DNA from: Rhodobacter sp. SY28-1
GTDB lineage: Bacteria > Pseudomonadota > Alphaproteobacteria > Rhodobacterales > Rhodobacteraceae
Reading direction: 5' to 3'
Assembly (NCBI RefSeq): GCF_005222785.1
Contig: NZ_STGH01000003.1
Location: 124,001-188,000 of the forward strand
Length of the DNA: 64,000 bases
Part shown: one piece after another, positions 1 to 64,000 of the stretch
How positions within the stretch are numbered: position 1 is the stretch's first letter
Layout: each line of letters starts with the position of its first letter
The notes under the pieces: generated by a model
The model's input: only the letters and a program-made list of their open reading frames with translations
Database searches by the model: none
Told to the model about the DNA's origin: nothing
Program-made: the position numbers and the translations under genes

Positions 1-10
1 TTGGGGGCGG

Positions 11-733
11 TCAGTCGTCGCGCCCGATGCCTTTAAGGTCGCGGCCACCGACCCAAAGCCACAGCGACCGGGCCAGCCCGTAGGGCAGGGCGATGGCGAC
101 GCTGGCCAAACCCAGAAGATAGCCGCCGACCTGGATCGCCCCCGTCGTGACGGGGCCGGGCGGGGCGGGTGGCGTGTCGGGTGCCACGGGGCGGCCTGCC
201 TTCGGCCTCGCCACTCCCGGCGCGATCTCGTCGCGGATCGAGGCGAGCGGGTCGTCCCCCGGTTGCGGGATCGTCGGTTCAGTCAGGACGACCGGCGCCA
301 CGGCTTCCGGGGTGTCGGGGGATGGTGCGGGCTCGGGCTCGGGCGCGGGCGGCGCTTCGGTCCAGAGATGCGGCCCGATCTCGGCCACCAGCGCGTTGCC
401 GCGCTTGACGTCGGGGTCGGCGGTCGCGCTGGCATGGGAGAGCGTCGCGGCCAGGTTCTGCATCCAGGCGGCAACGCGCAGGTGTGACGGCACGAAACGT
501 TCGGCCCGGCCCAGCTTGTCGGCCGGAATCCGGCCCGCGCCGTTCTTCACATTGATCGCCGCGCGGCGCATCCGGCGGGCGGACCAGGCATGCAACGGGG
601 CGATCAGGTCGCGCGACAGGAACACCGTAGCCCGGCCCAGGGCGCGCAGGTCGAAGGGCGGACGCTGCCCGCCCGAAGCCCAGATCTCGGGGCGGTTCTT
701 GCCGGGACGATTTCCAAGGGGACTGTCTGCCAT
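11..733 (-). CDS. Hypothetical protein with C-terminal hydrophobic segment
   Basis: A 240-residue protein that I do not recognise. Residues 1-105 are basic and helical-looking (Arg/Ala-rich). Residues 120-195 are a Pro/Ala/Glu-rich linker. A hydrophobic stretch near residues 200-228 (VGGYLLGLASVAIALPYGLA) could be a membrane segment or re-entrant hairpin, followed by a short charged tail. It lies downstream of glnA on the same strand, but the glnA terminator separates them, so it is probably its own unit. The start at 733 is the first ATG and fits the coding pattern. No enzymatic motif is visible. Confidence 0.6.
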   Translation of the reverse strand: MADSPLGNRPGKNRPEIWASGGQRPPFDLRALGRATVFLSRDLIAPLHAWSARRMRRAAINVKNGAGRIPADKLGRAERFVPSHLRVAAWMQNLAATLSHASATADPDVKRGNALVAEIGPHLWTEAPPAPEPEPAPSPDTPEAVAPVVLTEPTIPQPGDDPLASIRDEIAPGVARPKAGRPVAPDTPPAPPGPVTTGAIQVGGYLLGLASVAIALPYGLARSLWLWVGGRDLKGIGRDD

Positions 734-884
734 GGCTCACCCGCCGCCTGTTACAACCGCAGGTTAGTCGAGGCGCGGGGCGGCGGCAACCATCCCCGGA
801 TGGGTTTTCAAAAGGTTATTGTCGCTGAGGTGTTTCAAGCAATGTCAAGGGCTTGCCCATGCTGTCCTGCGTGGTCAGGCAGCA

Positions 885-911
885 GAAAGGGCGCCCGAAG
901 GCGCCCTTTCC
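885..911 (-). terminator. Rho-independent terminator of glnA
   Basis: A perfect GC-rich hairpin (GAAAGGGCGCC, loop around CGAA, GGCGCCCTTTC) lies 19 bases past the glnA stop. Read on the minus strand it ends in a short T-run (CCCTTTCTG). Confidence 0.8.
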
Positions 912-929
912 ATATCACTGTCCCCGCCC

Positions 930-2339
930 TCAGCAAGAGTAGTAGAGCTGGTATTCCACCGGGTGGGGGGTGTGCTCGTAGGCGTACACTTCTTCCCACT
1001 TCAGGGCCATGTAGGCCTCCAGCTGGTCGCGGTCGAACACGTCGCCCGCCAGCAGGAAGTCCATGTCCTTCTCCAGCTCTTCCAGAGCCTCCCGCAGCGA
1101 ACCACAGACGGTCGGGATTTCGGCCAGTTCTTCCGGCGGAAGATCATACAGGTCCTTGTCCGAAGCCGGACCCGGGTCGATCTTGTTCTTGATGCCGTCA
1201 AGACCAGCCATCAGCAGCGCCGCGAAAGCCAGGTAGGGGTTCGCCGACGGATCGGGGAAACGGGCCTCGACACGCTTGGCCTTCGGCGACTCGGTCCACG
1301 GAATACGAACGCAGCCCGACCGGTTGCGGGCCGAATACGCGCGCAGAACCGGGGCTTCAAAGCCGGGGATCAGGCGCTTGTAGCTGTTGGTGCCGGGGTT
1401 GGTCAGCGCGTTCAGCGCCTTGGCATGCTTCAGGATGCCGCCGATGAACCACAGGGCTTCCTGGCTCAGGTCGGCATACTTGTCGCCCGCGAACAGCGGC
1501 TTGCCGCCCTTCCAGATCGACATGTTGACGTGCATCCCCGACCCGTTGTCTCCCTTCATGGGCTTCGGCATGAAGGTCACGGTCTTGCCGTAGGCGTGCG
1601 CCACGTTGTGGATCACGTACTTGTACTTCTGGATGTTGTCGGCCTGCTCCACGAGCCCGCCGAAGATCATGCCCAGTTCGTGCTGGCAGGTCGCGACCTC
1701 GTGGTGGTGCTTGTCGACCTTGATGCCCATGCGCTTCATGGTGGACAGCATCTCGCCGCGGATGTCCTGGGCTTCGTCGATCGGGTTCACCGGGAAGTAG
1801 CCGCCCTTGTGGCCCGCGCGGTGGCCGTAGTTGCCGCCTTCGGTCACGGTGTCGGTGTTCCAGGCAGCCGCCTCAGCGTCGATCTCGTAGGCCACCTTGC
1901 GGGGGGTCACGGAATAGCGGACGTCGTCGAAGATGAAGAATTCGGCTTCCGGCCCGAAGTAGGCCGCGTCACCAATGCCGGAGGACTTGAGATAGGCCTC
2001 GGCCTTCAGCGCGATCTGGCGCGGGCAGCGGGCATAGGCCTCGCCGGTGTCGGGCTCGACAACATTGCAATGCACGCACATGGTCTTTTCCGCGTAGAAC
2101 GGGTCGATGTAGACCGACGCCGCATCCGGGATCAGCTTCATGTCGGACTGATCGATCGACTTCCAGCCCGCGATCGACGAGCCGTCGAACATGAAGCCTT
2201 CCTCGAAGAAGTCCTCGTCCACGAGGTCGGCCACCAGCGTCACATGCTGGAGCTTGCCCTTCGGGTCGGTGAAACGGATGTCGACATATTCGACTTCCTC
2301 GTCCTTCATCAGTTTCAGAGCCTTGGCAACGGCGCTCAT
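930..2339 (-). CDS. glnA: Glutamine synthetase type I
   Basis: ATP-dependent ligation of ammonia to glutamate, the main cytosolic ammonium-assimilation step. The 469-residue length is typical of GSI. Visible family motifs are the N-terminal beta-Grasp region with [10 protein letters not shown] (about residues 50-60), the catalytic-core [11 protein letters not shown], the ATP-site [12 protein letters not shown], and the C-terminal [23 protein letters not shown], which leads to the GSI tail. The adenylylation loop (DLYDLPPEE, near residue 395) is present, so control by GlnE is likely. The start is supported by AGG seven bases upstream of the ATG. glnB lies directly upstream on the same strand, the classic nitrogen-control pair. 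Confidence 0.97.
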
Positions 2340-2378
2340 CTGACTGCCTTTCGGTTTGGGGTTGATGTTGGTGGGGTG

Positions 2379-2401
2379 ACTGATTTTCTGCGAAAATCAG
2401 T
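2379..2401 (-). promoter_or_regulatory. Hairpin in the glnB-glnA spacer
   Basis: A perfect 10-bp inverted repeat with a 3-base loop (ACTGATTTTC tgc GAAAATCAGT) begins 8 bases past the glnB stop. There is no T-run, so it may be an attenuator or an RNA-processing/stability hairpin that adjusts glnA relative to glnB. The function is inferred. Confidence 0.5.
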
Positions 2402-2409
2402 GTCCCGGT

Positions 2410-2859
<450 letters not shown>

Positions 2860-2918
2860 CTAAAATTTGTGCAATGCGCCTTCTGGGTGGGCAATTTGAA
2901 AACTGTGGTGGTTGCAGA

Positions 2919-4502
2919 ATGACCGAACTCCTGACCGCCGCGCAGATGCGGGCCATTGAAGCGGCGGCGATAGCCTCGGGCGAGGTCACGGGCCTGGAGC
3001 TGATGAAGCGCGCCGGGCGGGGCGTGGTCGAGGCGATTTTCGAGGAATGGCCGGAGTTGCGCGCGACGTCGCACCGCGCGGTGGTCCTGTGCGGGCCGGG
3101 CAACAACGGCGGCGACGGGTTCGTCGTGGCGCGACTGTTGAAGGAGTGGGGCTGGGAGGTGGAGGTCTTCCTCTACGGCGACCCAGAGAAGATGCCGCCA
3201 GATGCGCGGGTGAATTATGAGCGGTGGCGGGGGATGGGGGAGGTGGTCGCCTTCAACGACAAAGCTACGGCGCACCTTGTCGAGCGTGAGCCTCCATCCC
3301 TCGTGGTCGATGCCTTTTTTGGAACGGGATTGACGCGAGACATAGGCAGGATTGTACGGGAAACGTCCGAGGCCCTATGGATGCATGTAAGCATCCATAG
3401 AGGGCGCATCGTGGCGATTGATATTCCCAGCGGTATATGTGCCGACAGTGGTAAGGACCTTGGGCGGGCGCTTCCAGCAACTCTGACCGTGAGCTTCCAC
3501 AAGAAGAAGCTAGGGCACTTGATTGGCGAGGGGCCAGTCCATTCATTTCGAACGGTTATCGCGGATATCGGACTTCCGGATCGTTCTGAACGCGGTCGTG
3601 TCTCACTCACGAATGCCGATGAGACATTTCTCCGGAAAAGTAGGCAACCGCAGCACCACAAATACTCCCACGGCCACGCCCTTATCGTCTCCGGCACCTC
3701 TGGCCGTGGCGGGGCGGCGCGGTTGGCGGCGCGGGGGGCGCTGCGGATCGGGGCGGGGGTGGTAACGGTGGGGTGTCCCTTGGACGCCATCCCCGAGCAC
3801 GCCGCGCGGCTGGATGCGGTGATGCTGCGGGGGGTGGCGGATGGGCTGGGGCTGGAGGAGACACTGGAGGATGGGCGGATCAATGCGCTGTGCGTCGGGC
3901 CGGGGCTGGGGCTGGATGCGCGGGGGCGGGAGGTGGTGGCGGTGGTATTGGAGAGTCGGGGCAGGCCCCGACCTACCGTAGGCCGGGGCCTGCCCCGGCG
4001 TTCCGTCGTCCTCGATGCCGACGCACTGACTATCCTCTCCCAAAACCCCGACCTCTTCGCCGCCTTGCACGGGGCTTGCGTCCTGACCCCCCACGCTGGG
4101 GAGTTCGCCCGCCTCTTCCCAGACATCGCCGAAAAACTCGCCGCCCCCGCCACCAAAGGCCCCGCCTATTCCAAGGTCGACGCCACTCGGGAGGCGGCCA
4201 AGCGGGCGGGCTGTGTGGTCCTTTTCAAAGGCCCCGACACGGTGATCGCCGACCCCACGGGGCGCTGCGCCATCAACTCCGCCCATTACGACCGCGCCGC
4301 GCCGTGGTTGGCGACCGCCGGGTCGGGGGATGTGCTGGCGGGGTTCATCACCGGGCTGCTGGCGCGGGGGTTCTCGCCCTTCGACGCCGCCTGCACCGGG
4401 GCCTGGCTGCATGTGGAATGTGCCCTCAGCTTCGGGCCGGGGCTGATTGCCGAGGACCTGCCCGAGGAGCTACCGAAGGTGTTCCGGGTGTTGGGCGTGT
4501 GA
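2919..4502 (+). CDS. nnr: Bifunctional NAD(P)H-hydrate epimerase / ADP-dependent dehydratase
   Basis: Repairs hydrated NAD(P)H. The N-terminal YjeF domain (residues 1 to about 210) epimerises and shows the GPGNNGGDGFVVARLL motif and VAIDIPSG. The C-terminal ribokinase-like domain (about 235-527) dehydrates, with HALIVSGTSGRGGAARLAARGALRIGAG, LTPHAGEFARL and the terminal ATAGSGDVLAGFITGLLARG. The start MTELLTAAQM is chosen because the family begins there. The gene is a mosaic. About 3,260-3,680 is clearly less GC-rich than its flanks and contains a 10-bp hairpin (3375-3400). A 45-bp palindrome at 3955-3999 is read through in frame as SRGRPRPTVGRGLPRRS before VVLDADALTI. Both domains otherwise look intact, so the enzyme is probably functional. 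Confidence 0.93.
   Translation: MTELLTAAQMRAIEAAAIASGEVTGLELMKRAGRGVVEAIFEEWPELRATSHRAVVLCGPGNNGGDGFVVARLLKEWGWEVEVFLYGDPEKMPPDARVNYERWRGMGEVVAFNDKATAHLVEREPPSLVVDAFFGTGLTRDIGRIVRETSEALWMHVSIHRGRIVAIDIPSGICADSGKDLGRALPATLTVSFHKKKLGHLIGEGPVHSFRTVIADIGLPDRSERGRVSLTNADETFLRKSRQPQHHKYSHGHALIVSGTSGRGGAARLAARGALRIGAGVVTVGCPLDAIPEHAARLDAVMLRGVADGLGLEETLEDGRINALCVGPGLGLDARGREVVAVVLESRGRPRPTVGRGLPRRSVVLDADALTILSQNPDLFAALHGACVLTPHAGEFARLFPDIAEKLAAPATKGPAYSKVDATREAAKRAGCVVLFKGPDTVIADPTGRCAINSAHYDRAAPWLATAGSGDVLAGFITGLLARGFSPFDAACTGAWLHVECALSFGPGLIAEDLPEELPKVFRVLGV
3955..3999. repeat. REP-like palindrome inserted in frame in nnr
   Basis: Two 22-base arms, matching at 20 positions and separated by one base, form a very stable hairpin. 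Cores are GGGGCAGGCCCC (3958-3969) and its exact reverse complement GGGGCCTGCCCC (3985-3996). It lies wholly inside the nnr reading frame without disrupting it and encodes an Arg/Pro/Gly-rich stretch that a ribokinase fold does not need. This is similar in principle to palindromic elements embedded in Rickettsia genes. Confidence 0.7.
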
Positions 4503-4503
4503 C

Positions 4504-4521
4504 GGTGCGCTGTAGCGCACC
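4504..4521 (+). terminator. Palindrome after nnr (GGTGCGCT-gt-AGCGCACC)
   Basis: A perfect 8-bp stem with a 2-base loop immediately follows the nnr stop and is itself followed by CTACG. Its shape and flank (CACCCTACG) match a second palindrome at 44883-44901, suggesting a small intergenic repeat family that also serves as a bidirectional terminator between convergent nnr and the Lrp-type gene. Confidence 0.6.
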
Positions 4522-4527
4522 CTACGC

Positions 4528-4971
4528 CTAAACCGCCCGGTCGATTTTGGTGGACAGGTGGATCAGGCTCTCCGACGCCCGGACCCCGGTCATCGCGCCG
4601 ATCTGGTCCAGGACCGAATCGAGGACCTGGGTGTTCGGACACGCCACCTGAACCAGAAAGTCGAAGCGGCCAGAGGTGGTGAAGACCCGCTCGATCTCGG
4701 CAATCGACTTCAGCCGGGCCAGCACGGCCGCCTGCGAGCGGGGTTCGATGGTCAAGAGAACCGAGGCGCGGAGGCGGCCTTCCCGCGCTGCTTCGCCGAG
4801 TTTCAGCGTGTAGCCGGCGATCACGCCAGAGGTCTCCAGCCGCTCCAGCCGGGCCTGAATCGTCGACCGCGCGACCTTCAACCGGCGCGATAAGGTGGCC
4901 ACCGAAACCCGCGCATCGGCGGAGAGAAGCCCAATGATGTTGCGATCCAGTTCATCCATGCAATCTGCCAT
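4528..4971 (-). CDS. Lrp/AsnC-family transcriptional regulator
   Basis: A 147-residue one-component regulator. The N-terminal winged helix is LDRNIIGLLSADARVSVATL with recognition helix VARSTIQARLERLE. The C-terminal RAM/effector domain covers about residues 65-140 (LLTIEPRSQAAVLARLKSI, then TTSGRFDFLVQVACPNTQVLD). It is divergent from the PLP-dependent decarboxylase gene at 5174, the usual position for a regulator of its neighbour, so an amino-acid or polyamine effector is likely. The start is uncertain: ATGs at 4983, 4971 and 4959 are in frame. The family usually begins just before the MDELDRN segment. The most upstream candidate falls inside a palindrome at 4981-4998. Confidence 0.88.
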   Translation of the reverse strand: MADCMDELDRNIIGLLSADARVSVATLSRRLKVARSTIQARLERLETSGVIAGYTLKLGEAAREGRLRASVLLTIEPRSQAAVLARLKSIAEIERVFTTSGRFDFLVQVACPNTQVLDSVLDQIGAMTGVRASESLIHLSTKIDRAV

Positions 4972-4980
4972 CCTTTTCGT

Positions 4981-4998
4981 CATTATAACGACGTAATG
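4981..4998. promoter_or_regulatory. Possible Lrp-type operator
   Basis: The AT-rich inverted repeat CATTA-N8-TAATG lies at the regulator's start, in an otherwise GC-rich 200-bp divergent promoter region. Lrp/AsnC proteins commonly bind such imperfect palindromes in their own promoter. Assignment is by position only. Confidence 0.35.
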
Positions 4999-5173
4999 GC
5001 GCATTTATATAGTTTTGTTCGGTGAAGTTGTAACCCATATGCGGCATCCTCGATTGCAGGAAAAGGGCGGCTCATACGCACCTGGCCTGGTTCACTTGAA
5101 ACCACGCTGGTGCCCGATCCCATAGCTGCACGGGGAAGGGCGAAGCGTCTTGTTGGCAAAGGGAAATACGCCG

Positions 5174-6319
5174 ATGGGACTCTCCAAGACAATCTGGTCT
5201 AACCCCACTGATTTTCTGAAGAAAGAGCAGCCGGAGAACCCGGTCCTGTTCTTCGCTCCTTCGGCAGCCCAGGCGGCGGCGCGGCGGTTCATCGACGGCT
5301 TCCCGGGTCTGGTGACCTATGCGGTGAAGTCGAACCCCGGCGAGGCGATGGTCGAGAACCTGGCGGCGGCGGGCGTGCGCGGCTTTGACTGCGCCTCGCC
5401 GTTCGAGATCGACCTGATCCGCCGTCTCGCCCCCGATGCGGCGATCCACTACAACAACCCGGTCCGCGCGCGGCACGAGATCGCCTACGCGGTGGAACGC
5501 GGCGTGAAGTCATACTCGGTCGATTCGAAGTCGGAACTGGCCAAGCTGATCGAGATGGTTCCCGTGCAGGGCACCGAAATCTCCGTCCGCTTCAAGCTGC
5601 CGGTGGCGGGTGCCGCCTACAACTTTGGGGCCAAGTTCGGCGCGACGGTGGAACTGGCGACGGAGCTTCTGAAGTCCGTGGCCGAGGCGGGTTACATCCC
5701 CTCGATCACCTTCCACCCGGGCACCCAGTGCACCGATCCCCATGCCTGGGAGGCCTATATCCGCGAGGCTGCGAACATCGCCAAGGGAGCGGGCGTCAAG
5801 ATCGCGCGGCTGAACGTCGGTGGCGGCTTCCCGAACCATCGCCTGCAGGCCGTGGTCCCGCAGCTGGAGGAGACGTTCCAGCTGATCGACCGCGTGACGA
5901 CCGAGGCTTTCGGCGCCGACCGCCCGGCGCTGATCTGCGAGCCGGGTCGGGCGCTGTGCGGTGATGCCTTCGCGCTGGCCGCCCGCGTCAAGGCGCTGCG
6001 CGATGGGACGCATGTGTTCCTGAACGACGGCGTCTATGGCTCCCTGACCGAACTGCCGATGATCGGCGTGATCGACCGGATCGAGGTGCTGGCACCTTCG
6101 GGCGAGAAGCGCCACGGCGAGGCGCAGCCGCGCATCGTTTTCGGTCCAACCTGCGATTCGGTCGACCGGCTGCCGGGGGAAATCCCGCTGCCGTCGGACC
6201 TTGCCGAAGGCGATTTCGTCATCTGGCAGGGGATGGGGTCGTACTCGACCGTCACCAACACCCGTTTCAACGGCTTTGGTGAGTTGCAGATGGCAACGGT
6301 CCTGAGCCTGAAGCTCTGA
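5174..6319 (+). CDS. Group IV (type III fold) PLP-dependent ornithine/lysine decarboxylase
   Basis: A 381-residue alanine-racemase-fold decarboxylase, probably making putrescine from ornithine (or cadaverine from lysine). The PLP-binding lysine is in VTYAVKSNPG (near residue 52). Other family marks are GFDCASPFEI, FHPGTQC, the phosphate-binding VGGGFP, CEPGRALCGD, and FGPTCDSVDRLPGE containing the active-site Cys-Asp of the partner subunit. The bacterial short form of eukaryotic-type ODC has this length. ATG at 5174 follows GGGAAA ten bases upstream. The divergent Lrp-type gene and the nearby N-carbamoylputrescine amidase support a polyamine role. Substrate choice between ornithine and lysine cannot be settled by eye. 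Confidence 0.88.
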   Translation: MGLSKTIWSNPTDFLKKEQPENPVLFFAPSAAQAAARRFIDGFPGLVTYAVKSNPGEAMVENLAAAGVRGFDCASPFEIDLIRRLAPDAAIHYNNPVRARHEIAYAVERGVKSYSVDSKSELAKLIEMVPVQGTEISVRFKLPVAGAAYNFGAKFGATVELATELLKSVAEAGYIPSITFHPGTQCTDPHAWEAYIREAANIAKGAGVKIARLNVGGGFPNHRLQAVVPQLEETFQLIDRVTTEAFGADRPALICEPGRALCGDAFALAARVKALRDGTHVFLNDGVYGSLTELPMIGVIDRIEVLAPSGEKRHGEAQPRIVFGPTCDSVDRLPGEIPLPSDLAEGDFVIWQGMGSYSTVTNTRFNGFGELQMATVLSLKL

Positions 6320-6508
6320 CTGTCTGACAACGCTGTGAAATCCGAACGCCCGGCTGGACATGTTCCGCCGGGCGTTTAGCATTGCGGTCAAGGGAACCTT
6401 AACCCGCGCGGCGCGATCCTTGAGTGCCGCCCGCTTGCCGAGGGGAGACCCGCCACGCGCCTTCTGGACCGCCTTCGCAGTTTCTTCCGTCGCACCGTCG
6501 AACCGGAG

Positions 6509-7552
6509 ATGGAGCAGGCCTCCCCGCCAGTGCCGGGCCGGGTGCGTGGCGTGGTCGATCATGTGGTGATCCTGGACGGAACGATGTCGAGCCTGGACCC
6601 CGGGCAGGAAAGCAACGCGGGGCTGATCTTCCGGCTTCTGAAAGAGATGGGTCACAGTGCCAACCGGCGACTTTACTATGAGCCCGGGATGCAGTGGGAA
6701 GGCTGGCTGCGCGGTATCGCAATCCTTGAAGGGCGGGGGACAGCCCCTCAGATCCAGCGGGCCTATGGCTGGCTGGCCTCTGGCTACCGTGAGGGGGACC
6801 GGATCTTCCTTCTGGGCTATTCGCGCGGGGCCTATGCGGTGCGGTCGCTGGCGGGGGTGATCGACCGGGTGGGACTGCTTCGCCGCGAACATGCCACGGA
6901 ACGGGCGGTGCGGCTGGCTTGGCGGCACTATGAAAGGGCGATGGACAGCCCGTCGTTGCAGGCCTTCGTTCGCCGCTTCTGCCATGCCGATGCACCGATC
7001 GAGATGGTGGGCGTTTTCGACACGGTAAAGGCGCTGGGGCTGCGGTTGCCGCTGTTCTGGATGTTTGCAAAGGACAGGCACGGGTTTCACAATCACCACC
7101 TGGGGGCGTCGATCCGGCACGGCTATCACGCACTGGCACTGGACGAGACGCGCGAGGCCTTTGCGCCGGTGCTGTGGGACTGCCCGGAAGGCTGGGAGGG
7201 CAACGTGGAACAGGTCTGGTTCCGCGGCGCGCATGGCGATGTGGGCGGGCAGCTGGGGGATTTCGCGGCGGCCCGGCCGCTGGCGAACATCCCGCTGGTC
7301 TGGATGCTGGACCGGGCCGAGGCGTTGGGGCTGGCCCTGCCCGACGGCTGGCGGGCGCGGTTCCCCTGCGACCCCGAGGCGCCGATGGTCGGGACCTTTC
7401 GCAGCTGGGGCAAATGGTTCCTGCTGCGCCGTCGCCGGGTGTTCGGTCGCGACCGGTCGGAACGGCTGCATCCGACGGCGATGGCGGCGGCGGGAAAGCG
7501 TTGGCCGCGAGAGGTCGGAATCGGGCTTCAAGCCGCCCCGCCAGAGACATAG
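6509..7552 (+). CDS. DUF2235 alpha/beta-hydrolase-like protein
   Basis: A 347-residue member of the DUF2235 family, related to type VI secretion phospholipase-type hydrolases. The nucleophile elbow GYSRGAY lies near residue 108 (GxSxG), preceded by the beta strand RIFLLGYS. VVILDGTMSS near the N-terminus and VGVFDTVKALG (about 165-175) hold the conserved Asp residues, and WFRGAHGDVGG (about 240) the catalytic His region. No signal peptide or type VI gene is nearby, so it is a cytosolic hydrolase of unknown substrate. The frame stays open upstream (LLDRLRSFFRR is readable) without an ATG, so an alternative start cannot be excluded. It sits between two polyamine genes in the same direction. Confidence 0.8.
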   Translation: MEQASPPVPGRVRGVVDHVVILDGTMSSLDPGQESNAGLIFRLLKEMGHSANRRLYYEPGMQWEGWLRGIAILEGRGTAPQIQRAYGWLASGYREGDRIFLLGYSRGAYAVRSLAGVIDRVGLLRREHATERAVRLAWRHYERAMDSPSLQAFVRRFCHADAPIEMVGVFDTVKALGLRLPLFWMFAKDRHGFHNHHLGASIRHGYHALALDETREAFAPVLWDCPEGWEGNVEQVWFRGAHGDVGGQLGDFAAARPLANIPLVWMLDRAEALGLALPDGWRARFPCDPEAPMVGTFRSWGKWFLLRRRRVFGRDRSERLHPTAMAAAGKRWPREVGIGLQAAPPET

Positions 7553-7583
7553 GCTGGGCGCGACGCCAAGCCGGAGCCTGCCA

Positions 7584-8456
<873 letters not shown>

Positions 8457-8458
8457 GC

Positions 8459-8500
8459 TCCTCGCTCCGCTGGCGCGTCGCTCCTCGCAAGCGCCAGCGA
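8459..8500. repeat. CTCCTCG/GCTGGCG-type intergenic palindrome, copy A
   Basis: The 56-bp spacer between convergent aguB and aox holds a 9-bp stem (CGCTGGCGC at 8468-8476, GCGCCAGCG at 8491-8499) with internal CTCCTCG repeats. The same words recur in the spacers at 19234, 23446 and 34366. It probably terminates both genes. Confidence 0.55.
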
Positions 8501-8512
8501 CGGGACGGCGTT

Positions 8513-9136
8513 TCAGGCCGCCTTCAACTGATCTGCCATCTCGTGGTTGCGGTCACGGTGGCCGGCCTCGTCGGCGCGGACGGCGACGACCACGTCGCGC
8601 AGGCGGGCGTTGGGACCAAGGTTCCAGTAGTCGATGGCGATCTGCGGGGCGGGGACGTTCTCCACCAGACCGGCGTCGATCTGGGCGAGATACTGGGTGT
8701 AGCTGACCACCGCCTCTTCCTCCAGGTAGCCCACGATCCGGTGCGCGATGCGGGGGGTGAAGAGATACAGCCAGAAGTAGGCGTTATAGAAGATCGCCTG
8801 ACCGAACATGATGATCCCGCGTTCAAGCCGCGAGGGCTGGGCGACGTGGATGAAGGTCATCAGGTGCATGCGTTCGTTGTCGGCCTCTTCCAGAAGCTCC
8901 CTGATCCAGCCCTGGTCGTCGCGGATGTGGCGCAGGGCCTTCAGGTGCTGGAGAAGTCCGCCGACCATGCCGGGGACGGCCGCGACGGTTTCCAGAACAA
9001 CGGCCCGGTGGCCGTAGCGTTTGGAGAAAAAGGCATCGGCGAAGAGGCGCATGAACTTGACGGTCTTCAGGGCGACGCGGTCACCGAAACTGGCGGGCGC
9101 GTGGTGGGCCGTCAGGTCGGGGTAGGTGTCTTTCAT
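8513..9136 (-). CDS. aox: Alternative oxidase (cyanide-insensitive ubiquinol oxidase)
   Basis: A membrane-bound di-iron oxidase that passes electrons from ubiquinol to oxygen without pumping protons. The 207-residue protein shows all four iron-ligand motifs: [20 protein letters not shown] (E-x-x-H), [11 protein letters not shown] and [11 protein letters not shown] (E-x-x-H). The hydrophobic segment [16 protein letters not shown] fits the interfacial helix. The start at 9136 is chosen over 9142 because GGAG then lies seven bases upstream. The 130-bp upstream region contains a direct repeat (GATGC-ct-GATGC) but no operator that I can name. Bacterial AOX typically protects respiration against NO, sulfide or cyanide. 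It is downstream of gltA but separated by a terminator. Confidence 0.92.
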
Positions 9137-9225
9137 GGTCATACTCCACAAGCGAAAGCACAGCGTGGATATGGGGCGTTCCCGACGAAAAGCATCAGGC
9201 ATCACCTGCGGCGTGACAGCGCATG

Positions 9226-9253
9226 AAAAAGGCCGCCCGAAGGCGGCCTTTTC
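9226..9253 (-). terminator. Rho-independent terminator of gltA
   Basis: On the minus strand AAAAGGCCGCC, a TTCG tetraloop, then GGCGGCCTTTTT, 16 bases past the gltA stop. Strong stem plus T-run. Confidence 0.88.
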
Positions 9254-9269
9254 GGTCTGGCAGCAGCCC

Positions 9270-10559
9270 TCAGCGGTGCCGCAGATCGACGTAATCCCTC
9301 TTGGCCGGGCCGATGTACAGCTGGCGCGGACGGCCGATCTTCTGGCCCTTCTCGGCGATCATCTCTTTCCACTGGCTGATCCAGCCCACGGTGCGCGACA
9401 GGGCGAAGATCGGCGTGAACATCGCGGTCGGGAAGCCCATCGCCTCGAGGATGATGCCGGAATAGAAGTCGACGTTGGGGTAAAGCTTCTTCGAGATGAA
9501 GTACTCATCCTCCAGCGCGATGCGCTCCAGCTCCTTGGCGACCTGGAGAAGCGGGTTGTTCTCGATGCCGAGAAGCCCCAGCACCTCGTCGGCCGATTCC
9601 TTCATCACCTTGGCGCGCGGGTCGAAGTTCTTGTAGACCCGATGGCCAAAGCCCATCAGGCGGAAGCCCGAGTTCTTGTCCTTGGCCTTGGCAATGAATT
9701 CCGGGATCCGGTCGACGGTGCCGATTTCCTTCAGCATCTCCAGGCATGCCTGGTTCGCGCCGCCATGGGCCGGCCCCCAGAGGCAGGCGATGCCGGCCGC
9801 GATGCAGGCAAACGGGTTCGCGCCCGAGGACCCCGCCAGACGCACGGTCGAGGTCGAGGCGTTCTGTTCGTGGTCGGCGTGGAGCATCATGATGCGGTCC
9901 ATCGCCTTTTCCAGGATCGGGTTGACCACATAGTCCTCGGCCGGGACGGCGAAGCACATGTTCAGGAAGTTGCCGGCATAGCTTAGGGCATTCTTCGGGT
10001 AGACGAAGGGCTGGCCCACCGAATACTTGTAGGCCATCGCGGCGATCGTCGGCAGTTTCGCGATCATCCGGATCGCAGCAACCTCGCGCTGCCAGGGGTC
10101 ATTGATGTCGGTCGAGTCGTGGTAGAAGGCCGCCATTGCGCCGACCACGCCCACCATTGTCGCCATCGGATGCGCGTCGCGACGGAAGCCGCGGAAGAAG
10201 TAGTGCATCTGTTCATGCACCATCGTGTGACGGGTCACGCGGCTGGTGAAATCGGCAAGCTGGGCTGCCGTCGGCAGTTCGCCGTAAAGCAGCAGGTAGC
10301 AGACTTCGAGATGGGTTGATTTCTCGGCCAACTGCTCGATCGGGTAACCGCGATACAGAAGCTCGCCCACGTCGCCGTCGATGTAGGTGATCGCGCTTTC
10401 GCAGGCGGCAGTCGAGGTGAAGCCCGGGTCGAAGGTGAAGACGTCCGCCTCGCCATAGAGCTTGCGAATGTCCAGCACATCGGGGCCGAGAGTGGGTTTG
10501 TGCACGGGCAGATCGTAGGTCTTCCCGTTCAGTTCAAGCTTGGCGATGGTGTCCGACAT
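9270..10559 (-). CDS. gltA: Citrate synthase (type I)
   Basis: Condenses acetyl-CoA with oxaloacetate at the entry to the TCA cycle. At 429 residues it is the hexameric Gram-negative type. Visible are the N-terminal small beta domain ([19 protein letters not shown]), [40 protein letters not shown] with a catalytic His, the [14 protein letters not shown] segment and the second active-site His in [16 protein letters not shown]. The following [17 protein letters not shown] carries the active-site Asp. It is a single gene with its own terminator. Confidence 0.97.
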
Positions 10560-10656
10560 GGTTCTCCCCGGTCATGGCGGTCGTCCCCGGGCAGGGGGGC
10601 GGCCATTGGCTATCCTGCACCCCGGCTGGGGTGGGTTCAAGGCCGGGGGGCGGGCC

Positions 10657-12060
10657 TTATTCGGCGGCGTCCGACAGCCTGGCGACGGTTTCTTCCCGAC
10701 CGATGGTAAGCATCATGTCGTAAACCGAAGGTGTAACAGTTCGACCCGCAAGTGCGGCCCGCAGAGGCGCTGCCAGCTTCCCGAAGCCGATGCCGTTTTC
10801 GGCAGCAACATCGGTTAGGATCGGCTCCAGAGCCTCCTTTGTCCAGCTAGCATTTTGCAGGCGCGGCGTCAACGATTTCAGTATACCACGGGATACCGTA
10901 TCGAGAAACTCGATCGCCTTCGGGTCGGGACGGATGGGTCTTTCGATCAGCAGAAATGCCGCCTTTTCCATGAGTTCCGGGAAGGTCTTCGCGGATTTCT
11001 TGAGGAAAGGCAGGGCGGCTTGCATCCGGGTTTCTTGCATCGGTGTCAGCACTTCCTGGCCCGATGCAGCCAGGAAGGCCTTCAGTTCATGCAGCAGCGC
11101 AGCATCTTCGGCCATCGCCATGTGGTGGCCGCAGGTGTTTTCCAGCTTCTTGAAATCCAGCCGCGCGGGGGCGCGCCCGATGCCCGACAGGTCGAACATC
11201 TTCATCGCCTCGTCGCTGGTGAAGATCTCGGCATCGCCATGCGCCCAGCCCAGCCGCGTCAGGTAGTTGCGCATCCCCGCCGCCGGGTAGCCCATCGCCT
11301 GATACTCCTCGACCCCGGTCGCGCCGTGGCGCTTCGACAGCTTCTTGCCGTCCGGCCCGTGGATCAGCGGTATGTGGGCCCAGACTGGCACCGTCCAGCC
11401 CATCGCGTCATAGACCATCTGCTGGCGGGCGGCGTTGTTCAGGTGGTCGTCGCCCCGGATCACATGGGTGACGCCCATGTCATGGTCATCGACCACCACG
11501 GCCAGCATGTAGACCGGCGTCCCGTCGGACCGCAGGACGATCATGTCGTCCAGCGTCTCGTTCTTGATGACCACGCGGCCCTGGACCTGATCCTCGATGA
11601 TCGTCTCGCCGGTGCGGGGGGCCTTCATGCGGATGGCGTAGGGGGCATCCGGGTAGGTCGCGGGATCGGCGTCGCGCCAGGGGCTTTGGAAGACGGCGTA
11701 GCTTGCCCCTTCCGCCTCGCGCGCGGCGCGGTAGGCTTCGATTTCTTCCTTGGTAGAAAAGCACTTGTAGGCCGTTCCTCGCGCAAGCATTTCGCGCGCG
11801 ACCTCGGCGTGGCGGTCGCGGCGTTCGAACTGGCTGACGACGTCGCCATCCCAGTCAAGGCCCAGCCAGGTGAGGCCGCGCAGGATTGCCGCCGTCGCCT
11901 CGGGGGTGGATCGTTCGCGGTCGGTATCCTCGATCCGCAGCAGGAACTTGCCGCCGCGGCCGCGGGCGTAAAGCCAGTTGAACAGCGCCGTCCTTCCCCC
12001 ACCGATGTGCAGATAACCGGTCGGCGAAGGCGCGAAGCGGGTGACGACTTGGGCGGACAT
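10657..12060 (-). CDS. gltX: Glutamyl-tRNA synthetase
   Basis: Charges tRNA-Glu. A class I synthetase of 467 residues: the HIGH-type motif is in [23 protein letters not shown] (about residues 10-32), KMSKS-type is [14 protein letters not shown] (about 245), and the C-terminal anticodon-binding region ends [17 protein letters not shown]. The missing zinc-binding Cys cluster is normal for the alphaproteobacterial form. Alphaproteobacteria often carry two GltX paralogs; whether this one is discriminating cannot be judged here. It is divergent from comEC. Confidence 0.95.
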
Positions 12061-12124
12061 CGGGCGTTAACCTTTCGGAAACCATGGCAGGCGTAGGATC
12101 GGCCCGGGTTTAGGCAATCGCGGG

Positions 12125-14251
12125 ATGGGAAACAAGGTGGCGCCCGACGGCTGGATCGCGGGAAGGCTTCTTTGGCCGCTTGAGGCGCTGCAGACCGCGC
12201 GCGGCACGCTGTTTCCCTGGATCACCGTCCTGATCGGCTGCGGGATCGGGGCTTGGTTCTCGGTCCTGCAGGAACCGGGTGCGGGAAGCTATGCGGTCGC
12301 GGCGCTGGTGCTGGCGGCGGGCGCGGGATTTGCCTGGCGCGGGGACACGCTGGCCCGTCCGCTTGCGCTGGCCGCTGCAGCGCTGGCCGTTGGCTGGCTG
12401 GCCGCCGGGATCCGCGCCCATTCGGTCTCTGCCCCGATGCTGGACTTTCGTTACTATGGCCCGGTCGAAGGGCGTATTGTCGGTATCGACCGCTCGCAAT
12501 CCGACGCTCTGCGGTTGACGCTGGACCGGGTCGTCCTGCGCGAAGTGGCGCCGGACCGGACGCCGGATCGGGTGCGGGTCTCGCTTCAGGGCGATCAGCC
12601 CTGGCTTGATCCGGTGCCGGGGCAGGTGGTGATCCTGACCGCTTCGCTTGCCGCGCCGGAAGGGCCGGTAGAGCCCGGGGGCTTCGACTTTCGCCGCATG
12701 GCGTTCTTCGAACGGCTGGGGGCGGTCGGCTATACAAGGACTCCCGTCCTGCTCCTGGAAGAGCCGGAGGTTGGCGCCCTGCCGATCGACCGCCTGCGCA
12801 GCCATCTGACCAAGGGGATGCTGGCCCATATGGACGGGCAGGCGGGGGCCTTCGCGGCGGGGGCAATGACCGGGGACCGGTCGGCCATCACCGAAGAGAC
12901 CGTCGCGGCGTTGCGGGACTCCTCTCTGGCGCATCTGCTGGCGATTTCGGGGATGAACATGGCCTTCCTGACGGGCTTCGTCTTTGCTCTGTTTCGCTAT
13001 GGGCTGGCCTTGATCCCCTTCGTGGCTTTGCGGGTGAATACCAAGAAGGTGGCCGCCGTCATCAGCCTTGCCGTTGCCCTGTTCTACCTGCTGCTTTCAG
13101 GGGCAAACGTGGCGACTGTGCGTGCCTTCATCATGATCGCCGTCTTTCTGGGTGCGGTGCTGTTGGACCGTCGCGCGCTGACCCTGCGGTCGGTGGCGAT
13201 TGCGGGGGCAATACTGCTGCTGGTCCAGCCGGAAAGCCTGTTGAACCCTGGCTTCCAGATGTCCTTTGCCGCCACCATCGCGCTGATCGTGGGCTCTGCG
13301 GCACTGGATGGCAGCGTCTACCGGCAACGCCTGCCGCGCTGGCTGATGCCGGTCTTCACACTGGTGCTCAGCTCGGTGATCGGCGGCTTTGCCACCGCGC
13401 CCTATGCGGCGGCGCACTTCAACCGGTTCACGGACTATGGGCTTCTGGCAAATCTTCTGACCGTCCCGGTCATGGGGGCAGTCATCATGCCTGCGGGCGC
13501 GCTGGCGGCGCTGCTGGCCCCCATCGGGTTGGCGGGGCCGCCGCTTTGGGCGATGGAGCAGGGCGCGCGCTGGATTCTGTTCGTCGCGCACTGGATTGGC
13601 GGGCTTAAAGGCTCGGTCACCGCGATCCCGGCGCCGGGCCCCGGTGTGCTGCCCCTGTTCACGCTGGGCGCGCTGTGGCTGATCCTGTGGCGCGGGCGAC
13701 TGCAACTGGCCGGCGTCCTGCCGGTGCTGGCCGCCTTCGCGCTGTGGGCGATGGCAGACCGACCGGCGCTGCTGATTTCGGGGGATGGCAAGCTTCTGGG
13801 CTTGGCCGGTCCAGAGGGGCGGGCACTGTCGGCGGCAAAGGGTGGGGGCTTCGCGGCGGAGAACTGGTTGCAGAACGATGGTGATCTGGTGGAGCAGGGG
13901 GCAGCGGCGGAACGGCCGGGGTTTGATGGGCCGAAAGGTGAGCGGCGCTTCGAACTGGCGGGCCTGCGCGGCGTCCAACTGAGCGGCAAGGGTGCCGAAG
14001 CGCGTCTGGGCGAGGCCTGCACGGGGGAAACGCTGGTGATCCTTGCCGCAAGGGCAGAGGCCGCTCCGGCAGGGTGCCGACTGATTGATGAGGCGGTGCT
14101 TGCGTCGACAGGACCTCTGGCGCTGTGGATTGCCGAGGACGGCGTCCGGATTGAACGCACCAAGCTAGCTCACAGACTGTGGTCACCGCCTGCGCCGCAG
14201 GTGAAATTGCCGGATCTGAAAGTGAAACCCGTCGCGCTGGCCGGTCAGTAG
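12125..14251 (+). CDS. comEC: ComEC/Rec2-family DNA-uptake channel
   Basis: A polytopic inner-membrane protein that would pass single-stranded DNA into the cytoplasm. The 708-residue protein starts with two to three membrane segments and a DUF4131 beta domain (residues 45-190). The competence domain (about 225-520) contains the signature [32 protein letters not shown] helices and [17 protein letters not shown]. The C-terminal part (after 540) is short and lacks the metallo-beta-lactamase HxHxDH motif, as in many alphaproteobacterial homologs. Its last seven bases overlap the convergent lexA gene. Whether the host is naturally competent is unknown. Confidence 0.9.
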
Positions 14252-14946
14252 CTGCGGATCAGCCCGACGAGGCGGCCCTGCACCTTGACCAGATGGTCGG
14301 GGAAGACCCGCGTCTCATAGGCCGGGTTGGCAGCTTCCAGCGCGATCATGTTGCCGCGGCGGCGGTAGCGTTTCAGCGTGGCTTCATGATCTTCCACCAG
14401 CGCCACGACGATGTCGCCGTTGTCGGCGGTCGACTGTTCGCGGATCACCACGATGTCGCCGTCGTTGATCCCGGCCTCAATCATGGAATCGCCTTTGACC
14501 TCAAGCGCATAGTGCTGACCCTTGCCGTACAGCATCGACCCGGGGACCGCGACGTGGTGCGACACTTCCGAGATCGCCTCGATCGGCACACCGGCAGCGA
14601 TCCGACCCATCACGGGCAGTTCCATCGCGTGCACGTTCGACACCGGCATCGCGCCGCGCGGCGGATCGACCTTGTCGCCGGTGATGACCTTGGGCGAGAA
14701 GCCGGTCTTCTCCATCGCCTCGGGCAGCTTCACGATTTCCAGCGCGCGGGCGCGGTGGGCGAGACGGCGGATGAAGCCGCGTTCTTCCAGCGCGGTGATC
14801 AGCCGGTGGATGCCCGACTTGGACCTCAGGTCAAGCGCATCCTTCATTTCGTCGAAGGAGGGCGGCACCCCGTCGCGGTCCATCCGCGTCTTGATGAAGT
14901 CGAGAAGTTCCAACTGCTTGCGTGTCAGCACGGGGTTCACTCCCAC
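14245..14946 (-). CDS. lexA: LexA repressor
   Basis: SOS repressor and self-cleaving serine protease, 233 residues. The winged helix is at residues 5-65 ([34 protein letters not shown]). The cleavage site Ala-Gly is in [13 protein letters not shown]. The catalytic Ser is in [15 protein letters not shown] (about 155) and the Lys in [12 protein letters not shown] (about 195). Translation probably begins at GTG 14946, since no ATG is in frame near the family start. A GTTC-N7-GTTC box precedes it, so it represses itself. It is the last gene of the trpGDC-moaC-moeA-lexA run but has its own promoter region. Confidence 0.96.
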
Positions 14947-14964
14947 ATCATGCGTTTACACAAT

Positions 14965-14979
14965 GTTCTGCCCGTGTTC
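14965..14979 (-). promoter_or_regulatory. LexA (SOS) box, GTTC-N7-GTTC
   Basis: GTTCTGCCCGTGTTC matches the alphaproteobacterial LexA operator exactly. It lies 18 bases before the lexA start codon. A TTGACA-like element follows at 14988-14993 (minus strand), so the box would block the promoter. Confidence 0.88.
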
Positions 14980-15010
14980 CCGGTTTGTGTCAAGAAATAT
15001 CCACAAGCGT

Positions 15011-16180
15011 CTAAAGCGGCAGGTAGGAAACCGTGTCCCCGGCGCGACAGGCGGGGGCCTCGATGGGCCGGATAAGGAGTGCATCCGCCTGCCCAAGGAT
15101 CGACAGCAGCGCCGAATCCTGCCGGTCGAAGGGCGCGATCTCGGGCATGCCGTCGGTAGGCGTCAGACGTGCCCGCATGTAATGCGCCCGGGGACCGTTC
15201 GACGGCAGGTCCACCGCCAGGCGGGCCTTGCGGGCTTGCGGTGCGGGGGCAGGCTGACCCAGCATCGCGCGCACCATGGGCAGAAGGAACAGATGCCCGC
15301 AGACGATGGCGCTGACCGGGTTGCCCGGCAGTCCCAGCATCGGTACGCCGTTCAGCCGCCCCGCCATCAAGGGCTTGCCGGGGCGCATGGCGATCTTCCA
15401 GAAGGCATGCTCCAGCCCGGCGGTCTTTCCCACCAGGTCATGATCCCCGACCGAGGCCCCGCCGATGGTCACGATCAGGTCGGCGCCCTCGGCCAGGCCC
15501 AGGACCGTGGCCAGCTCCTCGGCATTGTCCCGCGCGATGGGAAGCAGGCGGGCATGGCCACCTTCGGCCTCGACCATCGCCTTCAGGGCAAAGCTGTTCG
15601 AGGCGATGATCTGGTCGGGGCGGGGGTCTTCCCCTGGCATCACCAGCTCGTCGCCGGTGGCAATGATTGCGACGACGGGCTTGCGGGTCGCCTGAACCGA
15701 GGGGACGTTCATCGCGGCCAGCAGCGCCAGGTCATTGGCGCGAAGGCGGCGGGGTGAGAGGCTGTCTCCGGACCGGAAGTCCTGTCCCGCCGGGCGGATG
15801 TGGCTGGCGGTGTCGAGGCCTTCCTTCAGAAGGATCCGGTCGTCGAGCCGGACCACATCCTCCTGGATGATGACCCGCGTGGCCCCTTGCGGCACCGGGG
15901 CGCCGGTGAAGATGCGCACGGCCTGTCCCGGGCCGACCTGACCCTCGAACGCATGGCCCGCGCCCGCCTCGCCGATCACCAGGAAATTGTCGTCCGGTCC
16001 CGGGTTGCCCGCGACGGCATAGCCATCCATCGCCGACGCCGGGAACGGGGGCTGATCGCGGGTGGCAACAGCCGGGGCGCACATCCAGCGGCCCGCGGCC
16101 TCCGCAAGCGGTACGGCTTGCGGCGGCAAGCGAGAGGCAAGGGCCAGGCAGCGGGCAAGCGCCTCTTCAACCGAAATCAT
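15011..16180 (-). CDS. moeA: Molybdopterin molybdenumtransferase
   Basis: Inserts molybdate into adenylated molybdopterin. A 389-residue protein with the MoeA domain order: PFPASAMDGYAV (about 50-60), the domain-2 insertion (TGAPVPQGATRVIIQED), the MoCF-fold domain with VAIIATGDELVMPGE, NAEELATVLGLAEGADLIVTIGGASVGDHDLV, PGKPLMAG and LPGNPVSAIVC, then the C-terminal beta barrel. The start ATG overlaps the moaC stop, so the two are translationally coupled. Confidence 0.96.
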   Translation of the reverse strand: MISVEEALARCLALASRLPPQAVPLAEAAGRWMCAPAVATRDQPPFPASAMDGYAVAGNPGPDDNFLVIGEAGAGHAFEGQVGPGQAVRIFTGAPVPQGATRVIIQEDVVRLDDRILLKEGLDTASHIRPAGQDFRSGDSLSPRRLRANDLALLAAMNVPSVQATRKPVVAIIATGDELVMPGEDPRPDQIIASNSFALKAMVEAEGGHARLLPIARDNAEELATVLGLAEGADLIVTIGGASVGDHDLVGKTAGLEHAFWKIAMRPGKPLMAGRLNGVPMLGLPGNPVSAIVCGHLFLLPMVRAMLGQPAPAPQARKARLAVDLPSNGPRAHYMRARLTPTDGMPEIAPFDRQDSALLSILGQADALLIRPIEAPACRAGDTVSYLPL

Positions 16181-16656
16181 CAGGTCGCCTCGTAACGGCC
16201 TGATTTACCGCCATCTTTCAGGATCAACCGGATGCCGTCGATCACCATCGACTTCTCCACCGCCTTGACCATGTCATAGACCGTCAGCGCCGCCACGGAC
16301 ACAGCCGTCAGCGCCTCCATCTCGACTCCTGTCTGGCCCGAGGTCTTCACGGTCGCCTCGATCCTGACACCGGGAAGGCCCGGGTCGGCGGTCAGCTCCA
16401 GCGCGACCTTGGTGATGGGCAGCGGATGGCAGAGCGGGATCAGCTCGGAGGTCTTCTTGGCCGCCATGATCCCCGCCAGCCGCGCGACAGACAGGACATC
16501 GCCCTTCTTTGCACGACCTTCGGTGATGAGCGTGAGGGTCTCAAGGCTCATCCGAACGGCACCGACGGCGACCGCGACGCGATCGGTGACCGGCTTGCTC
16601 GACACATCGACCATATGGGCCTGGCCCCGGTCGTCGAAGTGCGAGAGGCCAGTCAC
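16180..16656 (-). CDS. moaC: Cyclic pyranopterin monophosphate synthase
   Basis: Second step of molybdenum-cofactor synthesis, converting the MoaA product to cPMP. Length is 158 residues. Family motifs are [41 protein letters not shown], with the catalytic His region, [31 protein letters not shown] and the final [18 protein letters not shown]. The start overlaps the trpC stop and the end overlaps moeA, so it sits in a tightly coupled operon. Confidence 0.97.
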
Positions 16657-17465
16657 AGCCCGCCCTGCGCGGTCAAGGGTTTGGCAAGGATCGCCCGGGT
16701 TGCGGCCGTCACGTCCGCCTGCCGCATCAGGCTTTCGCCGATCAGGAAGCAGCGCGCGCCGTATTGGGCGAGGTCGGCGAGGTCGTCCGCCGTGTAGAGC
16801 CCGCTTTCGGCGACGATCATCCGGTCTTCGGGGACGCGGCGGGCCAGACGGCGGGTGGTCTCCAGCGTGACCTCGAAGGTGTGGAGGTTGCGGTTGTTGA
16901 TGCCGATCAGCGGAGATTTAAGCAGCGCGGCGCGGTCCAGTTCCGCTTCGTCATGGACCTCGATCAGGACGTCCATGCCAAGGGCCATCGCGGCGGCTTC
17001 CAGGTCGGCGGCCTGCGTGTCATCTAGCGAGGCCATGATGAGCAGGATGCAATCCGCGTTCAGCGCGCGGGACTGGGTGACCTGGTAGGGATCGTAGAGG
17101 AAGTCCTTGCGCAGGCAGGGCAGGGACACGGCGTCATGGGCGGCGACAAGGTATTCGTCCGCGCCCTGGAAGCTGGGGGCGTCCGTCAGGACCGACAGGC
17201 AGGTCGCCCCCCCGGCCTCATAGGCTTTCGCCAGCGCCGGAGGGTCGAAATCGGGGCGGATCAGGCCCTTGGAGGGGCTCGCCTTCTTGATCTCGGCGAT
17301 CAGGCCGTAGCCGGTCAGCGTCGCGTCCTTCAGCGCGCGGGCAAAGCCACGCGGAGGGGCGGCGGCCCTGGCGGCGGCTTCGAGGTCCGACAGCGGCACG
17401 GCGGCCTTGGCCTGGGCCACTTCCTCCAGCTTGTAGGCCTTGATGCGGTCGAGGATCGTGGTCAT
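16653..17465 (-). CDS. trpC: Indole-3-glycerol phosphate synthase
   Basis: Converts CdRP to indole-3-glycerol phosphate in tryptophan synthesis. A 270-residue TIM barrel: [16 protein letters not shown] (beta1, catalytic Lys), [83 protein letters not shown] and the phosphate-binding [10 protein letters not shown]. It is monofunctional, with no TrpF fusion. It lies 12 bases after trpD. Confidence 0.97.
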
Positions 17466-17477
17466 CGGCGGTCTTTC

Positions 17478-18491
17478 TCAGGCATTCGTCAGGCGGCGCA
17501 GGGCCTCGACCTTGGCTTTCGCAGCGCCGGAGTCGATGGACTCACGGGCCAACGCCACGCCCTCGGTCAGGGTTCCCGCCTTGTCGGCCACCAAAAGGGC
17601 AGCGGCGGCGTTGAGGAGGACCGCGTCGCGGTAGGCCCCGGGTGCCCCGTCAAGAAGCGCGCGGAAGGCTGCCGCGTTTTCCGCCGGGGTGCCGCCAAGG
17701 ATGGCTTCGAACGGGTGGGGCGTCAGCCCGGCGTCTTCCGGGTGGACGGTGAAGTCGCGCACCGCCCCGTTTTCGACGGCGGAGACGGAAGTTGGTCCGC
17801 AGATGGTGATCTCGTCGGTGCCGTCCGAGCCGTGGACGAGCCAGGCCTTCTCGGACCCCAGGGTGAGGAGCGTTTCGGCCATTGGACGGATGAGCGCGTC
17901 GGAGAAGGCGCCGGTCAGCTGGCGCTTGACCCCGGCGGGGTTGGTCAGGGGGCCGAGGATGTTGAAGATCGTGCGGGTGCCAAGTTCGGCGCGGACCGGC
18001 ATGACATGGCGGATCGCCGGGTGGTGCATCGGGGCCATCATGAAGCCGATCCCGGCTTCGGCCAGGCACTTCTCCACGATGTCAGGGCCGACCATGACGT
18101 TGAGGCCAAGTTCGGTCAGCGCGTCGGCCGCGCCGGATTTGGAGGAGAGGTTGCGGTTGCCGTGCTTGGCGACGGTGACACCGGCTCCGGCCACGACGAA
18201 GGCGGTGGCGGTGGAGATGTTGAGCGTGCCCTTGCCGTCGCCGCCGGTGCCGACGATGTCCATGGCACCGGCCGGGGCCTTCACGGCGTTGCATTTGGAC
18301 CGCATCACCGATGCCGCGGCGGCGTATTCGTCGACCGTCTCGCCCCGGGTGCGAAGCGCCATCAGGAAGCCGCCCATCTGGGCGGGCGTTCCTTCGCCCT
18401 CGAACAGCGCATTGAAGGCGGCTTCGGCCTCGGCGCGGGTGAGGGGGCGGTTGGCGGCAATGCCGATCAGGGGCTTGAGGGTGTCGCTCAT
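17478..18491 (-). CDS. trpD: Anthranilate phosphoribosyltransferase
   Basis: Transfers phosphoribose to anthranilate. A 337-residue protein with the PRPP-binding [28 protein letters not shown] (about 75-105), [30 protein letters not shown]-type [21 protein letters not shown], and [13 protein letters not shown]. Its start overlaps the trpG stop by four bases. A monofunctional TrpD, separate from TrpG. Confidence 0.97.
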
Positions 18492-19075
18492 GCCGGGACC
18501 TTGGCTTTCGCTTCGTCAAGGAAGTTCCGCAGAAGCTGGTGGCCGTGTTCCGAGGCGATGGATTCCGGGTGGAACTGGACGCCTTCGATCAGGTGGTGGC
18601 GGTGGCGCAGGCCCATGATCGTGCCGTCTTCGAGCCAGGCGGTGACTTCGAGGTCGGCGGGAAGCGTGGCGCGGTCGACGACGAGGGAATGATAGCGGGT
18701 CGCCTGGAAGGGCGAGGGCAGGCCGCGGAATACGCCTTTGCCGGAATGGTACATGGTGCCCATCTTGCCGTGGACGATCTCGTGGCAGCGGACGACGTGG
18801 CCTCCGAAGGCCTCACCGATGGTCTGGTGGCCGAGGCATACGCCGAGGAGGGGGATGCCGACAGTGGCGGCGGCCTTGGTGAGCGGCAGGCAGATCCCGG
18901 CGGCGGCGGGATCGCAGGGGCCGGGGGAAAGGACGATGACCTCCGGGGCCATCGCGATCACGTCCTGGACTTCCAGCGCGTCGTTCCGCTTCACGACCAC
19001 GTCTGAGCCAAGCTCGCCCAAGTAGTGGACGAGGTTGTAGGTGAAGCTGTCGTAGTTGTCGATCAGGAGGAGCAT
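18488..19075 (-). CDS. trpG: Anthranilate synthase component II (glutamine amidotransferase)
   Basis: Supplies ammonia from glutamine to TrpE. A 195-residue class I amidotransferase: [40 protein letters not shown], nucleophile Cys in [17 protein letters not shown] and the His-Glu pair in [14 protein letters not shown]. It heads the trpGDC-moaC-moeA-lexA run. Its partner trpE is about 13.8 kb away at 32838. Confidence 0.97.
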
Positions 19076-19233
19076 GGCGGACCCTAGGCGCGGCTACCGG
19101 CTGGTTATCGCCGATGCGGGGGGCGGTGTAAACCGGGGTTTCTGGCCGGCTGTCCACGCCGGACGGATTCTGTGGCCTAGGGAAATCAAGGGGTTGGGCG
19201 GCGGCCTTTGCGTGGTCTTTACCATGTGGCGAG

Positions 19234-19297
19234 CTCCTCGCTCCCTCCGGTCGTTCCTCGCGGGGACCACCGAGGAGCGACCGGAGGGAGCGAGGAG
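19234..19297. repeat. 27-bp inverted repeat, CTCCTCG family copy B
   Basis: Left arm 19234-19260 and right arm 19271-19297 pair at 26 of 27 positions around a 10-base loop. The right arm ends three bases from the cupin-gene stop, so it would terminate that gene on the minus strand. It shares CTCCTCGCTCC with copy A at 8459. No T-run follows. Confidence 0.75.
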
Positions 19298-19300
19298 GCC

Positions 19301-19696
19301 TCAGTCGTGGTGGATCACGTCGTCATCGGCAAGATAGGTCCCCGAGTCCACGGCGATCAGCACGACCGGCAGCCGTCCGGGATTTTCCAGGCGGTGCGGT
19401 CGGCCCAGCGGAATATGCGCGGCCTCGCCCTCGACCAGCAGCCGGGTCAGGACGCCGATGGTGATCTCGGCGGTGCCCTCGACGACGACCCAGTGCTCCG
19501 ACCGATGCATGTGGGATTTCAGAGAGGTCGACTCACCCGGGGCAAGGCGCAGCGACCGGACGCGGAAGCGGCTACCCTCGACCAGCACAACGGCAGGCGC
19601 CGGTCGGGCCTGGCCTTCAGCGTCGAAAGCCGTGGCGGACGTCTCGGCAAAGCCCTTGGCGGGCGATCCGTCCATTGTGTCATCTCCTTTCCCCAT
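19301..19696 (-). CDS. Cupin-domain protein, ManC/phosphomannose isomerase type II-like
   Basis: A 131-residue single cupin resembling the C-terminal isomerase domain of GDP-mannose pyrophosphorylase/PMI. The metal-binding motif 1 is LKSHMHRSEHWVVVEGTAEITIG (His-His-Glu, about 60-80) and motif 2 is IPLGRPHRLENPGRLPVVLIAV (about 95-115). No nucleotidyltransferase domain is present, so it may be a free-standing isomerase domain or a sugar-binding cupin. The start could be 19696 or the ATG seven codons later. Neighbours give no pathway. Confidence 0.75.
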   Translation of the reverse strand: MGKGDDTMDGSPAKGFAETSATAFDAEGQARPAPAVVLVEGSRFRVRSLRLAPGESTSLKSHMHRSEHWVVVEGTAEITIGVLTRLLVEGEAAHIPLGRPHRLENPGRLPVVLIAVDSGTYLADDDVIHHD

Positions 19697-19837
19697 GTCG
19701 GCAGGGTCGCAGCATGATGGTGAACCGCCGATTAACGGCTCTGGGTCATTTCAGGGCATTTTGGGGGCAGAGGTGACGGGTGCAAGGGCTGCCGCAGCTT
19801 TCAAACAGAGCGGCTGACGGCGCGAAGGCCTTTTGTC

Positions 19838-19870
19838 GGGCCACTCTGCGTGAAGGACGCAGAGTGGCCC
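19838..19870. terminator. 14-bp perfect hairpin after tdh
   Basis: GGGCCACTCTGCGT, loop gaagg, ACGCAGAGTGGCCC. It is 50 bases past the tdh stop and about 140 bases before the cupin gene, so it likely ends the kbl-tdh operon. No clear T-run on the minus strand. Confidence 0.6.
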
Positions 19871-19919
19871 GGGTCTTACTGCAGCGGGGATTTTGACGAA
19901 GGGAAAGCCGTTTCCGGTT

Positions 19920-20969
19920 TCAGGTCCAGTCCAGCACGACCTTGCCGGAAAGACCCGAGCGCATCGCGGCGAACCCCTCCTGGAAGTCGGCCACCTTGAA
20001 GCGGTGGGTGATGACGCGGCGGATGTCGAGGCCGTTTTCCAGCATGGCGATCATCTTGTACCAGGTCTCGAAGATCTCGCGGCCGTAGACGCCCTTGATG
20101 GTGATGGCCTTGAAGACGATGCGGCTCCAGTCGACCGGGGATTTGCCCGGCGGGATGCCCAGCATGGCGATGCGGCCGCCCATGACCATGTGTTCGACCA
20201 TCTGGTCGAGGGCTTGCTGGGAGCCGGACATCTCCATGCCCACGTCGAAGCCTTGGGACATCTTGAGGCTGGGGTAGACGGACTTGAGGTCAGTAGTCGC
20301 GACGTTCACCGGCACCACGTCGGCAACCTGACCCGCAAGGTCAAGCCGGGCCTGGTTGATGTCGGTGATGACGACATGCCGCGCTCCGACATGGCGGGCG
20401 ACGGCGGCGGCCATGATGCCGATGGGGCCTGCGCCGGTGATCAGGACGTCTTCGCCGATCAGGTCGAAGGAAAGCGCTGTGTGGACGGCGTTGCCGAGGG
20501 GATCGAGGATCGCGCCGATCTCGTCGTCGATGGCGTCGGGGAGGGGGACGACGTTGAAGGCAGGCAGGCGCAGGTATTGCGCGAAGGCGCCGGGTTCGTT
20601 GACGCCGATGCCGCGGGTTTCGGGGTCGAGGTGGAACTTGCCCGACCGGCTTTGGCGGGAGGTCTTGCCGATCAGGTGGCCTTCGCCCGAGCAGCGCTGG
20701 CCGATCTCCAGCCCTTCGACGTTGCGGCCTTTGTCCACGATGATGCCCGCGAATTCGTGGCCGGTGACAAGCGGGACCGGGACCGTCTTCTGCGCCCAGG
20801 CGTCCCAGTTCCAGATATGGATGTCGGTGCCGCAGATGCCGGTCTTGTGGATCTTGATGAGGACGTCGTCGGGTCCGATCTCCGGGACGGGGCGGGTTTC
20901 CATCCAGAGGCCCGCTTCGGGTTTGGACTTGGCGAGGACGGTCATTTCGTTGGGGCGGTGGTCGGTCAT
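19920..20969 (-). CDS. tdh: L-threonine 3-dehydrogenase
   Basis: Oxidises threonine to 2-amino-3-ketobutyrate with NAD+. A zinc-dependent medium-chain dehydrogenase of 349 residues. The catalytic zinc site is in [17 protein letters not shown] (Cys) and GHEFAGII (His-Glu), and the Rossmann motif is [53 protein letters not shown] is typical of Tdh. The structural-zinc Cys cluster is not obvious (the [22 protein letters not shown] segment lacks the usual four Cys), a divergence worth noting. It overlaps the upstream methyltransferase by four bases. Confidence 0.93.
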
Positions 20970-21571
20970 CTTCCGGTGTCCTTCGCAAGGGCAAGCCAGG
21001 TCCAGCTGATCCCGGCGGCTGCGGTTTCGGCGTCATGGGCGGGGGCGTCATGACGGCGGAGGAGCGCCAGCCCTGCGGCGGCGGCGCGGGCGGTCTCGGC
21101 AGCAGGGTCAAGGTCGTGCAGGGGGGCGCCAGCGGGGACCGGGCCGCGGCGGAGGGCGAGGAAGAGGCGACCGTCCGGGGTCAGGAGAGCGGCCAGTCGC
21201 TGGAGTGCCTGGTCGCGCGCCGCAGGGTCGAGGTGGTGCCAGACGGCGTTGACAAGGATCAGGCCGAAACGTCCCGAGAGACCCGCAAGATCAGGAAGCG
21301 CGCTGTCCACGACAGTAGCGGACGGGGCGCGGGCGACGATCATCTGACGGAACTGGGCGACGGGTTCGGCGGCGGTCACGGCATGGCCGCGCGACAGGAA
21401 CCAGTCGGTGTCGCGGCCACTACCGGCGCCGATGTCGAGGACCGGGGCCGGTGGGGTCGGGATGAGGTCGATCAGCCCGGCGAGGACCGTGTCGGTCGTC
21501 ACGCTGTCATAGCGGCGGGCCATCGTGGCGGCATTGGCGGCGTAGATTGCAAGCGCAGGGTCTTCGGTCAT
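20966..21571 (-). CDS. Class I SAM-dependent methyltransferase
   Basis: A 201-residue methyltransferase with motif [21 protein letters not shown] (about 45-65), the acidic residue after beta2 (AAEPV), motif for beta4 [13 protein letters not shown] (about 110) and [14 protein letters not shown]. The best-matching architecture is the methyltransf_25/11 group. The substrate is unknown. It overlaps kbl and tdh by four bases on each side, so the three are co-translated. A methyltransferase is not a normal component of the threonine dehydrogenase pathway. Confidence 0.85.
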
Positions 21572-22761
21572 CCGAGGACTCCCGTGGCTCTTCCGGCGGC
21601 GGTGAAGGCGTCCAGCGCAAAGTCGAGATCGGCGCGGGTCAGGGCCGCGTTCATCTGGGTACGGATGCGGGCCTGGCCTTTGGGGACGACGGGGAAGAAG
21701 AAGGGCGCGACATGGACGCCGCGGGTGTTGAGGTCGGCGGCCATGGCTTGCGCGAGTTTGGCGTCGCCGAGCATCACGGGAATGATCGGGTGGTCGCCGG
21801 GGAGGAGGGTGAAGCCTGCGGCGGTGAGGCCCGCTCGCCAGTAGGTCGCGTTCGCGGTGAGTTGGGCGCGGAGGTCGTCGGCTTGTTCCACGATGTCGAG
21901 CGCGGCCAATGCGGCGCCGACGACAGCGGGAGGCAGGGCGTTGGAGAAGAGGTAGGGCCTTGCGCGCTGGCGCAGGAGGTCGATCACCGGCTGCGGGCCG
22001 GCGATGTAGCCGCCCAGGGCTCCACCAAGGGCCTTGCCGAGGGTGCCGGTGAGGATGTCGACCTTCACTCCGGCACGGGCCGGGGTGCCTGCGCCTTTGG
22101 GGCCGGTGAAGCCGGTGGCGTGGCAGTCGTCGACCATCACCATCGCACCATAAGCGTCTGCCAGGGCGCGGATTTCGGGGAGTCTGGCGTAGTAGCCGTC
22201 CATCGAGAAGACGCCGTCGGTGGCGATCAGGATGAAGCGGGCTCCGTCAGCCTTTGCGGCCTGCAGTTGGGTCTCCAAGTCGGCCATGTCGCTGTTGGCG
22301 TAGCGGTAGCGTTTCGCTTTGCAGAGCCGGATGCCGTCGATGATCGAGGCGTGGTTCAGGGCGTCGGAGATGATGGCGTCTTCGGGGCCGAGGAGGGGCT
22401 CGAACAACCCGCCGTTGGCATCGAAGCAGGCGGCGAAAAGGATCGTGTCGTCCTGGTCCAGGTAGGCGGCGAGGCGGGTTTCCAGTTCGCGGTGCAGGTC
22501 CTGCGTTCCGCAGATGAAGCGGACCGAGGCCATGCCGAAGCCGTGGTCGTCCATCGCCTGTTTCGCGGCGGCGATCAGGCGGGGGTCGGAGGCCAGCCCG
22601 AGGTAGTTGTTGGCGCAGAGGTTCAGCATTTCGCGTCCGGCCATCCGGACATGCGCGCCTTGGGCGCCAGTGATCAGTTGTTCCCGTTTCATCAAGCCGT
22701 CAGCGTCGATCTGGGCGAGGGTGGCGGTGATGTGGTCGAGGAAGGCAGTGGCGTCCGTCAT
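21568..22761 (-). CDS. kbl: Glycine C-acetyltransferase (2-amino-3-ketobutyrate CoA ligase)
   Basis: Cleaves 2-amino-3-ketobutyrate with CoA to glycine and acetyl-CoA, completing threonine degradation with Tdh. A 397-residue alpha-oxoamine synthase: [70 protein letters not shown], the PLP lysine in [20 protein letters not shown] (about 240) and [11 protein letters not shown]. The start at 22761 is preferred to the ORF's upstream ATG because it gives the family length and AGGG lies a few bases upstream. Two palindromes precede it. Confidence 0.95.
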
Positions 22762-22771
22762 GGCAGAACCC

Positions 22772-22834
22772 TTTCCGGTTTGGCGGAAAATGGCAGATCG
22801 TGGGTCGTGTGTCAACTTGACGGATTTTTGTCCG
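22772..22834. promoter_or_regulatory. Two short palindromes before kbl, possible XRE-cupin operators
   Basis: TTTCCG-N6-CGGAAA (22772-22789) and CGGA-N6-TCCG (22821-22834) lie between the XRE-cupin regulator's stop and the kbl start. They share a CGGA/TCCG core. By position they could be operators for the neighbouring HTH-cupin protein. Binding is inferred. Confidence 0.4.
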
Positions 22835-22846
22835 CCATAGTGGAAA

Positions 22847-23398
22847 TCAGCTGTCCTGGACGATCAGGATGGCACGGGCGGCGCCCTGGGCTGCGATCTC
22901 GTGCGGGCGGTCGGCGGGGTAGCGGGCGACGTCTCCCGGATTCAGGTCGTCGGTCGCATCGCCGGAGGTGACGGTCAGGCGGCCTTCGAGGACGGTCAGG
23001 TGCTCGCGGCAGCCGGGGGAATGGGGGTCGGAGGTGAGTTTGGCGCCTTCACGAAAGGCCAGTTCATAGACCTCGTGATGGCCGACGGACTCGGGGGCGG
23101 AAAGGATGCGGATGGTGACGCCGTTGCGCTGGATCACGGGGGCGGCGCTGGCGCGGGTGATCTCGATCCCGGGGGCGGGGCGGCCTTCCAGAAGGCCCGC
23201 GAAGTCAAGTTGCAGGGCCTGGGTCAGCGCCCAGAGCGTGGCGACGGTGGGCGAGGATTCGCCGCGTTCGATCTGGCTGACCATGGAGCGGGAGACGCCG
23301 GAGAGTTTCGCGGCGGCGTCAAGCGACAGGCCGCGGGCTTTCCGCGCGGCGCGGAGGGAGGCGGCGAGGCGGTCGTGGATGTCGGAGCGGTCGGCCAT
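22847..23398 (-). CDS. XRE-family regulator with C-terminal cupin domain
   Basis: A 183-residue one-component regulator. The Cro/CI-type HTH covers residues 8-62 ([48 protein letters not shown]). A cupin covers about 105-180 ([47 protein letters not shown]) and probably senses a small amino compound, as in PuuR/SutR-type regulators. It is directly upstream of kbl-methyltransferase-tdh on the same strand and is the likely controller of that operon. Confidence 0.9.
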
Positions 23399-23445
23399 GC
23401 AGGCATGGTGGCGGGGATCAAGGGGGGCGTCAATCTGCGGGGAGG

Positions 23446-23500
23446 CTCGTCGTCGATTTCGCCGCTTCTCGCTGGCGCGCGACGAGGAGACGACGTCGAC
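23446..23500. repeat. CTCCTCG/GCTGGCG-type intergenic palindrome, copy D
   Basis: The 116-bp spacer between the XRE-cupin start and the selO stop contains CTCGTCG ... CGACGAG arms (23446-23452 and 23480-23486) around CTTCTCGCTGGCGCG. The run CTCGCTGGCG ... CGACGAGGAGACG reappears, in reverse, in the trpE/yibQ-like spacer at 34366. Confidence 0.5.
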
Positions 23501-23514
23501 CAGAGAGCGGTCGG

Positions 23515-24921
23515 TCAGGTGCCGCAGAAGGTGACGTATTGGCCGAAGCCGGTGGGGGCGGGGAGCATGAAGGGCTCGGCTTCGGCGAAGGGCGTCTGGA
23601 TCGCGGCGAGGAGCGCGTGGAAGGGGGCCATGTCGCCCTCCGTCGCGGCAGTCAGCGCCGCTTCGACCTTGTGATTCCGGGGGATCACGGCGGGGTTGGC
23701 GGCGGCGAGGCGCTGGGCCACGCCGTCGCCCGCGCGTGTGCGCCAGCGCGGAAGCCAGGCCTCCATCGCGGTGAAATCATCGAAGAGGGGGCGGAGCATG
23801 GCTTCATCGGCGAGGCGGCGGAACGTCAGGGTCCAGTCGGCGCCTGCCATCGCGGTCAACAGATCGTCGGCCAACTGGGCGTCGCCCGCGTCTTCACCCA
23901 CAAGGCCCAGCTTCCGGCGCATCATGGCCAGCCAGTCCCGGCGGTAGCGGGCGGCGATGCCGGTCAGGCGGTCGTTGGCGATGTCGATGGCCGTATCCCG
24001 CGAGGGGTCGAGGAGCGGGACCAGCGTCTCGGCCAACCGGGCAAGGTTCCAGCCGAGGATCAGCGGCTGGTTGGCATAGGCATAGCGGCCCTGGTGGTCG
24101 ATCGAGGAGAAGACGGTGCCGGGCGCATAGCCTTCCATGAAGGCGCAGGGACCGTAGTCGATGGTCTCACCGCTAATCGCCATGTTGTCGGTGTTCATCA
24201 CGCCGTGGATGAACCCAAGGCCCATCCAGTCCGCGATCAGGCGCGACTGGCGGGCGATGACGGCGTCGAGAAGCGCGAGATAGGGGTTATCGGCGCCAGC
24301 AAGGTCGGGGTAGTGGCGGGCGATGGCATAGTCGGCAAGCTGCCGGACCTTGTCGCCTTCCCCCCGGGCCGCGAAGAACTGGAAGGTCCCGACGCGCAAG
24401 TGGCTGGCGGCCACGCGGGCCAGGACCGCACCGGGAAGCTTTGTCGCGCGCCAGATCTCCTCGCCCGTCGCCACGACGGCGAGGGAGCGGGTGGTGGGGA
24501 CGCCCACGGCCGCCATGAACTCCGAGATCAGGTATTCGCGCAGCATCGGGCCGATGGCGGCCTTGCCGTCGCCGCCCCGCGAAAACGGCGTGCGGCCCGA
24601 GCCCTTCAGCTGGATGTCGAACCGGCGGCCATCAGGGGTGATAACCTCGCCGAGAAGATGCGCCCGGCCGTCGCCGAGTTGCGGCGAGAAGCCGCCGAAC
24701 TGGTGGCCGGCATAGGCCTGTGCGATGGGGTCGGCGCCCGGCGGCAGTTCGGCGCCGGAAAACCAGAGGGCGGCTTCGGCTTCGGTCAGATCAAGACCGA
24801 GATCGGCGGCAAGCTTGCGGTTCAGGACCAGAAGCTTCGGCGCCGGGGCCGGGTCGGGGGCCACGCGCAGAAAGGTGTTCGGCAGGTCGCGGGCATAGGA
24901 ATGATCGAAGGCGATGGTCAT
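23515..24921 (-). CDS. selO: Protein adenylyltransferase SelO (YdiU family)
   Basis: A pseudokinase-fold enzyme that transfers AMP from ATP to Ser/Thr/Tyr of redox proteins. The 468-residue length is typical. Motifs are LWFSGAELPPGADPIAQAYAGHQFGGFSPQLGDGRAHLLGE-type N-terminal region, the nucleotide-binding RFDIQLKGSGRTPFSRGGDGKAA, and HGVMNTDNMAISGETIDYGPCAFMEGY with the metal-binding Asn/Asp. The C-terminus ends with ...YVTFCGT, having the conserved C-terminal Cys. ATG 24921 gives the canonical N-terminus (FDHSYARDLPNTF). Confidence 0.95.
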   Translation of the reverse strand: MTIAFDHSYARDLPNTFLRVAPDPAPAPKLLVLNRKLAADLGLDLTEAEAALWFSGAELPPGADPIAQAYAGHQFGGFSPQLGDGRAHLLGEVITPDGRRFDIQLKGSGRTPFSRGGDGKAAIGPMLREYLISEFMAAVGVPTTRSLAVVATGEEIWRATKLPGAVLARVAASHLRVGTFQFFAARGEGDKVRQLADYAIARHYPDLAGADNPYLALLDAVIARQSRLIADWMGLGFIHGVMNTDNMAISGETIDYGPCAFMEGYAPGTVFSSIDHQGRYAYANQPLILGWNLARLAETLVPLLDPSRDTAIDIANDRLTGIAARYRRDWLAMMRRKLGLVGEDAGDAQLADDLLTAMAGADWTLTFRRLADEAMLRPLFDDFTAMEAWLPRWRTRAGDGVAQRLAAANPAVIPRNHKVEAALTAATEGDMAPFHALLAAIQTPFAEAEPFMLPAPTGFGQYVTFCGT

Positions 24922-24987
24922 GGGTGGCCCCTTTCCGGGCAGAATATGGGCCGCCGGGGTCGGCTCGCAAGACGGGGGCGCGACGCA

Positions 24988-25036
24988 CAAAATCCTTAAG
25001 GAAGGATTTTGACAAATTTCTTACTAAAGAAATTTG
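24988..25036. repeat. AT-rich double hairpin element, copy 1
   Basis: Two consecutive hairpins with 10-bp perfect arms and 4-base loops: CAAAATCCTT...AAGGATTTTG (24988-25011) and CAAATTTCTT...AAGAAATTTG (25013-25036). Both begin CAAA and end TTTG, and GGCC follows. The same two-hairpin plan with different arm sequence is found at 43694-43737. It lies between selO and tRNA-Pro in an otherwise GC-rich region. Confidence 0.75.
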
Positions 25037-25064
25037 GCCTGACCCGGTTGCGACTGGAAGGAAG

Positions 25065-25141
25065 TGGTCGGGGCGGAGGGATTCGAACTCTCGACCTACG
25101 GTACCCAAAACCGTCGCGCTACCAGACTGCGCTACGCCCCG
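25065..25141 (-). tRNA. tRNA-Pro (anticodon TGG)
   Basis: A full 77-nt cloverleaf with encoded CCA on the minus strand. The acceptor stem is CGGGGCG/CGCCCCG, discriminator A. The D arm is GCGC AGTCTGGTA GCGC. The anticodon stem ACGGT/ACCGT encloses loop TTTGGGT, giving anticodon TGG. The T arm GAGAG TTCGAAT CCCTC pairs at four of five positions, with TTCGAAT intact. Confidence 0.97.
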
Positions 25142-25181
25142 ACGCAGCCCCTTTAGCGGGATCGCAGCGGAATGAAAAGGC

Positions 25182-25658
25182 TTAGCCTTCGCAAGGCCAG
25201 GCGGCCGTTTGTGCCGGGATCGCCGGATGGCGCAGCACGGCGCCGGGAGCGATGCCCAGCCTGGCCGCAAGGCCGCCGTTGATTTCCAGCACGAACATCA
25301 CCCCCTCGCCCCCGTCGATCGGAGACAGGTCCCCGGGGATCGCGTTCGCATGGACCCGGGTGACGGTGCCCGTCACATCGGCAAAGACCATGTCCAGGGG
25401 AATCAGCGTGTTCTTCATCCAGAAGCTGGGTCGCCGGGGCGAATCATAAACGAACAGCATCCCTTCCGAGAGCGGCATCGTCTCGCGGAACATCAGCCCC
25501 TGCGCCCGTTCGGCATTGTCATCGGCCACTTCGACCACGAAATTCTCGCGCCCGCCCTCCCAGCGGACATCAAGCCGGCCGGGGGCGCAGGCCGCATCGG
25601 CCCAGGCGCTGCCCGGAACGATCAGCGCAAGTGCCGCCCAGAGGCGCGCGCCTGTCAT
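25182..25658 (-). CDS. DUF192 family exported protein
   Basis: A 158-residue protein with a signal peptide (LWAALALIVPGSAWADAAC). The DUF192 core follows: FVVEVADDNAERAQGLMFRETMPLSEGMLFVYDSPRRPSFWMKNTLIPLDMVFAD, VTRVHANAIPGDLSPI and VMFVLEINGGLAARLGIAPGAVLRH. The family is periplasmic and of unclear function. The start overlaps the cold-shock gene's stop by four bases, so the two are coupled, an arrangement I know from Rhodobacterales. Confidence 0.88.
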   Translation of the reverse strand: MTGARLWAALALIVPGSAWADAACAPGRLDVRWEGGRENFVVEVADDNAERAQGLMFRETMPLSEGMLFVYDSPRRPSFWMKNTLIPLDMVFADVTGTVTRVHANAIPGDLSPIDGGEGVMFVLEINGGLAARLGIAPGAVLRHPAIPAQTAAWPCEG

Positions 25659-26188
25659 GTCTTGGTGCGGTTGGCGGCTTCCCACGAGACGACCTGCACG
25701 GCCATCCGCCCACGCCGCCCGTCGATGATGCGCAAGGCCACCGCCTCGCCCGCCGTCAGATCGGCAAAGCCCGAGACCCGCAGCACTTCGGCATGGACGA
25801 ACACGTCTTCGGGCCGTCCGAAAACATTGGCAAATCCAAAGCCCTTGCCCTTGTCGAACCACTTGACCCGGGCCGGTTCCAGATCGAGCGCGAGGATGTC
25901 TTCGCTGACCATCTGCGCCGCATCCTCGCCAAACGGCAGGATGACGCCTTCCGGCGGGTCGATCCGCAGCACCTCGACCGCCTGAACCCCACGCTGCGTC
26001 TTTTGGATGCGCACTTCGATTCCGGCCCCGTCAGCGACGGACCCCTGGCCGAAGTTCCGCAGAACGTTGGCATGCAGCAAGATGTCGGCGTCAGTCTGAT
26101 CCGAAACGATGAACCCGAAACCCTTGGATGGATCAAACCACTTTACGCGACCATGCACGAGTTGCATGACCTCTTCTTCTTCCGTCAT
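25655..26188 (-). CDS. Double cold-shock-domain protein
   Basis: A 177-residue protein with two OB-fold cold-shock domains. Domain 1 (about 10-72) reads VKWFDPSKGFGFIVSDQTDADILLHANVL, and domain 2 (about 105-170) VKWFDKGKGFGFANVFGRPEDVFVHAEVL. RNP1 (KGFGFI/KGFGFA) and RNP2 (DILLHA/DVFVHA) are present in both. It probably binds single-stranded RNA or DNA. The start follows an acidic MTEEEEV; an internal ATG seven codons later is an alternative. It is coupled to the downstream DUF192 gene. Confidence 0.93.
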   Translation of the reverse strand: MTEEEEVMQLVHGRVKWFDPSKGFGFIVSDQTDADILLHANVLRNFGQGSVADGAGIEVRIQKTQRGVQAVEVLRIDPPEGVILPFGEDAAQMVSEDILALDLEPARVKWFDKGKGFGFANVFGRPEDVFVHAEVLRVSGFADLTAGEAVALRIIDGRRGRMAVQVVSWEAANRTKT

Positions 26189-26304
26189 TGACAGAGCCTT
26201 CTCCCCAGAATGAGCCCTAGATCGCACTGATGGCGGAAATGGCCTGCCGGGATCAAGGGCAATTCAGCAGCCGGGATACAAAAACTGTTCTTTACGTCGA
26301 AAAG

Positions 26305-26907
26305 TCAGGGATTCAGACGGGTGATCTCCCAGTCTGCCGCTGCGTCATGTTTGCTCCAGCGGAAACGGTCATGCAACCGGAATGCGCCGTCGGCCCAGAA
26401 CTCGATCTCGACCGGATGGATGCGGAAGCCGCCCCAGTAAGGCGGGCGGGCAGGGTTCGGTCCCTTGGTGATGGCAACCTTTGCCGCCTCGGCCATCAGC
26501 GCCTCACGCGAGGTCAGGGGCTGCGACTGCTGGCTGGCCCAGGCCCCAAGGCGCGATTTCAGGCTGCGGCTGGCAAAGTATTCATCGGCCTTCGGACCAT
26601 CCTCACGGGTCACGCTGCCGCGCACGCGGATCTGGCGGCGCAGGCTTTTCCAGTGCAGCACGAAGGCCGCCTTGCCCGAGGCTGCGATCTCCTGCCCCTT
26701 TTTCGAGCCGTAATTGGTGTAGAACACGAAGGCATCCGCTTCGATCTCTTTCAGCAGCACCATGCGGACGTTGGGCAGGCTGTCGGGGTCGACCGTCGCA
26801 AGTGCGATGGCGTTGGGATCGTTCGGCTCGCTCGCCTCGGCCTCGGTCAGCCAGGCGCGCGCGATGGCGAAAGGGTCACTGCCCGCGAAGATGCCGGTCC
26901 GGTCCAT
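26305..26907 (-). CDS. pdxH: Pyridoxamine 5'-phosphate oxidase
   Basis: FMN-dependent oxidation of PNP/PMP to pyridoxal phosphate. At 200 residues it is slightly shorter than the E. coli enzyme (218). Motifs: [60 protein letters not shown] (FMN and substrate residues), [36 protein letters not shown] and RLHDRFRW. The C-terminus ends ITRLNP, as expected for PdxH. It is divergent from fabI. Confidence 0.96.
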
Positions 26908-27026
26908 GAAAACTCCTTGCCCTGGGCGTGACGGGAACGCTTGCCGTAGGCGGAGGACCTGCCTTGAAGGAAGTCCCGGCTTCGCCTACACGTCTTTGGC
27001 AACGAAAAGTGGGTGAGGGGCCGGGA

Positions 27027-27857
27027 ATGTCAACTGGACTGATGCAGGGCAAGCGCGGGCTGATCATGGGCCTGGCCAATGACAAGTCGATTGCCTGGGG
27101 CATCGCGCAGGCGGTGGCTGCGCAGGGGGCAGAGCTGGCGTTTTCCTATCAGGGCGAGCAGTTGAAGAAACGGGTGGAGCCGCTGGCGGAAAGCCTGGGC
27201 AGCCCGAAGCTGTTCGAATGCGACGTGGCAAGCGACGAAAGCATCGATGCGCTGTTCGCCGCGCTGAAGGCGGAGTGGGGGCAACTGGATTTCCTGGTCC
27301 ACGCCATTGGCTTTGCCGACAAGAACGAGTTGCGGGGCCGCTATGTGGATACCAGCCGCGCGGGGTTTGCGCTGGCAATGGACATCTCGGTCTATTCTTT
27401 CACGGCCGTGTGCCAGCGGGCGGCGGCGATGATGCCGGCCGGGGGCAGCCTGTTGACGCTGACCTATTACGGTGCGGAAAAGGTCATGCCGCATTACAAC
27501 GTCATGGGGGTCGCCAAGGCAGGGCTGGAGGCTTCAGTGAAGTACCTGGCCGAGGATCTGGGGCGTGACGGCATCCGGGTGAACGCAATCTCTGCCGGGC
27601 CGATCAAGACGCTGGCGGCCAGCGGCATCGGCGATTTCCGCTATATCATGAAGTGGAACGAGCTGAACTCTCCGCTGCGCCGCAACGTGACGCAGGAAGA
27701 GGTCGGCAAGGCGGCGCTGTATCTGTTGTCCGATCTGGGGTCGGGCACAACGGGCGAGAACCTGCATGTCGATGCGGGCTACCACGCCGTCGGCATGAAG
27801 GCGATCGACGCGCCGGACATCGACCTGGTGACGGGCCGGAAAGAGGGTGGCCAGTGA
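27027..27857 (+). CDS. fabI: Enoyl-ACP reductase (NADH)
   Basis: Last reduction of each fatty-acid elongation round. A 276-residue SDR of the FabI type: [66 protein letters not shown], and the catalytic Tyr-x6-Lys in [53 protein letters not shown] is the substrate loop. The ATG at 27027 gives the family start. The stop overlaps the GTG of lysE. A short hairpin (GTAGGCG at 26946, CGCCTAC at about 26984) lies upstream. Confidence 0.95.
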
Positions 27858-28468
27858 GCAATGCCGCCTTCCTGGCCTTTGCGGGGCTGGTGTTGTTCGC
27901 GGTCGTCTCGCCCGGGCCTGCGGTGCTGATGTCGGCGCGGACGGGTCTGACGGAAGGCTTTCGCACCGGGGTCATGCTGGCGCTGGGCATCGCCTCGGGC
28001 GCGGTGATCTGGGCCTTGGCGGCGATATTCGGGCTGCACCTGATCTTCAATGCGGCGCCGTCGCTTTTGTGGGCGCTGAAGATTGGTGGGGCGGCTTACT
28101 TGATGTGGATGGCCTGGCATCTGTGGCGCGACGCGAAAATGCCTTTCATCGCCGATGACGCGCGGCCCGTGCCCCGGTCGCCCTTCGCGGCTTACCGTCT
28201 GGGGCTTTGGACGAACCTGTCGAACCCCAAGGCCGTGGTCATGTATTCCTCGATCTTCCTTGGCACCATCAGCCCCGGCACGCCCACCTGGGTGCTGGCC
28301 TGCCTGATCGCGATGATCCTGCTGATGGAGACCGCCTGGAACAGCCTTGTCGCCCGCATCTTCTCGATGGACCGCACACGGGCGGCCTATATCAGCCTGA
28401 AAACCGTAATCGACCGCTGCTTCGGGGCCGCGCTGGCCCTGCTGGGCGTCAAGATCGTCGCCACCTGA
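27854..28468 (+). CDS. LysE/RhtB family amino-acid exporter
   Basis: A 204-residue inner-membrane protein with about six predicted membrane segments. It begins [55 protein letters not shown], the N-terminal PGP motif that marks the family, and continues with [20 protein letters not shown] and [21 protein letters not shown]. It starts with GTG overlapping the fabI stop (GTGA). The exported substrate (lysine, threonine, homoserine or others) is unknown. Confidence 0.9.
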
Positions 28469-28479
28469 GGGAGAGACCG

Positions 28480-29004
28480 ATGTCCGCCGACCGCCTGCCG
28501 CATGAAAAGGGGTTTCACGTCAGCTGGGACCAGATCCACCGCGACGCCCGCGCACTGGCCTGGCGGCTAGACGGCAAGGGGCCGGGCGAGGGCGGGACCT
28601 GGAAGGCCGTGGTCGGCATTACCCGGGGCGGGCTGGTCCCGGCGATGATCGTCAGCCGTGAACTCGACATCCGCGTGGTCGACAGCATCTCGGTCAAGTC
28701 CTACCACTCCGGCGGCGGCAAGGCCGACCAGCGCCGTGAAGCGCAGGTCATCAAGGCTCCGAACCCGGACGTGATGGGCGATGGCTCGGGCGTGCTTATC
28801 GTCGATGACCTTGTGGACAGCGGCAAGACGCTGGAGCTGATCCGCAGCCTGTATCCCAAGGCGCATTTCGCCTGCGTCTATGCCAAACCCGAGGGTGAGA
28901 AGCAGGCCGACACCTACATCACATCCGTAAGCCAGGACACCTGGATCTTCTTCCCCTGGGACATGGCGCTGCAATACGTCCAGCCGATGCGCGGGGCGGA
29001 TTGA
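28480..29004 (+). CDS. gpt: Xanthine phosphoribosyltransferase
   Basis: Purine salvage: xanthine or guanine plus PRPP gives XMP or GMP. A 174-residue type I PRTase: [51 protein letters not shown], the PRPP motif [27 protein letters not shown] and [19 protein letters not shown]. It is 11 bases after lysE in the same direction. The parE pseudogene ends immediately next to it on the other strand. Confidence 0.95.
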
Positions 29005-29304
29005 TCAGTCGTGCAGGTGGCGGTCCACGTCCTGCGCGCCGTGCAGGATGCGGATCACGTCCAGCCGGTCGGGCAGGTCGCGGCACCAGATGACGTGTTA
29101 GCCGCATGGCCGCTTCATCAACCCGGGACGCACAGTATCAGCGCGTCCTTTTCGGAACCCCGCAGCAAGGGACTCTATCTCTGCGACAATGCTGAGGTGA
29201 TAGCGGTCCGCTTGGGCACGGGACCAAGTGTCGAATGTGTAGACCCAGATGCCTTCGAGGTCCAAAGTGGCCCTTGGTGACAGGCGATAGGGTTTACCTG
29301 CCAT
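29005..29304 (-). pseudogene. parE: ParE/RelE-type toxin gene interrupted by one stop codon
   Basis: The frame reads [20 protein letters not shown], with WSRAQADRYHLSIVAEIESLAAGF and RPGLMKRPCG (a normal ParE N-terminal two-thirds). Then comes a TAA at 29098-29100, then in the same frame HVIWCRDLPDRLDVIRILHG and AQDVDRHLHD before the natural TGA. That tail is the expected ParE C-terminal strand (DVIRILHGAQDVDRHL). One base change (for example TCA to TAA, Ser to stop) therefore explains the break. Total length without the stop would be 99 residues. It overlaps the end of parD. Confidence 0.85.
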
Positions 29305-29551
29305 GCTTGCCGTCGTACTTCGCATGCATCCGCATCAGGAATGCCTCACTGTCAAACGGCTGCGGCTCGCCCGATTCCTCCCCCTCGATCAATGCGGCTT
29401 CCAGGGCCTTCACTTTCGCTTCATGCTCTTGCAAAAGCCGCAGGCCCGCCCGCACCACCTCGCTGGCCGAGCCGTAGCGGCCTGACTTGACCTCGGTGTC
29501 GATGAAGGCCGTGAAGTGGTCACCAAGCGAAATCGAGGTGTTGCGGGGCAT
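29294..29551 (-). CDS. parD: ParD-type ribbon-helix-helix antitoxin
   Basis: An 85-residue antitoxin: [61 protein letters not shown]. The N-terminal RHH motif binds the operon's own promoter, and the acidic C-terminal half wraps the toxin. The ATG at 29551 is chosen because AAAGGA lies eight bases upstream. The neighbouring toxin gene is broken, so this antitoxin is probably an orphan, perhaps kept to guard against a related toxin. Confidence 0.88.
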
Positions 29552-29690
29552 GGGCACAGTCCTTTTCTTGCTCGATCAATCCTTATACCAACATGTACCA
29601 AAATTCAATATCGACCGCCGCATGAGAGGGCTTGCAACTGGCCGCCATCCCGCGACACTTTGCGCGACCACCCGGAATGGAAACACCCGC

Positions 29691-30869
29691 ATGACCCTGC
29701 CGCTGAACCCCGCCTTCGCCGCCACGGAACCGCCCCCGGTGATGGAGGCGCGGCGTTGGATCCAGGGCGTCACATTTCCTGCCGACCGCCCGCTGATCAA
29801 CGTCAGCCAAGCCGCGCCGGTCGACAGCCCTCCCCTGGGTCTGCGGCAGGCTTTGGCGGAGGCCGCGCTGAACGATCCGCAGGCGCATCTCTACGGCCCC
29901 GTCCTGGGGCTGCCCGCCTTGCGCGAGGAAATCGCGCGCCAGTGGTCGGCCTCTTACGGCGGCAGCATTGCCCCCGCACAGGTTGCGATCACGCAGGGCT
30001 GCAACCAGGCTTTCTGCACGGTGATGGCGACGCTGGCGGGGCAGGGGGACGAGGTGATCCTGCCGACACCGTGGTACTTCAATCACAAGATGTGGCTGGA
30101 CATGGCGGCGGTGAAGACGGTGGCGCTTGACACCGGACCGACGCTGATCCCCTCGGCCGAAGCGGCCGAGCGGCTTGTCACCGACCGGACCCGCGCCATC
30201 GTGCTGGTCAGCCCGAACAACCCGGGCGGGGTGGAGTATCCGGCGGAAACGCTCGCCGCTTTCCGTGACCTGTGCCGGGCAAAGGGCCTTGCCCTGATCG
30301 TGGACGAAACCTACCGCGATTTTGACAGCCGGTCAGGTGCGCCGCATGATCTATTTGCCGATCCTGATTGGGCCGATACGCTGATCCATCTCTACAGTTT
30401 CTCCAAGGCCTACCGGCTGACCGGGCATCGGGTGGGGGCGGTGATCGCCAGCGAGACCCGGCTGGCCGAAGTGGAAAAGTTCCTCGACACCGTCGCGATC
30501 TGCCCCAGCCAGTTGGGCCAGATCGGTGCCTTGTGGGGGATGCGCAACCTGGGCCAGTGGGTTGCGGGGGAAAGGGACGAGATCCTGTCCCGCCGCGCCG
30601 CGATGGTCGAAGGGTTCAAGTCGTTGCCGGGCTGGAAGCTTCTGGGTTGCGGGGCCTATTTCGCCTATGTCGAGCATCCGTTCGACATGGCGTCGGACTT
30701 GCTGTGCAAGCGGCTGGTGACCGAGGCCTCGCTTCTGATGCTGCCGGGGACGATGTTCCAGCCCGAAGGGTCCGAAGCCGGGCGCAGGCAGATCCGCATC
30801 GCCTTTGCAAACGTCGATGCCAAGGGCATCGCCGAGGTGATCCGGCGGCTGGCGGCCTTCCGGCCCTGA
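29691..30869 (+). CDS. Class I/II PLP-dependent aminotransferase
   Basis: A 392-residue fold-type I aminotransferase. ITQGCNQAFCTVMATLAGQGDEVILPTPWYFNHKMWL, VLVSPNNPGGVEYPAET, the PLP-contacting LIVDETYRDFDSRSG and the Schiff-base Lys in LIHLYSFSKAYRLTGHRVG (about 240) are visible. TEASLLMLPGTMFQPEG precedes the C-terminal Arg in RQIRIAFANVD. The substrate is not determined. It resembles aspartate/aromatic-type transaminases. Reading starts at ATG 29691, with LNPAFAATEPPPVMEARRW. Confidence 0.9.
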   Translation: MTLPLNPAFAATEPPPVMEARRWIQGVTFPADRPLINVSQAAPVDSPPLGLRQALAEAALNDPQAHLYGPVLGLPALREEIARQWSASYGGSIAPAQVAITQGCNQAFCTVMATLAGQGDEVILPTPWYFNHKMWLDMAAVKTVALDTGPTLIPSAEAAERLVTDRTRAIVLVSPNNPGGVEYPAETLAAFRDLCRAKGLALIVDETYRDFDSRSGAPHDLFADPDWADTLIHLYSFSKAYRLTGHRVGAVIASETRLAEVEKFLDTVAICPSQLGQIGALWGMRNLGQWVAGERDEILSRRAAMVEGFKSLPGWKLLGCGAYFAYVEHPFDMASDLLCKRLVTEASLLMLPGTMFQPEGSEAGRRQIRIAFANVDAKGIAEVIRRLAAFRP

Positions 30870-30966
30870 CGGTCATTTGACCCGCCCAGGGCCCGGGCGA
30901 TCTTGACCTTGCCCCCCGGGGGCCTTCCCACTATTCACCTGATCGAACCATTCCGAAGGCAGAGCC

Positions 30967-32838
30967 ATGGCGAAGACCCCGACCGAAGAAGGCAAACGTC
31001 CCCGCGGCAAGGCGCAGGAGGCGGCGGTCTGGGTGCTGATGGGGATGCTGATCCTCGGCCTTGGCGGCTTTGGCGTGACCAGCTTCGGCGGCGGCGTGAC
31101 CAGGGTCGGAAGCGTCGGCGACACGGACATCACCACGGACGACTATGCCCGCGCGCTGCAGACGCAGATCAACGCGTTGTCGCAGCAGTTCGGGAAGCAG
31201 ATCTCGCTGCAAGAGGCGATGGCCTTCGGCATCGACCAGCAGGTGCTGCAAAGCGTCATCACCCTTGCGGCGCTGGACAACGAGACAGCCCGCGTCGGGG
31301 TCTCGGTGGGCGACGAGGTCGTGGCGACAAGGCTCATGGGGATGGACAGCTTCAAGGGCGCCTCGGGCAGCTTTGACCGCGAGGCCTACCGCTACACGCT
31401 GGGCCGCAACAACCTGACCGAGACCGAGTTCGAGACCAACCTGCGCCGCGACATCAGCCGCGAGTTGTTGCAGGGCGCGGTGGGGGGCGGGTTTGCCGCG
31501 CCGAAGGCGCTGACCGACACGATCTATGCCTGGGCCGGGGAACGGCGCGGCTTTTCCACCCTGCGGCTGTCCGAGGCGGACCTGACCGCGCCCGTGGCCG
31601 AGCCGACGGACGAAGAGCTGAAGGCGCATTATGATGCCAACATCGACCGCTTCACCAAGCCCGAGGCGAAGCGGATCACCTATGCCTCGCTGCTCCCTGA
31701 GGCGATCGCCAAGGACCAGCCGGTCGACGAGGCGCTGTTGCAGAAGCTGTACCAGGACCGGATCGGCGAATTCGTCGTGCCCGAACGCCGGATCGTCGAG
31801 CGGCTGATCTACCCCGACCAGGCGGCGGCGGATGCGGCGCGGGCGGAACTGGACGGCGGCAAGCCCTTTGAAGAGCTGGTCTTGGCGCGCGGCCTGACGC
31901 TGGAGGATATCGACCAGGGCGATCTGACGAAGGACGAGCTGGGTGGGGCCGGTGAGCCGGTCTTTGCCGCGGCCGAGGGCGATGTCGTGGGCCCCGTGGT
32001 GACCGACCTTGGCCCGGCGCTTTACCGCGTGGTCTCGGTCCTTGCGGCCGAGGAGACGAGCTTCGAGGACGCGCGCGAGACGCTGGCCATCGAGTTCCAG
32101 ACCGACGCGGCCCGCCGCCTGATCGCTGACCAGGTCGAAACGATCGACGATCTTCTCGCCGGGGGGGCGACGCTGGAAGACCTGACCAAGGAAGCGGGCC
32201 TGCAGCTTGCGACGCTGGACCATGTCCCGGGGCAGCAGGGCGAGGCGGTGATCGAGGGGTATCCGGCCTTCCGCGCGGCGGCGGATGCGGTTCAGGCCGA
32301 GGATTTCTCGGAGGCGATCCTTCTGGAAGATGGCGGCGTGGTGGCTCTGCGGCTGGACGAGATCGTCCCCGCCGCACCGATCCCCTTCGACGAGGCAAAG
32401 GACAAGGTGGCCGAGGACTGGCGCAAGGACGCGGTCGCCAAGGCCCTGTCCGCCCGGGCGGCCGAGATCAAGACGGCGTTGGAAGGGGGCGCGGCCATCG
32501 GCAGCTTCGGCATCGTCGACGTGACGGCCGAGACCGCGCGCAACGGCTTTATCGACAATGTGCCGGATGCCTTCCTGGCCGATATCTTCAAGATGGACGA
32601 GGGCGGCGTGCAGGTGTTCGAGGCCGAGGGCTTCGTCGCCGTGGTGAAGCTAGACCGCATCCTGCCCGCGATGACCGAGGGCGAGGATGCCGCGGCGATG
32701 CAGGAGGCGCTGGCCGCGCAGGCGCAACAGGCGATTGCGGGCGATGCCTTCGCCGCCTTCACCAGCGCCCTGACCGCCGAGGCCGGGATCACGCTGGACC
32801 AGACCGCGATCAACGCCGTCCATGCGAGCATGCCCTGA
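30967..32838 (+). CDS. ppiD: SurA/PpiD-type periplasmic peptidyl-prolyl isomerase
   Basis: A membrane-anchored periplasmic chaperone that helps outer-membrane protein folding. The 623-residue protein has one N-terminal membrane segment (VWVLMGMLILGLGGFGVTSFG, about 22-45) and a SurA_N domain (about 50-180, ITTDDYARALQTQINALSQQ). A parvulin domain (about 240-355) has FVVPERRIVERLIYPDQAAADAARAEL and LGGAGEPVFAAAEGDVVGPVVTDLG. A second parvulin-like/C-terminal repeat follows. The stop codon overlaps the trpE start, so the two genes are coupled, a common alphaproteobacterial pairing. Confidence 0.92.
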   Translation: MAKTPTEEGKRPRGKAQEAAVWVLMGMLILGLGGFGVTSFGGGVTRVGSVGDTDITTDDYARALQTQINALSQQFGKQISLQEAMAFGIDQQVLQSVITLAALDNETARVGVSVGDEVVATRLMGMDSFKGASGSFDREAYRYTLGRNNLTETEFETNLRRDISRELLQGAVGGGFAAPKALTDTIYAWAGERRGFSTLRLSEADLTAPVAEPTDEELKAHYDANIDRFTKPEAKRITYASLLPEAIAKDQPVDEALLQKLYQDRIGEFVVPERRIVERLIYPDQAAADAARAELDGGKPFEELVLARGLTLEDIDQGDLTKDELGGAGEPVFAAAEGDVVGPVVTDLGPALYRVVSVLAAEETSFEDARETLAIEFQTDAARRLIADQVETIDDLLAGGATLEDLTKEAGLQLATLDHVPGQQGEAVIEGYPAFRAAADAVQAEDFSEAILLEDGGVVALRLDEIVPAAPIPFDEAKDKVAEDWRKDAVAKALSARAAEIKTALEGGAAIGSFGIVDVTAETARNGFIDNVPDAFLADIFKMDEGGVQVFEAEGFVAVVKLDRILPAMTEGEDAAAMQEALAAQAQQAIAGDAFAAFTSALTAEAGITLDQTAINAVHASMP

Positions 32839-34346
32839 TGCAGCTGTCGCCGGGATTTGCCGAATTCGAAGCGGGCTGGAACGCGGGCAAGAACCAGATC
32901 GTCTGGGCGCGGCTGGCGGCTGACCTAGATACGCCGGTCAGCCTGATGCTGAAGCTGGGCGATGCGCGGTCCGACACTTTCATGCTGGAATCGGTGACCG
33001 GGGGCGAGGTTCGGGGCCGCTATTCCATCGTGGGGATGAAGCCGGATCTCGTCTGGCGCTGCCGGGGCACGCAGGCCTCCCTCAACCGCGAGGCGCGGTT
33101 TGACCGGCAGGCCTTTGTCGATCTGCCGGGACATCCGCTGCAGACCCTGCGCGATCTGCTGGCGGAATGCCGGATCGAGATGCCGGACGGGATGCCGGCG
33201 GTATCGGCGGGCCTGTTTGGCTATCTTGGCTATGACATGATCCGGCTGGTGGAACATCTGCCGGACGTGAACCCCGATCCGCTGGGCCTGCCCGATGCAG
33301 AACTGATCCGGCCCTCGGTCGTGGCCGTCCTGGACGGGGTGAAGGGTGAGGTGACGGTGGTGGCACCGGCCTGGGTTTCCTCGGGCCTCTCGGCGCGGGC
33401 GGCCTATGCGCAGGCGGCGGAACGGGTGATGGACAGCCTGCGCGATCTGGACCGGGCGCCTTCGGCCGCGCGCGACCTGGGCGAGACTTCGCCGGTCGGC
33501 CCGGCGGAGTCCAACTTCACGCATGACGGCTACAAGGCCGCGGTCGAGAAGGCCAAGGACTACATCCGCGCGGGCGACATCTTCCAGGTCGTGCCCTCGC
33601 AACGCTGGGCGCAGCGCTTCACCCTGCCGCCCTTTGCACTCTACCGCTCGCTGCGCCGGACCAACCCGTCGCCCTTCATGTTCTTCTTCAACTTCGGCGG
33701 CTTCCAGATTGTCGGCGCCAGCCCGGAAATCCTTGTCCGCCTGCGCGACGGCGAAGTCACCGTCCGCCCCATCGCGGGAACCCGCAAGCGCGGCGCGACG
33801 CCCGAAGAGGACCGCGCGCTGGAGGCGGACCTGCTGGCCGACCCGAAGGAACGGGCCGAGCATCTGATGCTCTTGGACCTGGGCCGCAACGACGTGGGTC
33901 GGGTGGCGAAAGTCGGCACCGTGCGACCCACGGAAACCTTCATCATCGAACGCTACAGCCACGTCATGCACATCGTGTCGAACGTGGTGGGCGAGATCGC
34001 CGAGGGTGAGGACGCTTTGTCGGCGCTGCTAGCGGGGCTGCCCGCTGGCACGGTGTCAGGCGCCCCGAAAGTCCGGGCGATGGAGATCATTGACGAGCTG
34101 GAGCCGGAAAAGCGCGGCGTCTACGGCGGCGGTGTGGGCTACTTTGCGGCCAACGGCGAGATGGACTTCTGCATCGCGCTGCGCACGGCGGTCCTGAAGG
34201 ACGAGACGCTGTATATCCAGGCGGGGGGCGGCGTGGTCTTTGACAGCGACCCCGAGGCGGAATATCAGGAAACCGTCAATAAATCCAACGCCTTGCGCCG
34301 GGCGGCCGAGGACGCTGGCCGGTTTGCCGGGCGCGGGAACGGCTGA
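32838..34346 (+). CDS. trpE: Anthranilate synthase component I
   Basis: Forms anthranilate from chorismate using ammonia from TrpG. A 502-residue chorismate-binding enzyme: the N-terminal tryptophan-feedback LESVTGGEVRGRYSIVGMKPD motif, IFQVVPSQRWAQRF, SPFMFFFNFGGFQIVGASPEILVRL, PIAGTRKRGATPEED, LLDLGRNDVGRVAKVGTVRP, GLPAGTVSGAPKVRAMEIIDELE and KRGVYGGGVGYFAANGEMDFCIALRTAV. It is coupled to ppiD and not adjacent to trpGDC. Confidence 0.97.
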   Translation: MQLSPGFAEFEAGWNAGKNQIVWARLAADLDTPVSLMLKLGDARSDTFMLESVTGGEVRGRYSIVGMKPDLVWRCRGTQASLNREARFDRQAFVDLPGHPLQTLRDLLAECRIEMPDGMPAVSAGLFGYLGYDMIRLVEHLPDVNPDPLGLPDAELIRPSVVAVLDGVKGEVTVVAPAWVSSGLSARAAYAQAAERVMDSLRDLDRAPSAARDLGETSPVGPAESNFTHDGYKAAVEKAKDYIRAGDIFQVVPSQRWAQRFTLPPFALYRSLRRTNPSPFMFFFNFGGFQIVGASPEILVRLRDGEVTVRPIAGTRKRGATPEEDRALEADLLADPKERAEHLMLLDLGRNDVGRVAKVGTVRPTETFIIERYSHVMHIVSNVVGEIAEGEDALSALLAGLPAGTVSGAPKVRAMEIIDELEPEKRGVYGGGVGYFAANGEMDFCIALRTAVLKDETLYIQAGGGVVFDSDPEAEYQETVNKSNALRRAAEDAGRFAGRGNG

Positions 34347-34365
34347 CGGGGCGTTCTTTCGCGTG

Positions 34366-34430
34366 CCTCCTCGTTCGACGCCGTCTCCTCGTCGGCCGGA
34401 CGCCAGCGAGGAGGACGAAGTCAAACGACG
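34366..34430. repeat. CTCCTCG/GCTGGCG-type intergenic palindrome, copy C
   Basis: Between convergent trpE and the YibQ-like gene. CCTCCTCG (34366-34373) pairs with CGAGGAGG (34407-34414), and the interior contains the CGTCGGCCGGACG repeat. In reverse orientation the core CTCGCTGGCG ... CGACGAGGAGACGGCGTCGA matches copy D at 23446. It probably terminates both genes. Confidence 0.5.
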
Positions 34431-34438
34431 AACGGAGA

Positions 34439-36526
34439 TCAGTCGACCCGCAGCACTGCCGTGACCGGCGCCAGCACCACGGTCGCGGCCTTGCCCTCGA
34501 CCGTCCATTCCAGAAGCGCGGCCACCGTTTCCGGCGTGGCGGTGCCGACGACGCTGACCCGGCCATCCTGTCCGGCCTTGAACACCGCCCGGTCCAGCAG
34601 ACGACGCGTGGCGACCTTGTCAGTCCCGGCCGTATCCAGATCGCGGAACACCACGGCGGCCTCGAGATCCTCGCGCCGGGCGACCTGATCGGCGGCGTTC
34701 AGCCCTTCGTCCCGGGTCAGAAGACCCCGGCCTTGCGCCTTCAGGATCGGCACCACGGCGCTGGCCAGACCACGGTTGTTCTGGAAGGCCGGATCGGCAA
34801 GGTCCATCGCGGCCACAGCTTCGGGCAGGCCCTGTTCCATCGACTGGAACGCCACTTCGACATCCGCAGGCTGCGCGCCCTCGGCGATGCCGGTGACCAG
34901 CATCACCACCTCGTGCCCTGCAGCGCGGTAGATCGCGGCGTGGTCGGGGGTGGCCGGGTCCAGCGGGTCAAGCGCGAAGCTGACCGGGAAGGGCAGGGCG
35001 GCCAGCGCCGCGCGGTCCAGATCGGCATTGCCCTGGTCGATCAGCACGATGGCCAGCGGCGGCTTGGCCTCGGGGTTCTCGAAGCTGGCCGCGAACTGCG
35101 CGATCGGGCGCGGATCGGTCGGGACGGCGGCCGGATCGGTTGCGACCTCCTCCTCCGCAGCGGCCTCGTTGCCGCGGCGGATGACGACGCCGTCCTTCTT
35201 GCCGATCAGGCCCGGCGCGGGAGCAAAGGTCGAGCCGCTGCCCTCCTCCTCGGTCGCGGCCTCGGTGCTGGCATCGGGGGCCAGCGGATCCGGTGTCGCA
35301 GCCTGACCGGGCATGCCTTCGGGCTTCTGGCCCGGCATGTCCGGGCCTTCGCCTTCGGGGGCAAGGATCTCCGGGGCGGGCATAGGGTCCGCGGCGGGCG
35401 GGGCCGGCTCAGGCTCGACGGCCATTTCTGGCGCTGCTTCTGGGGCTGCTTCCGGGGCAGGGGCCGGAGCAACCTCTGGTTCCGCATCCGGGGCAGGGTC
35501 GGCGGCTGATTCCGGTGCTGCTTCCGGTGCAGGGGTGACCTCTGGCTCCGGTTCGGGCGTGGTCTCTGCCGTCGTGGACGGGGTCTGTTCCGTGGCAGGT
35601 TCCGGGTCCGCCGCCGGGACCGTCGCCTCGGACGCTTCGGTTGCCGCTTCGGGCGCTGCCGGAGCGGCCTCTGTCGCAGGTTCCGCAGTCAGCTCGGCCG
35701 CTGGCTCTGGAGTCGCCTCGGCAACAGCCTCCGAAGCGGGTTCAGGGGTCGCCTCCGGCGCGGGCGCAGGTTCTTCGGTTGCCTCCGGCGCAGTGGCGTC
35801 CGCGGCAGAGGCCACTTCGGTCTCGGCGGCGGGTGCGGACTCTGCCGCAGGCTCGGCCGCAGGTTCGGCTGCCGGAGCAAGCTCGACTTCAGGCTCTGCG
35901 GCGGCGGTTTCTGTCGTGGCTGGGTCTTCGGACGCAGCAGCTGCGACTGCGGGTTCGGCGGGTTCCGCTGCTTCGACCACAGGTTCCTCAGCCACCGCCT
36001 CGGCGGCGGCTTCTTCCTCCACGGTCTCAGCCGCAGGTTCGGGGGCTGCCGGTGCCTCGGCCGCTTCGGCGTTGGCCAGCTTCGCCCCGGGAGGCGCTAC
36101 GGGATCAGGCGCCACAGCAGGGGCATCTGCGGTGGTCTCGGACAGCGGCGCGGGCGTCTCGGAGGCTTCGGGGGCAGGCGTATCGGTCACGGCAGGGGCC
36201 GCAGGTTCGGCCACTTCCACCCCAGGAGCCTCGGGAGCGGCGGGCTCGGTCGTTGCGACCTCGGGTTGAGGCTCAGGGGTGGCCTCGGCCTCCGGCTCTG
36301 CCTCGGCGGCATCAGCGTCGGCCTCCGGCTCGGCATCTGCAGCCTCGGTCGCCGCCCCGGCATCCACCTCGGTTGCCGCGGGCGCCGTGACCGCGTCCTC
36401 GGCCACCACCGCGACCGGAGCGTTGTCATTCGCCGGCTGCAGCGGCGAGACCGCCGATCCGATCACCAGGCCGCCCGCGACCAACAGGCCGCCAGACACC
36501 ATGCCGAGTAGGAATTTGCCGACCAC
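34439..36526 (-). CDS. YibQ-like divergent polysaccharide deacetylase with long Ala/Glu/Pro-rich region
   Basis: A 695-residue protein. Residues 1-30 hold an N-terminal membrane segment (FLLGMVSGGLLVAGGLVIGSAV). Residues about 35-420 are almost only Ala, Glu, Pro, Thr, Ser, Val and Asp, low-complexity and probably unstructured. The last 210 residues match the divergent polysaccharide deacetylase family: LAIVLIDQGNADLDRAAL, AAGHEVVMLVTGI, FQNNRGLASAVVPILKAQGRGLL and VVFRDLD. Compared with YibQ, the metal-site residues are partly replaced (DDFG becomes IDQGN, NNHMGS becomes NNRGLAS), so catalysis is doubtful. It would be anchored in the inner membrane facing the periplasm. It is convergent with trpE. 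Confidence 0.8.
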   Translation of the reverse strand: MVGKFLLGMVSGGLLVAGGLVIGSAVSPLQPANDNAPVAVVAEDAVTAPAATEVDAGAATEAADAEPEADADAAEAEPEAEATPEPQPEVATTEPAAPEAPGVEVAEPAAPAVTDTPAPEASETPAPLSETTADAPAVAPDPVAPPGAKLANAEAAEAPAAPEPAAETVEEEAAAEAVAEEPVVEAAEPAEPAVAAAASEDPATTETAAAEPEVELAPAAEPAAEPAAESAPAAETEVASAADATAPEATEEPAPAPEATPEPASEAVAEATPEPAAELTAEPATEAAPAAPEAATEASEATVPAADPEPATEQTPSTTAETTPEPEPEVTPAPEAAPESAADPAPDAEPEVAPAPAPEAAPEAAPEMAVEPEPAPPAADPMPAPEILAPEGEGPDMPGQKPEGMPGQAATPDPLAPDASTEAATEEEGSGSTFAPAPGLIGKKDGVVIRRGNEAAAEEEVATDPAAVPTDPRPIAQFAASFENPEAKPPLAIVLIDQGNADLDRAALAALPFPVSFALDPLDPATPDHAAIYRAAGHEVVMLVTGIAEGAQPADVEVAFQSMEQGLPEAVAAMDLADPAFQNNRGLASAVVPILKAQGRGLLTRDEGLNAADQVARREDLEAAVVFRDLDTAGTDKVATRRLLDRAVFKAGQDGRVSVVGTATPETVAALLEWTVEGKAATVVLAPVTAVLRVD

Positions 36527-37266
36527 CTGTGCCTCCTGCTCTTGCCCCGCTGCGGTCCGGACCCAGGTCCCGCCACCGCACAGTCCCGCCCGCCGGTTCG
36601 CCCGGCGTCTTGCTTCTGACTTGCCGCACTATAGCCTGCGGTTGCGAAGGCTTCACCCCTTTTCGTACAGGCGTCAACATCTTGCGCGAAAACTGCGGCA
36701 TCGCTGCGCAGTTTGGGGAATTCAGGAGCGGGGACGGAAGTGGAGGCGGGCACCACCAGTAATGCCGTAAGGCAGGCGCAAGGCTTCTTGATCCGTAAGT
36801 TGCAATCAGAAGGCTGGACGAGGTTCTTCTGGACGTCCTTCCGCGGCAGTACGGTGATGTTATGGTCGCCCGTGCAACCCGGGCGAGCGCATGTCCTGCG
36901 AACTGGTGGACGAGCCTGGCCAGCACCGAAGGCTCATCGAGGCGACGGAAACGCGCCGTCTCGCGTGCACATTTACCGCGGTTGATGGCGAGCATCAGCC
37001 TATGGCGGGCGGGCACTGCAACGGCGGGATCAGCGCCAGAGGACCGCCCTCGAGGGATCGGCAGAGCTATGCGGTCGTGGAAGCGCTGATGCCATTGACC
37101 GGCACGTCGAAAATGCGGGAAGGCGCGCCGGACCCTCGGCTGCGGCACCTCCGGCCCAGGGTGTCATCATCGTGCGGGAAGCGGTCGTTCGCCAGAAACT
37201 GGACGGCGATCCGCGTTCCCGTCCGGGACGCTATGGACGAGCAGACGCAGGCTTGACTGCGTCGCT
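36527..37266. other. 740-bp gene-free stretch
   Basis: Open frames exist on both strands, but none has a recognisable domain, credible codon pattern or ribosome site. The composition is GC-rich but less regular than flanking genes, possibly a decayed gene. The first part must hold the YibQ-like gene's promoter. Confidence 0.5.
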
Positions 37267-38037
37267 TCAGTGCAGTCCGAACTCGGCCATCAGGCGCTTG
37301 CGCATTGCCACGAAGCGGCTCTCGCTTCGGTCCCTCGGTCGCGGCAGGTCGATCTCGATGAGGCGAGGCAGCGCGCCCTTGGCCTTGGGTAGCACCAGCA
37401 CCCAGTCGGACAGATAGATCGCCTCCTCCAGGTCATGCGTGACCAGGACCATCGTCACTTTTTCTTCGCGCCAGATCCGGGTCAGTTCCTCCTGCATGGT
37501 GAGTTTGGTCATTGCGTACAGCGCACCAAGCGGTTCGTCGAGGAGCAGAATCTCCGGCTGCACCGTCAGGGCGCGAGCTATACCGACCCGCTGCGCCATG
37601 CCGCCGGAAAGCTGGCGGGGATAGGCGGCCTCGAAGTCGCCCAACCCTACCAGCCGAATGTAGTGGCGGGCGCGGGTCTCGGCCTCGGCCTGGGTCAGAC
37701 CGCGCACGGTCAGGCCGAATGAGACGTTGCCGAGGACCGTGAGCCAGGGCAGCAGGCGCGGCTCCTGGAAGATGACCGCGCGTTCGGTGCCGACGCCCCG
37801 GACCGGATGGCCGTCGATCAGGACCTCGCCTGTGTCGGGCCGGTCGAGCCCCGCAAGAATGCGCAGTAGCGTGGTCTTGCCGCAGCCCGACGGGCCGACG
37901 ATGGCCAGGGCCTCGCCACCGCGGATGTCGAGCTGCAGGTTCCGCAGCACGGGCAGGCGCTGGCCATTCAGCGCGAAGGATTTGGAGAGGTCACGAACCG
38001 TGACCTCTCCTCGGCGGGTATCCTCGACGACGTTCAT
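37267..38037 (-). CDS. Nitrate/sulfonate-type ABC transporter, ATP-binding subunit
   Basis: SsuB/TauB-type ATPase of 256 residues. Walker A is VGPSGCGKTTLL (about 49-60), Q-loop IFQEPRLLPWLTV, signature LSGGMAQRVGIARAL (about 143), Walker B LLLDEPLGAL and H-loop VTHDLEEAIYLSD. The D-loop Asp, normally in GALDA, is Tyr here (GALYA, codon TAC at 37516-37518). It is the last gene of the five-gene FMN reductase-monooxygenase-permease-binding protein-ATPase run. Confidence 0.9.
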   Translation of the reverse strand: MNVVEDTRRGEVTVRDLSKSFALNGQRLPVLRNLQLDIRGGEALAIVGPSGCGKTTLLRILAGLDRPDTGEVLIDGHPVRGVGTERAVIFQEPRLLPWLTVLGNVSFGLTVRGLTQAEAETRARHYIRLVGLGDFEAAYPRQLSGGMAQRVGIARALTVQPEILLLDEPLGALYAMTKLTMQEELTRIWREEKVTMVLVTHDLEEAIYLSDWVLVLPKAKGALPRLIEIDLPRPRDRSESRFVAMRKRLMAEFGLH

Positions 38038-38044
38038 GACCGCC

Positions 38045-39022
38045 TCAGTTGGTGACCGGGGCGTCGCCCGTCACATAGAGGATGTCCCTGGCGACCAGCT
38101 TGCCCTCCGGCACGGCACCTTGGCGTTCCAGAACATCGATCCAGAACTGGATGTCGCGTTCTACCGGCAAGCCGCCCTCGCGCACCCCGTAGCCCGCGAA
38201 ATACTGCGCGACGTCGGCGTTTTCGCCGCGTTCGGCCAGCACGCGCGCAAAGATCGCCTTCGTCTCCTCGGGGTTTTCCCGGGCGTAGTCGAGCGCCTTG
38301 ACCGAGCCGTCGACGAAGGCCTTGGCCTCCTCGGGGTGCGCCTCGATCCAGTCGCGGCGCAGGACAACGAAGCCGCCCGCGATTTCGCCTAGCACATCGG
38401 TGTCATCGAACACCGCTCGAAGGCCGCCGTTCTGCAGCGCGGCCCCGGTGAAGGTGGACTGCCAGTAGCCGAAGGCCGAAACGTCGACCTGACCAGACCG
38501 GAGGACCTGTTCCAGCTGCGGTCCCGGCACGACAATCAGATTGGCGCTGTCCTCGGGGAGGCCTTTCTGGTGCAAGGCCTCACGCACGACGTAGTCCAGG
38601 TGCGCCCCAAGGGTGTTCACCGCGATGGTCTTGCCGACGATGTCCTCGACGGACTTTATCGGGCTGTCGTCCAGCACGTAGAAGATCGACTGTGCGTCGT
38701 CGTTGATCCCGTTCGATGGGTACGCGGCGACAAAGTCGTTGCCCGCTGAAATGGAGTTCAGGACGGCGGCCGTGGCGGCCGAGCCGAGTTCAACGCTGCC
38801 ACCAGCAAGGGCCACCAGCGAGGCAGGGCCACCCTGGGCATAGCCGACGTTCTCCAGAGTGATGCCGGTGCCATCGAAGTAGCCAAGTTCGGCGGCGAGT
38901 TCGTGGGCGGACAGGCCGCCCTGGCTGGCGAGATAGAGGATGGTGACGTCAGCCCAGACGGGTGTGACGGAAAAACCGAGTGCCGTGGTCAGCGTAAGGG
39001 TGCGAAGGTGTTTCATTGTCAT
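38045..39022 (-). CDS. Sulfonate/taurine-type ABC transporter substrate-binding protein
   Basis: A 325-residue periplasmic protein with signal peptide (LTLTTALGFSVTPVWA). Typical SsuA/NMT1 features: TILYLASQGGLSAHELAAELGYFDGTGITLENVGYAQGG, LASGSVELGSA-type LAGGSVELGSAATAAV, IAVNTLGAHLDYVVREALHQKGL and QLEQVLRSGQVDVSAFGYWQ. The real ligand is unknown. It lies 21 bases after the permease gene and seven bases before the ATPase gene. Confidence 0.88.
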   Translation of the reverse strand: MTMKHLRTLTLTTALGFSVTPVWADVTILYLASQGGLSAHELAAELGYFDGTGITLENVGYAQGGPASLVALAGGSVELGSAATAAVLNSISAGNDFVAAYPSNGINDDAQSIFYVLDDSPIKSVEDIVGKTIAVNTLGAHLDYVVREALHQKGLPEDSANLIVVPGPQLEQVLRSGQVDVSAFGYWQSTFTGAALQNGGLRAVFDDTDVLGEIAGGFVVLRRDWIEAHPEEAKAFVDGSVKALDYARENPEETKAIFARVLAERGENADVAQYFAGYGVREGGLPVERDIQFWIDVLERQGAVPEGKLVARDILYVTGDAPVTN

Positions 39023-39043
39023 TTCCTTTGGGTGCGGAGGGGA

Positions 39044-39883
39044 TCAGTGGGTCAGGTCGGCCCAGCGGCACAGACGGCGCTGGAGCGTGACAAGAAGGGC
39101 GTTGGCAGTCAGGCCAAGCGCGGCAAGGAGGAGGATCGCCGCGAACATCTGCGGGATCTGGAAGTTGTATTGGGCGTTCATCACCTGGAAGCCCAGGCCC
39201 TTGTTCGCGCCGATCATCTCGGCCGCGATCAGGAGGAGGAGCGCGGTGGTGGCAGAAAGGCGCAGCCCGACGAAGATCGAGGGGACGCTGGCAGGCAGGA
39301 CCACGCGGCGGAAAATCGTGGTGCGCGAGGCGCCGAAGGTCGCGGCCATCTCGATCAGCTTGCGGTCCACTTCCTTCACCCCGCCGATGGTGGCGAGGAG
39401 GATCGGAAAGAGGGTAGCCCAGAAGATCACGAAGACCTTTGACGCCTCGCCGAGACCGAGGAGGAGGATGAACACCGGATAGAGGGCCAGTGCCGAGGTC
39501 TGGCGAAAGAACTGCAGGATCGGGTCCAGAGCCTGCTCGACCGCCCGGATCTGGCCCATGAAAAGGCCCAGCGGAATGGCCAGGCCCACGGCGGCGGCGA
39601 AGGCGAGGCCCGACCGTTGCAGGCTGATCGCGATGTCGTCCAAGAGTGCACCCCCGACGAGGCCCTCCCACGTCGCAGCGAGGATTTTGTCGAGCGGCGG
39701 GAACACGGTCGGGTTGATCCAGCCCTGGGTGGAGCCGATCTGCCAGAACGCAAGGAAAGCCAGAAGCAGTCCATAGCGGTTGAACTTGGTCCTTGCGGCT
39801 ACCGCCCCCCGGCGAAGGATTGCTGCGCCGGGGGGGACTTCGACAGAAGCCACAGGGGAGGAGTCGAGGCTCTGGAAGGTCAT
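39044..39883 (-). CDS. Sulfonate/taurine-type ABC transporter permease
   Basis: A 279-residue SsuC-like permease with about six membrane helices and the EAA-type loop KVFVIFWATLFPILLATIGGVKEVDRKLIEMAATFGASRTTIFRRVVLPASVPSIFVGLRLSATTALLLLIAAEMIGANKGLGF. It lies three bases after the monooxygenase gene, on the same strand. Confidence 0.9.
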   Translation of the reverse strand: MTFQSLDSSPVASVEVPPGAAILRRGAVAARTKFNRYGLLLAFLAFWQIGSTQGWINPTVFPPLDKILAATWEGLVGGALLDDIAISLQRSGLAFAAAVGLAIPLGLFMGQIRAVEQALDPILQFFRQTSALALYPVFILLLGLGEASKVFVIFWATLFPILLATIGGVKEVDRKLIEMAATFGASRTTIFRRVVLPASVPSIFVGLRLSATTALLLLIAAEMIGANKGLGFQVMNAQYNFQIPQMFAAILLLAALGLTANALLVTLQRRLCRWADLTH

Positions 39884-39886
39884 GGT

Positions 39887-41254
39887 CTAATCCGCCGCAT
39901 GAGCCGAGCGACGCGCGGCCGCCCAGCGGGTTTCGGGGAAAGGAAGACCGAGGTTCTCGCGCAGGGTCCGGCCCTCGTAGGCAGTGCGGAACAGGCCCCT
40001 GCGCTGAAGTTCGGGGATCACCAGATCGACGAAGTCGGTCAGGCCGGTAGGCAACCACGGTGGAAGGATGTTGAAGCCGTCGGCACCTTCGTTCTGGAAC
40101 CAGTCCTCCAGGATGTCGGCGATCTGGGTCGCGGTGCCGACCACGGTGAAATGGCCGCGGGCGGAGGCGACATGCTGGTAAAGCTGGCGGATCGTGAAGC
40201 CGTTCTCGTCCGCGATCTGGCGGATCAGCGCCTGTCGGGACTTCATTCCCTCGGTCGGGCCCACGGGCGGCAGAGGACCGTCAAGGTCGACGCCGGCCAG
40301 GTCCAGCGTGCCGCCGGTCAGACCCTTGATCAGCGCGATGCCGTCCTCTTCCAGGATCAGGCCGGTCAGGCGGTCATACTTCTCGCGCGCTTCGGCTTCC
40401 GTGCGGCCGACGAACGGCGAGACGCCGGGCATGACGAGGATATGGTCCGGGTTCCGCCCCAGTCCCCGCGCCCGTGCCTTGATGTCGCGGTAGAACTCCT
40501 GCGCGGTGTCCAGACGCTGGTGGGCGGTGAAGATCACTTCCGCCGTCGCCGCTGCCAACCCGCGCCCGTCTTCGGACTGTCCGGCCTGGACGATCACCGG
40601 ATGTCCCTGGGGGCTGCGGCTGACGTTCAGGGGGCCACGCACCTTGAAATGCTCGCCCTTGTGATCGGCGTAATGGACCTTTTCCGGGTCGAAGAACCTT
40701 CCCGTCTCCTTGTCGCGCAGGAAGGCATCGTCCTCGAAACTGTCCCACAACTTCTTGACCACCTCGACATGCTCGGCGGCCCGGCGATAGCGGAAGGCGT
40801 GCGGGTGCTGCTGTTCAAGGTTGAAGTTGTGCGCGGCCGACTCCGTCGCCGTCGTCACCGAGTTCCACCCGGCCCGCCCGTCCGAGATCAGGTCCAGGGA
40901 CGCGAACTTGCGGGCGAGGTTGTAGGGTTCCTCATAGGTCGTCGAAGCCGTGGCGATGAAGCCGAGGTTCCTTGTGAGCGGCGCGAGGGCAGAGAACAGC
41001 GTCACGGGTTCAAATCCCGCGACCTTGGCATTGCCGCCCTCGATCCCGCCGCCGAAGGCGATGGCCAGTCCGTCCGCCAGGAAGAAGGCGTCGAACAGGC
41101 CCCTCTCCGCCTCTTGTGCCAGCTTCAGGTTGAAGTCGAAGCTGGTCGCCCCGTCGGCTGGACTGTCGGGGTGGCGCCAGGCGGCGATGTGCTGGCCGCC
41201 ACCGGGCAGGAAGGCACCCAGCCTGATTTTCTGGGGTCGGATCTTGCGGGTCAT
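39887..41254 (-). CDS. NtaA/SnaA/DszA-family FMN-dependent monooxygenase
   Basis: A 455-residue luciferase-like monooxygenase that would use reduced FMN supplied by a separate reductase. Key family segments: IRLGAFLPGGGQHIAAWRHPDSPAD, RGLFDAFFLADGLAIAFGG, YEEPYNLARKFASLDLISDGRAGWNSVTTATESAAHNF, RYRRAAEHVEVVKKLWDSFEDDAFLRDKETGRFFDP and PQGHPVIVQAGQSEDGRGLAAATAEVIFTAHQ. Operon partners (SsuABC-like importer and flavin reductase) suggest cleavage of a C-S or C-N bond in an imported organosulfur or aminopolycarboxylate compound. The start at 41254 gives a family-type N-terminus. Confidence 0.88.
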   Translation of the reverse strand: MTRKIRPQKIRLGAFLPGGGQHIAAWRHPDSPADGATSFDFNLKLAQEAERGLFDAFFLADGLAIAFGGGIEGGNAKVAGFEPVTLFSALAPLTRNLGFIATASTTYEEPYNLARKFASLDLISDGRAGWNSVTTATESAAHNFNLEQQHPHAFRYRRAAEHVEVVKKLWDSFEDDAFLRDKETGRFFDPEKVHYADHKGEHFKVRGPLNVSRSPQGHPVIVQAGQSEDGRGLAAATAEVIFTAHQRLDTAQEFYRDIKARARGLGRNPDHILVMPGVSPFVGRTEAEAREKYDRLTGLILEEDGIALIKGLTGGTLDLAGVDLDGPLPPVGPTEGMKSRQALIRQIADENGFTIRQLYQHVASARGHFTVVGTATQIADILEDWFQNEGADGFNILPPWLPTGLTDFVDLVIPELQRRGLFRTAYEGRTLRENLGLPFPETRWAAARRSAHAAD

Positions 41255-41336
41255 GGACTGTCCTTTCATCGGGCACGGGAGGGCCGGTCGCCGCCCGGTC
41301 AGGGCGAGGCGTCGGGATGTTGATAGGGGCAGGGGC

Positions 41337-41900
41337 TCAGGCGCCGACGAGGTAGACCTCGGGTATCGCGCGGCGGTCGAAGATGGGGGCAAGCTGGCCG
41401 ACAGCCCGACCCAAGCGGTCAAGAAGCGCTGGCGAGGACGGCTGGCCTTCGGTGAAGTCGCGGTCGGCAGCGTAGAGACCCGTGGGCAGGGTCTGCGCCT
41501 CGAAGAACCCGAACAGTGGCCGCAACTGGTGCTCCATCACCAGCGCGTGCCGGTCACCACCGCCCGTCGCGGTCAGCAGGACAGGCTTTCCGGCCAGCGC
41601 CAGCGGATCGATCAGGTCGATCAGGTGCTTGAAAAGCCCCGTGTAGCTGCCCTTGTAGACAGGACTGCCAACCACAAGTGCGTCGGCAGAGAGGATCACC
41701 TCCAGCGCGGTGCGCGCCGAGGCGTCTAGGTCGGAAACCCGCCGCGCTGCGCCAAGAGAGGGGCTGAAATCGGCAAGGTCATAGACCGTTCCCGTCACCT
41801 GGAACTCGCTTGCGGCGGTGGCGACGACCGTCTGGACGAGTGTCCGGGTCTTCGACGGGCGATCCAGGTTTCCGGACAGTCCGATGATGGTGCGTGTCAT
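41337..41900 (-). CDS. NADPH-dependent FMN reductase (SsuE/MsuE-like)
   Basis: A 187-residue flavodoxin-fold reductase. It starts TIIGLSGNLDRPSKTRTLVQTVVA (FMN phosphate loop), with ADALVVGSPVYKGSYTGLFKHLIDLIDPLALAGKPVLLTATGGGDRHALVMEHQLRPLFGFFEA, diagnostic of SsuE/MsuE-type reductases. It heads the operon and presumably delivers FMNH2 to the monooxygenase encoded next. Confidence 0.92.
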   Translation of the reverse strand: MTRTIIGLSGNLDRPSKTRTLVQTVVATAASEFQVTGTVYDLADFSPSLGAARRVSDLDASARTALEVILSADALVVGSPVYKGSYTGLFKHLIDLIDPLALAGKPVLLTATGGGDRHALVMEHQLRPLFGFFEAQTLPTGLYAADRDFTEGQPSSPALLDRLGRAVGQLAPIFDRRAIPEVYLVGA

Positions 41901-42205
41901 GAGCGGGCCTCATCTCGATTCGTTTGATCGTGATTTAGCTTGCGCCTTGTGAGGGCCTCTGGCCATTCCATAGTCGGATTGGAAATTGGAAGAAATCTGT
42001 ACCTTCAGGGACCCGGAATAGGATGGCACTGCTTCGCCGACATTCTAGCGCAAGCCCTTGCGGGAGCGCCAAGCAGCCAAAGGAACGGGCTGAAGCATAG
42101 TCCAAGGGAACGGCAACCCTGGGGCGAAGGCGACCGTGAGGAGGTGATGGGCGGAAAGCGGACAGTCGCAAGGCTCGGCCGACGCGAGAGCGATCTGCGG
42201 CCGAT
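41901..42205. other. 305-bp intergenic region with no gene seen
   Basis: Separates the organosulfur-type operon from the HpaI-aldolase end of the next operon, both on the minus strand. It must carry the promoter of the FMN-reductase-led operon. I see no clear operator or open frame with gene-like features. Confidence 0.5.
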
Positions 42206-42991
42206 TTAGTAACTGCTGACTGTCCGAGCCTTTGTCTCCCTGACGTCTGCCAGGGATCTGGACAGCGCATTCGTGAAGAGACGAACGTCAGTCAGAAGCG
42301 ATGCGAAGTGGAAGCCCTGGTCCAGCATCGACCGGACCATGGAGGGCGAGCCGGTGTGGACCCCGGCGATGCGACTGGCCGCCCGGGTTCGGGCCGCGAT
42401 CTGGGTAATCGCCTCGATCACCTCTGCTGCGGTCGGTTCCAGGGTTGGCTCATGGCCGAGAGACAGGCCAAGGTCGGACGGGCCGACATAGACCCCGTCG
42501 ATGCCCTCTACAGAAAGGATCGCATCAAGGTTGGACAGGGCTTCCCGGGTTTCGATCATCGCAAACACGGCAACCTTACCGTTGGCATTTCGGGCGTAGG
42601 CAGCACCATGGACCATGTTTGCCCGCGTCGGCCCGAACGAGCGCCCGCCAAGCGGCGCATAGCGCGCGGCTTCGACCAGCCGACGGGCATCGTCGGCGGT
42701 GTTGATCATCGGGCAGATCAGGCCGGAGAAACCCGCGTCGAGACATTTCATGATGATGCCGGGTTCGTTCCACGGCACGCGGGCCAGGACAGGCGCAGGC
42801 AGGCCCTGAAGCACTTGGCACATCGTCACCGCCATCTGGTAGTCGATCAACCCGTGCTGAAGATCCACCGTGACCATGTCGAAGCCCGCCCGACCCACGA
42901 TCTCGGCCGTTATGGAGGAGGGGATGGCGCACCAGCCGTTCACGGCGGTGCCACCGTCGGCGAAGTGGGTCTTGAGGTCGGTGATCGGCAT
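42206..42991 (-). CDS. HpcH/HpaI-family aldolase
   Basis: A 261-residue class II metal-dependent aldolase/lyase. Segments: AIPSSITAEIVGRAGFDMVTVDLQHGLIDYQ, VLARVPWNEPGIIMKCLDAGFSGLICPMINTADDARRLVEAARYAPLGGRSFGP, the metal Glu in AMIETREAL and Asp in VYVGPSDLGLSLG. Family members cleave 2-keto-3-deoxy acids to pyruvate plus an aldehyde. It is the last gene of the minus-strand run that begins with the HpsN-like gene, so it probably performs the final cleavage of that pathway. Confidence 0.88.
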   Translation of the reverse strand: MPITDLKTHFADGGTAVNGWCAIPSSITAEIVGRAGFDMVTVDLQHGLIDYQMAVTMCQVLQGLPAPVLARVPWNEPGIIMKCLDAGFSGLICPMINTADDARRLVEAARYAPLGGRSFGPTRANMVHGAAYARNANGKVAVFAMIETREALSNLDAILSVEGIDGVYVGPSDLGLSLGHEPTLEPTAAEVIEAITQIAARTRAASRIAGVHTGSPSMVRSMLDQGFHFASLLTDVRLFTNALSRSLADVRETKARTVSSY

Positions 42992-43003
42992 GGGTGGCGT
43001 CCT

Positions 43004-43687
43004 TCAGGCAAGCCAGTCGCGCAGGGCGCGGGCGGTGGCTTCGGGTTGTTCCAGGGGGGGCAGATGTGCTGCGTTGGCGATGATGTGAAGCCGCGAGTGC
43101 GGGATGAGGTCGTGCATCAACTGGTGGCGGTCCAGCGGGCACAGCCTGTCTTCTGCCCCCATCAGGACAAGGGCGGGGCCCTTGAAGGCCGCCAGTGTCG
43201 CCTGCTGGTCGGGTCTGTCGCGCAGGGCGCGGGACTGGCGGGCAAAGACCTGCGGTCCAAGGGTCAACGCCATGTCCATGCAGAGGTCGAGGATCGCGGG
43301 CTTGTTGGGTCCGGGGGCAAGGTAGTTCGGCTTCATGTCGTTGCGCATGACGCCCTCCAGGTCCCCGGCCAGCGCCCGGTCGATCTGAGGGGCGCGGCGG
43401 GCCTGGGCGGCGGCAGTCTCGGCCCGGGGATTGGTGTCGAGAAGGGCGAGCCTTGTCACGCGGTCAGGGGCCTGGCGGAGGATCTCCATCGCGAGGATGC
43501 CGCCCATTGAGAGGCCGGCCAGGGCGAAGCGGGGCGGGGCATCCGCCAGGAACTGCGCGGCAAGGTCGGCCATGCTGTCGGCGCCAGTCGGGATGTGGTG
43601 GAGGACCGGGACGCCGAGGTCGGCATCGATCCCGCCCCACATCCGGGTGTCGCACATCATGCCGGGGATGAGGACGAGCGGGGTCAA
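43004..43687 (-). CDS. Alpha/beta-fold hydrolase
   Basis: About 227 residues. VLIPGMMCDTRMWGGI near the N-terminus is the oxyanion-hole region. The nucleophile elbow is ALAGLSMGGILAMEIL (G-L-S-M-G, about 75), the acid is in PALVLMGAEDRLCPLDRHQL, and the His in HIIANAAHLPPLEQPEAT. No ATG is available near the start. TTG at 43687 or 43696 would be used, and both lie at the double-hairpin element, which also supplies a GGAA ribosome-site-like word. Probably an esterase or lactonase in the pathway. Confidence 0.82.
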   Translation of the reverse strand: MTPLVLIPGMMCDTRMWGGIDADLGVPVLHHIPTGADSMADLAAQFLADAPPRFALAGLSMGGILAMEILRQAPDRVTRLALLDTNPRAETAAAQARRAPQIDRALAGDLEGVMRNDMKPNYLAPGPNKPAILDLCMDMALTLGPQVFARQSRALRDRPDQQATLAAFKGPALVLMGAEDRLCPLDRHQLMHDLIPHSRLHIIANAAHLPPLEQPEATARALRDWLA

Positions 43688-43693
43688 CGGGGC

Positions 43694-43737
43694 CAAATTC
43701 CTTCGAAGGAATTTGCAAAACTCTTCGAAGAGTTTTG
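43694..43737. repeat. AT-rich double hairpin element, copy 2
   Basis: Two perfect palindromes in tandem: CAAATTCCTT-cg-AAGGAATTTG (43694-43715) and CAAAACTCTT-cg-AAGAGTTTTG (43716-43737), flanked by GGC and GCC. Arms are 10 bp in both, as in copy 1 at 24988. It fills the space between the MetE-like gene and the hydrolase gene and overlaps the hydrolase's possible start region. Confidence 0.8.
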
Positions 43738-43741
43738 GCCC

Positions 43742-44863
43742 TTAGCCGACACGTCGCGCGCCTTCCTTGAGGGTGGCAAGCTTGGCCCAGGCGATTTCGG
43801 GGTCGACTGCGCCGAAACCTGCAAAGGTGCCAAAGCCGCAGTCCGACCCGGCGATGACGCGATCAGTGCCCAGGATGTTGGTGAACCGTTCAAGTCGCTG
43901 CGCGACGAGGTCAGGGTGTTCGACGAAGTTGGTCGTCGTATCCACCGCGCCGGGGATCAGGACCTTGTCGTCCGGGATCTCGGCCGCGCGGTCGCGGAAG
44001 ACGGTCCATTCATGGCCGTGGCGGGGGTTCGCGGTTTCAAACAGGATATAGCGGGCGGGGACCGACATAAGGAGCGGGAAGACCTTGGCCATGTCGATGT
44101 CGCAGACATGCGGGCCTTCGTAGTTGCCCCAGCAGATATGCAGCCGGATGCGGTCTTGCGGCAGCCCTGTAAGCGCAATGTGCAGGGCCTCGACATGGGT
44201 TGCGGCGGTCTTCAGGAACTCGTCGTCGCTGAGGTGCGTGAAAAGCATGTGGCGCGACAGGGCGAGGTCGGGGCAGTCAAGTTGCAGGTCCAGCCCCGCG
44301 TCAAGGATCGTGCGGTATTCGTCGCGCATCGCGTCGGCGAGGGCGTAAAGGTAGTCCTCGCGGGTGCCGTAGAAGGCGTTCTGCAGGAACAGGCTGATGA
44401 CCCCGGGCGAGGCTGCGTTCATGAAGCCGCGGTCTACCCCATGTGCGGCCATCGCGGCCTTGAGGTTGGCGATGTCCTTCTGCAATTCACCCTGGCCCTT
44501 GGTCGCGACAGGCCCCACGCATTGCGGGCGGGCGTATTTCGGGGTACCGCCCTCCTTGGCGAGGCGGTCGAGGAAGGTCGGAAACAGCTTCAGGTCGGCG
44601 GGCGCATTCCGGGGGCTGTCGCCGTCAAAGCCGGTGTAGCGGTCCTTGACGTAGGTCGCGTAGCTGATCTTCGACGCCTCGCCGTCCGAGACGATGTCGA
44701 TCCCGGCCTCCTTCTGCCGCCGGACGTTTTCCATCACCGCGTCGGCCATGCAGGCGTAGAAAGCGGCGGGGTCGTAAGCGTCGCCCCGTTCGCGGGCGAA
44801 GAGGAAGTCCACCACCTTTTGCGGGCGGGGGAGCGATCCGACATGGGTGGCGAGAAGGGTCAT
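43742..44863 (-). CDS. Cobalamin-independent methionine synthase-like (MetE C-terminal) protein
   Basis: A 373-residue TIM-barrel protein of the MetE core family: THVGSLPRPQKVVDFLF, EAGIDIVSDGEASKISYATYVKDRYTGF, ILDAGLDLQLDCPDLALSRHM, the zinc ligands in IRLHICWGNYEGPHVCDID (His, Cys) and FVEHPDLVAQRLERFTNILGTDRVIAGSDCGFGTFAGF with the second Cys. Such single-domain proteins are not real methionine synthases. They demethylate or transfer thiol/alkyl groups in catabolic clusters. Its place between hydrolase and cupin in the operon points to a catabolic step. Confidence 0.85.
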   Translation of the reverse strand: MTLLATHVGSLPRPQKVVDFLFARERGDAYDPAAFYACMADAVMENVRRQKEAGIDIVSDGEASKISYATYVKDRYTGFDGDSPRNAPADLKLFPTFLDRLAKEGGTPKYARPQCVGPVATKGQGELQKDIANLKAAMAAHGVDRGFMNAASPGVISLFLQNAFYGTREDYLYALADAMRDEYRTILDAGLDLQLDCPDLALSRHMLFTHLSDDEFLKTAATHVEALHIALTGLPQDRIRLHICWGNYEGPHVCDIDMAKVFPLLMSVPARYILFETANPRHGHEWTVFRDRAAEIPDDKVLIPGAVDTTTNFVEHPDLVAQRLERFTNILGTDRVIAGSDCGFGTFAGFGAVDPEIAWAKLATLKEGARRVG

Positions 44864-44882
44864 GGCTGGTCCTTTCACGTCA

Positions 44883-44901
44883 GGTGGGCAGATTGCCCAC
44901 C
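44883..44901. repeat. Palindrome GGTGGGCA-gat-TGCCCACC
   Basis: 8-bp perfect stem between the cupin stop and the MetE-like start, followed by CTACG as in the palindrome at 4504. Probably an intergenic repeat or internal attenuator. Confidence 0.6.
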
Positions 44902-44915
44902 CTACGTTGCATTGG

Positions 44916-45884
44916 TCAAAGCAGGCGGCCGGTCAGGCCCGCGGGATCGTCGGTCGCGACGACGCGATACAGGCTGGCTTCCCCGGTCATCGATGGTGCG
45001 AGAGAGTGTTCCAGGCCCGGCGGTATCGCTGCCGTATCGCCGGGATTCAGCACGGTGGAGCCTTCCGACCACGACAGCCGCCAGTGGCCGCGCATCGGCA
45101 TCAGGACCTCATGCTTGGTCAAGGTATAGGGCGTGTCGGGAATCGAATTGCGCGACAGGAAGTCCACGTCAAAGCCGGGGCGGTCGCGCAGCTTGCCGTT
45201 CGCGCCGATCACCTTGGCGGGCTGCCGGTCGGAGAGCGCCATCAGGTCCCAGTAGCGGGCGACGTGGTTCGGGATCACGTCGGCGGTCGTCGGTTCCGGG
45301 AAGGCCTTCAGCTCTTCCTCGGTCAGCAGCGGCATCGGCGGCACGCCCTCGGGCAAGGACTGACCCCTCTTGGTGTCGTAAAGCTTGCCGTTCCTGCCCA
45401 GCACCAGCCCGTAATCCTTGGCATCGGTGATCACCTGCGGCGCCCAGATCACCCCGCCCCCGGCATCGTCCCCTCCCAGGATCGCCATGATCATCCCGTA
45501 GTCGGTGCCGACGTTCTCGAACGCCCGAAAGATGCCGGTCGGGATGTTGAAGATGTCGCCTTCCTCGGCGATGAACTCGCCCGCCGTGCCCCAGCGGCCC
45601 CAGAAGAACCGCCAGCGGCCCTTCAGGACGAAGAACACCTCGGCCGTCCGGTGGGAGTGCAGCGAGTTCCGGCACCCCGGAGGCTGGCCGGCCGCGCCGA
45701 TGTTGAAGCCGGGTGTCTCGCGAATGTGGACGTGCTGGTCGGGAGATTCCGACACCCCGCCGCCGATGATGGTGAAGTTCTCCTTCCGGTCGCTGCCCGG
45801 GGTATGGGCGTCGATGAAGGCGGTCTTGCAGGGCCGGAGGTCGCCATAGCGGACAATGCGGGCTTCCATCTCTTGCGGGGTCAT
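44916..45884 (-). CDS. Bicupin, gentisate 1,2-dioxygenase-like
   Basis: A 322-residue protein with two cupin domains. Domain 1 (about 55-140): PPGCRNSLHSHRTAEVFFVLKGRWRFFWG with the metal His-His-Glu motif and DIFNIPTGIFRAFENVGTDYG. Domain 2 (about 235-320): TKHEVLMPMRGHWRLSWSEGSTVLNPGDTAAIPPGLEHSLAP. Ring-cleaving dioxygenases look like this, but many of these bicupins are not proven dioxygenases. The start overlaps nothing and lies six bases from the upstream SnoaL gene's stop, so they form one operon. Confidence 0.82.
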   Translation of the reverse strand: MTPQEMEARIVRYGDLRPCKTAFIDAHTPGSDRKENFTIIGGGVSESPDQHVHIRETPGFNIGAAGQPPGCRNSLHSHRTAEVFFVLKGRWRFFWGRWGTAGEFIAEEGDIFNIPTGIFRAFENVGTDYGMIMAILGGDDAGGGVIWAPQVITDAKDYGLVLGRNGKLYDTKRGQSLPEGVPPMPLLTEEELKAFPEPTTADVIPNHVARYWDLMALSDRQPAKVIGANGKLRDRPGFDVDFLSRNSIPDTPYTLTKHEVLMPMRGHWRLSWSEGSTVLNPGDTAAIPPGLEHSLAPSMTGEASLYRVVATDDPAGLTGRLL

Positions 45885-45889
45885 TTCTT

Positions 45890-46867
45890 TTATCCTTGGT
45901 AGGAGTGGTCGGGGTGGCTGAGCAGGATCTGCTTCCAGATGGAAACCTCGTCCCACAGGCTGAATTCGCGGCGCAGGCCCCAGGGCCCGAACTCGGCATG
46001 GGTGAAACCCATGATGTGGACCTTTGCGCCGGTCGGGGCGCCGAACAGGCCAAAGCCGGTGTGATGCCCGTCCAGCGACCAGCGCACCGCCGCGCGGTCG
46101 GGCTGGCCGGGATCGGCGCGGCCGATCTGGTGGTGGATGGTGAAAGTGGCGTCGGGGAAGCAGGTGCGAAGCTGCATCCACTGCGCTTCGGCAAAGGGGA
46201 TGCCCCAGCCGGTGACGCCGCCCGCGTGCGAGATGTGGACTGCCCGGTCATAGCTTCGGCCGATGACGGCCACGTCCTTGGCCATGATGCCGGTCAGGAT
46301 ATCGGCCAGCCTCTGCCCCAACGGGTGGTCGTTGCCAAGCCCAGTATAAGGGCCGGGCAGGTCGATCTCGGGCGTATAGGGGCGGCGGGCCTTGTCGGTG
46401 CCGCCCTCGCGCGCAATCGAAGCCCGCGCCCAGGCTTCCGGGCTGTGGCCCAGCTGCCGGACCATGGACCCCATGTCATAGCAGAGCCATTCGTCGGTGA
46501 TGACGTCGTCCTGCACGTAGCAGTCCGCGATACAGCGGGCGGCCACCACCTTGCCGGTCGGTGGGCCAAAGACCCCGTGACCCGTATGGGTGCCGATAAT
46601 CATCGAGCGGTGGGAGGAGAGATAGCCGGTCGCCTCATCCCCCGACCAGATCACGTCATCGCCGTAGATCTGCCGGTCCGGGAAGGCGGCCAGCGAGGCC
46701 AGTGTGTCGTTGATGACATCGACGTTGCCGGTCATCACGCCCAGCGTGCTGCGGGCGATCATATCCTTGGCATAAGCCTGGTGCAGCGAGGCGATCTGGC
46801 GACCTTCCCAGATTTCCCAAGTGACGCCCTGGATGTAGTCGGGCAGTGTTGCAAAGCGCGAAGTCAT
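45890..46867 (-). CDS. Double NTF2/SnoaL-like protein, paralog 1
   Basis: A 325-residue protein made of two similar SnoaL-like halves. Half 1 (about 60-140): VIWSGDEATGYLSSHRSMIIGTHTGHGVFGPPTGKVVAARCIADCYVQDDVITDEWLCYDMGSMVRQLG. Half 2 (about 195-315): FTIHHQIGRADP, AAVRWSLDGHHTGFGLFGAPTGAKVHIMGFTHAEFG. The GHHTGFG/PTG and H-E/D residues suggest an isomerase, cyclase or hydratase-like pocket. The closest relative in the window is the protein at 57703, and no enzymatic activity is established for this double form. Confidence 0.8.
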   Translation of the reverse strand: MTSRFATLPDYIQGVTWEIWEGRQIASLHQAYAKDMIARSTLGVMTGNVDVINDTLASLAAFPDRQIYGDDVIWSGDEATGYLSSHRSMIIGTHTGHGVFGPPTGKVVAARCIADCYVQDDVITDEWLCYDMGSMVRQLGHSPEAWARASIAREGGTDKARRPYTPEIDLPGPYTGLGNDHPLGQRLADILTGIMAKDVAVIGRSYDRAVHISHAGGVTGWGIPFAEAQWMQLRTCFPDATFTIHHQIGRADPGQPDRAAVRWSLDGHHTGFGLFGAPTGAKVHIMGFTHAEFGPWGLRREFSLWDEVSIWKQILLSHPDHSYQG

Positions 46868-46877
46868 TGGGAGTCCC

Positions 46878-47642
46878 TCAGTCTGCGGTCCAGCCGCCGT
46901 CGACGATCAGCGAGGTCCCGGTCACCAGCGCGGCGGCGTCCGAGGCGAGGAAGGCGACCGCGCCCATGATGTCCGTCACCTCGCCCACCCGGTCCAGCTT
47001 GATCTTTGACGCGATCCAGGCGGCGCGTTCGGGGTTGGCGAAGGTGGCGGCGGTCAGCGCAGTGCGGATGAAGGTCGGCGCGATCGTGTTCACACGGATG
47101 CCGTGCGGCCCCCATTCGATGGCCATGGACTTGGTCATCCCCTCGACCGCGTGCTTGGTGGCCGAATAGACCGCCCGGTCAATCCCGCCGACATGCGCCA
47201 TCTGGCTGGTGATGTTGATAAGCGAGCCGGGCTTGCCCTCGGCCAACAGACGTCTTGCGACCGAGCGGGTCAGGAAATAGGCCGCGCGGACGTTCAGGTT
47301 GGTGACGGCGTCGTAATCCTCGGCCGTCGTGTTGATGGCCGGGGAATGTCGCGCGAGGCCCGCCGAGTTCACCAGCACGTCAAACGCCGGACGGGCGGAA
47401 ATGGCGGCCTCGGTCGCGGCAAGATCGGTGATGTCGAGCGGCAGGATATCGGCCTGCCAGCCTTCGGCCTGCATCTCCTCCGCCAGCGACGTCAGCTCCG
47501 GCTCGCGGCGGGCGCAAAGGGTTACTTGCGCGCCCTGTTCTGCCAACGCAACCGCACAGGCCGCCCCGATCCCGGACGACGCCCCGGCGACCAGCGCGCG
47601 GCGGCCGTCAAGCCGGAAGGAAGGGGTGCGGGGCAGTGTCAT
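46878..47642 (-). CDS. Short-chain dehydrogenase/reductase
   Basis: A 254-residue classical SDR: cofactor motif [34 protein letters not shown] (T-G-x3-G-x-G variant), [10 protein letters not shown], catalytic Ser in [45 protein letters not shown] (Tyr-x3-Lys) and the C-terminal [16 protein letters not shown]. Probably NAD(P)-dependent oxidation of an alcohol intermediate. Its ATG overlaps the stop of the HpsN-like gene by four bases, so the two are coupled. Confidence 0.92.
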
Positions 47643-48949
47643 TCGGCAGCGGTTCCGTATTCCACGTTGCGGCCACCATAGCGACGGACGCGGATGTTGC
47701 ACTGCTCGGCGTGGCCGACGAAGCCCTCCAGCATGCAGAGACGGCTGCCGTATTCGCCGATCAGGGCGGCGGCAGCGTCGGTGGTCACGCGCTGATAGCT
47801 GTGGGTTTTCAGGAACTTGCCAACCCAAAGGCCGCCGGTGTAGCGCCCGGCCTTCTTTGTCGGCAGCGTGTGGTTGGTGCCGATTACCTTGTCGCCGTTT
47901 GCCACGTTTGTGCGCGGCCCAAGGAACAGCGCGCCATAAGAGTGCATGTTTGCCAGATACCAATCGTCGCGGTCGGTCATGACCTGGACGTGTTCGCTGG
48001 CGATGTCGTTGGCGACCTCCAGCATTTCCTCATGGCTGTCACAGAGGATCACTTCGCCATAGTCGCGCCAGCTGATCGAGGCGGTCGCGGCGGTTGGGAG
48101 GATTTTCAGCAAGCGGTCGATTTCGGCCATAGTGGCTTCGGCCAGCTTGCGGCTGTTCGTCACCAGCACGGCGGGCGAGTTATAGCCGTGTTCGGCTTGG
48201 CCTAGGAGGTCGGTTGCGCACAACTCGGCATCGACGGTGTCGTCGGCGATAACCATGGTTTCGGTCGGACCGGCGAAAAGGTCGATGCCCACGCGGCCGT
48301 AAAGCTGGCGCTTGGCTTCCGCGACATAGGCGTTGCCGGGGCCGACCAGCATGTCCACCGGCTTGATGGTTTCGGTGCCGATGGCCATGGCGCCGACGGC
48401 CTGCATGCCGCCGAGGACGTAGATCTCGTGCGCGCCGCCCATGTGCATGGCGGCGACGATGGCGGGGTGGGGGGCGCCGTTGACTGGGGGAGCCGAGGCG
48501 ATGATGCGGGGCACACCGGCGACAGAGGCGGTCAGGACCGACATGTGGGCGGAGGCGACCATCGGGAACTTGCCGCCGGGGACGTAGCAGCCGACGGACT
48601 GGACCGGTATGTTGCGGTGACCAAGGATCACGCCGGGGAGGGTCTCAACCTCGACATCGGTCATCGAGGCGCGCTGCGCCTCGGCAAAACGGCGGATCTG
48701 GGTCTGGGCAAAGCGGATGTCCTCGATGTCGCGGGGGGCGACTTTCTGGATCGCGGCCTCGATCTCGGAGGGGGTGAGGCGGAAGGCGGGCGGGTCGTAC
48801 TTGTCGAACTTGACCGACAACGCGCGGACAGCGGCATCGCCCCGGGCCGAGATATCGGCAAGAACGGATTCGACGGTGGCCCGGACCTGAGCATCGTCCG
48901 CAGCCCGTTCCGCCTCGGGCTTGCCGCGTTTGAGCCAGGTGATTGACAT
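47639..48949 (-). CDS. hpsN: HisD-superfamily dehydrogenase, HpsN-like (sulfopropanediol dehydrogenase)
   Basis: A 436-residue zinc- and NAD-dependent four-electron alcohol dehydrogenase of the histidinol dehydrogenase superfamily. [70 protein letters not shown], Zn ligand [12 protein letters not shown], catalytic [37 protein letters not shown] and EGFVGHAEQ are present. [24 protein letters not shown] differs from true HisD and resembles HpsN, which oxidises 2,3-dihydroxypropane-1-sulfonate. No histidine-pathway or sulfolyase genes are near, so the exact substrate is unproven. It heads the seven-gene minus-strand operon, directly behind an operator. Confidence 0.85.
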
Positions 48950-48962
48950 GGGAGGACTCGCT

Positions 48963-48978
48963 TTGAATACGTTTGCAA
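48963..48978. promoter_or_regulatory. LacI-type operator 1 (before HpsN-like gene)
   Basis: TTGAATACGTTTGCAA, a central-CG palindrome pairing at six of eight positions, 13 bases before the HpsN-like start codon. Matches the consensus TTGCATACGTATGCAA shared with the sites at 49086, 57598 and 58944. Confidence 0.65.
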
Positions 48979-49085
48979 TAGGCTTAGTGCATTGGCGGAT
49001 GGCATGGCAAGAGACTTCTGTCGGCCGTGTGAGCCAAGTTACCTTCACGGGAGGTTTCCCGCCTTGACGCGGCTCCAATCAGCAA

Positions 49086-49101
49086 TTGCAGACGTATGCA
49101 A
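49086..49101. promoter_or_regulatory. LacI-type operator 2 (before second HisD-like gene)
   Basis: TTGCAGACGTATGCAA, seven of eight palindrome positions, central CG. It lies 57 bases before the plus-strand HisD-like gene in the divergent spacer shared with operator 1, so both directions could be controlled together. Confidence 0.7.
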
Positions 49102-49158
49102 GAAGGGCTACAACTCATCCGACAATCACGCCCGACCATCGGGTCGAAAGGAGCCAAG

Positions 49159-50454
49159 ATGTCCGCCCAGTCCGAAGCCTATCCTTCCGCAAAAGTCTCT
49201 TGGGTCAAGTCCCCGACCCGCAGTGCCGAAAATGACAACAAGCCGGTCGCTGAACTGGTCGCGGGGGTACTGGCCGATGTGAAGGCACGGGGCGATGCGG
49301 CGGTGCGGGAATACTCGGTAAAGTTCGACAGGGCCGAAGTTGGCGCGCTCGAGATCAGCGTGGCAGAGCGGGAGGCGGCCGTGGCGGCGCTGGACCCGCA
49401 GACCCGCAAGGACACGGAGTTCGCCATCGCCAACGTCCGGCGTTTTGCCGAGGCGCAGCTGGCGACGATCTTGCCTTTGGAGATGGAATCGCTGCCCGGC
49501 GTTTTCATGGGCCACCGGGTGATCCCGATTTCCCGGGTGGGGTGCTATGTGCCGGGCGGGCGCTTCCCGCTTTTGTCAGCTCCGATCATGACCATCGTCC
49601 CGGCCAAGGTCGCGGGGGTGAAGGAGGTCATCGCTTGTCTCCCGCCGAACGCGCATCAGGCGATGGTGGCCGGGTGTCATCTATCTGGCGCGGATCGGGT
49701 GTTCCGGATCGGTGGCGCGCAGGCGATTGCGGCGATGGCCTACGGGACAGAGTCGGTGCCGCCGGTGATGAAGATCATGGGGCCGGGCAATGCCTTCGTG
49801 AACGAGGCGAAGCGGCAGGTCTTCGGGCCGGTGGGGATCGACCAGCTGGCGGGGCCGTCGGAGATCTACATCCTGGCGGACGAGACCGGGGATGTGGAGA
49901 TGATCGCGACGGACCTCTTGGCGCAGGCCGAGCATGACGTGCGAACTAGGGTCGGGTTGATCACGACGGACCGGAAGCTGGCCGAGGCCGTGGTGGTCGA
50001 GGTGGAGCGGCAGCTAGAGGGGTTGTCGACGGCCTCGGTCGCGGCTCCGGCATGGCGGGACTACGGAGAGGTCGCGGTGTGTGAGGATGAGGCGGCGATG
50101 ATCGCCTATTCGGATTTCATCGCGGCGGAGCATCTGCAGGTTCATACCCGGGACCCGCACGGGATGGCGGCGAAGCTGACGAATTACGGGTCGCTGTTCA
50201 TCGGGGAACTCGCCAGCGTGGTCTATTCGGACAAGTGTTCCGGGACGAACCATACGCTGCCGACGATGGCGGCGGGGCGGTATACGGGGGGCCTCTGGGT
50301 CGGGGCCTATGTGAAGATCGCGACGCATCAGTGGCTGACCGAAGAGGGGGTGAAGCAGGTCGCCCCCCCAGCGGCGCGGCAGGCGGCTTCGGAGACGCTG
50401 GAAGGGCACCGGCGGGCGGCGCAGTTGCGGCTGGACCGGATGCAGGTGAGATAG
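49159..50454 (+). CDS. HisD-superfamily dehydrogenase, second paralog
   Basis: A 431-residue member of the same superfamily as the 47639 gene. [68 protein letters not shown], zinc ligand LLAQAEHDVRTRVGL, catalytic [39 protein letters not shown] and C-terminal LEGHRRAAQ are visible. The C-terminal region differs from the HpsN-like enzyme, so substrates may differ. ATG 49159 is set by GGAG seven bases upstream. It is transcribed divergently from the seven-gene operon. Confidence 0.87.
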   Translation: MSAQSEAYPSAKVSWVKSPTRSAENDNKPVAELVAGVLADVKARGDAAVREYSVKFDRAEVGALEISVAEREAAVAALDPQTRKDTEFAIANVRRFAEAQLATILPLEMESLPGVFMGHRVIPISRVGCYVPGGRFPLLSAPIMTIVPAKVAGVKEVIACLPPNAHQAMVAGCHLSGADRVFRIGGAQAIAAMAYGTESVPPVMKIMGPGNAFVNEAKRQVFGPVGIDQLAGPSEIYILADETGDVEMIATDLLAQAEHDVRTRVGLITTDRKLAEAVVVEVERQLEGLSTASVAAPAWRDYGEVAVCEDEAAMIAYSDFIAAEHLQVHTRDPHGMAAKLTNYGSLFIGELASVVYSDKCSGTNHTLPTMAAGRYTGGLWVGAYVKIATHQWLTEEGVKQVAPPAARQAASETLEGHRRAAQLRLDRMQVR

Positions 50455-50469
50455 TGTCCACGGTGGACA
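50455..50469. repeat. Perfect palindrome TGTCCAC-g-GTGGACA
   Basis: Immediately after the HisD-like stop. 7-bp arms around one base. Could be a short terminator or an operator for the gene pair; no T-run follows. Confidence 0.4.
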
Positions 50470-50593
50470 AACGTTGTGATCCGTTCTGAATCAACGGGTT
50501 GGCGTTTTCTGTTAGGGTGGTGTTAACTTTTGGGGAGGTGTCGTTCTGGCGCCTCCTCGATTGCTTTCGGGCCTTGGCGCCGAGAGCGTCGGG

Positions 50594-51949
50594 TCAGAGG
50601 GCCGGGCGCTGGACGGAATGGTCGGTGGCGCGTTCGAAGGCGTGCCCGGTCCTGCACAGAAGGTCCTCATCGCCATTGCGGGCGATGAGTTGCAGGCCAA
50701 GGGGAAGGCCGTCTTCAAACCCTGCGGGCAGCGACAAGGCAGGCTGGCCGGTCAGGTTGAAGGCGATGGTCCGCATCGGGGTCCAGACGGCCTTTTCGCC
50801 GTCGAAGGCCAAGAATGGCAGTGCCGGGGTCAGGGTGGTGGCGGTCAGGATGAGGTCGTGGCCATCCATCGCCGCAAACATTTCGGCGGTGAGGCGGGTT
50901 TGGGCTTCGCGGGCCTTCGCCACATCCTCCGCGTCAATGGCAGCCCCGAAGGCGAGGCATTGCAGTGTAGGGCGGCCGTAATCTGTGGCGTGGTCGCGGA
51001 TCAGGGCGCGGTGTTCGTCCAGCGCCTCGGCGTGGAGGATCACGGAGGCGGCGGCCTCGTATGGGGCGTAGTCGGGGAGCGTCACGAGGGTGATCTGCAC
51101 GCCGAGGAGGGAGAGGGTCGAAGCGGCCTCATCCATCGCCTTTATCAGAGCGGGGCTGACCTGCGGGTCATCCGCGAACCAGTCGCGGGCGTAGGCGATT
51201 TTCAAACCGGTGATGGGTTGGCCGATCCGGGCGGAAGCGGGGCGCCAGTCGCCTTCGGACATCGCGTCGAGAGCGAAGGCGGCTTCCTCGACCGTCGCGG
51301 CGAGGGGGCCGGTGTGGTCGAGGCTGGAGGAGAGCGGGAAGGCCCCGGCGCGGGAAACCCGCTCGTAGGTGGGTTTCAGGCCGACGCAGCCACAGTAGGC
51401 GGCGGGGGAGCGGATCGAGCCGCCCGTGTCGGTGCCGATGGCAAGGCGGACGAGGCCGCCAGCGACGGCTGCGGCGGAACCGGAGGAAGAGCCACCGGTG
51501 ATGTGGGCGGGGTTCCAGGGGTTGCGGGCGGGCGGATCAGGCAGGGTGAGGTCGGGACCGACCATCGCGAATTCGTAGGTGGCGACCTTGCCGATAAGGA
51601 CAGCGCCCTGGGCGCGAAGGCGGGCAATGGCGGGGGCGTCGGTTTCGGCGATCCGGTCTTGCAGGACGAGGGAGCCGGAGGTGGCGGGCTGGCCTGCGAC
51701 GTCGATTAGGTCCTTTACGGCGATGGGGATGCCGCAGAAGGGGCCGGGGTTTTCGCCTGTGGCGAGGAGGGCGTCGGCGCGGTCGGCTTGGGCCAATGCG
51801 TCGGCGGCGATGTGGGTGAAGGCGTGGAGCGTCGGGTTGCGGGCCGCAATGCGGTCAAGGACGGCGTCGGTCAGCGCGCGGGAGGTGAAGGTTCGGGCTC
51901 GGAGGGCAGCGGCAGCCTCTGGCAGGGACAGGTCGGCGGGGTTGGTCAT
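50594..51949 (-). CDS. Amidase-signature hydrolase, AtzE/GatA-like
   Basis: A 451-residue amidase. The catalytic triad Ser-cis-Ser-Lys is visible: Lys in GIPIAVKDLIDVAGQPATSGS (about 75), Ser-Ser in ITGGSSSGSAAAVAGGLVRLAIGTDTGGSIRSPAAYCG (about 150-175). C-terminal part: VWTPMRTIAFNLTGQPALSLPAGF. It hydrolyses a C-N bond of an amide. Its ATG overlaps the stop of a tiny upstream gene of AtzG type, as in AtzG-AtzE complexes, so it is probably a two-subunit enzyme. It ends the operon that begins with the double SnoaL-like gene at 58863. The substrate is unknown. Confidence 0.88.
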   Translation of the reverse strand: MTNPADLSLPEAAAALRARTFTSRALTDAVLDRIAARNPTLHAFTHIAADALAQADRADALLATGENPGPFCGIPIAVKDLIDVAGQPATSGSLVLQDRIAETDAPAIARLRAQGAVLIGKVATYEFAMVGPDLTLPDPPARNPWNPAHITGGSSSGSAAAVAGGLVRLAIGTDTGGSIRSPAAYCGCVGLKPTYERVSRAGAFPLSSSLDHTGPLAATVEEAAFALDAMSEGDWRPASARIGQPITGLKIAYARDWFADDPQVSPALIKAMDEAASTLSLLGVQITLVTLPDYAPYEAAASVILHAEALDEHRALIRDHATDYGRPTLQCLAFGAAIDAEDVAKAREAQTRLTAEMFAAMDGHDLILTATTLTPALPFLAFDGEKAVWTPMRTIAFNLTGQPALSLPAGFEDGLPLGLQLIARNGDEDLLCRTGHAFERATDHSVQRPAL

Positions 51950-52095
51950 GATTTGAGGTAGGCTTCGACCTTTGCGACTTCGCCCCGCAGATGCTGCGCC
52001 CCGGCCCAGGCGGCGGCGAAGGCCTTGTCATCGAGGGTGAGGCCAAGCGCAGCGAGACGGGCGCGGAACTCGTCCTTGGTGAAATCGGTTTTCAT
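51946..52095 (-). CDS. Small AtzG-like amidase partner subunit
   Basis: A 49-residue ORF starting with the ATG at 52095: MKTDFTKDEFRARLAALGLT, then LDDKAFAAAWAGAQHLRGEV and AKVEAYLKS. Its two short helical segments around LALLGL-type and AWAGAQHLR positions resemble the DUF4089/AtzG family, whose members form a complex with AtzE-like amidases. The start overlaps the LacI-gene stop (ATGA) and its stop overlaps the amidase ATG (ATGA), so all three are translationally coupled. It is short, but its place and coding bias favour a real gene. Confidence 0.75.
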   Translation of the reverse strand: MKTDFTKDEFRARLAALGLTLDDKAFAAAWAGAQHLRGEVAKVEAYLKS

Positions 52096-53108
52096 CGCGC
52101 GTCCCCATAGCGGCGGGTAGAGCCGCGGATGATCAGTTCACCCCCCAGGACGACATGCGCGGTTTCGGGTTCCTTGGCGGCGATCCAGGCGGTGAGCATC
52201 GACACGGTTTCGGCCACCATCACGTCGACGCGCTGACGGAATGTGGTGAGGTTGTAGGCGGGCCATGCGGCGGGGGGGACATCGTCGAAGCCGACGACGG
52301 AGACATCCTCGGGCACCTTCAGGCCAAGCTCGAAGCGCAGGACATCCATCACGGCAAAGGCCATGTGGTCGTTGGCGACGAAGACGGCGTCGGGGCGGCG
52401 GGAGGTGGCGAAAAGCTCGCGCGCGGCGGATTGGGCGGTGCGGTAGTCGAAATTGCCTTCGGCGCGGGCGAATAGGTCTTGCCCCGCCTCGGCCAGCCCG
52501 GCGCGAAAGCCAGCCTCACGGTCGATCTGGGTGGTGGCCCCGGAAAAACCGGCGATATAGGCGATGCGTTTATGCCCAAGGGAGCAGAGGTAGTCGGCGA
52601 GGGCCTTGCCCCCGGCGTGGTTATCAGATGTCACCGAGCACATGTTCTTGTCGGCATGGCCCCGGTTGAAGAGGACCACAGGGATGCCGGTCGACTGGCA
52701 GCGCGCGGCCAGTTCGGAGGAAAGGGAGACCGAGGCAAGGACGATGCCATCGACCTGATAATCCATGATCTCGCTGACGACCTTGTCGACGTTGTCGACG
52801 TTGACGGGGGAAAGAAAGATCAGGACGTGATAGCCGACCTTTTGCAGTTCGACCGACAGGCGTTCGACCATCTCGGGGTAGAAGTAGTTTTCCAGATAGG
52901 CGACGACGAGGCCGATGATGCGGCTTTTGCCGGACTTCATCGCCCGGGCAAGCACGTTCGGCCGGTAGCCAAGCTGGGCGGCAGCGGCGAGGACCTTGTC
53001 GGCGGTCTTCTTCGAGACGGACGAGCCGGGGGTGAAGACGCGGCTGACGGCGGATTGGCTGACGCCCGCGAGAGCGGCCACTTCGAGTGAGGTTACCTTT
53101 TCAGCCAT
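52092..53108 (-). CDS. LacI-family transcriptional regulator
   Basis: A 338-residue regulator. The HTH is SLEVAALAGVSQSAVSRVFTPGSSVSKKTADKVLAAAAQLGYRPNVLARAM (about 5-55). A periplasmic-binding-protein-like sensor follows: SGKSRIIGLVVAYLENYFYPEMVERLSVELQKVGYHVLIFL, VNVDNVDKVVSEIMDYQVDGIVLAS, DAVFVANDHMAFAVMDVLRFE and DVSVVGFDDVPPAAWP. The natural ligand should be a sugar-like compound. ATG 53108 is chosen because its N-terminus gives a clean HTH start. It is embedded between the importer and the amidase genes and is the likely binder of the four operators. Confidence 0.95.
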   Translation of the reverse strand: MAEKVTSLEVAALAGVSQSAVSRVFTPGSSVSKKTADKVLAAAAQLGYRPNVLARAMKSGKSRIIGLVVAYLENYFYPEMVERLSVELQKVGYHVLIFLSPVNVDNVDKVVSEIMDYQVDGIVLASVSLSSELAARCQSTGIPVVLFNRGHADKNMCSVTSDNHAGGKALADYLCSLGHKRIAYIAGFSGATTQIDREAGFRAGLAEAGQDLFARAEGNFDYRTAQSAARELFATSRRPDAVFVANDHMAFAVMDVLRFELGLKVPEDVSVVGFDDVPPAAWPAYNLTTFRQRVDVMVAETVSMLTAWIAAKEPETAHVVLGGELIIRGSTRRYGDAR

Positions 53109-53166
53109 GTCGTCCCCTGCCTTGGGGGCCAAGTCTTGGGGGAGAACGTCCTGGCGGGCAAGGGTG

Positions 53167-54207
53167 TCATGCCAGGCGGCTGCCGGTCATTGCGTCGAAG
53201 AGGTGGATCTTGTCGGTCGGGATGGCGACATGAAGCAGCGCGCCGATGTCGATGCGAAAGTCCTTGTGGGCGCGGACAGACACCAGTGCCTCGCCGATGC
53301 GGACGGAGACGAGGGTGGCGTCGCCGAGGAGTTCCATCGAGTAAACGGGGGCGGTGAGTTGTGCGGGGGTGTCGCTGACGCGGACGTCTTCGGCGCGGAA
53401 GCCGAGGGTGACGGGGCCTTGGCCTTGGGCGGGGACGGCGATGCCCTCGGCGCGGAAAGTGCCATCCTGGATGTTACCGGCGATCAGGTTCATCGCGGGG
53501 GAGCCGATGAAGCTGGCGACAAAGGTGTTGGCGGGGCGGTCGTAGATCTCGGTCGGGGTGCCAAGCTGCTGGACGAGGCCGTGGTTCATCACGACGACGC
53601 GGTCGGCGAGGGTCATCGCCTCGATCTGGTCGTGGGTGACGTAGATCGTGGTGCGGCGGAGGGTGTGGTGCAGGTGCTTGATCTGGGCGCGAGTCGAGAC
53701 GCGGAGCTTGGCGTCGAGGTTCGACAGGGGTTCGTCCATCAGGAAGGCGTTCGGCTCGCGGACGATGGCGCGGGCGAGGGCGACGCGCTGGCGCTGGCCA
53801 CCCGACAGGGCGGCGGGGCGGCGGTCGAGGAAGGGGCCGAGCTCCACCATCTGGGCGGCTTTCATCACCCGGTCGTGGTGTTCGTTGGCCGGGATGCGGC
53901 GGACCTTCAGGGGGAAGCGGATATTTTCGTAGACGGTGAGATTCGGATAAAGGCCGTAGGACTGGAAGACCATCGAGATGTCGCGGTCCTTGGGTTCAAG
54001 GTCGTTGACTTTACGGTTGCCGATCCAGATTTCGCCCTCAGTCACGTCTTCGAGGCCAGCGATCATCCGCATGGTGGTGGTCTTGCCGCAGCCGGAGGGG
54101 CCGAGGAGGACGAGGAATTCGGCATCGGCGATGTCGAGGGTGAAGTTGTCGACGGCGACGTAAGAGCCCCAGCGTTTGGAGACGTTGTTCAGGCGGATCT
54201 GGGCCAT
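53167..54207 (-). CDS. Carbohydrate-type ABC transporter ATP-binding protein (UgpC/MsmK-like)
   Basis: A 346-residue ATPase with regulatory C-terminal domain. Walker A is LLGPSGCGKTTTMRM (about 36), signature LSGGQRQRVALARAIV, Walker B FLMDEPLSNLDAKLR, H-loop YVTHDQIEAMTLADRVVVM. The C-terminal OB-fold TOBE domain (about 235-346) is present. It follows the two permease genes with gaps under 10 bases. Confidence 0.93.
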   Translation of the reverse strand: MAQIRLNNVSKRWGSYVAVDNFTLDIADAEFLVLLGPSGCGKTTTMRMIAGLEDVTEGEIWIGNRKVNDLEPKDRDISMVFQSYGLYPNLTVYENIRFPLKVRRIPANEHHDRVMKAAQMVELGPFLDRRPAALSGGQRQRVALARAIVREPNAFLMDEPLSNLDAKLRVSTRAQIKHLHHTLRRTTIYVTHDQIEAMTLADRVVVMNHGLVQQLGTPTEIYDRPANTFVASFIGSPAMNLIAGNIQDGTFRAEGIAVPAQGQGPVTLGFRAEDVRVSDTPAQLTAPVYSMELLGDATLVSVRIGEALVSVRAHKDFRIDIGALLHVAIPTDKIHLFDAMTGSRLA

Positions 54208-54211
54208 GGGG

Positions 54212-55090
54212 TTATCCTTTGACGGCGCCGGCGGTCAGACCGGAGACGATCTGGCGCTGGAAGAAGAGGACGAGGATGAAAAGCGGCACGGTGGCCGAGA
54301 CGACGGCGGCGACGGCGAACATCACGTTGCCCTCGTTCTGGATGCTGCCCAGGAAGCTGGCGATCTTTGGGACCATGGTCTGGTTTTCCTGCGCCAGCAG
54401 CATCGAGGTCACGGCGAAGTCGTTGTAGCCGAGGAGGAAGGAGAAGAGGCCAGTGGTGATGACGCCGGGCCACATGACGGGGATGATGACCATGCGGAAG
54501 GCCTGGAAGCGGGTGCAGCCGTCGACCATCGCGCTTTCGTCGAGGTCCTTGGGGATCGACAGGAAGAAGGAGTGCAGCATCCAGAGGGTGAAGGGCTGGT
54601 TGATGGCGACGAGGACGATGATCGTGGTCGGCAGGACGCCCCAGATGTTCAGCTGAAAGAACGGCAGCATGTAGCCCGAGACCAGCGTGATATGCGGCAT
54701 GGCGCGGAAGATCAGGGCGGCGATCAGGATCCAGAAGGCGTAGCGATAGCCGGAGCGGGCCAGCGCGTAGCCGCCCAAGGTGCCGATGGTCAGGGAGATG
54801 ATTGTCACTGACAGCGTCACGATCAGGGTGTTGATCGCGGCCTTCCAGAATTCGTTCTTCACCCATGCGCCTTCGTAGCCGGCGAGGGTGAATGCCGACC
54901 CGGTCTGGGCTTGGGTGCGCGTACCCTCGATCGCCATCCACCAGGACTGGCGCGAGAAGAAGTCGGCCTCGACCTTGAAGCTGCCCCAGACGGTCCAGGC
55001 GAAGGGGAAGGCGGCGGCTATCACCCAGATCACCAGGAAGGCGAGGATCAGGGCGTTCAGGGCTGCGGGGCGGCGGGTGGCAACGGACAT
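54212..55090 (-). CDS. Carbohydrate-type ABC transporter permease (MalG-like)
   Basis: A 292-residue membrane protein with about six helices. It opens ALNALILAFLVIWVIAAAFPFAWTVWGSFKVEADFF. The EAA-type loop reads DLDESAMVDGCTRFQAFRMVIIPVMWPGVITTGLFSFLLGYNDFAVTSML. It partners the permease immediately upstream (one-base gap). Confidence 0.92.
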   Translation of the reverse strand: MSVATRRPAALNALILAFLVIWVIAAAFPFAWTVWGSFKVEADFFSRQSWWMAIEGTRTQAQTGSAFTLAGYEGAWVKNEFWKAAINTLIVTLSVTIISLTIGTLGGYALARSGYRYAFWILIAALIFRAMPHITLVSGYMLPFFQLNIWGVLPTTIIVLVAINQPFTLWMLHSFFLSIPKDLDESAMVDGCTRFQAFRMVIIPVMWPGVITTGLFSFLLGYNDFAVTSMLLAQENQTMVPKIASFLGSIQNEGNVMFAVAAVVSATVPLFILVLFFQRQIVSGLTAGAVKG

Positions 55091-55091
55091 C

Positions 55092-56123
55092 TTACACCGC
55101 CTTCTGATTGAACTCGCGCCAGGTGCGGCGGAGGACGGGGGCGAGGAGGATCAGGACGCCGACGATGGTGATCACCGAGGTGGCGGCGGCGGAGCCGAAG
55201 AGCTGGGAGTCCTGGCCGACGAGGTCGTTGAAGACGAGCCAGCTGAGAGAGGTCGCGTTCGCCTCGGCCGAGAAGCCGACGATGGGTTCGAAGACGCGGA
55301 AGTTGTCCATCAGCTGCACGAGCGCCACGAAGGTGGCGAGGGGCGCGAGGTGGGGGATGATGACGTGGCGGATGACTTCCCACCGGCTTGCGCCGTCGAT
55401 CTTGGCGCTTTCCACGGTGTCCTGCGGCACGGTCTGGAGGCCTGCGTAGAAGACGACGAAAGAGAAGGGGCCGTTGGTCCAGACGCCGTAGACCAGAAGG
55501 ACGATCCAGGTCAGCACCGGTGAGGCGCGAAGCGACAGGCCCGGGTCTCCGGTCAGGCTTTGTAGGCTCGCGCCGAGGATGCCGGAGGGGTTGAACATCC
55601 AGGCGAGGATCAGCGACCCGACGAGGGGCGTGATGATCATCGGCAGGATTGAAACGAAGATGGTGGGGCCTTTCAGAAGGCCAGGCAGCGTGTTCACGGC
55701 CAGGGCAATGGCAAAGCCCAAACCCATCGCAAGCGGGGTCACAAGGAAGCAGTAGACCAGCGTGAAGGACAAAGCCTTGTAGAAGGGCAGGTTGAAGATG
55801 CGGCTGACGATGTCACCGAAGCCCTGATTGTCGGCGAAGATCGCCCCGATCTCGTCCACGGCAAGGTGGTTGCGGTTCAGGTAGTTGGAAAAGCCTGCGA
55901 ACTGGCCAAGGGGCTGTTCCGCCTCTAGCTTTGCCATCGCCTCGGTATCGACACGGGTCTGTTCGGAGCAGCCGAAGGGATCGCAGTTTTCCACCGTGAT
56001 CAGCACGGCCTCATGCTGGACGAACAGCGACTGCACCACGACCGAGACGATGGGCAGGGTGATGAACAGCACCATCGCCAGGATTGAGGGGAAGATGAAG
56101 AAGAAGAAGGTGCGATGCGGCAT
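55092..56123 (-). CDS. Carbohydrate-type ABC transporter permease (MalF-like)
   Basis: A 343-residue permease with N-terminal FFFFIFPSILAMVLFITLPIVSVVVQSLFV, further helices, and the EAA loop VPQDTVESAKIDGASRWEVIRHVIIPHLAPLATFVALVQLMDNFRVFEPIVGFS. An unusual periplasmic insertion (about 35-105) with EAEQPLGQFAGFSNYLNRNHLAV follows the first helix. It is the first permease after the binding-protein gene. Confidence 0.92.
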   Translation of the reverse strand: MPHRTFFFFIFPSILAMVLFITLPIVSVVVQSLFVQHEAVLITVENCDPFGCSEQTRVDTEAMAKLEAEQPLGQFAGFSNYLNRNHLAVDEIGAIFADNQGFGDIVSRIFNLPFYKALSFTLVYCFLVTPLAMGLGFAIALAVNTLPGLLKGPTIFVSILPMIITPLVGSLILAWMFNPSGILGASLQSLTGDPGLSLRASPVLTWIVLLVYGVWTNGPFSFVVFYAGLQTVPQDTVESAKIDGASRWEVIRHVIIPHLAPLATFVALVQLMDNFRVFEPIVGFSAEANATSLSWLVFNDLVGQDSQLFGSAAATSVITIVGVLILLAPVLRRTWREFNQKAV

Positions 56124-56205
56124 CGGGAGGTTCCAGTAAAGATGGGCCGGTGCGCGGGGCCAAGCGGGGCCCCGGTGGACGCGTCGACAGGGTGCGGGGA
56201 AGGAA

Positions 56206-56238
56206 GGCCCGGCCGCAAGGAGGAATTGCAGCCGGGCC
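56206..56238 (-). promoter_or_regulatory. Hairpin between binding-protein and permease genes
   Basis: GGCCCGGC ... GCCGGGCC, 8-bp stem with a 17-base loop, 18 bases past the binding-protein stop on the minus strand. Such stems usually stabilise the binding-protein transcript relative to the permeases. Confidence 0.5.
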
Positions 56239-56256
56239 GGGGCGCGAAAGGCGCCG

Positions 56257-57504
56257 TTACTTCAGGAAGCCGCCTTCTTTGGCAGCGGCGTCATAGGCGG
56301 CTTTCACATCGGCAAGGGCCTGGTCGGCGTCTTCCTTGCCGGCGATGAAGTCGGCGAGTTCGGCGGACAGCGCGGTGTGGAGGAGACCCATGTAGGGCTG
56401 CATCGGATAGGCGCGCGCGCCACCCTTCGCATTGCCGATCACGCCGACAGCGGTCGGGCCGGGTTCAAACCCTGCAACCAGCCAGGTGGCGGCAGTCGGG
56501 TTCGCTGCGACGGTTTCGGGGCTGATGCCCTTGACCATCGCCTGGAACGAGGCGGCAGCATCTTCGTCCGAGATGTTCTTGGCGATGGTGAAGCCGTCCC
56601 ACCACAGCGCAGCCGCCGGGACAGTGCCGCCGCCGATGGTGGGGGCTGCGGCAAAGGCGGTGTTGGCAGCGACTTCGGCATTGGCGGTGGCCGGGTCGAT
56701 GGCCGCACCGGCCAACGAGCCCCACTGGTTCATGATCGCGACCGAGCCTGCGTCCCAGAGCTTGTTCAACTCGTTCGCGTCGTAGGTCAGGTAGTCGGGG
56801 TTCATGAAGCCGGTCATGGCGCGCATGGTTTCCAGAACCTTGCGGCCGTTGTCGTTGTCGATGGCCAGTTCCGCCGAACCGGGGGCGAAGAATTCCCCGC
56901 CGGTGCCGAGATACATGTTCACGAATTCCGCGGCGAGGTCCCAGCCGGGCTTGTCCGAGGCGGCCAGCGGGTATTCCATCAGTCCCGCGTCCTTGATCAC
57001 CTGGGCGGCGGCGAGGACTTCCTCATAGCTGGTCGGCACGGCGACGCCGGCCTTTTCCAGGATGTCCTTGCGGTAGAACATGTGCTGGCCGTTGCCCATG
57101 AAGGCGATGGCCATGACCTTGCCGTCGATCTTGATCAGCTGGTTCGGCTGCAGCGACTGACCGTACTTGGCCACCAGGTCGTCCAGCGGGCGGATCAGGT
57201 CGTCGTTCAGCAAGGGCACGATGGAGTTGTTGGCGACCACGGCGACGGTGTATTCCGCCGGGTTCACGGTCAGGGCGGGCCCTTGGATGTTCTTGTGCTC
57301 CGCCGTGGCGTTGGCGGTGACGGTCACGTCGGCAGTGGCGCAGGAGAGGGCCACGTCGTTGACGATGCGCAGCGCCTCGAAGTCGTTGGACAGGATGCGG
57401 ACCGAGCCTTTGCCTTCGATCCCGCAATCGGCGAAGGCGGTGGAGGCGGCGATCAGCGCGACCAGGCTGACTGCGCCCGCCGCGAAGGTTCTGGTGAGTT
57501 TCAT
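56257..57504 (-). CDS. Carbohydrate-type ABC transporter substrate-binding protein
   Basis: A 415-residue periplasmic protein with signal peptide (KLTRTFAAGAVSLVALIAASTAFA, cut after Ala). It is a family 1 extracellular solute-binding protein: VRILSNDFEALRIVNDVALSC, VTVTANATAEHKNIQGPALTVN, YGQSLQPNQLIKIDGKVMAIAFMGNGQHMFYRKDILEKAGVAVPTSYEEVLAAAQVI and LNKLWDAGSVAIMNQWGSLAGAAI. The first Cys residues (ADCGIEGKG, SCATAD) could form a disulfide. It lies downstream of an operator at 57598. Confidence 0.9.
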   Translation of the reverse strand: MKLTRTFAAGAVSLVALIAASTAFADCGIEGKGSVRILSNDFEALRIVNDVALSCATADVTVTANATAEHKNIQGPALTVNPAEYTVAVVANNSIVPLLNDDLIRPLDDLVAKYGQSLQPNQLIKIDGKVMAIAFMGNGQHMFYRKDILEKAGVAVPTSYEEVLAAAQVIKDAGLMEYPLAASDKPGWDLAAEFVNMYLGTGGEFFAPGSAELAIDNDNGRKVLETMRAMTGFMNPDYLTYDANELNKLWDAGSVAIMNQWGSLAGAAIDPATANAEVAANTAFAAAPTIGGGTVPAAALWWDGFTIAKNISDEDAAASFQAMVKGISPETVAANPTAATWLVAGFEPGPTAVGVIGNAKGGARAYPMQPYMGLLHTALSAELADFIAGKEDADQALADVKAAYDAAAKEGGFLK

Positions 57505-57597
57505 TCGTGTTCCCCTCTGCTGGCGATGCTCGCCGGTTGACCTGTCGGATGGCGCGGGACTCGATTGGTCCCGGCCTTCGGGGCAGGTAAGCATCTT

Positions 57598-57613
57598 TTG
57601 CATACGATTGCAA
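57598..57613. promoter_or_regulatory. LacI-type operator 3 (before binding-protein gene)
   Basis: TTGCATACGATTGCAA, six of eight palindrome positions, central CG, 93 bases before the binding-protein start. Its half-site GCATACG matches the other operators. Confidence 0.65.
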
Positions 57614-57702
57614 ACACTATGTGCGGCGCTGGCCCGCAGGGCCGGAAAAGCGAACGGCCCGCCGGGTGGGGCGGGCCGCTTGAGTCATTGGGCGGAGGTT
57701 GG

Positions 57703-58863
57703 TCAGGTTTGCGCGGTGAGGCCCGCGGCCTTGACGTCGGCCATCTGCGCCAGCTTGACCTGGACCAGGGCCGAGGCTTCGTCATAGACGCGCCATTCGT
57801 CGACGATCTTGCCGTTCTTGTAGTGGAAGTGGGTGATGCCCATGATCTGCACCCGCTTGCCGGTGGGGCTGCCCAGGTGGTTCAGGATGCCATAGCCGAT
57901 GTGGTGGCCTTCCATGATCCAGCGGACGGCGACCTTTTCGCCGCCTTCCTCGCACGGGGTGGAGCAGATGTGGTGCACGGTGAAGGCCGCGTCGGGGATA
58001 CTGCCGATCAGGCCAAGGGTCTGATGGATGATCGCGGCGTGGCCGTAAAGTTCGGCCATCAGGGGGCCGTGATACTGGGCGGTGGGCGCGTAGACCTTGG
58101 CGATTGTGCCCAGCATCTTGCGGTTGAAGACGTCATGCAGCCAGCGCAGCGTGTGGCGTTCGAGGTCTGAAGTGGCGAGGCTGAGGTCCGGCTCAGCCTC
58201 GGGCGGGTACTGGCCTACTTGCGCGCGGTTTTCGCCGATATCCAGCGAAACCATGCCCTTGTCGAAGGCGGATTTGGCGATGCGCTCGGCATAGCCCTGC
58301 ACATCGATCCCCAGTTGCTGCAGGATCGCGGTGGTGTCGGCGACGACCCATTCGCGGTAGATCTTGTTTTCATAGATCATGCAGTCGGCAACGGTGCGGC
58401 TGGTGAACATGCGCCCGGTGGCCGGGCCGAGGTGGCCGTTCTGGCTGTGCCGCCCTGTTCCGGTGACCAGGTGCGAGGTGTAGAAGCCGTCGTCCTCGTT
58501 CCCTTTCCAGATCACATGGGTCGCCATGCCGCGGCGTTCGGGGAAGGAAACAAGTCGCTGGATCGTGTCGCGGACGACTTCCTCGCGCGTGTAAAGCGTG
58601 CCGGTGGTGCCGTAGAGCACGCAGTTGTGGGTGTAGTGGCTGTAGATCAGGCCGATGTCGCGTTCGTCCCAGATCAGGTGGGTGCAGCGGACGATGTAGT
58701 CGACGATGTCGGTGTAGATCGCGTCGAAGCCGCGCATCGGTTGGGTGCGCTTGGCGTTCTGCGGGGCGAGGTCGGTGTAGTCGTGGCGTTCGACCTGCAT
58801 GACGCGACCGGTCGTGGCCGGCGTGAGATCGCCGCCTTTGGGGCTGGTGGATTTTTCCGACAT
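57703..58863 (-). CDS. Double NTF2/SnoaL-like protein, paralog 2
   Basis: A 386-residue paralog of the 45890 gene, with an N-terminal extension. Half 1 (about 130-215): HVIWKGNEDDGFYTSHLVTGTGRHSQNGHLGPATGRMFTSRTVADCMIYENKIYREWVVADTTAILQQLGID. Half 2 (about 275-375): FTVHHICSTPCEEGGEKVAVRWIMEGHHIGYGILNHLGSPTGKRVQIMGITHFHYKNGKIVDEWRVYDE. Shared positions with paralog 1 include the PTG and H-H/G motifs. The start MSEKST at 58863 is set by GGAG eight bases upstream. It is the first gene of the operon that continues to the amidase. Confidence 0.8.
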   Translation of the reverse strand: MSEKSTSPKGGDLTPATTGRVMQVERHDYTDLAPQNAKRTQPMRGFDAIYTDIVDYIVRCTHLIWDERDIGLIYSHYTHNCVLYGTTGTLYTREEVVRDTIQRLVSFPERRGMATHVIWKGNEDDGFYTSHLVTGTGRHSQNGHLGPATGRMFTSRTVADCMIYENKIYREWVVADTTAILQQLGIDVQGYAERIAKSAFDKGMVSLDIGENRAQVGQYPPEAEPDLSLATSDLERHTLRWLHDVFNRKMLGTIAKVYAPTAQYHGPLMAELYGHAAIIHQTLGLIGSIPDAAFTVHHICSTPCEEGGEKVAVRWIMEGHHIGYGILNHLGSPTGKRVQIMGITHFHYKNGKIVDEWRVYDEASALVQVKLAQMADVKAAGLTAQT

Positions 58864-59416
58864 TCTCATTTCTCCAACTGTGCCGCGTTCCGACTCATGG
58901 AAAAGCAAAGCATCCTTCCGGGTCGTGCAACAAGTGATGCGTTTAGCATACGTATGCAAGCACTATTCGTGGCTTGGGCAGAATTCTTCCCCGGGGGCGT
59001 GCCTGCATGAGTGGAGGATCGGCGGCGGATCGGTACGTGAGCGCAAGTCTGCAGCCCTTGGACCCGGGTTTGGGATCGGCTCCGCACACGTCGTGGCCGC
59101 ACGTCCACGCACTTCTTCCGATGCGCGGTGCGGACTGTCCGCCATGGGCCAAGAGCGCAATAGGGAATACCCCGAACGACTGGTGGAAATGCTGTACCAA
59201 GTCATGAAGGTGGCCAACGTCATCTCGATCACGGCGGTCCAAGGTGTCAGCGCACAACCCTCCAATAGCCATGTGCGGTCTGGCATTTTCATCATTGGAA
59301 CGCTCAGTTGGGCAGGGAAGCCCGCCTGGAACGTTGCGCGCTGGCAGCTTGTCCGGGCCAGGGAGCCGTGCCAACTATCGACTCTTGGCCCGGTAAGACG
59401 CGTGCGAGAACCCCTG
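58864..59416. other. 553-bp intergenic region with operator 4, no gene
   Basis: Separates divergent promoters of the SnoaL-like operon and the MFS carrier. Operator 4 is at 58944. The rest contains open frames without recognisable domains or ribosome sites. Confidence 0.6.
58944..58959. promoter_or_regulatory. LacI-type operator 4 (before SnoaL paralog 2 / MFS)
   Basis: TAGCATACGTATGCAA with perfect GCATACGTATGC core and central CG. It lies 80 bases before the SnoaL gene and about 460 before the MFS gene, so it likely controls the former. Confidence 0.75.
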
Positions 59417-60751
59417 ATGTCAGTCTTTCATCGCATCCTTGCGAACAATTTGTTGGCGAACATCACCAACTTTACCGCGTGGTTCGCCATAACATTCTGG
59501 GTCTTCCTGGAGACCGGATCAGTCTTCGCCACCGGCATGATTGCAGGGATCTTCCTGACCTTCACCGGTCTTCTGGGCATCTGGCTGGGTGCGCTGGTCG
59601 ATCATCACGGAAAGATTGCCGTGATGGCAGGCTCATCGCTGGTCTCGCTGATCTTCTTTTCCTTGTCGCTTGTCTTGATGCAGATGGTGCCGGATCAGGC
59701 CTTCATCAATCCCTACGGCGTTTGGCTCTGGGCGCTGGTGCTGATGGTCATGGGCGGCGTCATCGCTGGCAACATCCGCGGCATTGCCCTGCCGACTGTC
59801 GTGACACTGCTGATCCCCGAAGATGAGCGCGACAAGGCCAACGGTCTGGTGGGCATGGTCTCTGGCGTTGGCTTCCTTGTCACATCGGCGGTTTCGGGCT
59901 TTCTGGTCGCCTGGGGCGGGATGAAGCTGACCCTGATCGTCTGCGTTGTGGCGACACTCTTGGCGCTGATCGACATCCGCACGATCCGTTTCACCGAACC
60001 CGCGCCGGTCGAAAATGGCGAAACCGCAGGGAAGGACACCCTTCCGACCGGCCGCAAGGTCGACCTGCGCGGAACAATAAGGGTTGTGGCGGGGGTTCCG
60101 GGTCTTATTGCGCTGATCCTTTTTTCCATGTTCAACAACTTCCTCGGTGGCATCTTCATGGCCTTGCTCGATGCCTACGGCCTGAGCCTGGTCTCGGTCG
60201 AAGTCTGGGGATTGACCTTCGCCATCCTGTCATCTGCCTTCATCCTGGGCGGCATGGCCGTGACAAAGTTCGGGCTGGGCAGGAACCCGGTACGCACACT
60301 GCTGCTTGTGAATGTGGTGGTCTGGGCCGGGGCCAGTGTCTTTGCCATCCAGCCGTCTTTCGCACTCTTGGTTGCGGGATGTTTCTTATGGATGGCTCTT
60401 GGCCCCGTGGCCGAGGCCGCCGAGCAGACAACCCTGCAGAAGGTCGTGCCGGTAGAGCGGCAAGGTCGTGTGTTCGGCTTCGCCCAGTCGATGGAACAGG
60501 CTGCCTCGCCCCTGACTGCCTTTCTGATCGGCCCCCTTACCCAGTTTGTCGTGATCCCCTTCATGACCGATGGCGCGGGCGCGCAGACTATCGGCGGCTG
60601 GTTCGGCACCGGGCCGGACCGCGGCATCGCGCTGGTCTTTACCGTGGCTGGGCTTGTTGGCGTTCTGGTGGCAGTGCTTGCGCTGCGATCGCGCCCGTAT
60701 CGCTTGTTGTCCGCGCGCTACTTGCATGCGGACACACCCTCGGACGTCTAG
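59417..60751 (+). CDS. MFS transporter
   Basis: A 444-residue membrane protein with about twelve predicted segments. It begins FHRILANNLLANITNFTAWFAITFWVFLETGSVFATGMIAGIFLTFTGLLGIWLGALVDHHGK, the LGxLVDHHGR-like motif A of the family between helices 2 and 3. It resembles the DHA3/enterobactin-exporter-like MFS group. It could export a toxic or pathway compound or import a related solute. It is divergent from the SnoaL-like operon, possibly under the same LacI-type control. No clear substrate. Confidence 0.88.
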   Translation: MSVFHRILANNLLANITNFTAWFAITFWVFLETGSVFATGMIAGIFLTFTGLLGIWLGALVDHHGKIAVMAGSSLVSLIFFSLSLVLMQMVPDQAFINPYGVWLWALVLMVMGGVIAGNIRGIALPTVVTLLIPEDERDKANGLVGMVSGVGFLVTSAVSGFLVAWGGMKLTLIVCVVATLLALIDIRTIRFTEPAPVENGETAGKDTLPTGRKVDLRGTIRVVAGVPGLIALILFSMFNNFLGGIFMALLDAYGLSLVSVEVWGLTFAILSSAFILGGMAVTKFGLGRNPVRTLLLVNVVVWAGASVFAIQPSFALLVAGCFLWMALGPVAEAAEQTTLQKVVPVERQGRVFGFAQSMEQAASPLTAFLIGPLTQFVVIPFMTDGAGAQTIGGWFGTGPDRGIALVFTVAGLVGVLVAVLALRSRPYRLLSARYLHADTPSDV

Positions 60752-60956
60752 CTGGTCAAGTTGACAGGATGACCGTCACACCTGCAGCGCGATCCTGCAT
60801 CTGAGCGATCACACGTCCGTCCATTTCGGTCCCTTGCCGCAGGAGACAATGTGTATGCAGCCCAGTCCCGCTGCGCCCTTGTCACCGAGACCGGTCAGCA
60901 TTCGCCCGACGGCACCACGCACCACCCGCGGAGAATCCGGATTGGCGTCAGCAAGG

Positions 60957-60987
60957 GGTCGCGGGCAAGTGCTGCCTGCCCGCGACC
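60957..60987 (-). terminator. 11-bp hairpin after dctP-like gene
   Basis: GGTCGCGGGCA ... TGCCCGCGACC with a 9-base loop, seven bases past the binding-protein stop. It probably terminates the TRAP operon, though no T-run is obvious. Confidence 0.6.
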
Positions 60988-60994
60988 GGGTGCA

Positions 60995-62056
60995 TCAGTT
61001 CATCTCACCGGCACGGTCGGCCGCGACAGCCGTTTCCGCTGTTGCTACAGCAGCGGTGAATGCGTCCAGCACTTCCGGTCCGCCCTTCACATTGGCCTTG
61101 AACCACTCGAACACCGGCTCGACTGCGGCCTTGAAGGCTGCCTTTTCCTCGGCGGTGGGCACGTAGATCTCGCCACCCGCGGCGCGGAAGTCGGCATAGG
61201 CCTGGATTTCCTTGCGCTTGGGGCTGGCGAAGGTGGCTTGCTGGAGCGCGGCAAAGCCGTCGACCACGATCTGCTGCTGTTCCGGGGTCAGCGACTTGAA
61301 GCGGTCGTTGCCCATCCACCAGAAGGCGCCCATGTAGCTGTGGCCGTCGAGCGTCAGGTACTTGATCCCGGCATCGGTGAACTTCATCGACATGATGTCG
61401 GTGATGCCGTTCGCCGTGCCTTCGACGACGCCGGTCTGCAGCGAGGTGAACAGTTCCGGCCACGGGATCGGCGTCGGCGATGCGCCAAGGGTGGTGGCCA
61501 GCGTCTGCGGCAGGTCGGCAGGAACGGTCCGCATCTTCAGGCCGGCCAGGTCTCCGGGTGCAGCAATTCGCTTCTTGGTGTTGGCGTAGTTGCGCCAGCC
61601 GCCGGTGTTGCCGATGGTCATCAGGCGGATCTTGTCGCCGGAATCCGCCAGCGCCATTGCGCGCAGCTTGGCCGTGAAGTCGGTGCCGGTCAGCACTTCC
61701 TCGGCCACGCGGTCGTCCGACATCAGGTACGGCAGATCGAGGACCTGGATATAGGGGAACAGGCCCGCAGCCCCGCCCGAGGTGGAAATGTAGATGTCGA
61801 TGGTGCCATCGGCCACCCCGGCAAGGCATTCGTCACCCTTGGCGCAAAGCTGGGTGCCCATGAAGATTTCGACGCCGATCGCGCCGTTCGAGGCATTCTC
61901 GACGTAATTCTTGAAGACGACGAGGCCGTCATAGTCCTCGTCCTGTTCGTTCGAGTTGGCGGTCGCGCGCAGCATGATGTCCTGCGCAAAGGCTGCCCCG
62001 GCGGTGCCCGCCAGAAGCGCGGCCAGCGCGAGGGATTTCAGGGATGATGTCAACAT
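60995..62056 (-). CDS. dctP: TRAP transporter substrate-binding protein (DctP family)
   Basis: A 353-residue periplasmic protein with signal peptide (LKSLALAALLAGTAGAAFA). DctP signs: DYDGLVVFKNYVENASNGAIGVEIFMGTQLCAKGDECLAGVADGTIDIYISTSGGAAGLFPYIQVLDLPYLMSDDRVAEEVLTG, the Arg in GLKMRTVPADLPQTLATTLGASPTPIPWPELFTSLQTGVVEGTANGITDIMSMK (solute carboxylate clamp). Probably binds an organic acid or sulfonate. It is last in the dctQ-dctM-dctP gene order. Confidence 0.92.
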   Translation of the reverse strand: MLTSSLKSLALAALLAGTAGAAFAQDIMLRATANSNEQDEDYDGLVVFKNYVENASNGAIGVEIFMGTQLCAKGDECLAGVADGTIDIYISTSGGAAGLFPYIQVLDLPYLMSDDRVAEEVLTGTDFTAKLRAMALADSGDKIRLMTIGNTGGWRNYANTKKRIAAPGDLAGLKMRTVPADLPQTLATTLGASPTPIPWPELFTSLQTGVVEGTANGITDIMSMKFTDAGIKYLTLDGHSYMGAFWWMGNDRFKSLTPEQQQIVVDGFAALQQATFASPKRKEIQAYADFRAAGGEIYVPTAEEKAAFKAAVEPVFEWFKANVKGGPEVLDAFTAAVATAETAVAADRAGEMN

Positions 62057-62092
62057 GGTTCCTCCTGTTGGTTTCTTGTCGGTGTTGAAAGG

Positions 62093-63382
62093 TCAGTCCA
62101 CGAACCCCAGAAGTCGGGGCAGGGTCAGGGAAATGGCCGGGACATAGGTGATGAGAAGGATCACCAGGAACTCCACGGCCAGGAATGGCATCACGGCACG
62201 GGCGATGGTTTCCACCCTAAGGCCCGAGACGGCCGAGGTGGCGAACAGCACCAGTCCCATCGGCGGCGTCAGCAGGCCCACGGTCAGGTTGACGACCATC
62301 ACGATGGCGAAATGCACCGGATCGACGCCAAGCGAGACGAAGATCGGCCCCAGGATCGGCCCCAGGATGATGATCGCGGGACCTGCGTCGAGGAACATGC
62401 CGACGATGAAGAGGAGGAGGTTCACGAGCAGGAGCAGCAGCAGCGGGTTCTCGGTGATGCTGAGGAGCGTCGATGCCAGAAGCTCCGGCGTATGCGCAAG
62501 GGCCGCGACTGTCTTGAAGGCCATCGCAGCACCAACCAGCAGCATCACGACCGAACTGGTGATCCCCGCCCGGGTCAGCACGCCCGGGATGTCGCGCCAG
62601 GTCAGGGTCTTCAGGATGAAGATCGAGATGACAAAGCTGTAGCCCACGGCGACGGCGGCGGCCTCGGTGGGCGTGAAGACCCCCGACAGGATGCCGCCCA
62701 TTAGGAGGACCGGGGTCATCAGCGGCCAGAAGGCGGCCCCTGCGGCGCGGCCCGCCTCGGCCCAGCTTGCGCGGGGCAGCGCCTCGGGAAGGCGGTACCG
62801 GTTCGCCATCAACTTGATCGTAATCATCAACGCGACCCCGATCAGGATGCCCGGCACGATCCCGGCCAGGAACAGCGCGGCTACGCTTTCGCCCATCACA
62901 TAGGCGTAGATGATCATGATGCCCGAGGGCGGGATGATCGGCCCGATGATCGCACTGGCGGCGGTGATCGCGGCGGCGAAGGGTTTTGGATAGCGCTTCT
63001 TTTCCATCTGCGGAATGATGATCGACCCCAGCGCCGAAACATCGGCCACGGCCGAGCCGGAGATCCCCGCGAACAGCATGGAATCGACCACGTTCACCTG
63101 CGCCAGACCGCCGCGGAAATGGCCGACCATCGACTGCGCGAACCCCACGATCCGGGCCGAGATGCCGCCGCGGTTCATCAGCTCTCCGGCCAGCATGAAG
63201 AACGGGATCGCCATGAGGGGGAAGGAGTTCATCCCCTCGTAGACGTTGCGGTAGAGCAGGACGATGTCGCGCTCCTGCCCGTTCAGCCACAAGAGGATGG
63301 CGGGCGCGGCCAGCAGGCCGAAGACCACCGGCAGGCCCAGCATCAGGAAGACGAGGAAGAGAGGCAGGAAGAAGCTGAGCAT
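62093..63382 (-). CDS. dctM: TRAP transporter large permease (DctM)
   Basis: A 429-residue membrane protein with about twelve helices. LPVVFGLLAAPAILLWL, AIPFFMLAGELMNRGGISARIVGFAQSMVGHFRGGLAQVNVVDSMLFAGISGSAVADVSALGSIIIPQMEKKRYPKPFAAAITAASAIIGPIIPPSGIMIIYAYVMGESVAALFLAGIVPGILIG is the DctM signature. It is one base from dctQ. Confidence 0.95.
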   Translation of the reverse strand: MLSFFLPLFLVFLMLGLPVVFGLLAAPAILLWLNGQERDIVLLYRNVYEGMNSFPLMAIPFFMLAGELMNRGGISARIVGFAQSMVGHFRGGLAQVNVVDSMLFAGISGSAVADVSALGSIIIPQMEKKRYPKPFAAAITAASAIIGPIIPPSGIMIIYAYVMGESVAALFLAGIVPGILIGVALMITIKLMANRYRLPEALPRASWAEAGRAAGAAFWPLMTPVLLMGGILSGVFTPTEAAAVAVGYSFVISIFILKTLTWRDIPGVLTRAGITSSVVMLLVGAAMAFKTVAALAHTPELLASTLLSITENPLLLLLLVNLLLFIVGMFLDAGPAIIILGPILGPIFVSLGVDPVHFAIVMVVNLTVGLLTPPMGLVLFATSAVSGLRVETIARAVMPFLAVEFLVILLITYVPAISLTLPRLLGFVD

Positions 63383-63979
63383 CTATTCGGCCCCCGATCC
63401 AAGCATGACGGCGTCGGGAATGTCGCGCAGGCCCTCCGGCCCCCGGATCAGCGCATAGATGTTGCGCAAGGCCAGTTCGATGGCGACCAGCAGCAACAGT
63501 GCCACGCCGACCAGCAGGGATGCCATCATCCAGGACTTCGGGACCTTCATCCAGGTCGTCAGGTCCAGGCTGACCGGGACGCGCAGAGAGTCCGTCTCGA
63601 ATCGGCCACCCAGACCGGTGACCTCGGACCAGCCAATGCCAAGGGCGATCCAGAGGACGAGGATTGTCACCGCCATCAGGAAGACCGAAAGCCCGGTCGC
63701 CACGGCGCGCGGCAGCATGCGGATCACCATGTCGATGGCGACGAACCCGCCCCGGCGAAAGGCGGTCGGGGCCATGAGACCCGTTGACCAGAGCATCAGG
63801 AAGCGCGAGGCCTCCTCGGGCCAGGGCAGCGCGTTGTTCAGGACATAGCGGAAAAAGACCTGCACCAGGATCGCCACCACCATCAGGCCAAGGCAGACAG
63901 CCCCGATCCAGCGGCCAAGCGCCAGAAGCGCGCCGTTAACCAGGGCCAGGCCGTTGCAGATGGCCAGAAGTGCGGTCAC
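63383..63979 (-). CDS. dctQ: TRAP transporter small permease (DctQ)
   Basis: A 198-residue four-helix protein: CLGLMVVAILVQVFFRYVLNNALPWPEEASRFLMLWSTGLMAPTAFRRGGFVAIDMVIRMLPRAVATGLSVFLMAVTILVLWIALGIGWSEV. Starts with GTG preceded by AGGAG. The operon probably starts near or beyond the window's right edge, so an upstream gene may exist. Confidence 0.92.
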   Translation of the reverse strand: MTALLAICNGLALVNGALLALGRWIGAVCLGLMVVAILVQVFFRYVLNNALPWPEEASRFLMLWSTGLMAPTAFRRGGFVAIDMVIRMLPRAVATGLSVFLMAVTILVLWIALGIGWSEVTGLGGRFETDSLRVPVSLDLTTWMKVPKSWMMASLLVGVALLLLVAIELALRNIYALIRGPEGLRDIPDAVMLGSGAE

Positions 63980-64000
63980 GTCTCCTCCCTTTGCCCCCCT

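What the first reader, a model, noticed from the sequence alone, without database searches (positions are those of the whole stretch)
42206..60751. Undescribed catabolic cluster with paired HisD-like and double SnoaL-like paralogs
Seen in sequence: two transcription units with matched sets (two HisD-superfamily enzymes, two double SnoaL-like proteins), plus SDR, bicupin, MetE-like, hydrolase, HpaI aldolase, AtzE/AtzG-like amidase, LacI regulator and a complete carbohydrate-type ABC importer. Known: HpsN oxidises 2,3-dihydroxypropane-1-sulfonate, HpaI cleaves 2-keto-3-deoxy acids, AtzE-type amidases hydrolyse amides. Inference: the set could take in an amide- or polyol-like molecule, hydrolyse it, oxidise primary alcohols to carboxylates, and finish with aldol cleavage. 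I know no described pathway with this combination.
Basis: partly seen in the sequence, partly recalled or inferred. Interest (0 to 1): 0.78.

Follow-up and report, generated by a model that had tools for sequence, protein, structure and literature searches.

The report
Conserved uncharacterised LacI-controlled catabolic regulon
About 16 neighbouring genes look like one switch-controlled pathway for taking up and breaking down an unidentified sugar-like molecule; much the same enzyme set recurs in distantly related bacteria, and no description of it turned up in the papers searched.

Summary
Window 42.2-58.96 kb encodes two unlike HisD-superfamily dehydrogenases (46% identical), two double-SnoaL proteins (29%), SDR, bicupin, MetE-C-like protein, alpha/beta hydrolase, HpaI-type aldolase, amidase, LacI and a CUT1-type importer. 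Four near-identical palindromes (TTGCATACGTATGCAA; 0.03 expected) precede the two HisDs, the binding protein and SnoaL-A; one weaker site lies elsewhere in the genome. Most of the set recurs, reordered, in Rhodobacterales, Devosia, Sphingopyxis, Sinorhizobium and Enterobacterales, and a core in Deinococcus and Priestia. In 295 Rhodobacteraceae genomes bicupin and HisD-A co-occur (116 of 120; 101 of 116 within 15 kb). The terminal aldolase is HpaI- or RraA-type, never both (20 versus 22 of 47 loci; 5 neither), so retro-aldol release of pyruvate is the best-supported step. Both HisDs keep the catalytic residues but lack the HpsN sulfonate-sensing His and lie outside HisD, so DHPS and histidinol are unlikely substrates. 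Amidase and AtzG are not core. The substrate is unknown: probably a polyol or cyclitol with CH2OH next to C-OH or C-N. Boldest unexcluded reading: mycosporine/gadusol sunscreens degraded through the gallate-pathway intermediate CHA.

The parts
42206..42991 (-). HpaI-type class II aldolase (PF03328)
   Evidence: 106 bits; an RraA-like aldolase is found instead in 22 of 47 fuller loci
43004..43696 (-). alpha/beta hydrolase, PcaD/BioH-like
   Evidence: GxSxG, Asp and His positions conserved
43742..44863 (-). MetE C-terminal-domain-like protein with HxC...E...C
   Evidence: 44.6 bits, cut-off 21; 11 sequences; match in 114 of 295 family genomes
44916..45884 (-). bicupin, fold like quercetinase and other bicupins
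45890..46867 (-). double SnoaL protein B
   Evidence: 29% identical to SnoaL-A
46878..47642 (-). SDR dehydrogenase, KduD-like
47639..48949 (-). HisD-superfamily dehydrogenase A
48963..48978 (.). LacI-type operator-like palindrome before HisD-A (2 mismatches)
49086..49101 (.). LacI-type operator-like palindrome before HisD-B (1 mismatch)
49159..50454 (+). HisD-superfamily dehydrogenase B
50594..51949 (-). amidase-signature amidase (below AtzE cut-offs)
51946..52095 (-). small ORF overlapping the amidase, AtzG-like by size and place only
52092..53108 (-). LacI-family regulator
53167..54207 (-). MalK-type ABC ATPase
54212..55090 (-). ABC permease 2
55092..56123 (-). ABC permease 1
56257..57504 (-). 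carbohydrate-type solute-binding protein
57598..57613 (.). LacI-type operator-like palindrome before the binding protein (2 mismatches)
57703..58863 (-). double SnoaL protein A
58944..58959 (.). LacI-type operator-like palindrome before SnoaL-A (1 mismatch)

Best explanation
A single LacI-controlled catabolic regulon. A CUT1-type ABC importer (an MFS carrier in enterobacteria) brings in a neutral polyol-, sugar- or cyclitol-like compound; LacI binds the TTGCATACGTATGCAA sites until an inducer from that compound appears (inferred). Double-SnoaL proteins act early on the imported compound, as lyase, isomerase or hydrolase (inferred from their linkage to the importer); amidase, glycosidase, sulfatase or peptidase genes beside some clusters may trim variants of it (inferred). 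HisD-A and HisD-B are zinc/NAD four-electron dehydrogenases that turn CH2OH groups next to C-OH or C-N into carboxylates (inferred from conserved active sites), and the SDR oxidises a secondary alcohol (inferred). Bicupin plus alpha/beta hydrolase then open or cleave the skeleton, giving a 4-hydroxy-2-oxo acid that HpaI, or in other lineages an RraA-type aldolase, splits into pyruvate and an aldehyde or oxo acid. Shown here: gene set, linkage, conserved active-site residues, operator-like sites, aldolase exchange. Inferred: substrate class, order and chemistry of each step.
For: Four operator-like palindromes at the four start points, 0.03 expected, 0 of 100 shuffles with four; one other place in 4.28 Mb, with 3 mismatches. 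226 such sites in 97 related loci against 3 in one base-shuffled copy of each, 202 near labelled gene starts. Linkage across Rhodobacterales, Devosia, Sphingopyxis, Enterobacterales and on plasmids of Sinorhizobium, Roseibium, Paracoccus, Pantoea, and as a core in Deinococcus and Priestia. Co-occurrence in 295 family genomes. HpaI 20, RraA 22, both 0, neither 5 of 47. HisD-A and HisD-B each one group (99/96, 100/98), apart from HisD and HpsN, with catalytic motifs kept. Importer plus SnoaLs occur without local HisD or cupin in Vibrio pelagius, Phaeobacter piscinae, G059 and G014, while G059 and G014 carry HisD-A, cupin and MetE-like genes elsewhere.
Confidence: 0.6

Rival explanations
1. Sugar or alditol pathway (a specific form of the best explanation): the two HisDs oxidise the two primary alcohols of a polyol or glycoside to an aldarate-like diacid, the SnoaLs or cupin dehydrate or isomerise it, and HpaI (GarL-like) or RraA cleaves the 2-keto-3-deoxy diacid to pyruvate and tartronate semialdehyde.
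For: CUT1-type importer and LacI fit carbohydrates; SDR closest to KduD (208 bits); the aldolase scores 152-155 bits with 2-dehydro-3-deoxyglucarate aldolases, 169 with HpaI; a reductase gene that I judge 3-hydroxyisobutyrate-dehydrogenase-like by eye lies nearby in G077 and G175 and in L095 and L103.
Against: No aldarate or sugar-acid dehydratase of known type was noticed in the clusters read; needs SnoaL to act as dehydratase; bicupin and hydrolase have no clear task; all scores below equivalog cut-offs.
Confidence: 0.3
2. Mycosporine/gadusol (C7 cyclohexenone) catabolism (another specific form): SnoaLs release the amino substituents, HisD oxidises C5-CH2OH to COOH, the cupin cleaves the 2-methoxy-1,3-dione ring, the hydrolase removes the methyl ester (or the MetE-like protein the methyl), giving 4-carboxy-4-hydroxy-2-oxoadipate, which RraA or HpaI splits into pyruvate and oxaloacetate.
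For: Chemistry drawn on paper from recalled structures ends at the classical substrate of RraA-type CHA aldolases (recalled); RraA-like gene in 22 of 47 loci; sources of carriers of bicupin or SnoaL relatives include a red alga culture, coral, seawater, leaves and soil; [quoted passage not shown] one Vibrio pelagius plasmid has importer plus four SnoaL-type genes only.
Against: No direct test; SDR and second HisD have no fixed task; MetE-like gene in only 13 of 47; habitats fit many compounds.
Confidence: 0.15
3. Sulfonate (DHPS-like) pathway with HpsN-type dehydrogenases.
For: HpsN structures are the best PDB matches of both HisDs; in the tree HpsN joins the HisD-A side (98/96), so HisD-A is nearer to HpsN than to HisD-B; Lys353 equivalent kept; an NMT1-type ABC importer, a luciferase-type monooxygenase and an FMN reductase lie just upstream.
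Against: The HpsN motif G-R-Y-A/S-H reads GKFPM or GRFPL here; HpsN forms its own group (100/99); none of seven upstream proteins has a match of 45% identity or more in the related loci.
Confidence: 0.04
4. Chance neighbourhood of unrelated genes.
For: Gene order is shuffled between lineages; some genes come and go.
Against: Shared operator-like sites and 101 of 116 linkage.
Confidence: 0.01

Closest known systems
HpsN, (R)-DHPS 3-dehydrogenase (PDB 8v35, 8wwe)
   Same: HisD superfamily, zinc and catalytic residues, Lys353 equivalent; four-electron CH2OH oxidation next to C-OH; nearest known relative of HisD-A in the tree
   Different: Sulfonate-sensing His126 is Met or Leu here; separate group; no sulfolactate genes noticed in the clusters
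Histidinol dehydrogenase HisD
   Same: Fold, Zn site, Glu-His catalytic pair
   Different: Separate group (100/100); GDK or SDK instead of GDY; the genome has its own hisD on contig C2
LacI-controlled CUT1 carbohydrate regulons
   Same: Importer, LacI and palindromic operator-like sites as in sugar regulons
   Different: No sugar kinase, sugar isomerase or glycosidase among the 16 genes
Protocatechuate/gallate pathways ending in CHA aldolase; homoprotocatechuate pathway ending in HpaI (recalled)
   Same: Terminal class II pyruvate aldolase, with ring opening and alpha/beta hydrolase logic
   Different: No aromatic ring hydroxylase among the 16 genes; HisD, SnoaL and sugar-type importer instead
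AtzE/AtzG 1-carboxybiuret hydrolase (recalled)
   Same: Amidase signature family and a small preceding ORF
   Different: Below AtzE cut-offs; small ORF without HMM support; not core

Membership tests
HpsN (DHPS 3-dehydrogenase) | Motif G-R-Y-A/S-H ending in sulfonate-binding His126 | tested here: not met
   window GKFPM and GRFPL; GK[FY]P[ML] in 12 of 12 HisD-A rows, GR[FY]P[LI] in 11 of 12 HisD-B rows, one not read by my search pattern; rule from PMC11382572; a Paracoccus HisD beside a taurine-type ABC does show GRYAH
HpsN (DHPS 3-dehydrogenase) | Catalytic Glu318-His319, Asp352 and Lys353 | tested here: met
   aligned EH and GDK/SDK
Histidinol dehydrogenase (HisD) | Groups with biosynthetic HisD | tested here: not met
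   tree of 31 rows, two HisD rows split off at 100/100; separate own hisD, 571 bits
AtzE amidohydrolase (NF006631, TIGR02715) | Curated score cut-off | tested here: not met
   286.8 against 461; 275.4 against 425.75
AtzG | HMM-recognisable AtzG partner | tested here: inconclusive
   no relevant hit for 49 aa; place and size only
HpaI equivalog (TIGR02311) | Curated score cut-off | tested here: not met
   168.7 against 368.8; superfamily PF03328 met
Cobalamin-independent methionine synthase MetE | Equivalog cut-off | tested here: not met
   373 aa, best 87.1 against 406 bits; PF01717 met, 44.6 against 21
Quercetinase/gentisate-type bicupin dioxygenase | Fold | tested here: met
Quercetinase/gentisate-type bicupin dioxygenase | Complete set of metal-binding His (motif recalled) | tested here: not met
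   H76, H78, E82 invariant but R120 in place of the last His in 28 of 28
Quercetinase/gentisate-type bicupin dioxygenase | Dioxygenase activity | not testable with these tools
   needs enzyme assay
LacI-controlled carbohydrate import regulon | LacI gene, CUT1-type importer and shared palindromic sites | tested here: met
   LacI binding itself not testable here

The most novel reading that the evidence does not exclude
A bacterial pathway, common in Rhodobacteraceae and spread across Pseudomonadota, Deinococcota and Bacillota, that mineralises mycosporine-type sunscreens and gadusols, routing them into the gallate-pathway intermediate 4-carboxy-4-hydroxy-2-oxoadipate and so to pyruvate and oxaloacetate.
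Probability: 0.15. Interest if true: 0.85.

Novelty: new variant of a known kind. Interest (0 to 1): 0.62.

Why it matters
Matches to the bicupin sit in 120, to HisD-A in 143 and to the MetE-like protein in 114 of 295 sampled Rhodobacteraceae genomes, nearly one genome per genus, so a large share of an ecologically important family carries a linked pathway for which I found no named substrate. The operator-like sites, the two HisD clades and the aldolase exchange make it directly testable, and the two HisD clades would extend four-electron alcohol oxidation beyond histidinol and DHPS. A natural product taken up by aquatic, leaf and soil bacteria alike would be worth knowing.

Tried and rejected
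DHPS and histidinol as substrates: made unlikely by motif and tree. Amide-driven pathway: amidase not core. Pantothenate, ascorbate, kojic acid, isosaccharinate, apiose, lignin arylglycerol and iminosugars were weighed from recall only; none seemed to explain HisD, SnoaL, cupin and aldolase together, and none was tested. PDB sequence search of the bicupin gave nothing usable (best E 0.14); of SnoaL-A only single-domain SnoaL-type proteins; of the MetE-like protein two weak methionine-synthase hits. Foldseek with SnoaL-A: the 50 rows shown are single-domain SnoaL/NTF2-type chains. Literature: for the gene set, searches (and 26 for SnoaL with lignin lyases); for mycosporine degradation, 33, 34 and 83, of which 33 showed 20 of 1,244 and 83 showed 15 of 216 papers. 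Nothing listed describes the set or a gene set for bacterial mycosporine degradation; only titles and abstract starts were seen, and subscription papers and preprints are not held. Off-cluster operator hits fetched from G018, G247 and G283 (L155, L162, L163) showed no core enzyme gene; those in G050 and G165 led to further parts of the pathway. The window MFS has no tblastn hit at E 1e-6 in the related loci, and none of seven upstream proteins a hit of 45% identity or more.

Limits: gene starts in relatives are first start codons, so distances are rough; its shuffle keeps base content only. One search started from 104 loci or genomes (the window not among them); 57 without SDR, cupin and HisD together at my cut-offs were dropped, many of them truncated. 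The SDR cut-off (50%) leaves out Deinococcus and Priestia, and the five Rhodospirillales loci have no HisD or SDR at the cut-offs. The 5 of 47 with neither aldolase are L071, L083, L092 (which end near the cupin), G165 and G202 (not explained). Close species (Buttiauxella, Rahnella, Devosia) make up much of the 47. In Sinorhizobium medicae ml29 (L165) HisD-A matches in two frames and is unannotated, and HisD-B was not seen.
Full report
What is there. The window lies at G000:C3:124001-188000 of a 4.28 Mb genome. On the minus strand from 48949 down to 42206 run HisD-A, SDR, SnoaL-B, bicupin, MetE-C-like protein, alpha/beta hydrolase and HpaI-type aldolase. HisD-B (49159-50454) is divergent and alone on the plus strand. 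On the minus strand from 58863 down to 50594 lie SnoaL-A, solute-binding protein, two permeases, ATPase, LacI, a 49-aa ORF and an amidase. HisD-A and HisD-B are 46% identical, SnoaL-A and SnoaL-B 29%. The MFS gene at the right end has no tblastn hit at E 1e-6 in the related loci and does not belong to the unit; seven proteins encoded upstream have no match of 45% identity or more there either.

One regulon. The palindrome TTGCATACGTATGCAA, with at most three mismatches, occurs four times in the window against 0.03 expected, in front of HisD-A, HisD-B, the binding protein and SnoaL-A. In the whole genome there is one further place, with three mismatches, and none with the reversed control pattern. 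In 97 related loci there are 226 such sites against 3 in one base-shuffled copy of each, 202 of them near labelled gene starts (this shuffle does not keep dinucleotides, and some loci are the same contig fetched twice). In Buttiauxella and Rahnella the sites lie between the MFS carrier and LacI; in Pantoea, Deinococcus and Priestia two sites each lie between genes of the set. Because LacI-family operators share a general form (recalled), placement is the stronger argument. Binding itself is inferred.

Conserved as a unit. One genome-contig scan with SnoaL-A gave 77 loci, and a family search gave hits in 56 of 295 genomes, 15 of them at 64% identity or more. tblastn with the window proteins shows most of the set in Rhodobacterales, Devosia, Sphingopyxis, Buttiauxella, Rahnella, Serratia, Cedecea and others, in shuffled order; five Rhodospirillales loci keep cupin and SnoaL, in most with a second SnoaL and in three a MetE-like gene, but no HisD or SDR in the stretch. 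Annotated plasmids carry it in Sinorhizobium medicae (HisD-A in two frames and unannotated, no HisD-B seen), Roseibium algicola, Paracoccus alcaliphilus (no HisD-B or SnoaL-A at the cut-offs) and Pantoea dispersa. Deinococcus sp. QL22 has LacI, SDR, two HisDs, HpaI-type aldolase, hydrolase, a short cupin, four SnoaLs and importer genes; Priestia filamentosa from leaves has LacI, SDR, a short cupin, hydrolase, aldolase, one SnoaL, one HisD, two MFS carriers and an amidase; these two are more distant (about 25-60% identity). In the same 295 Rhodobacteraceae genomes bicupin occurs in 120 (E 1e-60), HisD-A in 143 (E 1e-150) and the MetE-like protein in 114 (E 1e-100). Bicupin and HisD-A share 116 genomes, 101 of them with both within 15 kb; bicupin and MetE-like share 106, 85 of them near; HisD-A and MetE-like share 110, 87 near; all three 103; Fisher p values are 5e-45 or less, without correction for kinship. 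Of the 15 SnoaL-A genomes one (G042) lacks bicupin and HisD-A hits and four lack the MetE-like hit; in G153 the MetE-like hit is only 51% identical and on another contig.

What is core. Of 104 loci or genomes, 47 hold SDR, bicupin and a HisD together. In these 47, HisD-A is in 45, HisD-B in 40, LacI in 46, SnoaL-A in 43, hydrolase in 42, amidase in 23 and MetE-like in 13. HpaI-type aldolase alone is in 20, RraA-type aldolase alone in 22, both in none, neither in 5, three of which end near the cupin. The RraA family was confirmed by Pfam on one member. HpaI and RraA are unrelated folds (recalled) that both split 4-hydroxy-2-oxo acids, so this exclusive exchange is good evidence for the last step. 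Accessory genes differ: a GH1 protein (L134), an M19 dipeptidase and a deacetylase (L135), an alpha-amylase-family protein (L123), a sulfatase (L101), and a CN-hydrolase in Deinococcus. Importer plus SnoaLs occur without local HisD or cupin in Vibrio pelagius (beside sarcosine oxidase genes), Phaeobacter piscinae, G059 and G014; the last two carry HisD-A, bicupin and MetE-like genes elsewhere. This places the SnoaLs near the start of the pathway (inference).

Mechanism. Best supported: import, early action of SnoaLs and accessory hydrolases, oxidation of CH2OH groups by the HisDs and of a secondary alcohol by the SDR, opening or cleavage by bicupin and hydrolase, and retro-aldol release of pyruvate. 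The substrate is not identified. Two specific readings compete: an alditol or glycoside oxidised at both ends and cleaved as a keto-deoxy aldarate, and a mycosporine/gadusol ring whose oxidised, ring-opened form is 4-carboxy-4-hydroxy-2-oxoadipate, the classical substrate of RraA-type aldolases (recalled chemistry). [quoted passage not shown] passages read). Neither reading was tested.

Novelty. Searches for the set, and 33, 34 and 83 for mycosporine degradation, listed no paper describing this set or such a gene set; two of these listings were short extracts of long result lists, and only titles and abstract starts were seen. All enzyme families are known; the combination, the regulon and the two HisD clades are not described in what I saw. 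It is therefore rated a new variant of a known kind, a catabolic regulon.

Noticed in passing
window 34439-41900: A divergent polysaccharide deacetylase, an NMT1-type ABC importer (binding protein, permease, ATPase), a luciferase-type monooxygenase and an FMN reductase lie just upstream; no match of 45% identity or more in the related loci.
   Followed up: partly
window 60995-63382: TRAP transporter DctP and DctM genes follow the MFS gene; a TRAP system also sits inside the Roseibium algicola cluster (L166:23976-26775).
   Followed up: no
L170:1-15160 (Vibrio pelagius plasmid): Importer and four SnoaL-type proteins stand beside sarcosine oxidase subunit genes, without HisD or cupin in the stretch.
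   Followed up: no
L167:24434-30954 (Paracoccus alcaliphilus plasmid): A second HisD with the HpsN motif GRYAH, next to a taurine-type ABC importer and D-cysteine desulfhydrase, shares the plasmid with this cluster.
   Followed up: partly
L165:21313-29068 (Sinorhizobium medicae plasmid): Allantoicase, gcl and hyi lie close to the cluster.
   Followed up: no
L165:6293-7578: HisD-A of Sinorhizobium medicae ml29 matches in two different frames and has no annotated gene; described only.
   Followed up: partly
G000:C1:638417-638432 (L008): The only other operator-like site in the genome (3 mismatches); its neighbours were not read.
   Followed up: no
L122, L160/L125, L168: Some clusters hold four or more SnoaL-type proteins of several subfamilies, as if many related substrates were processed.
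   Followed up: partly
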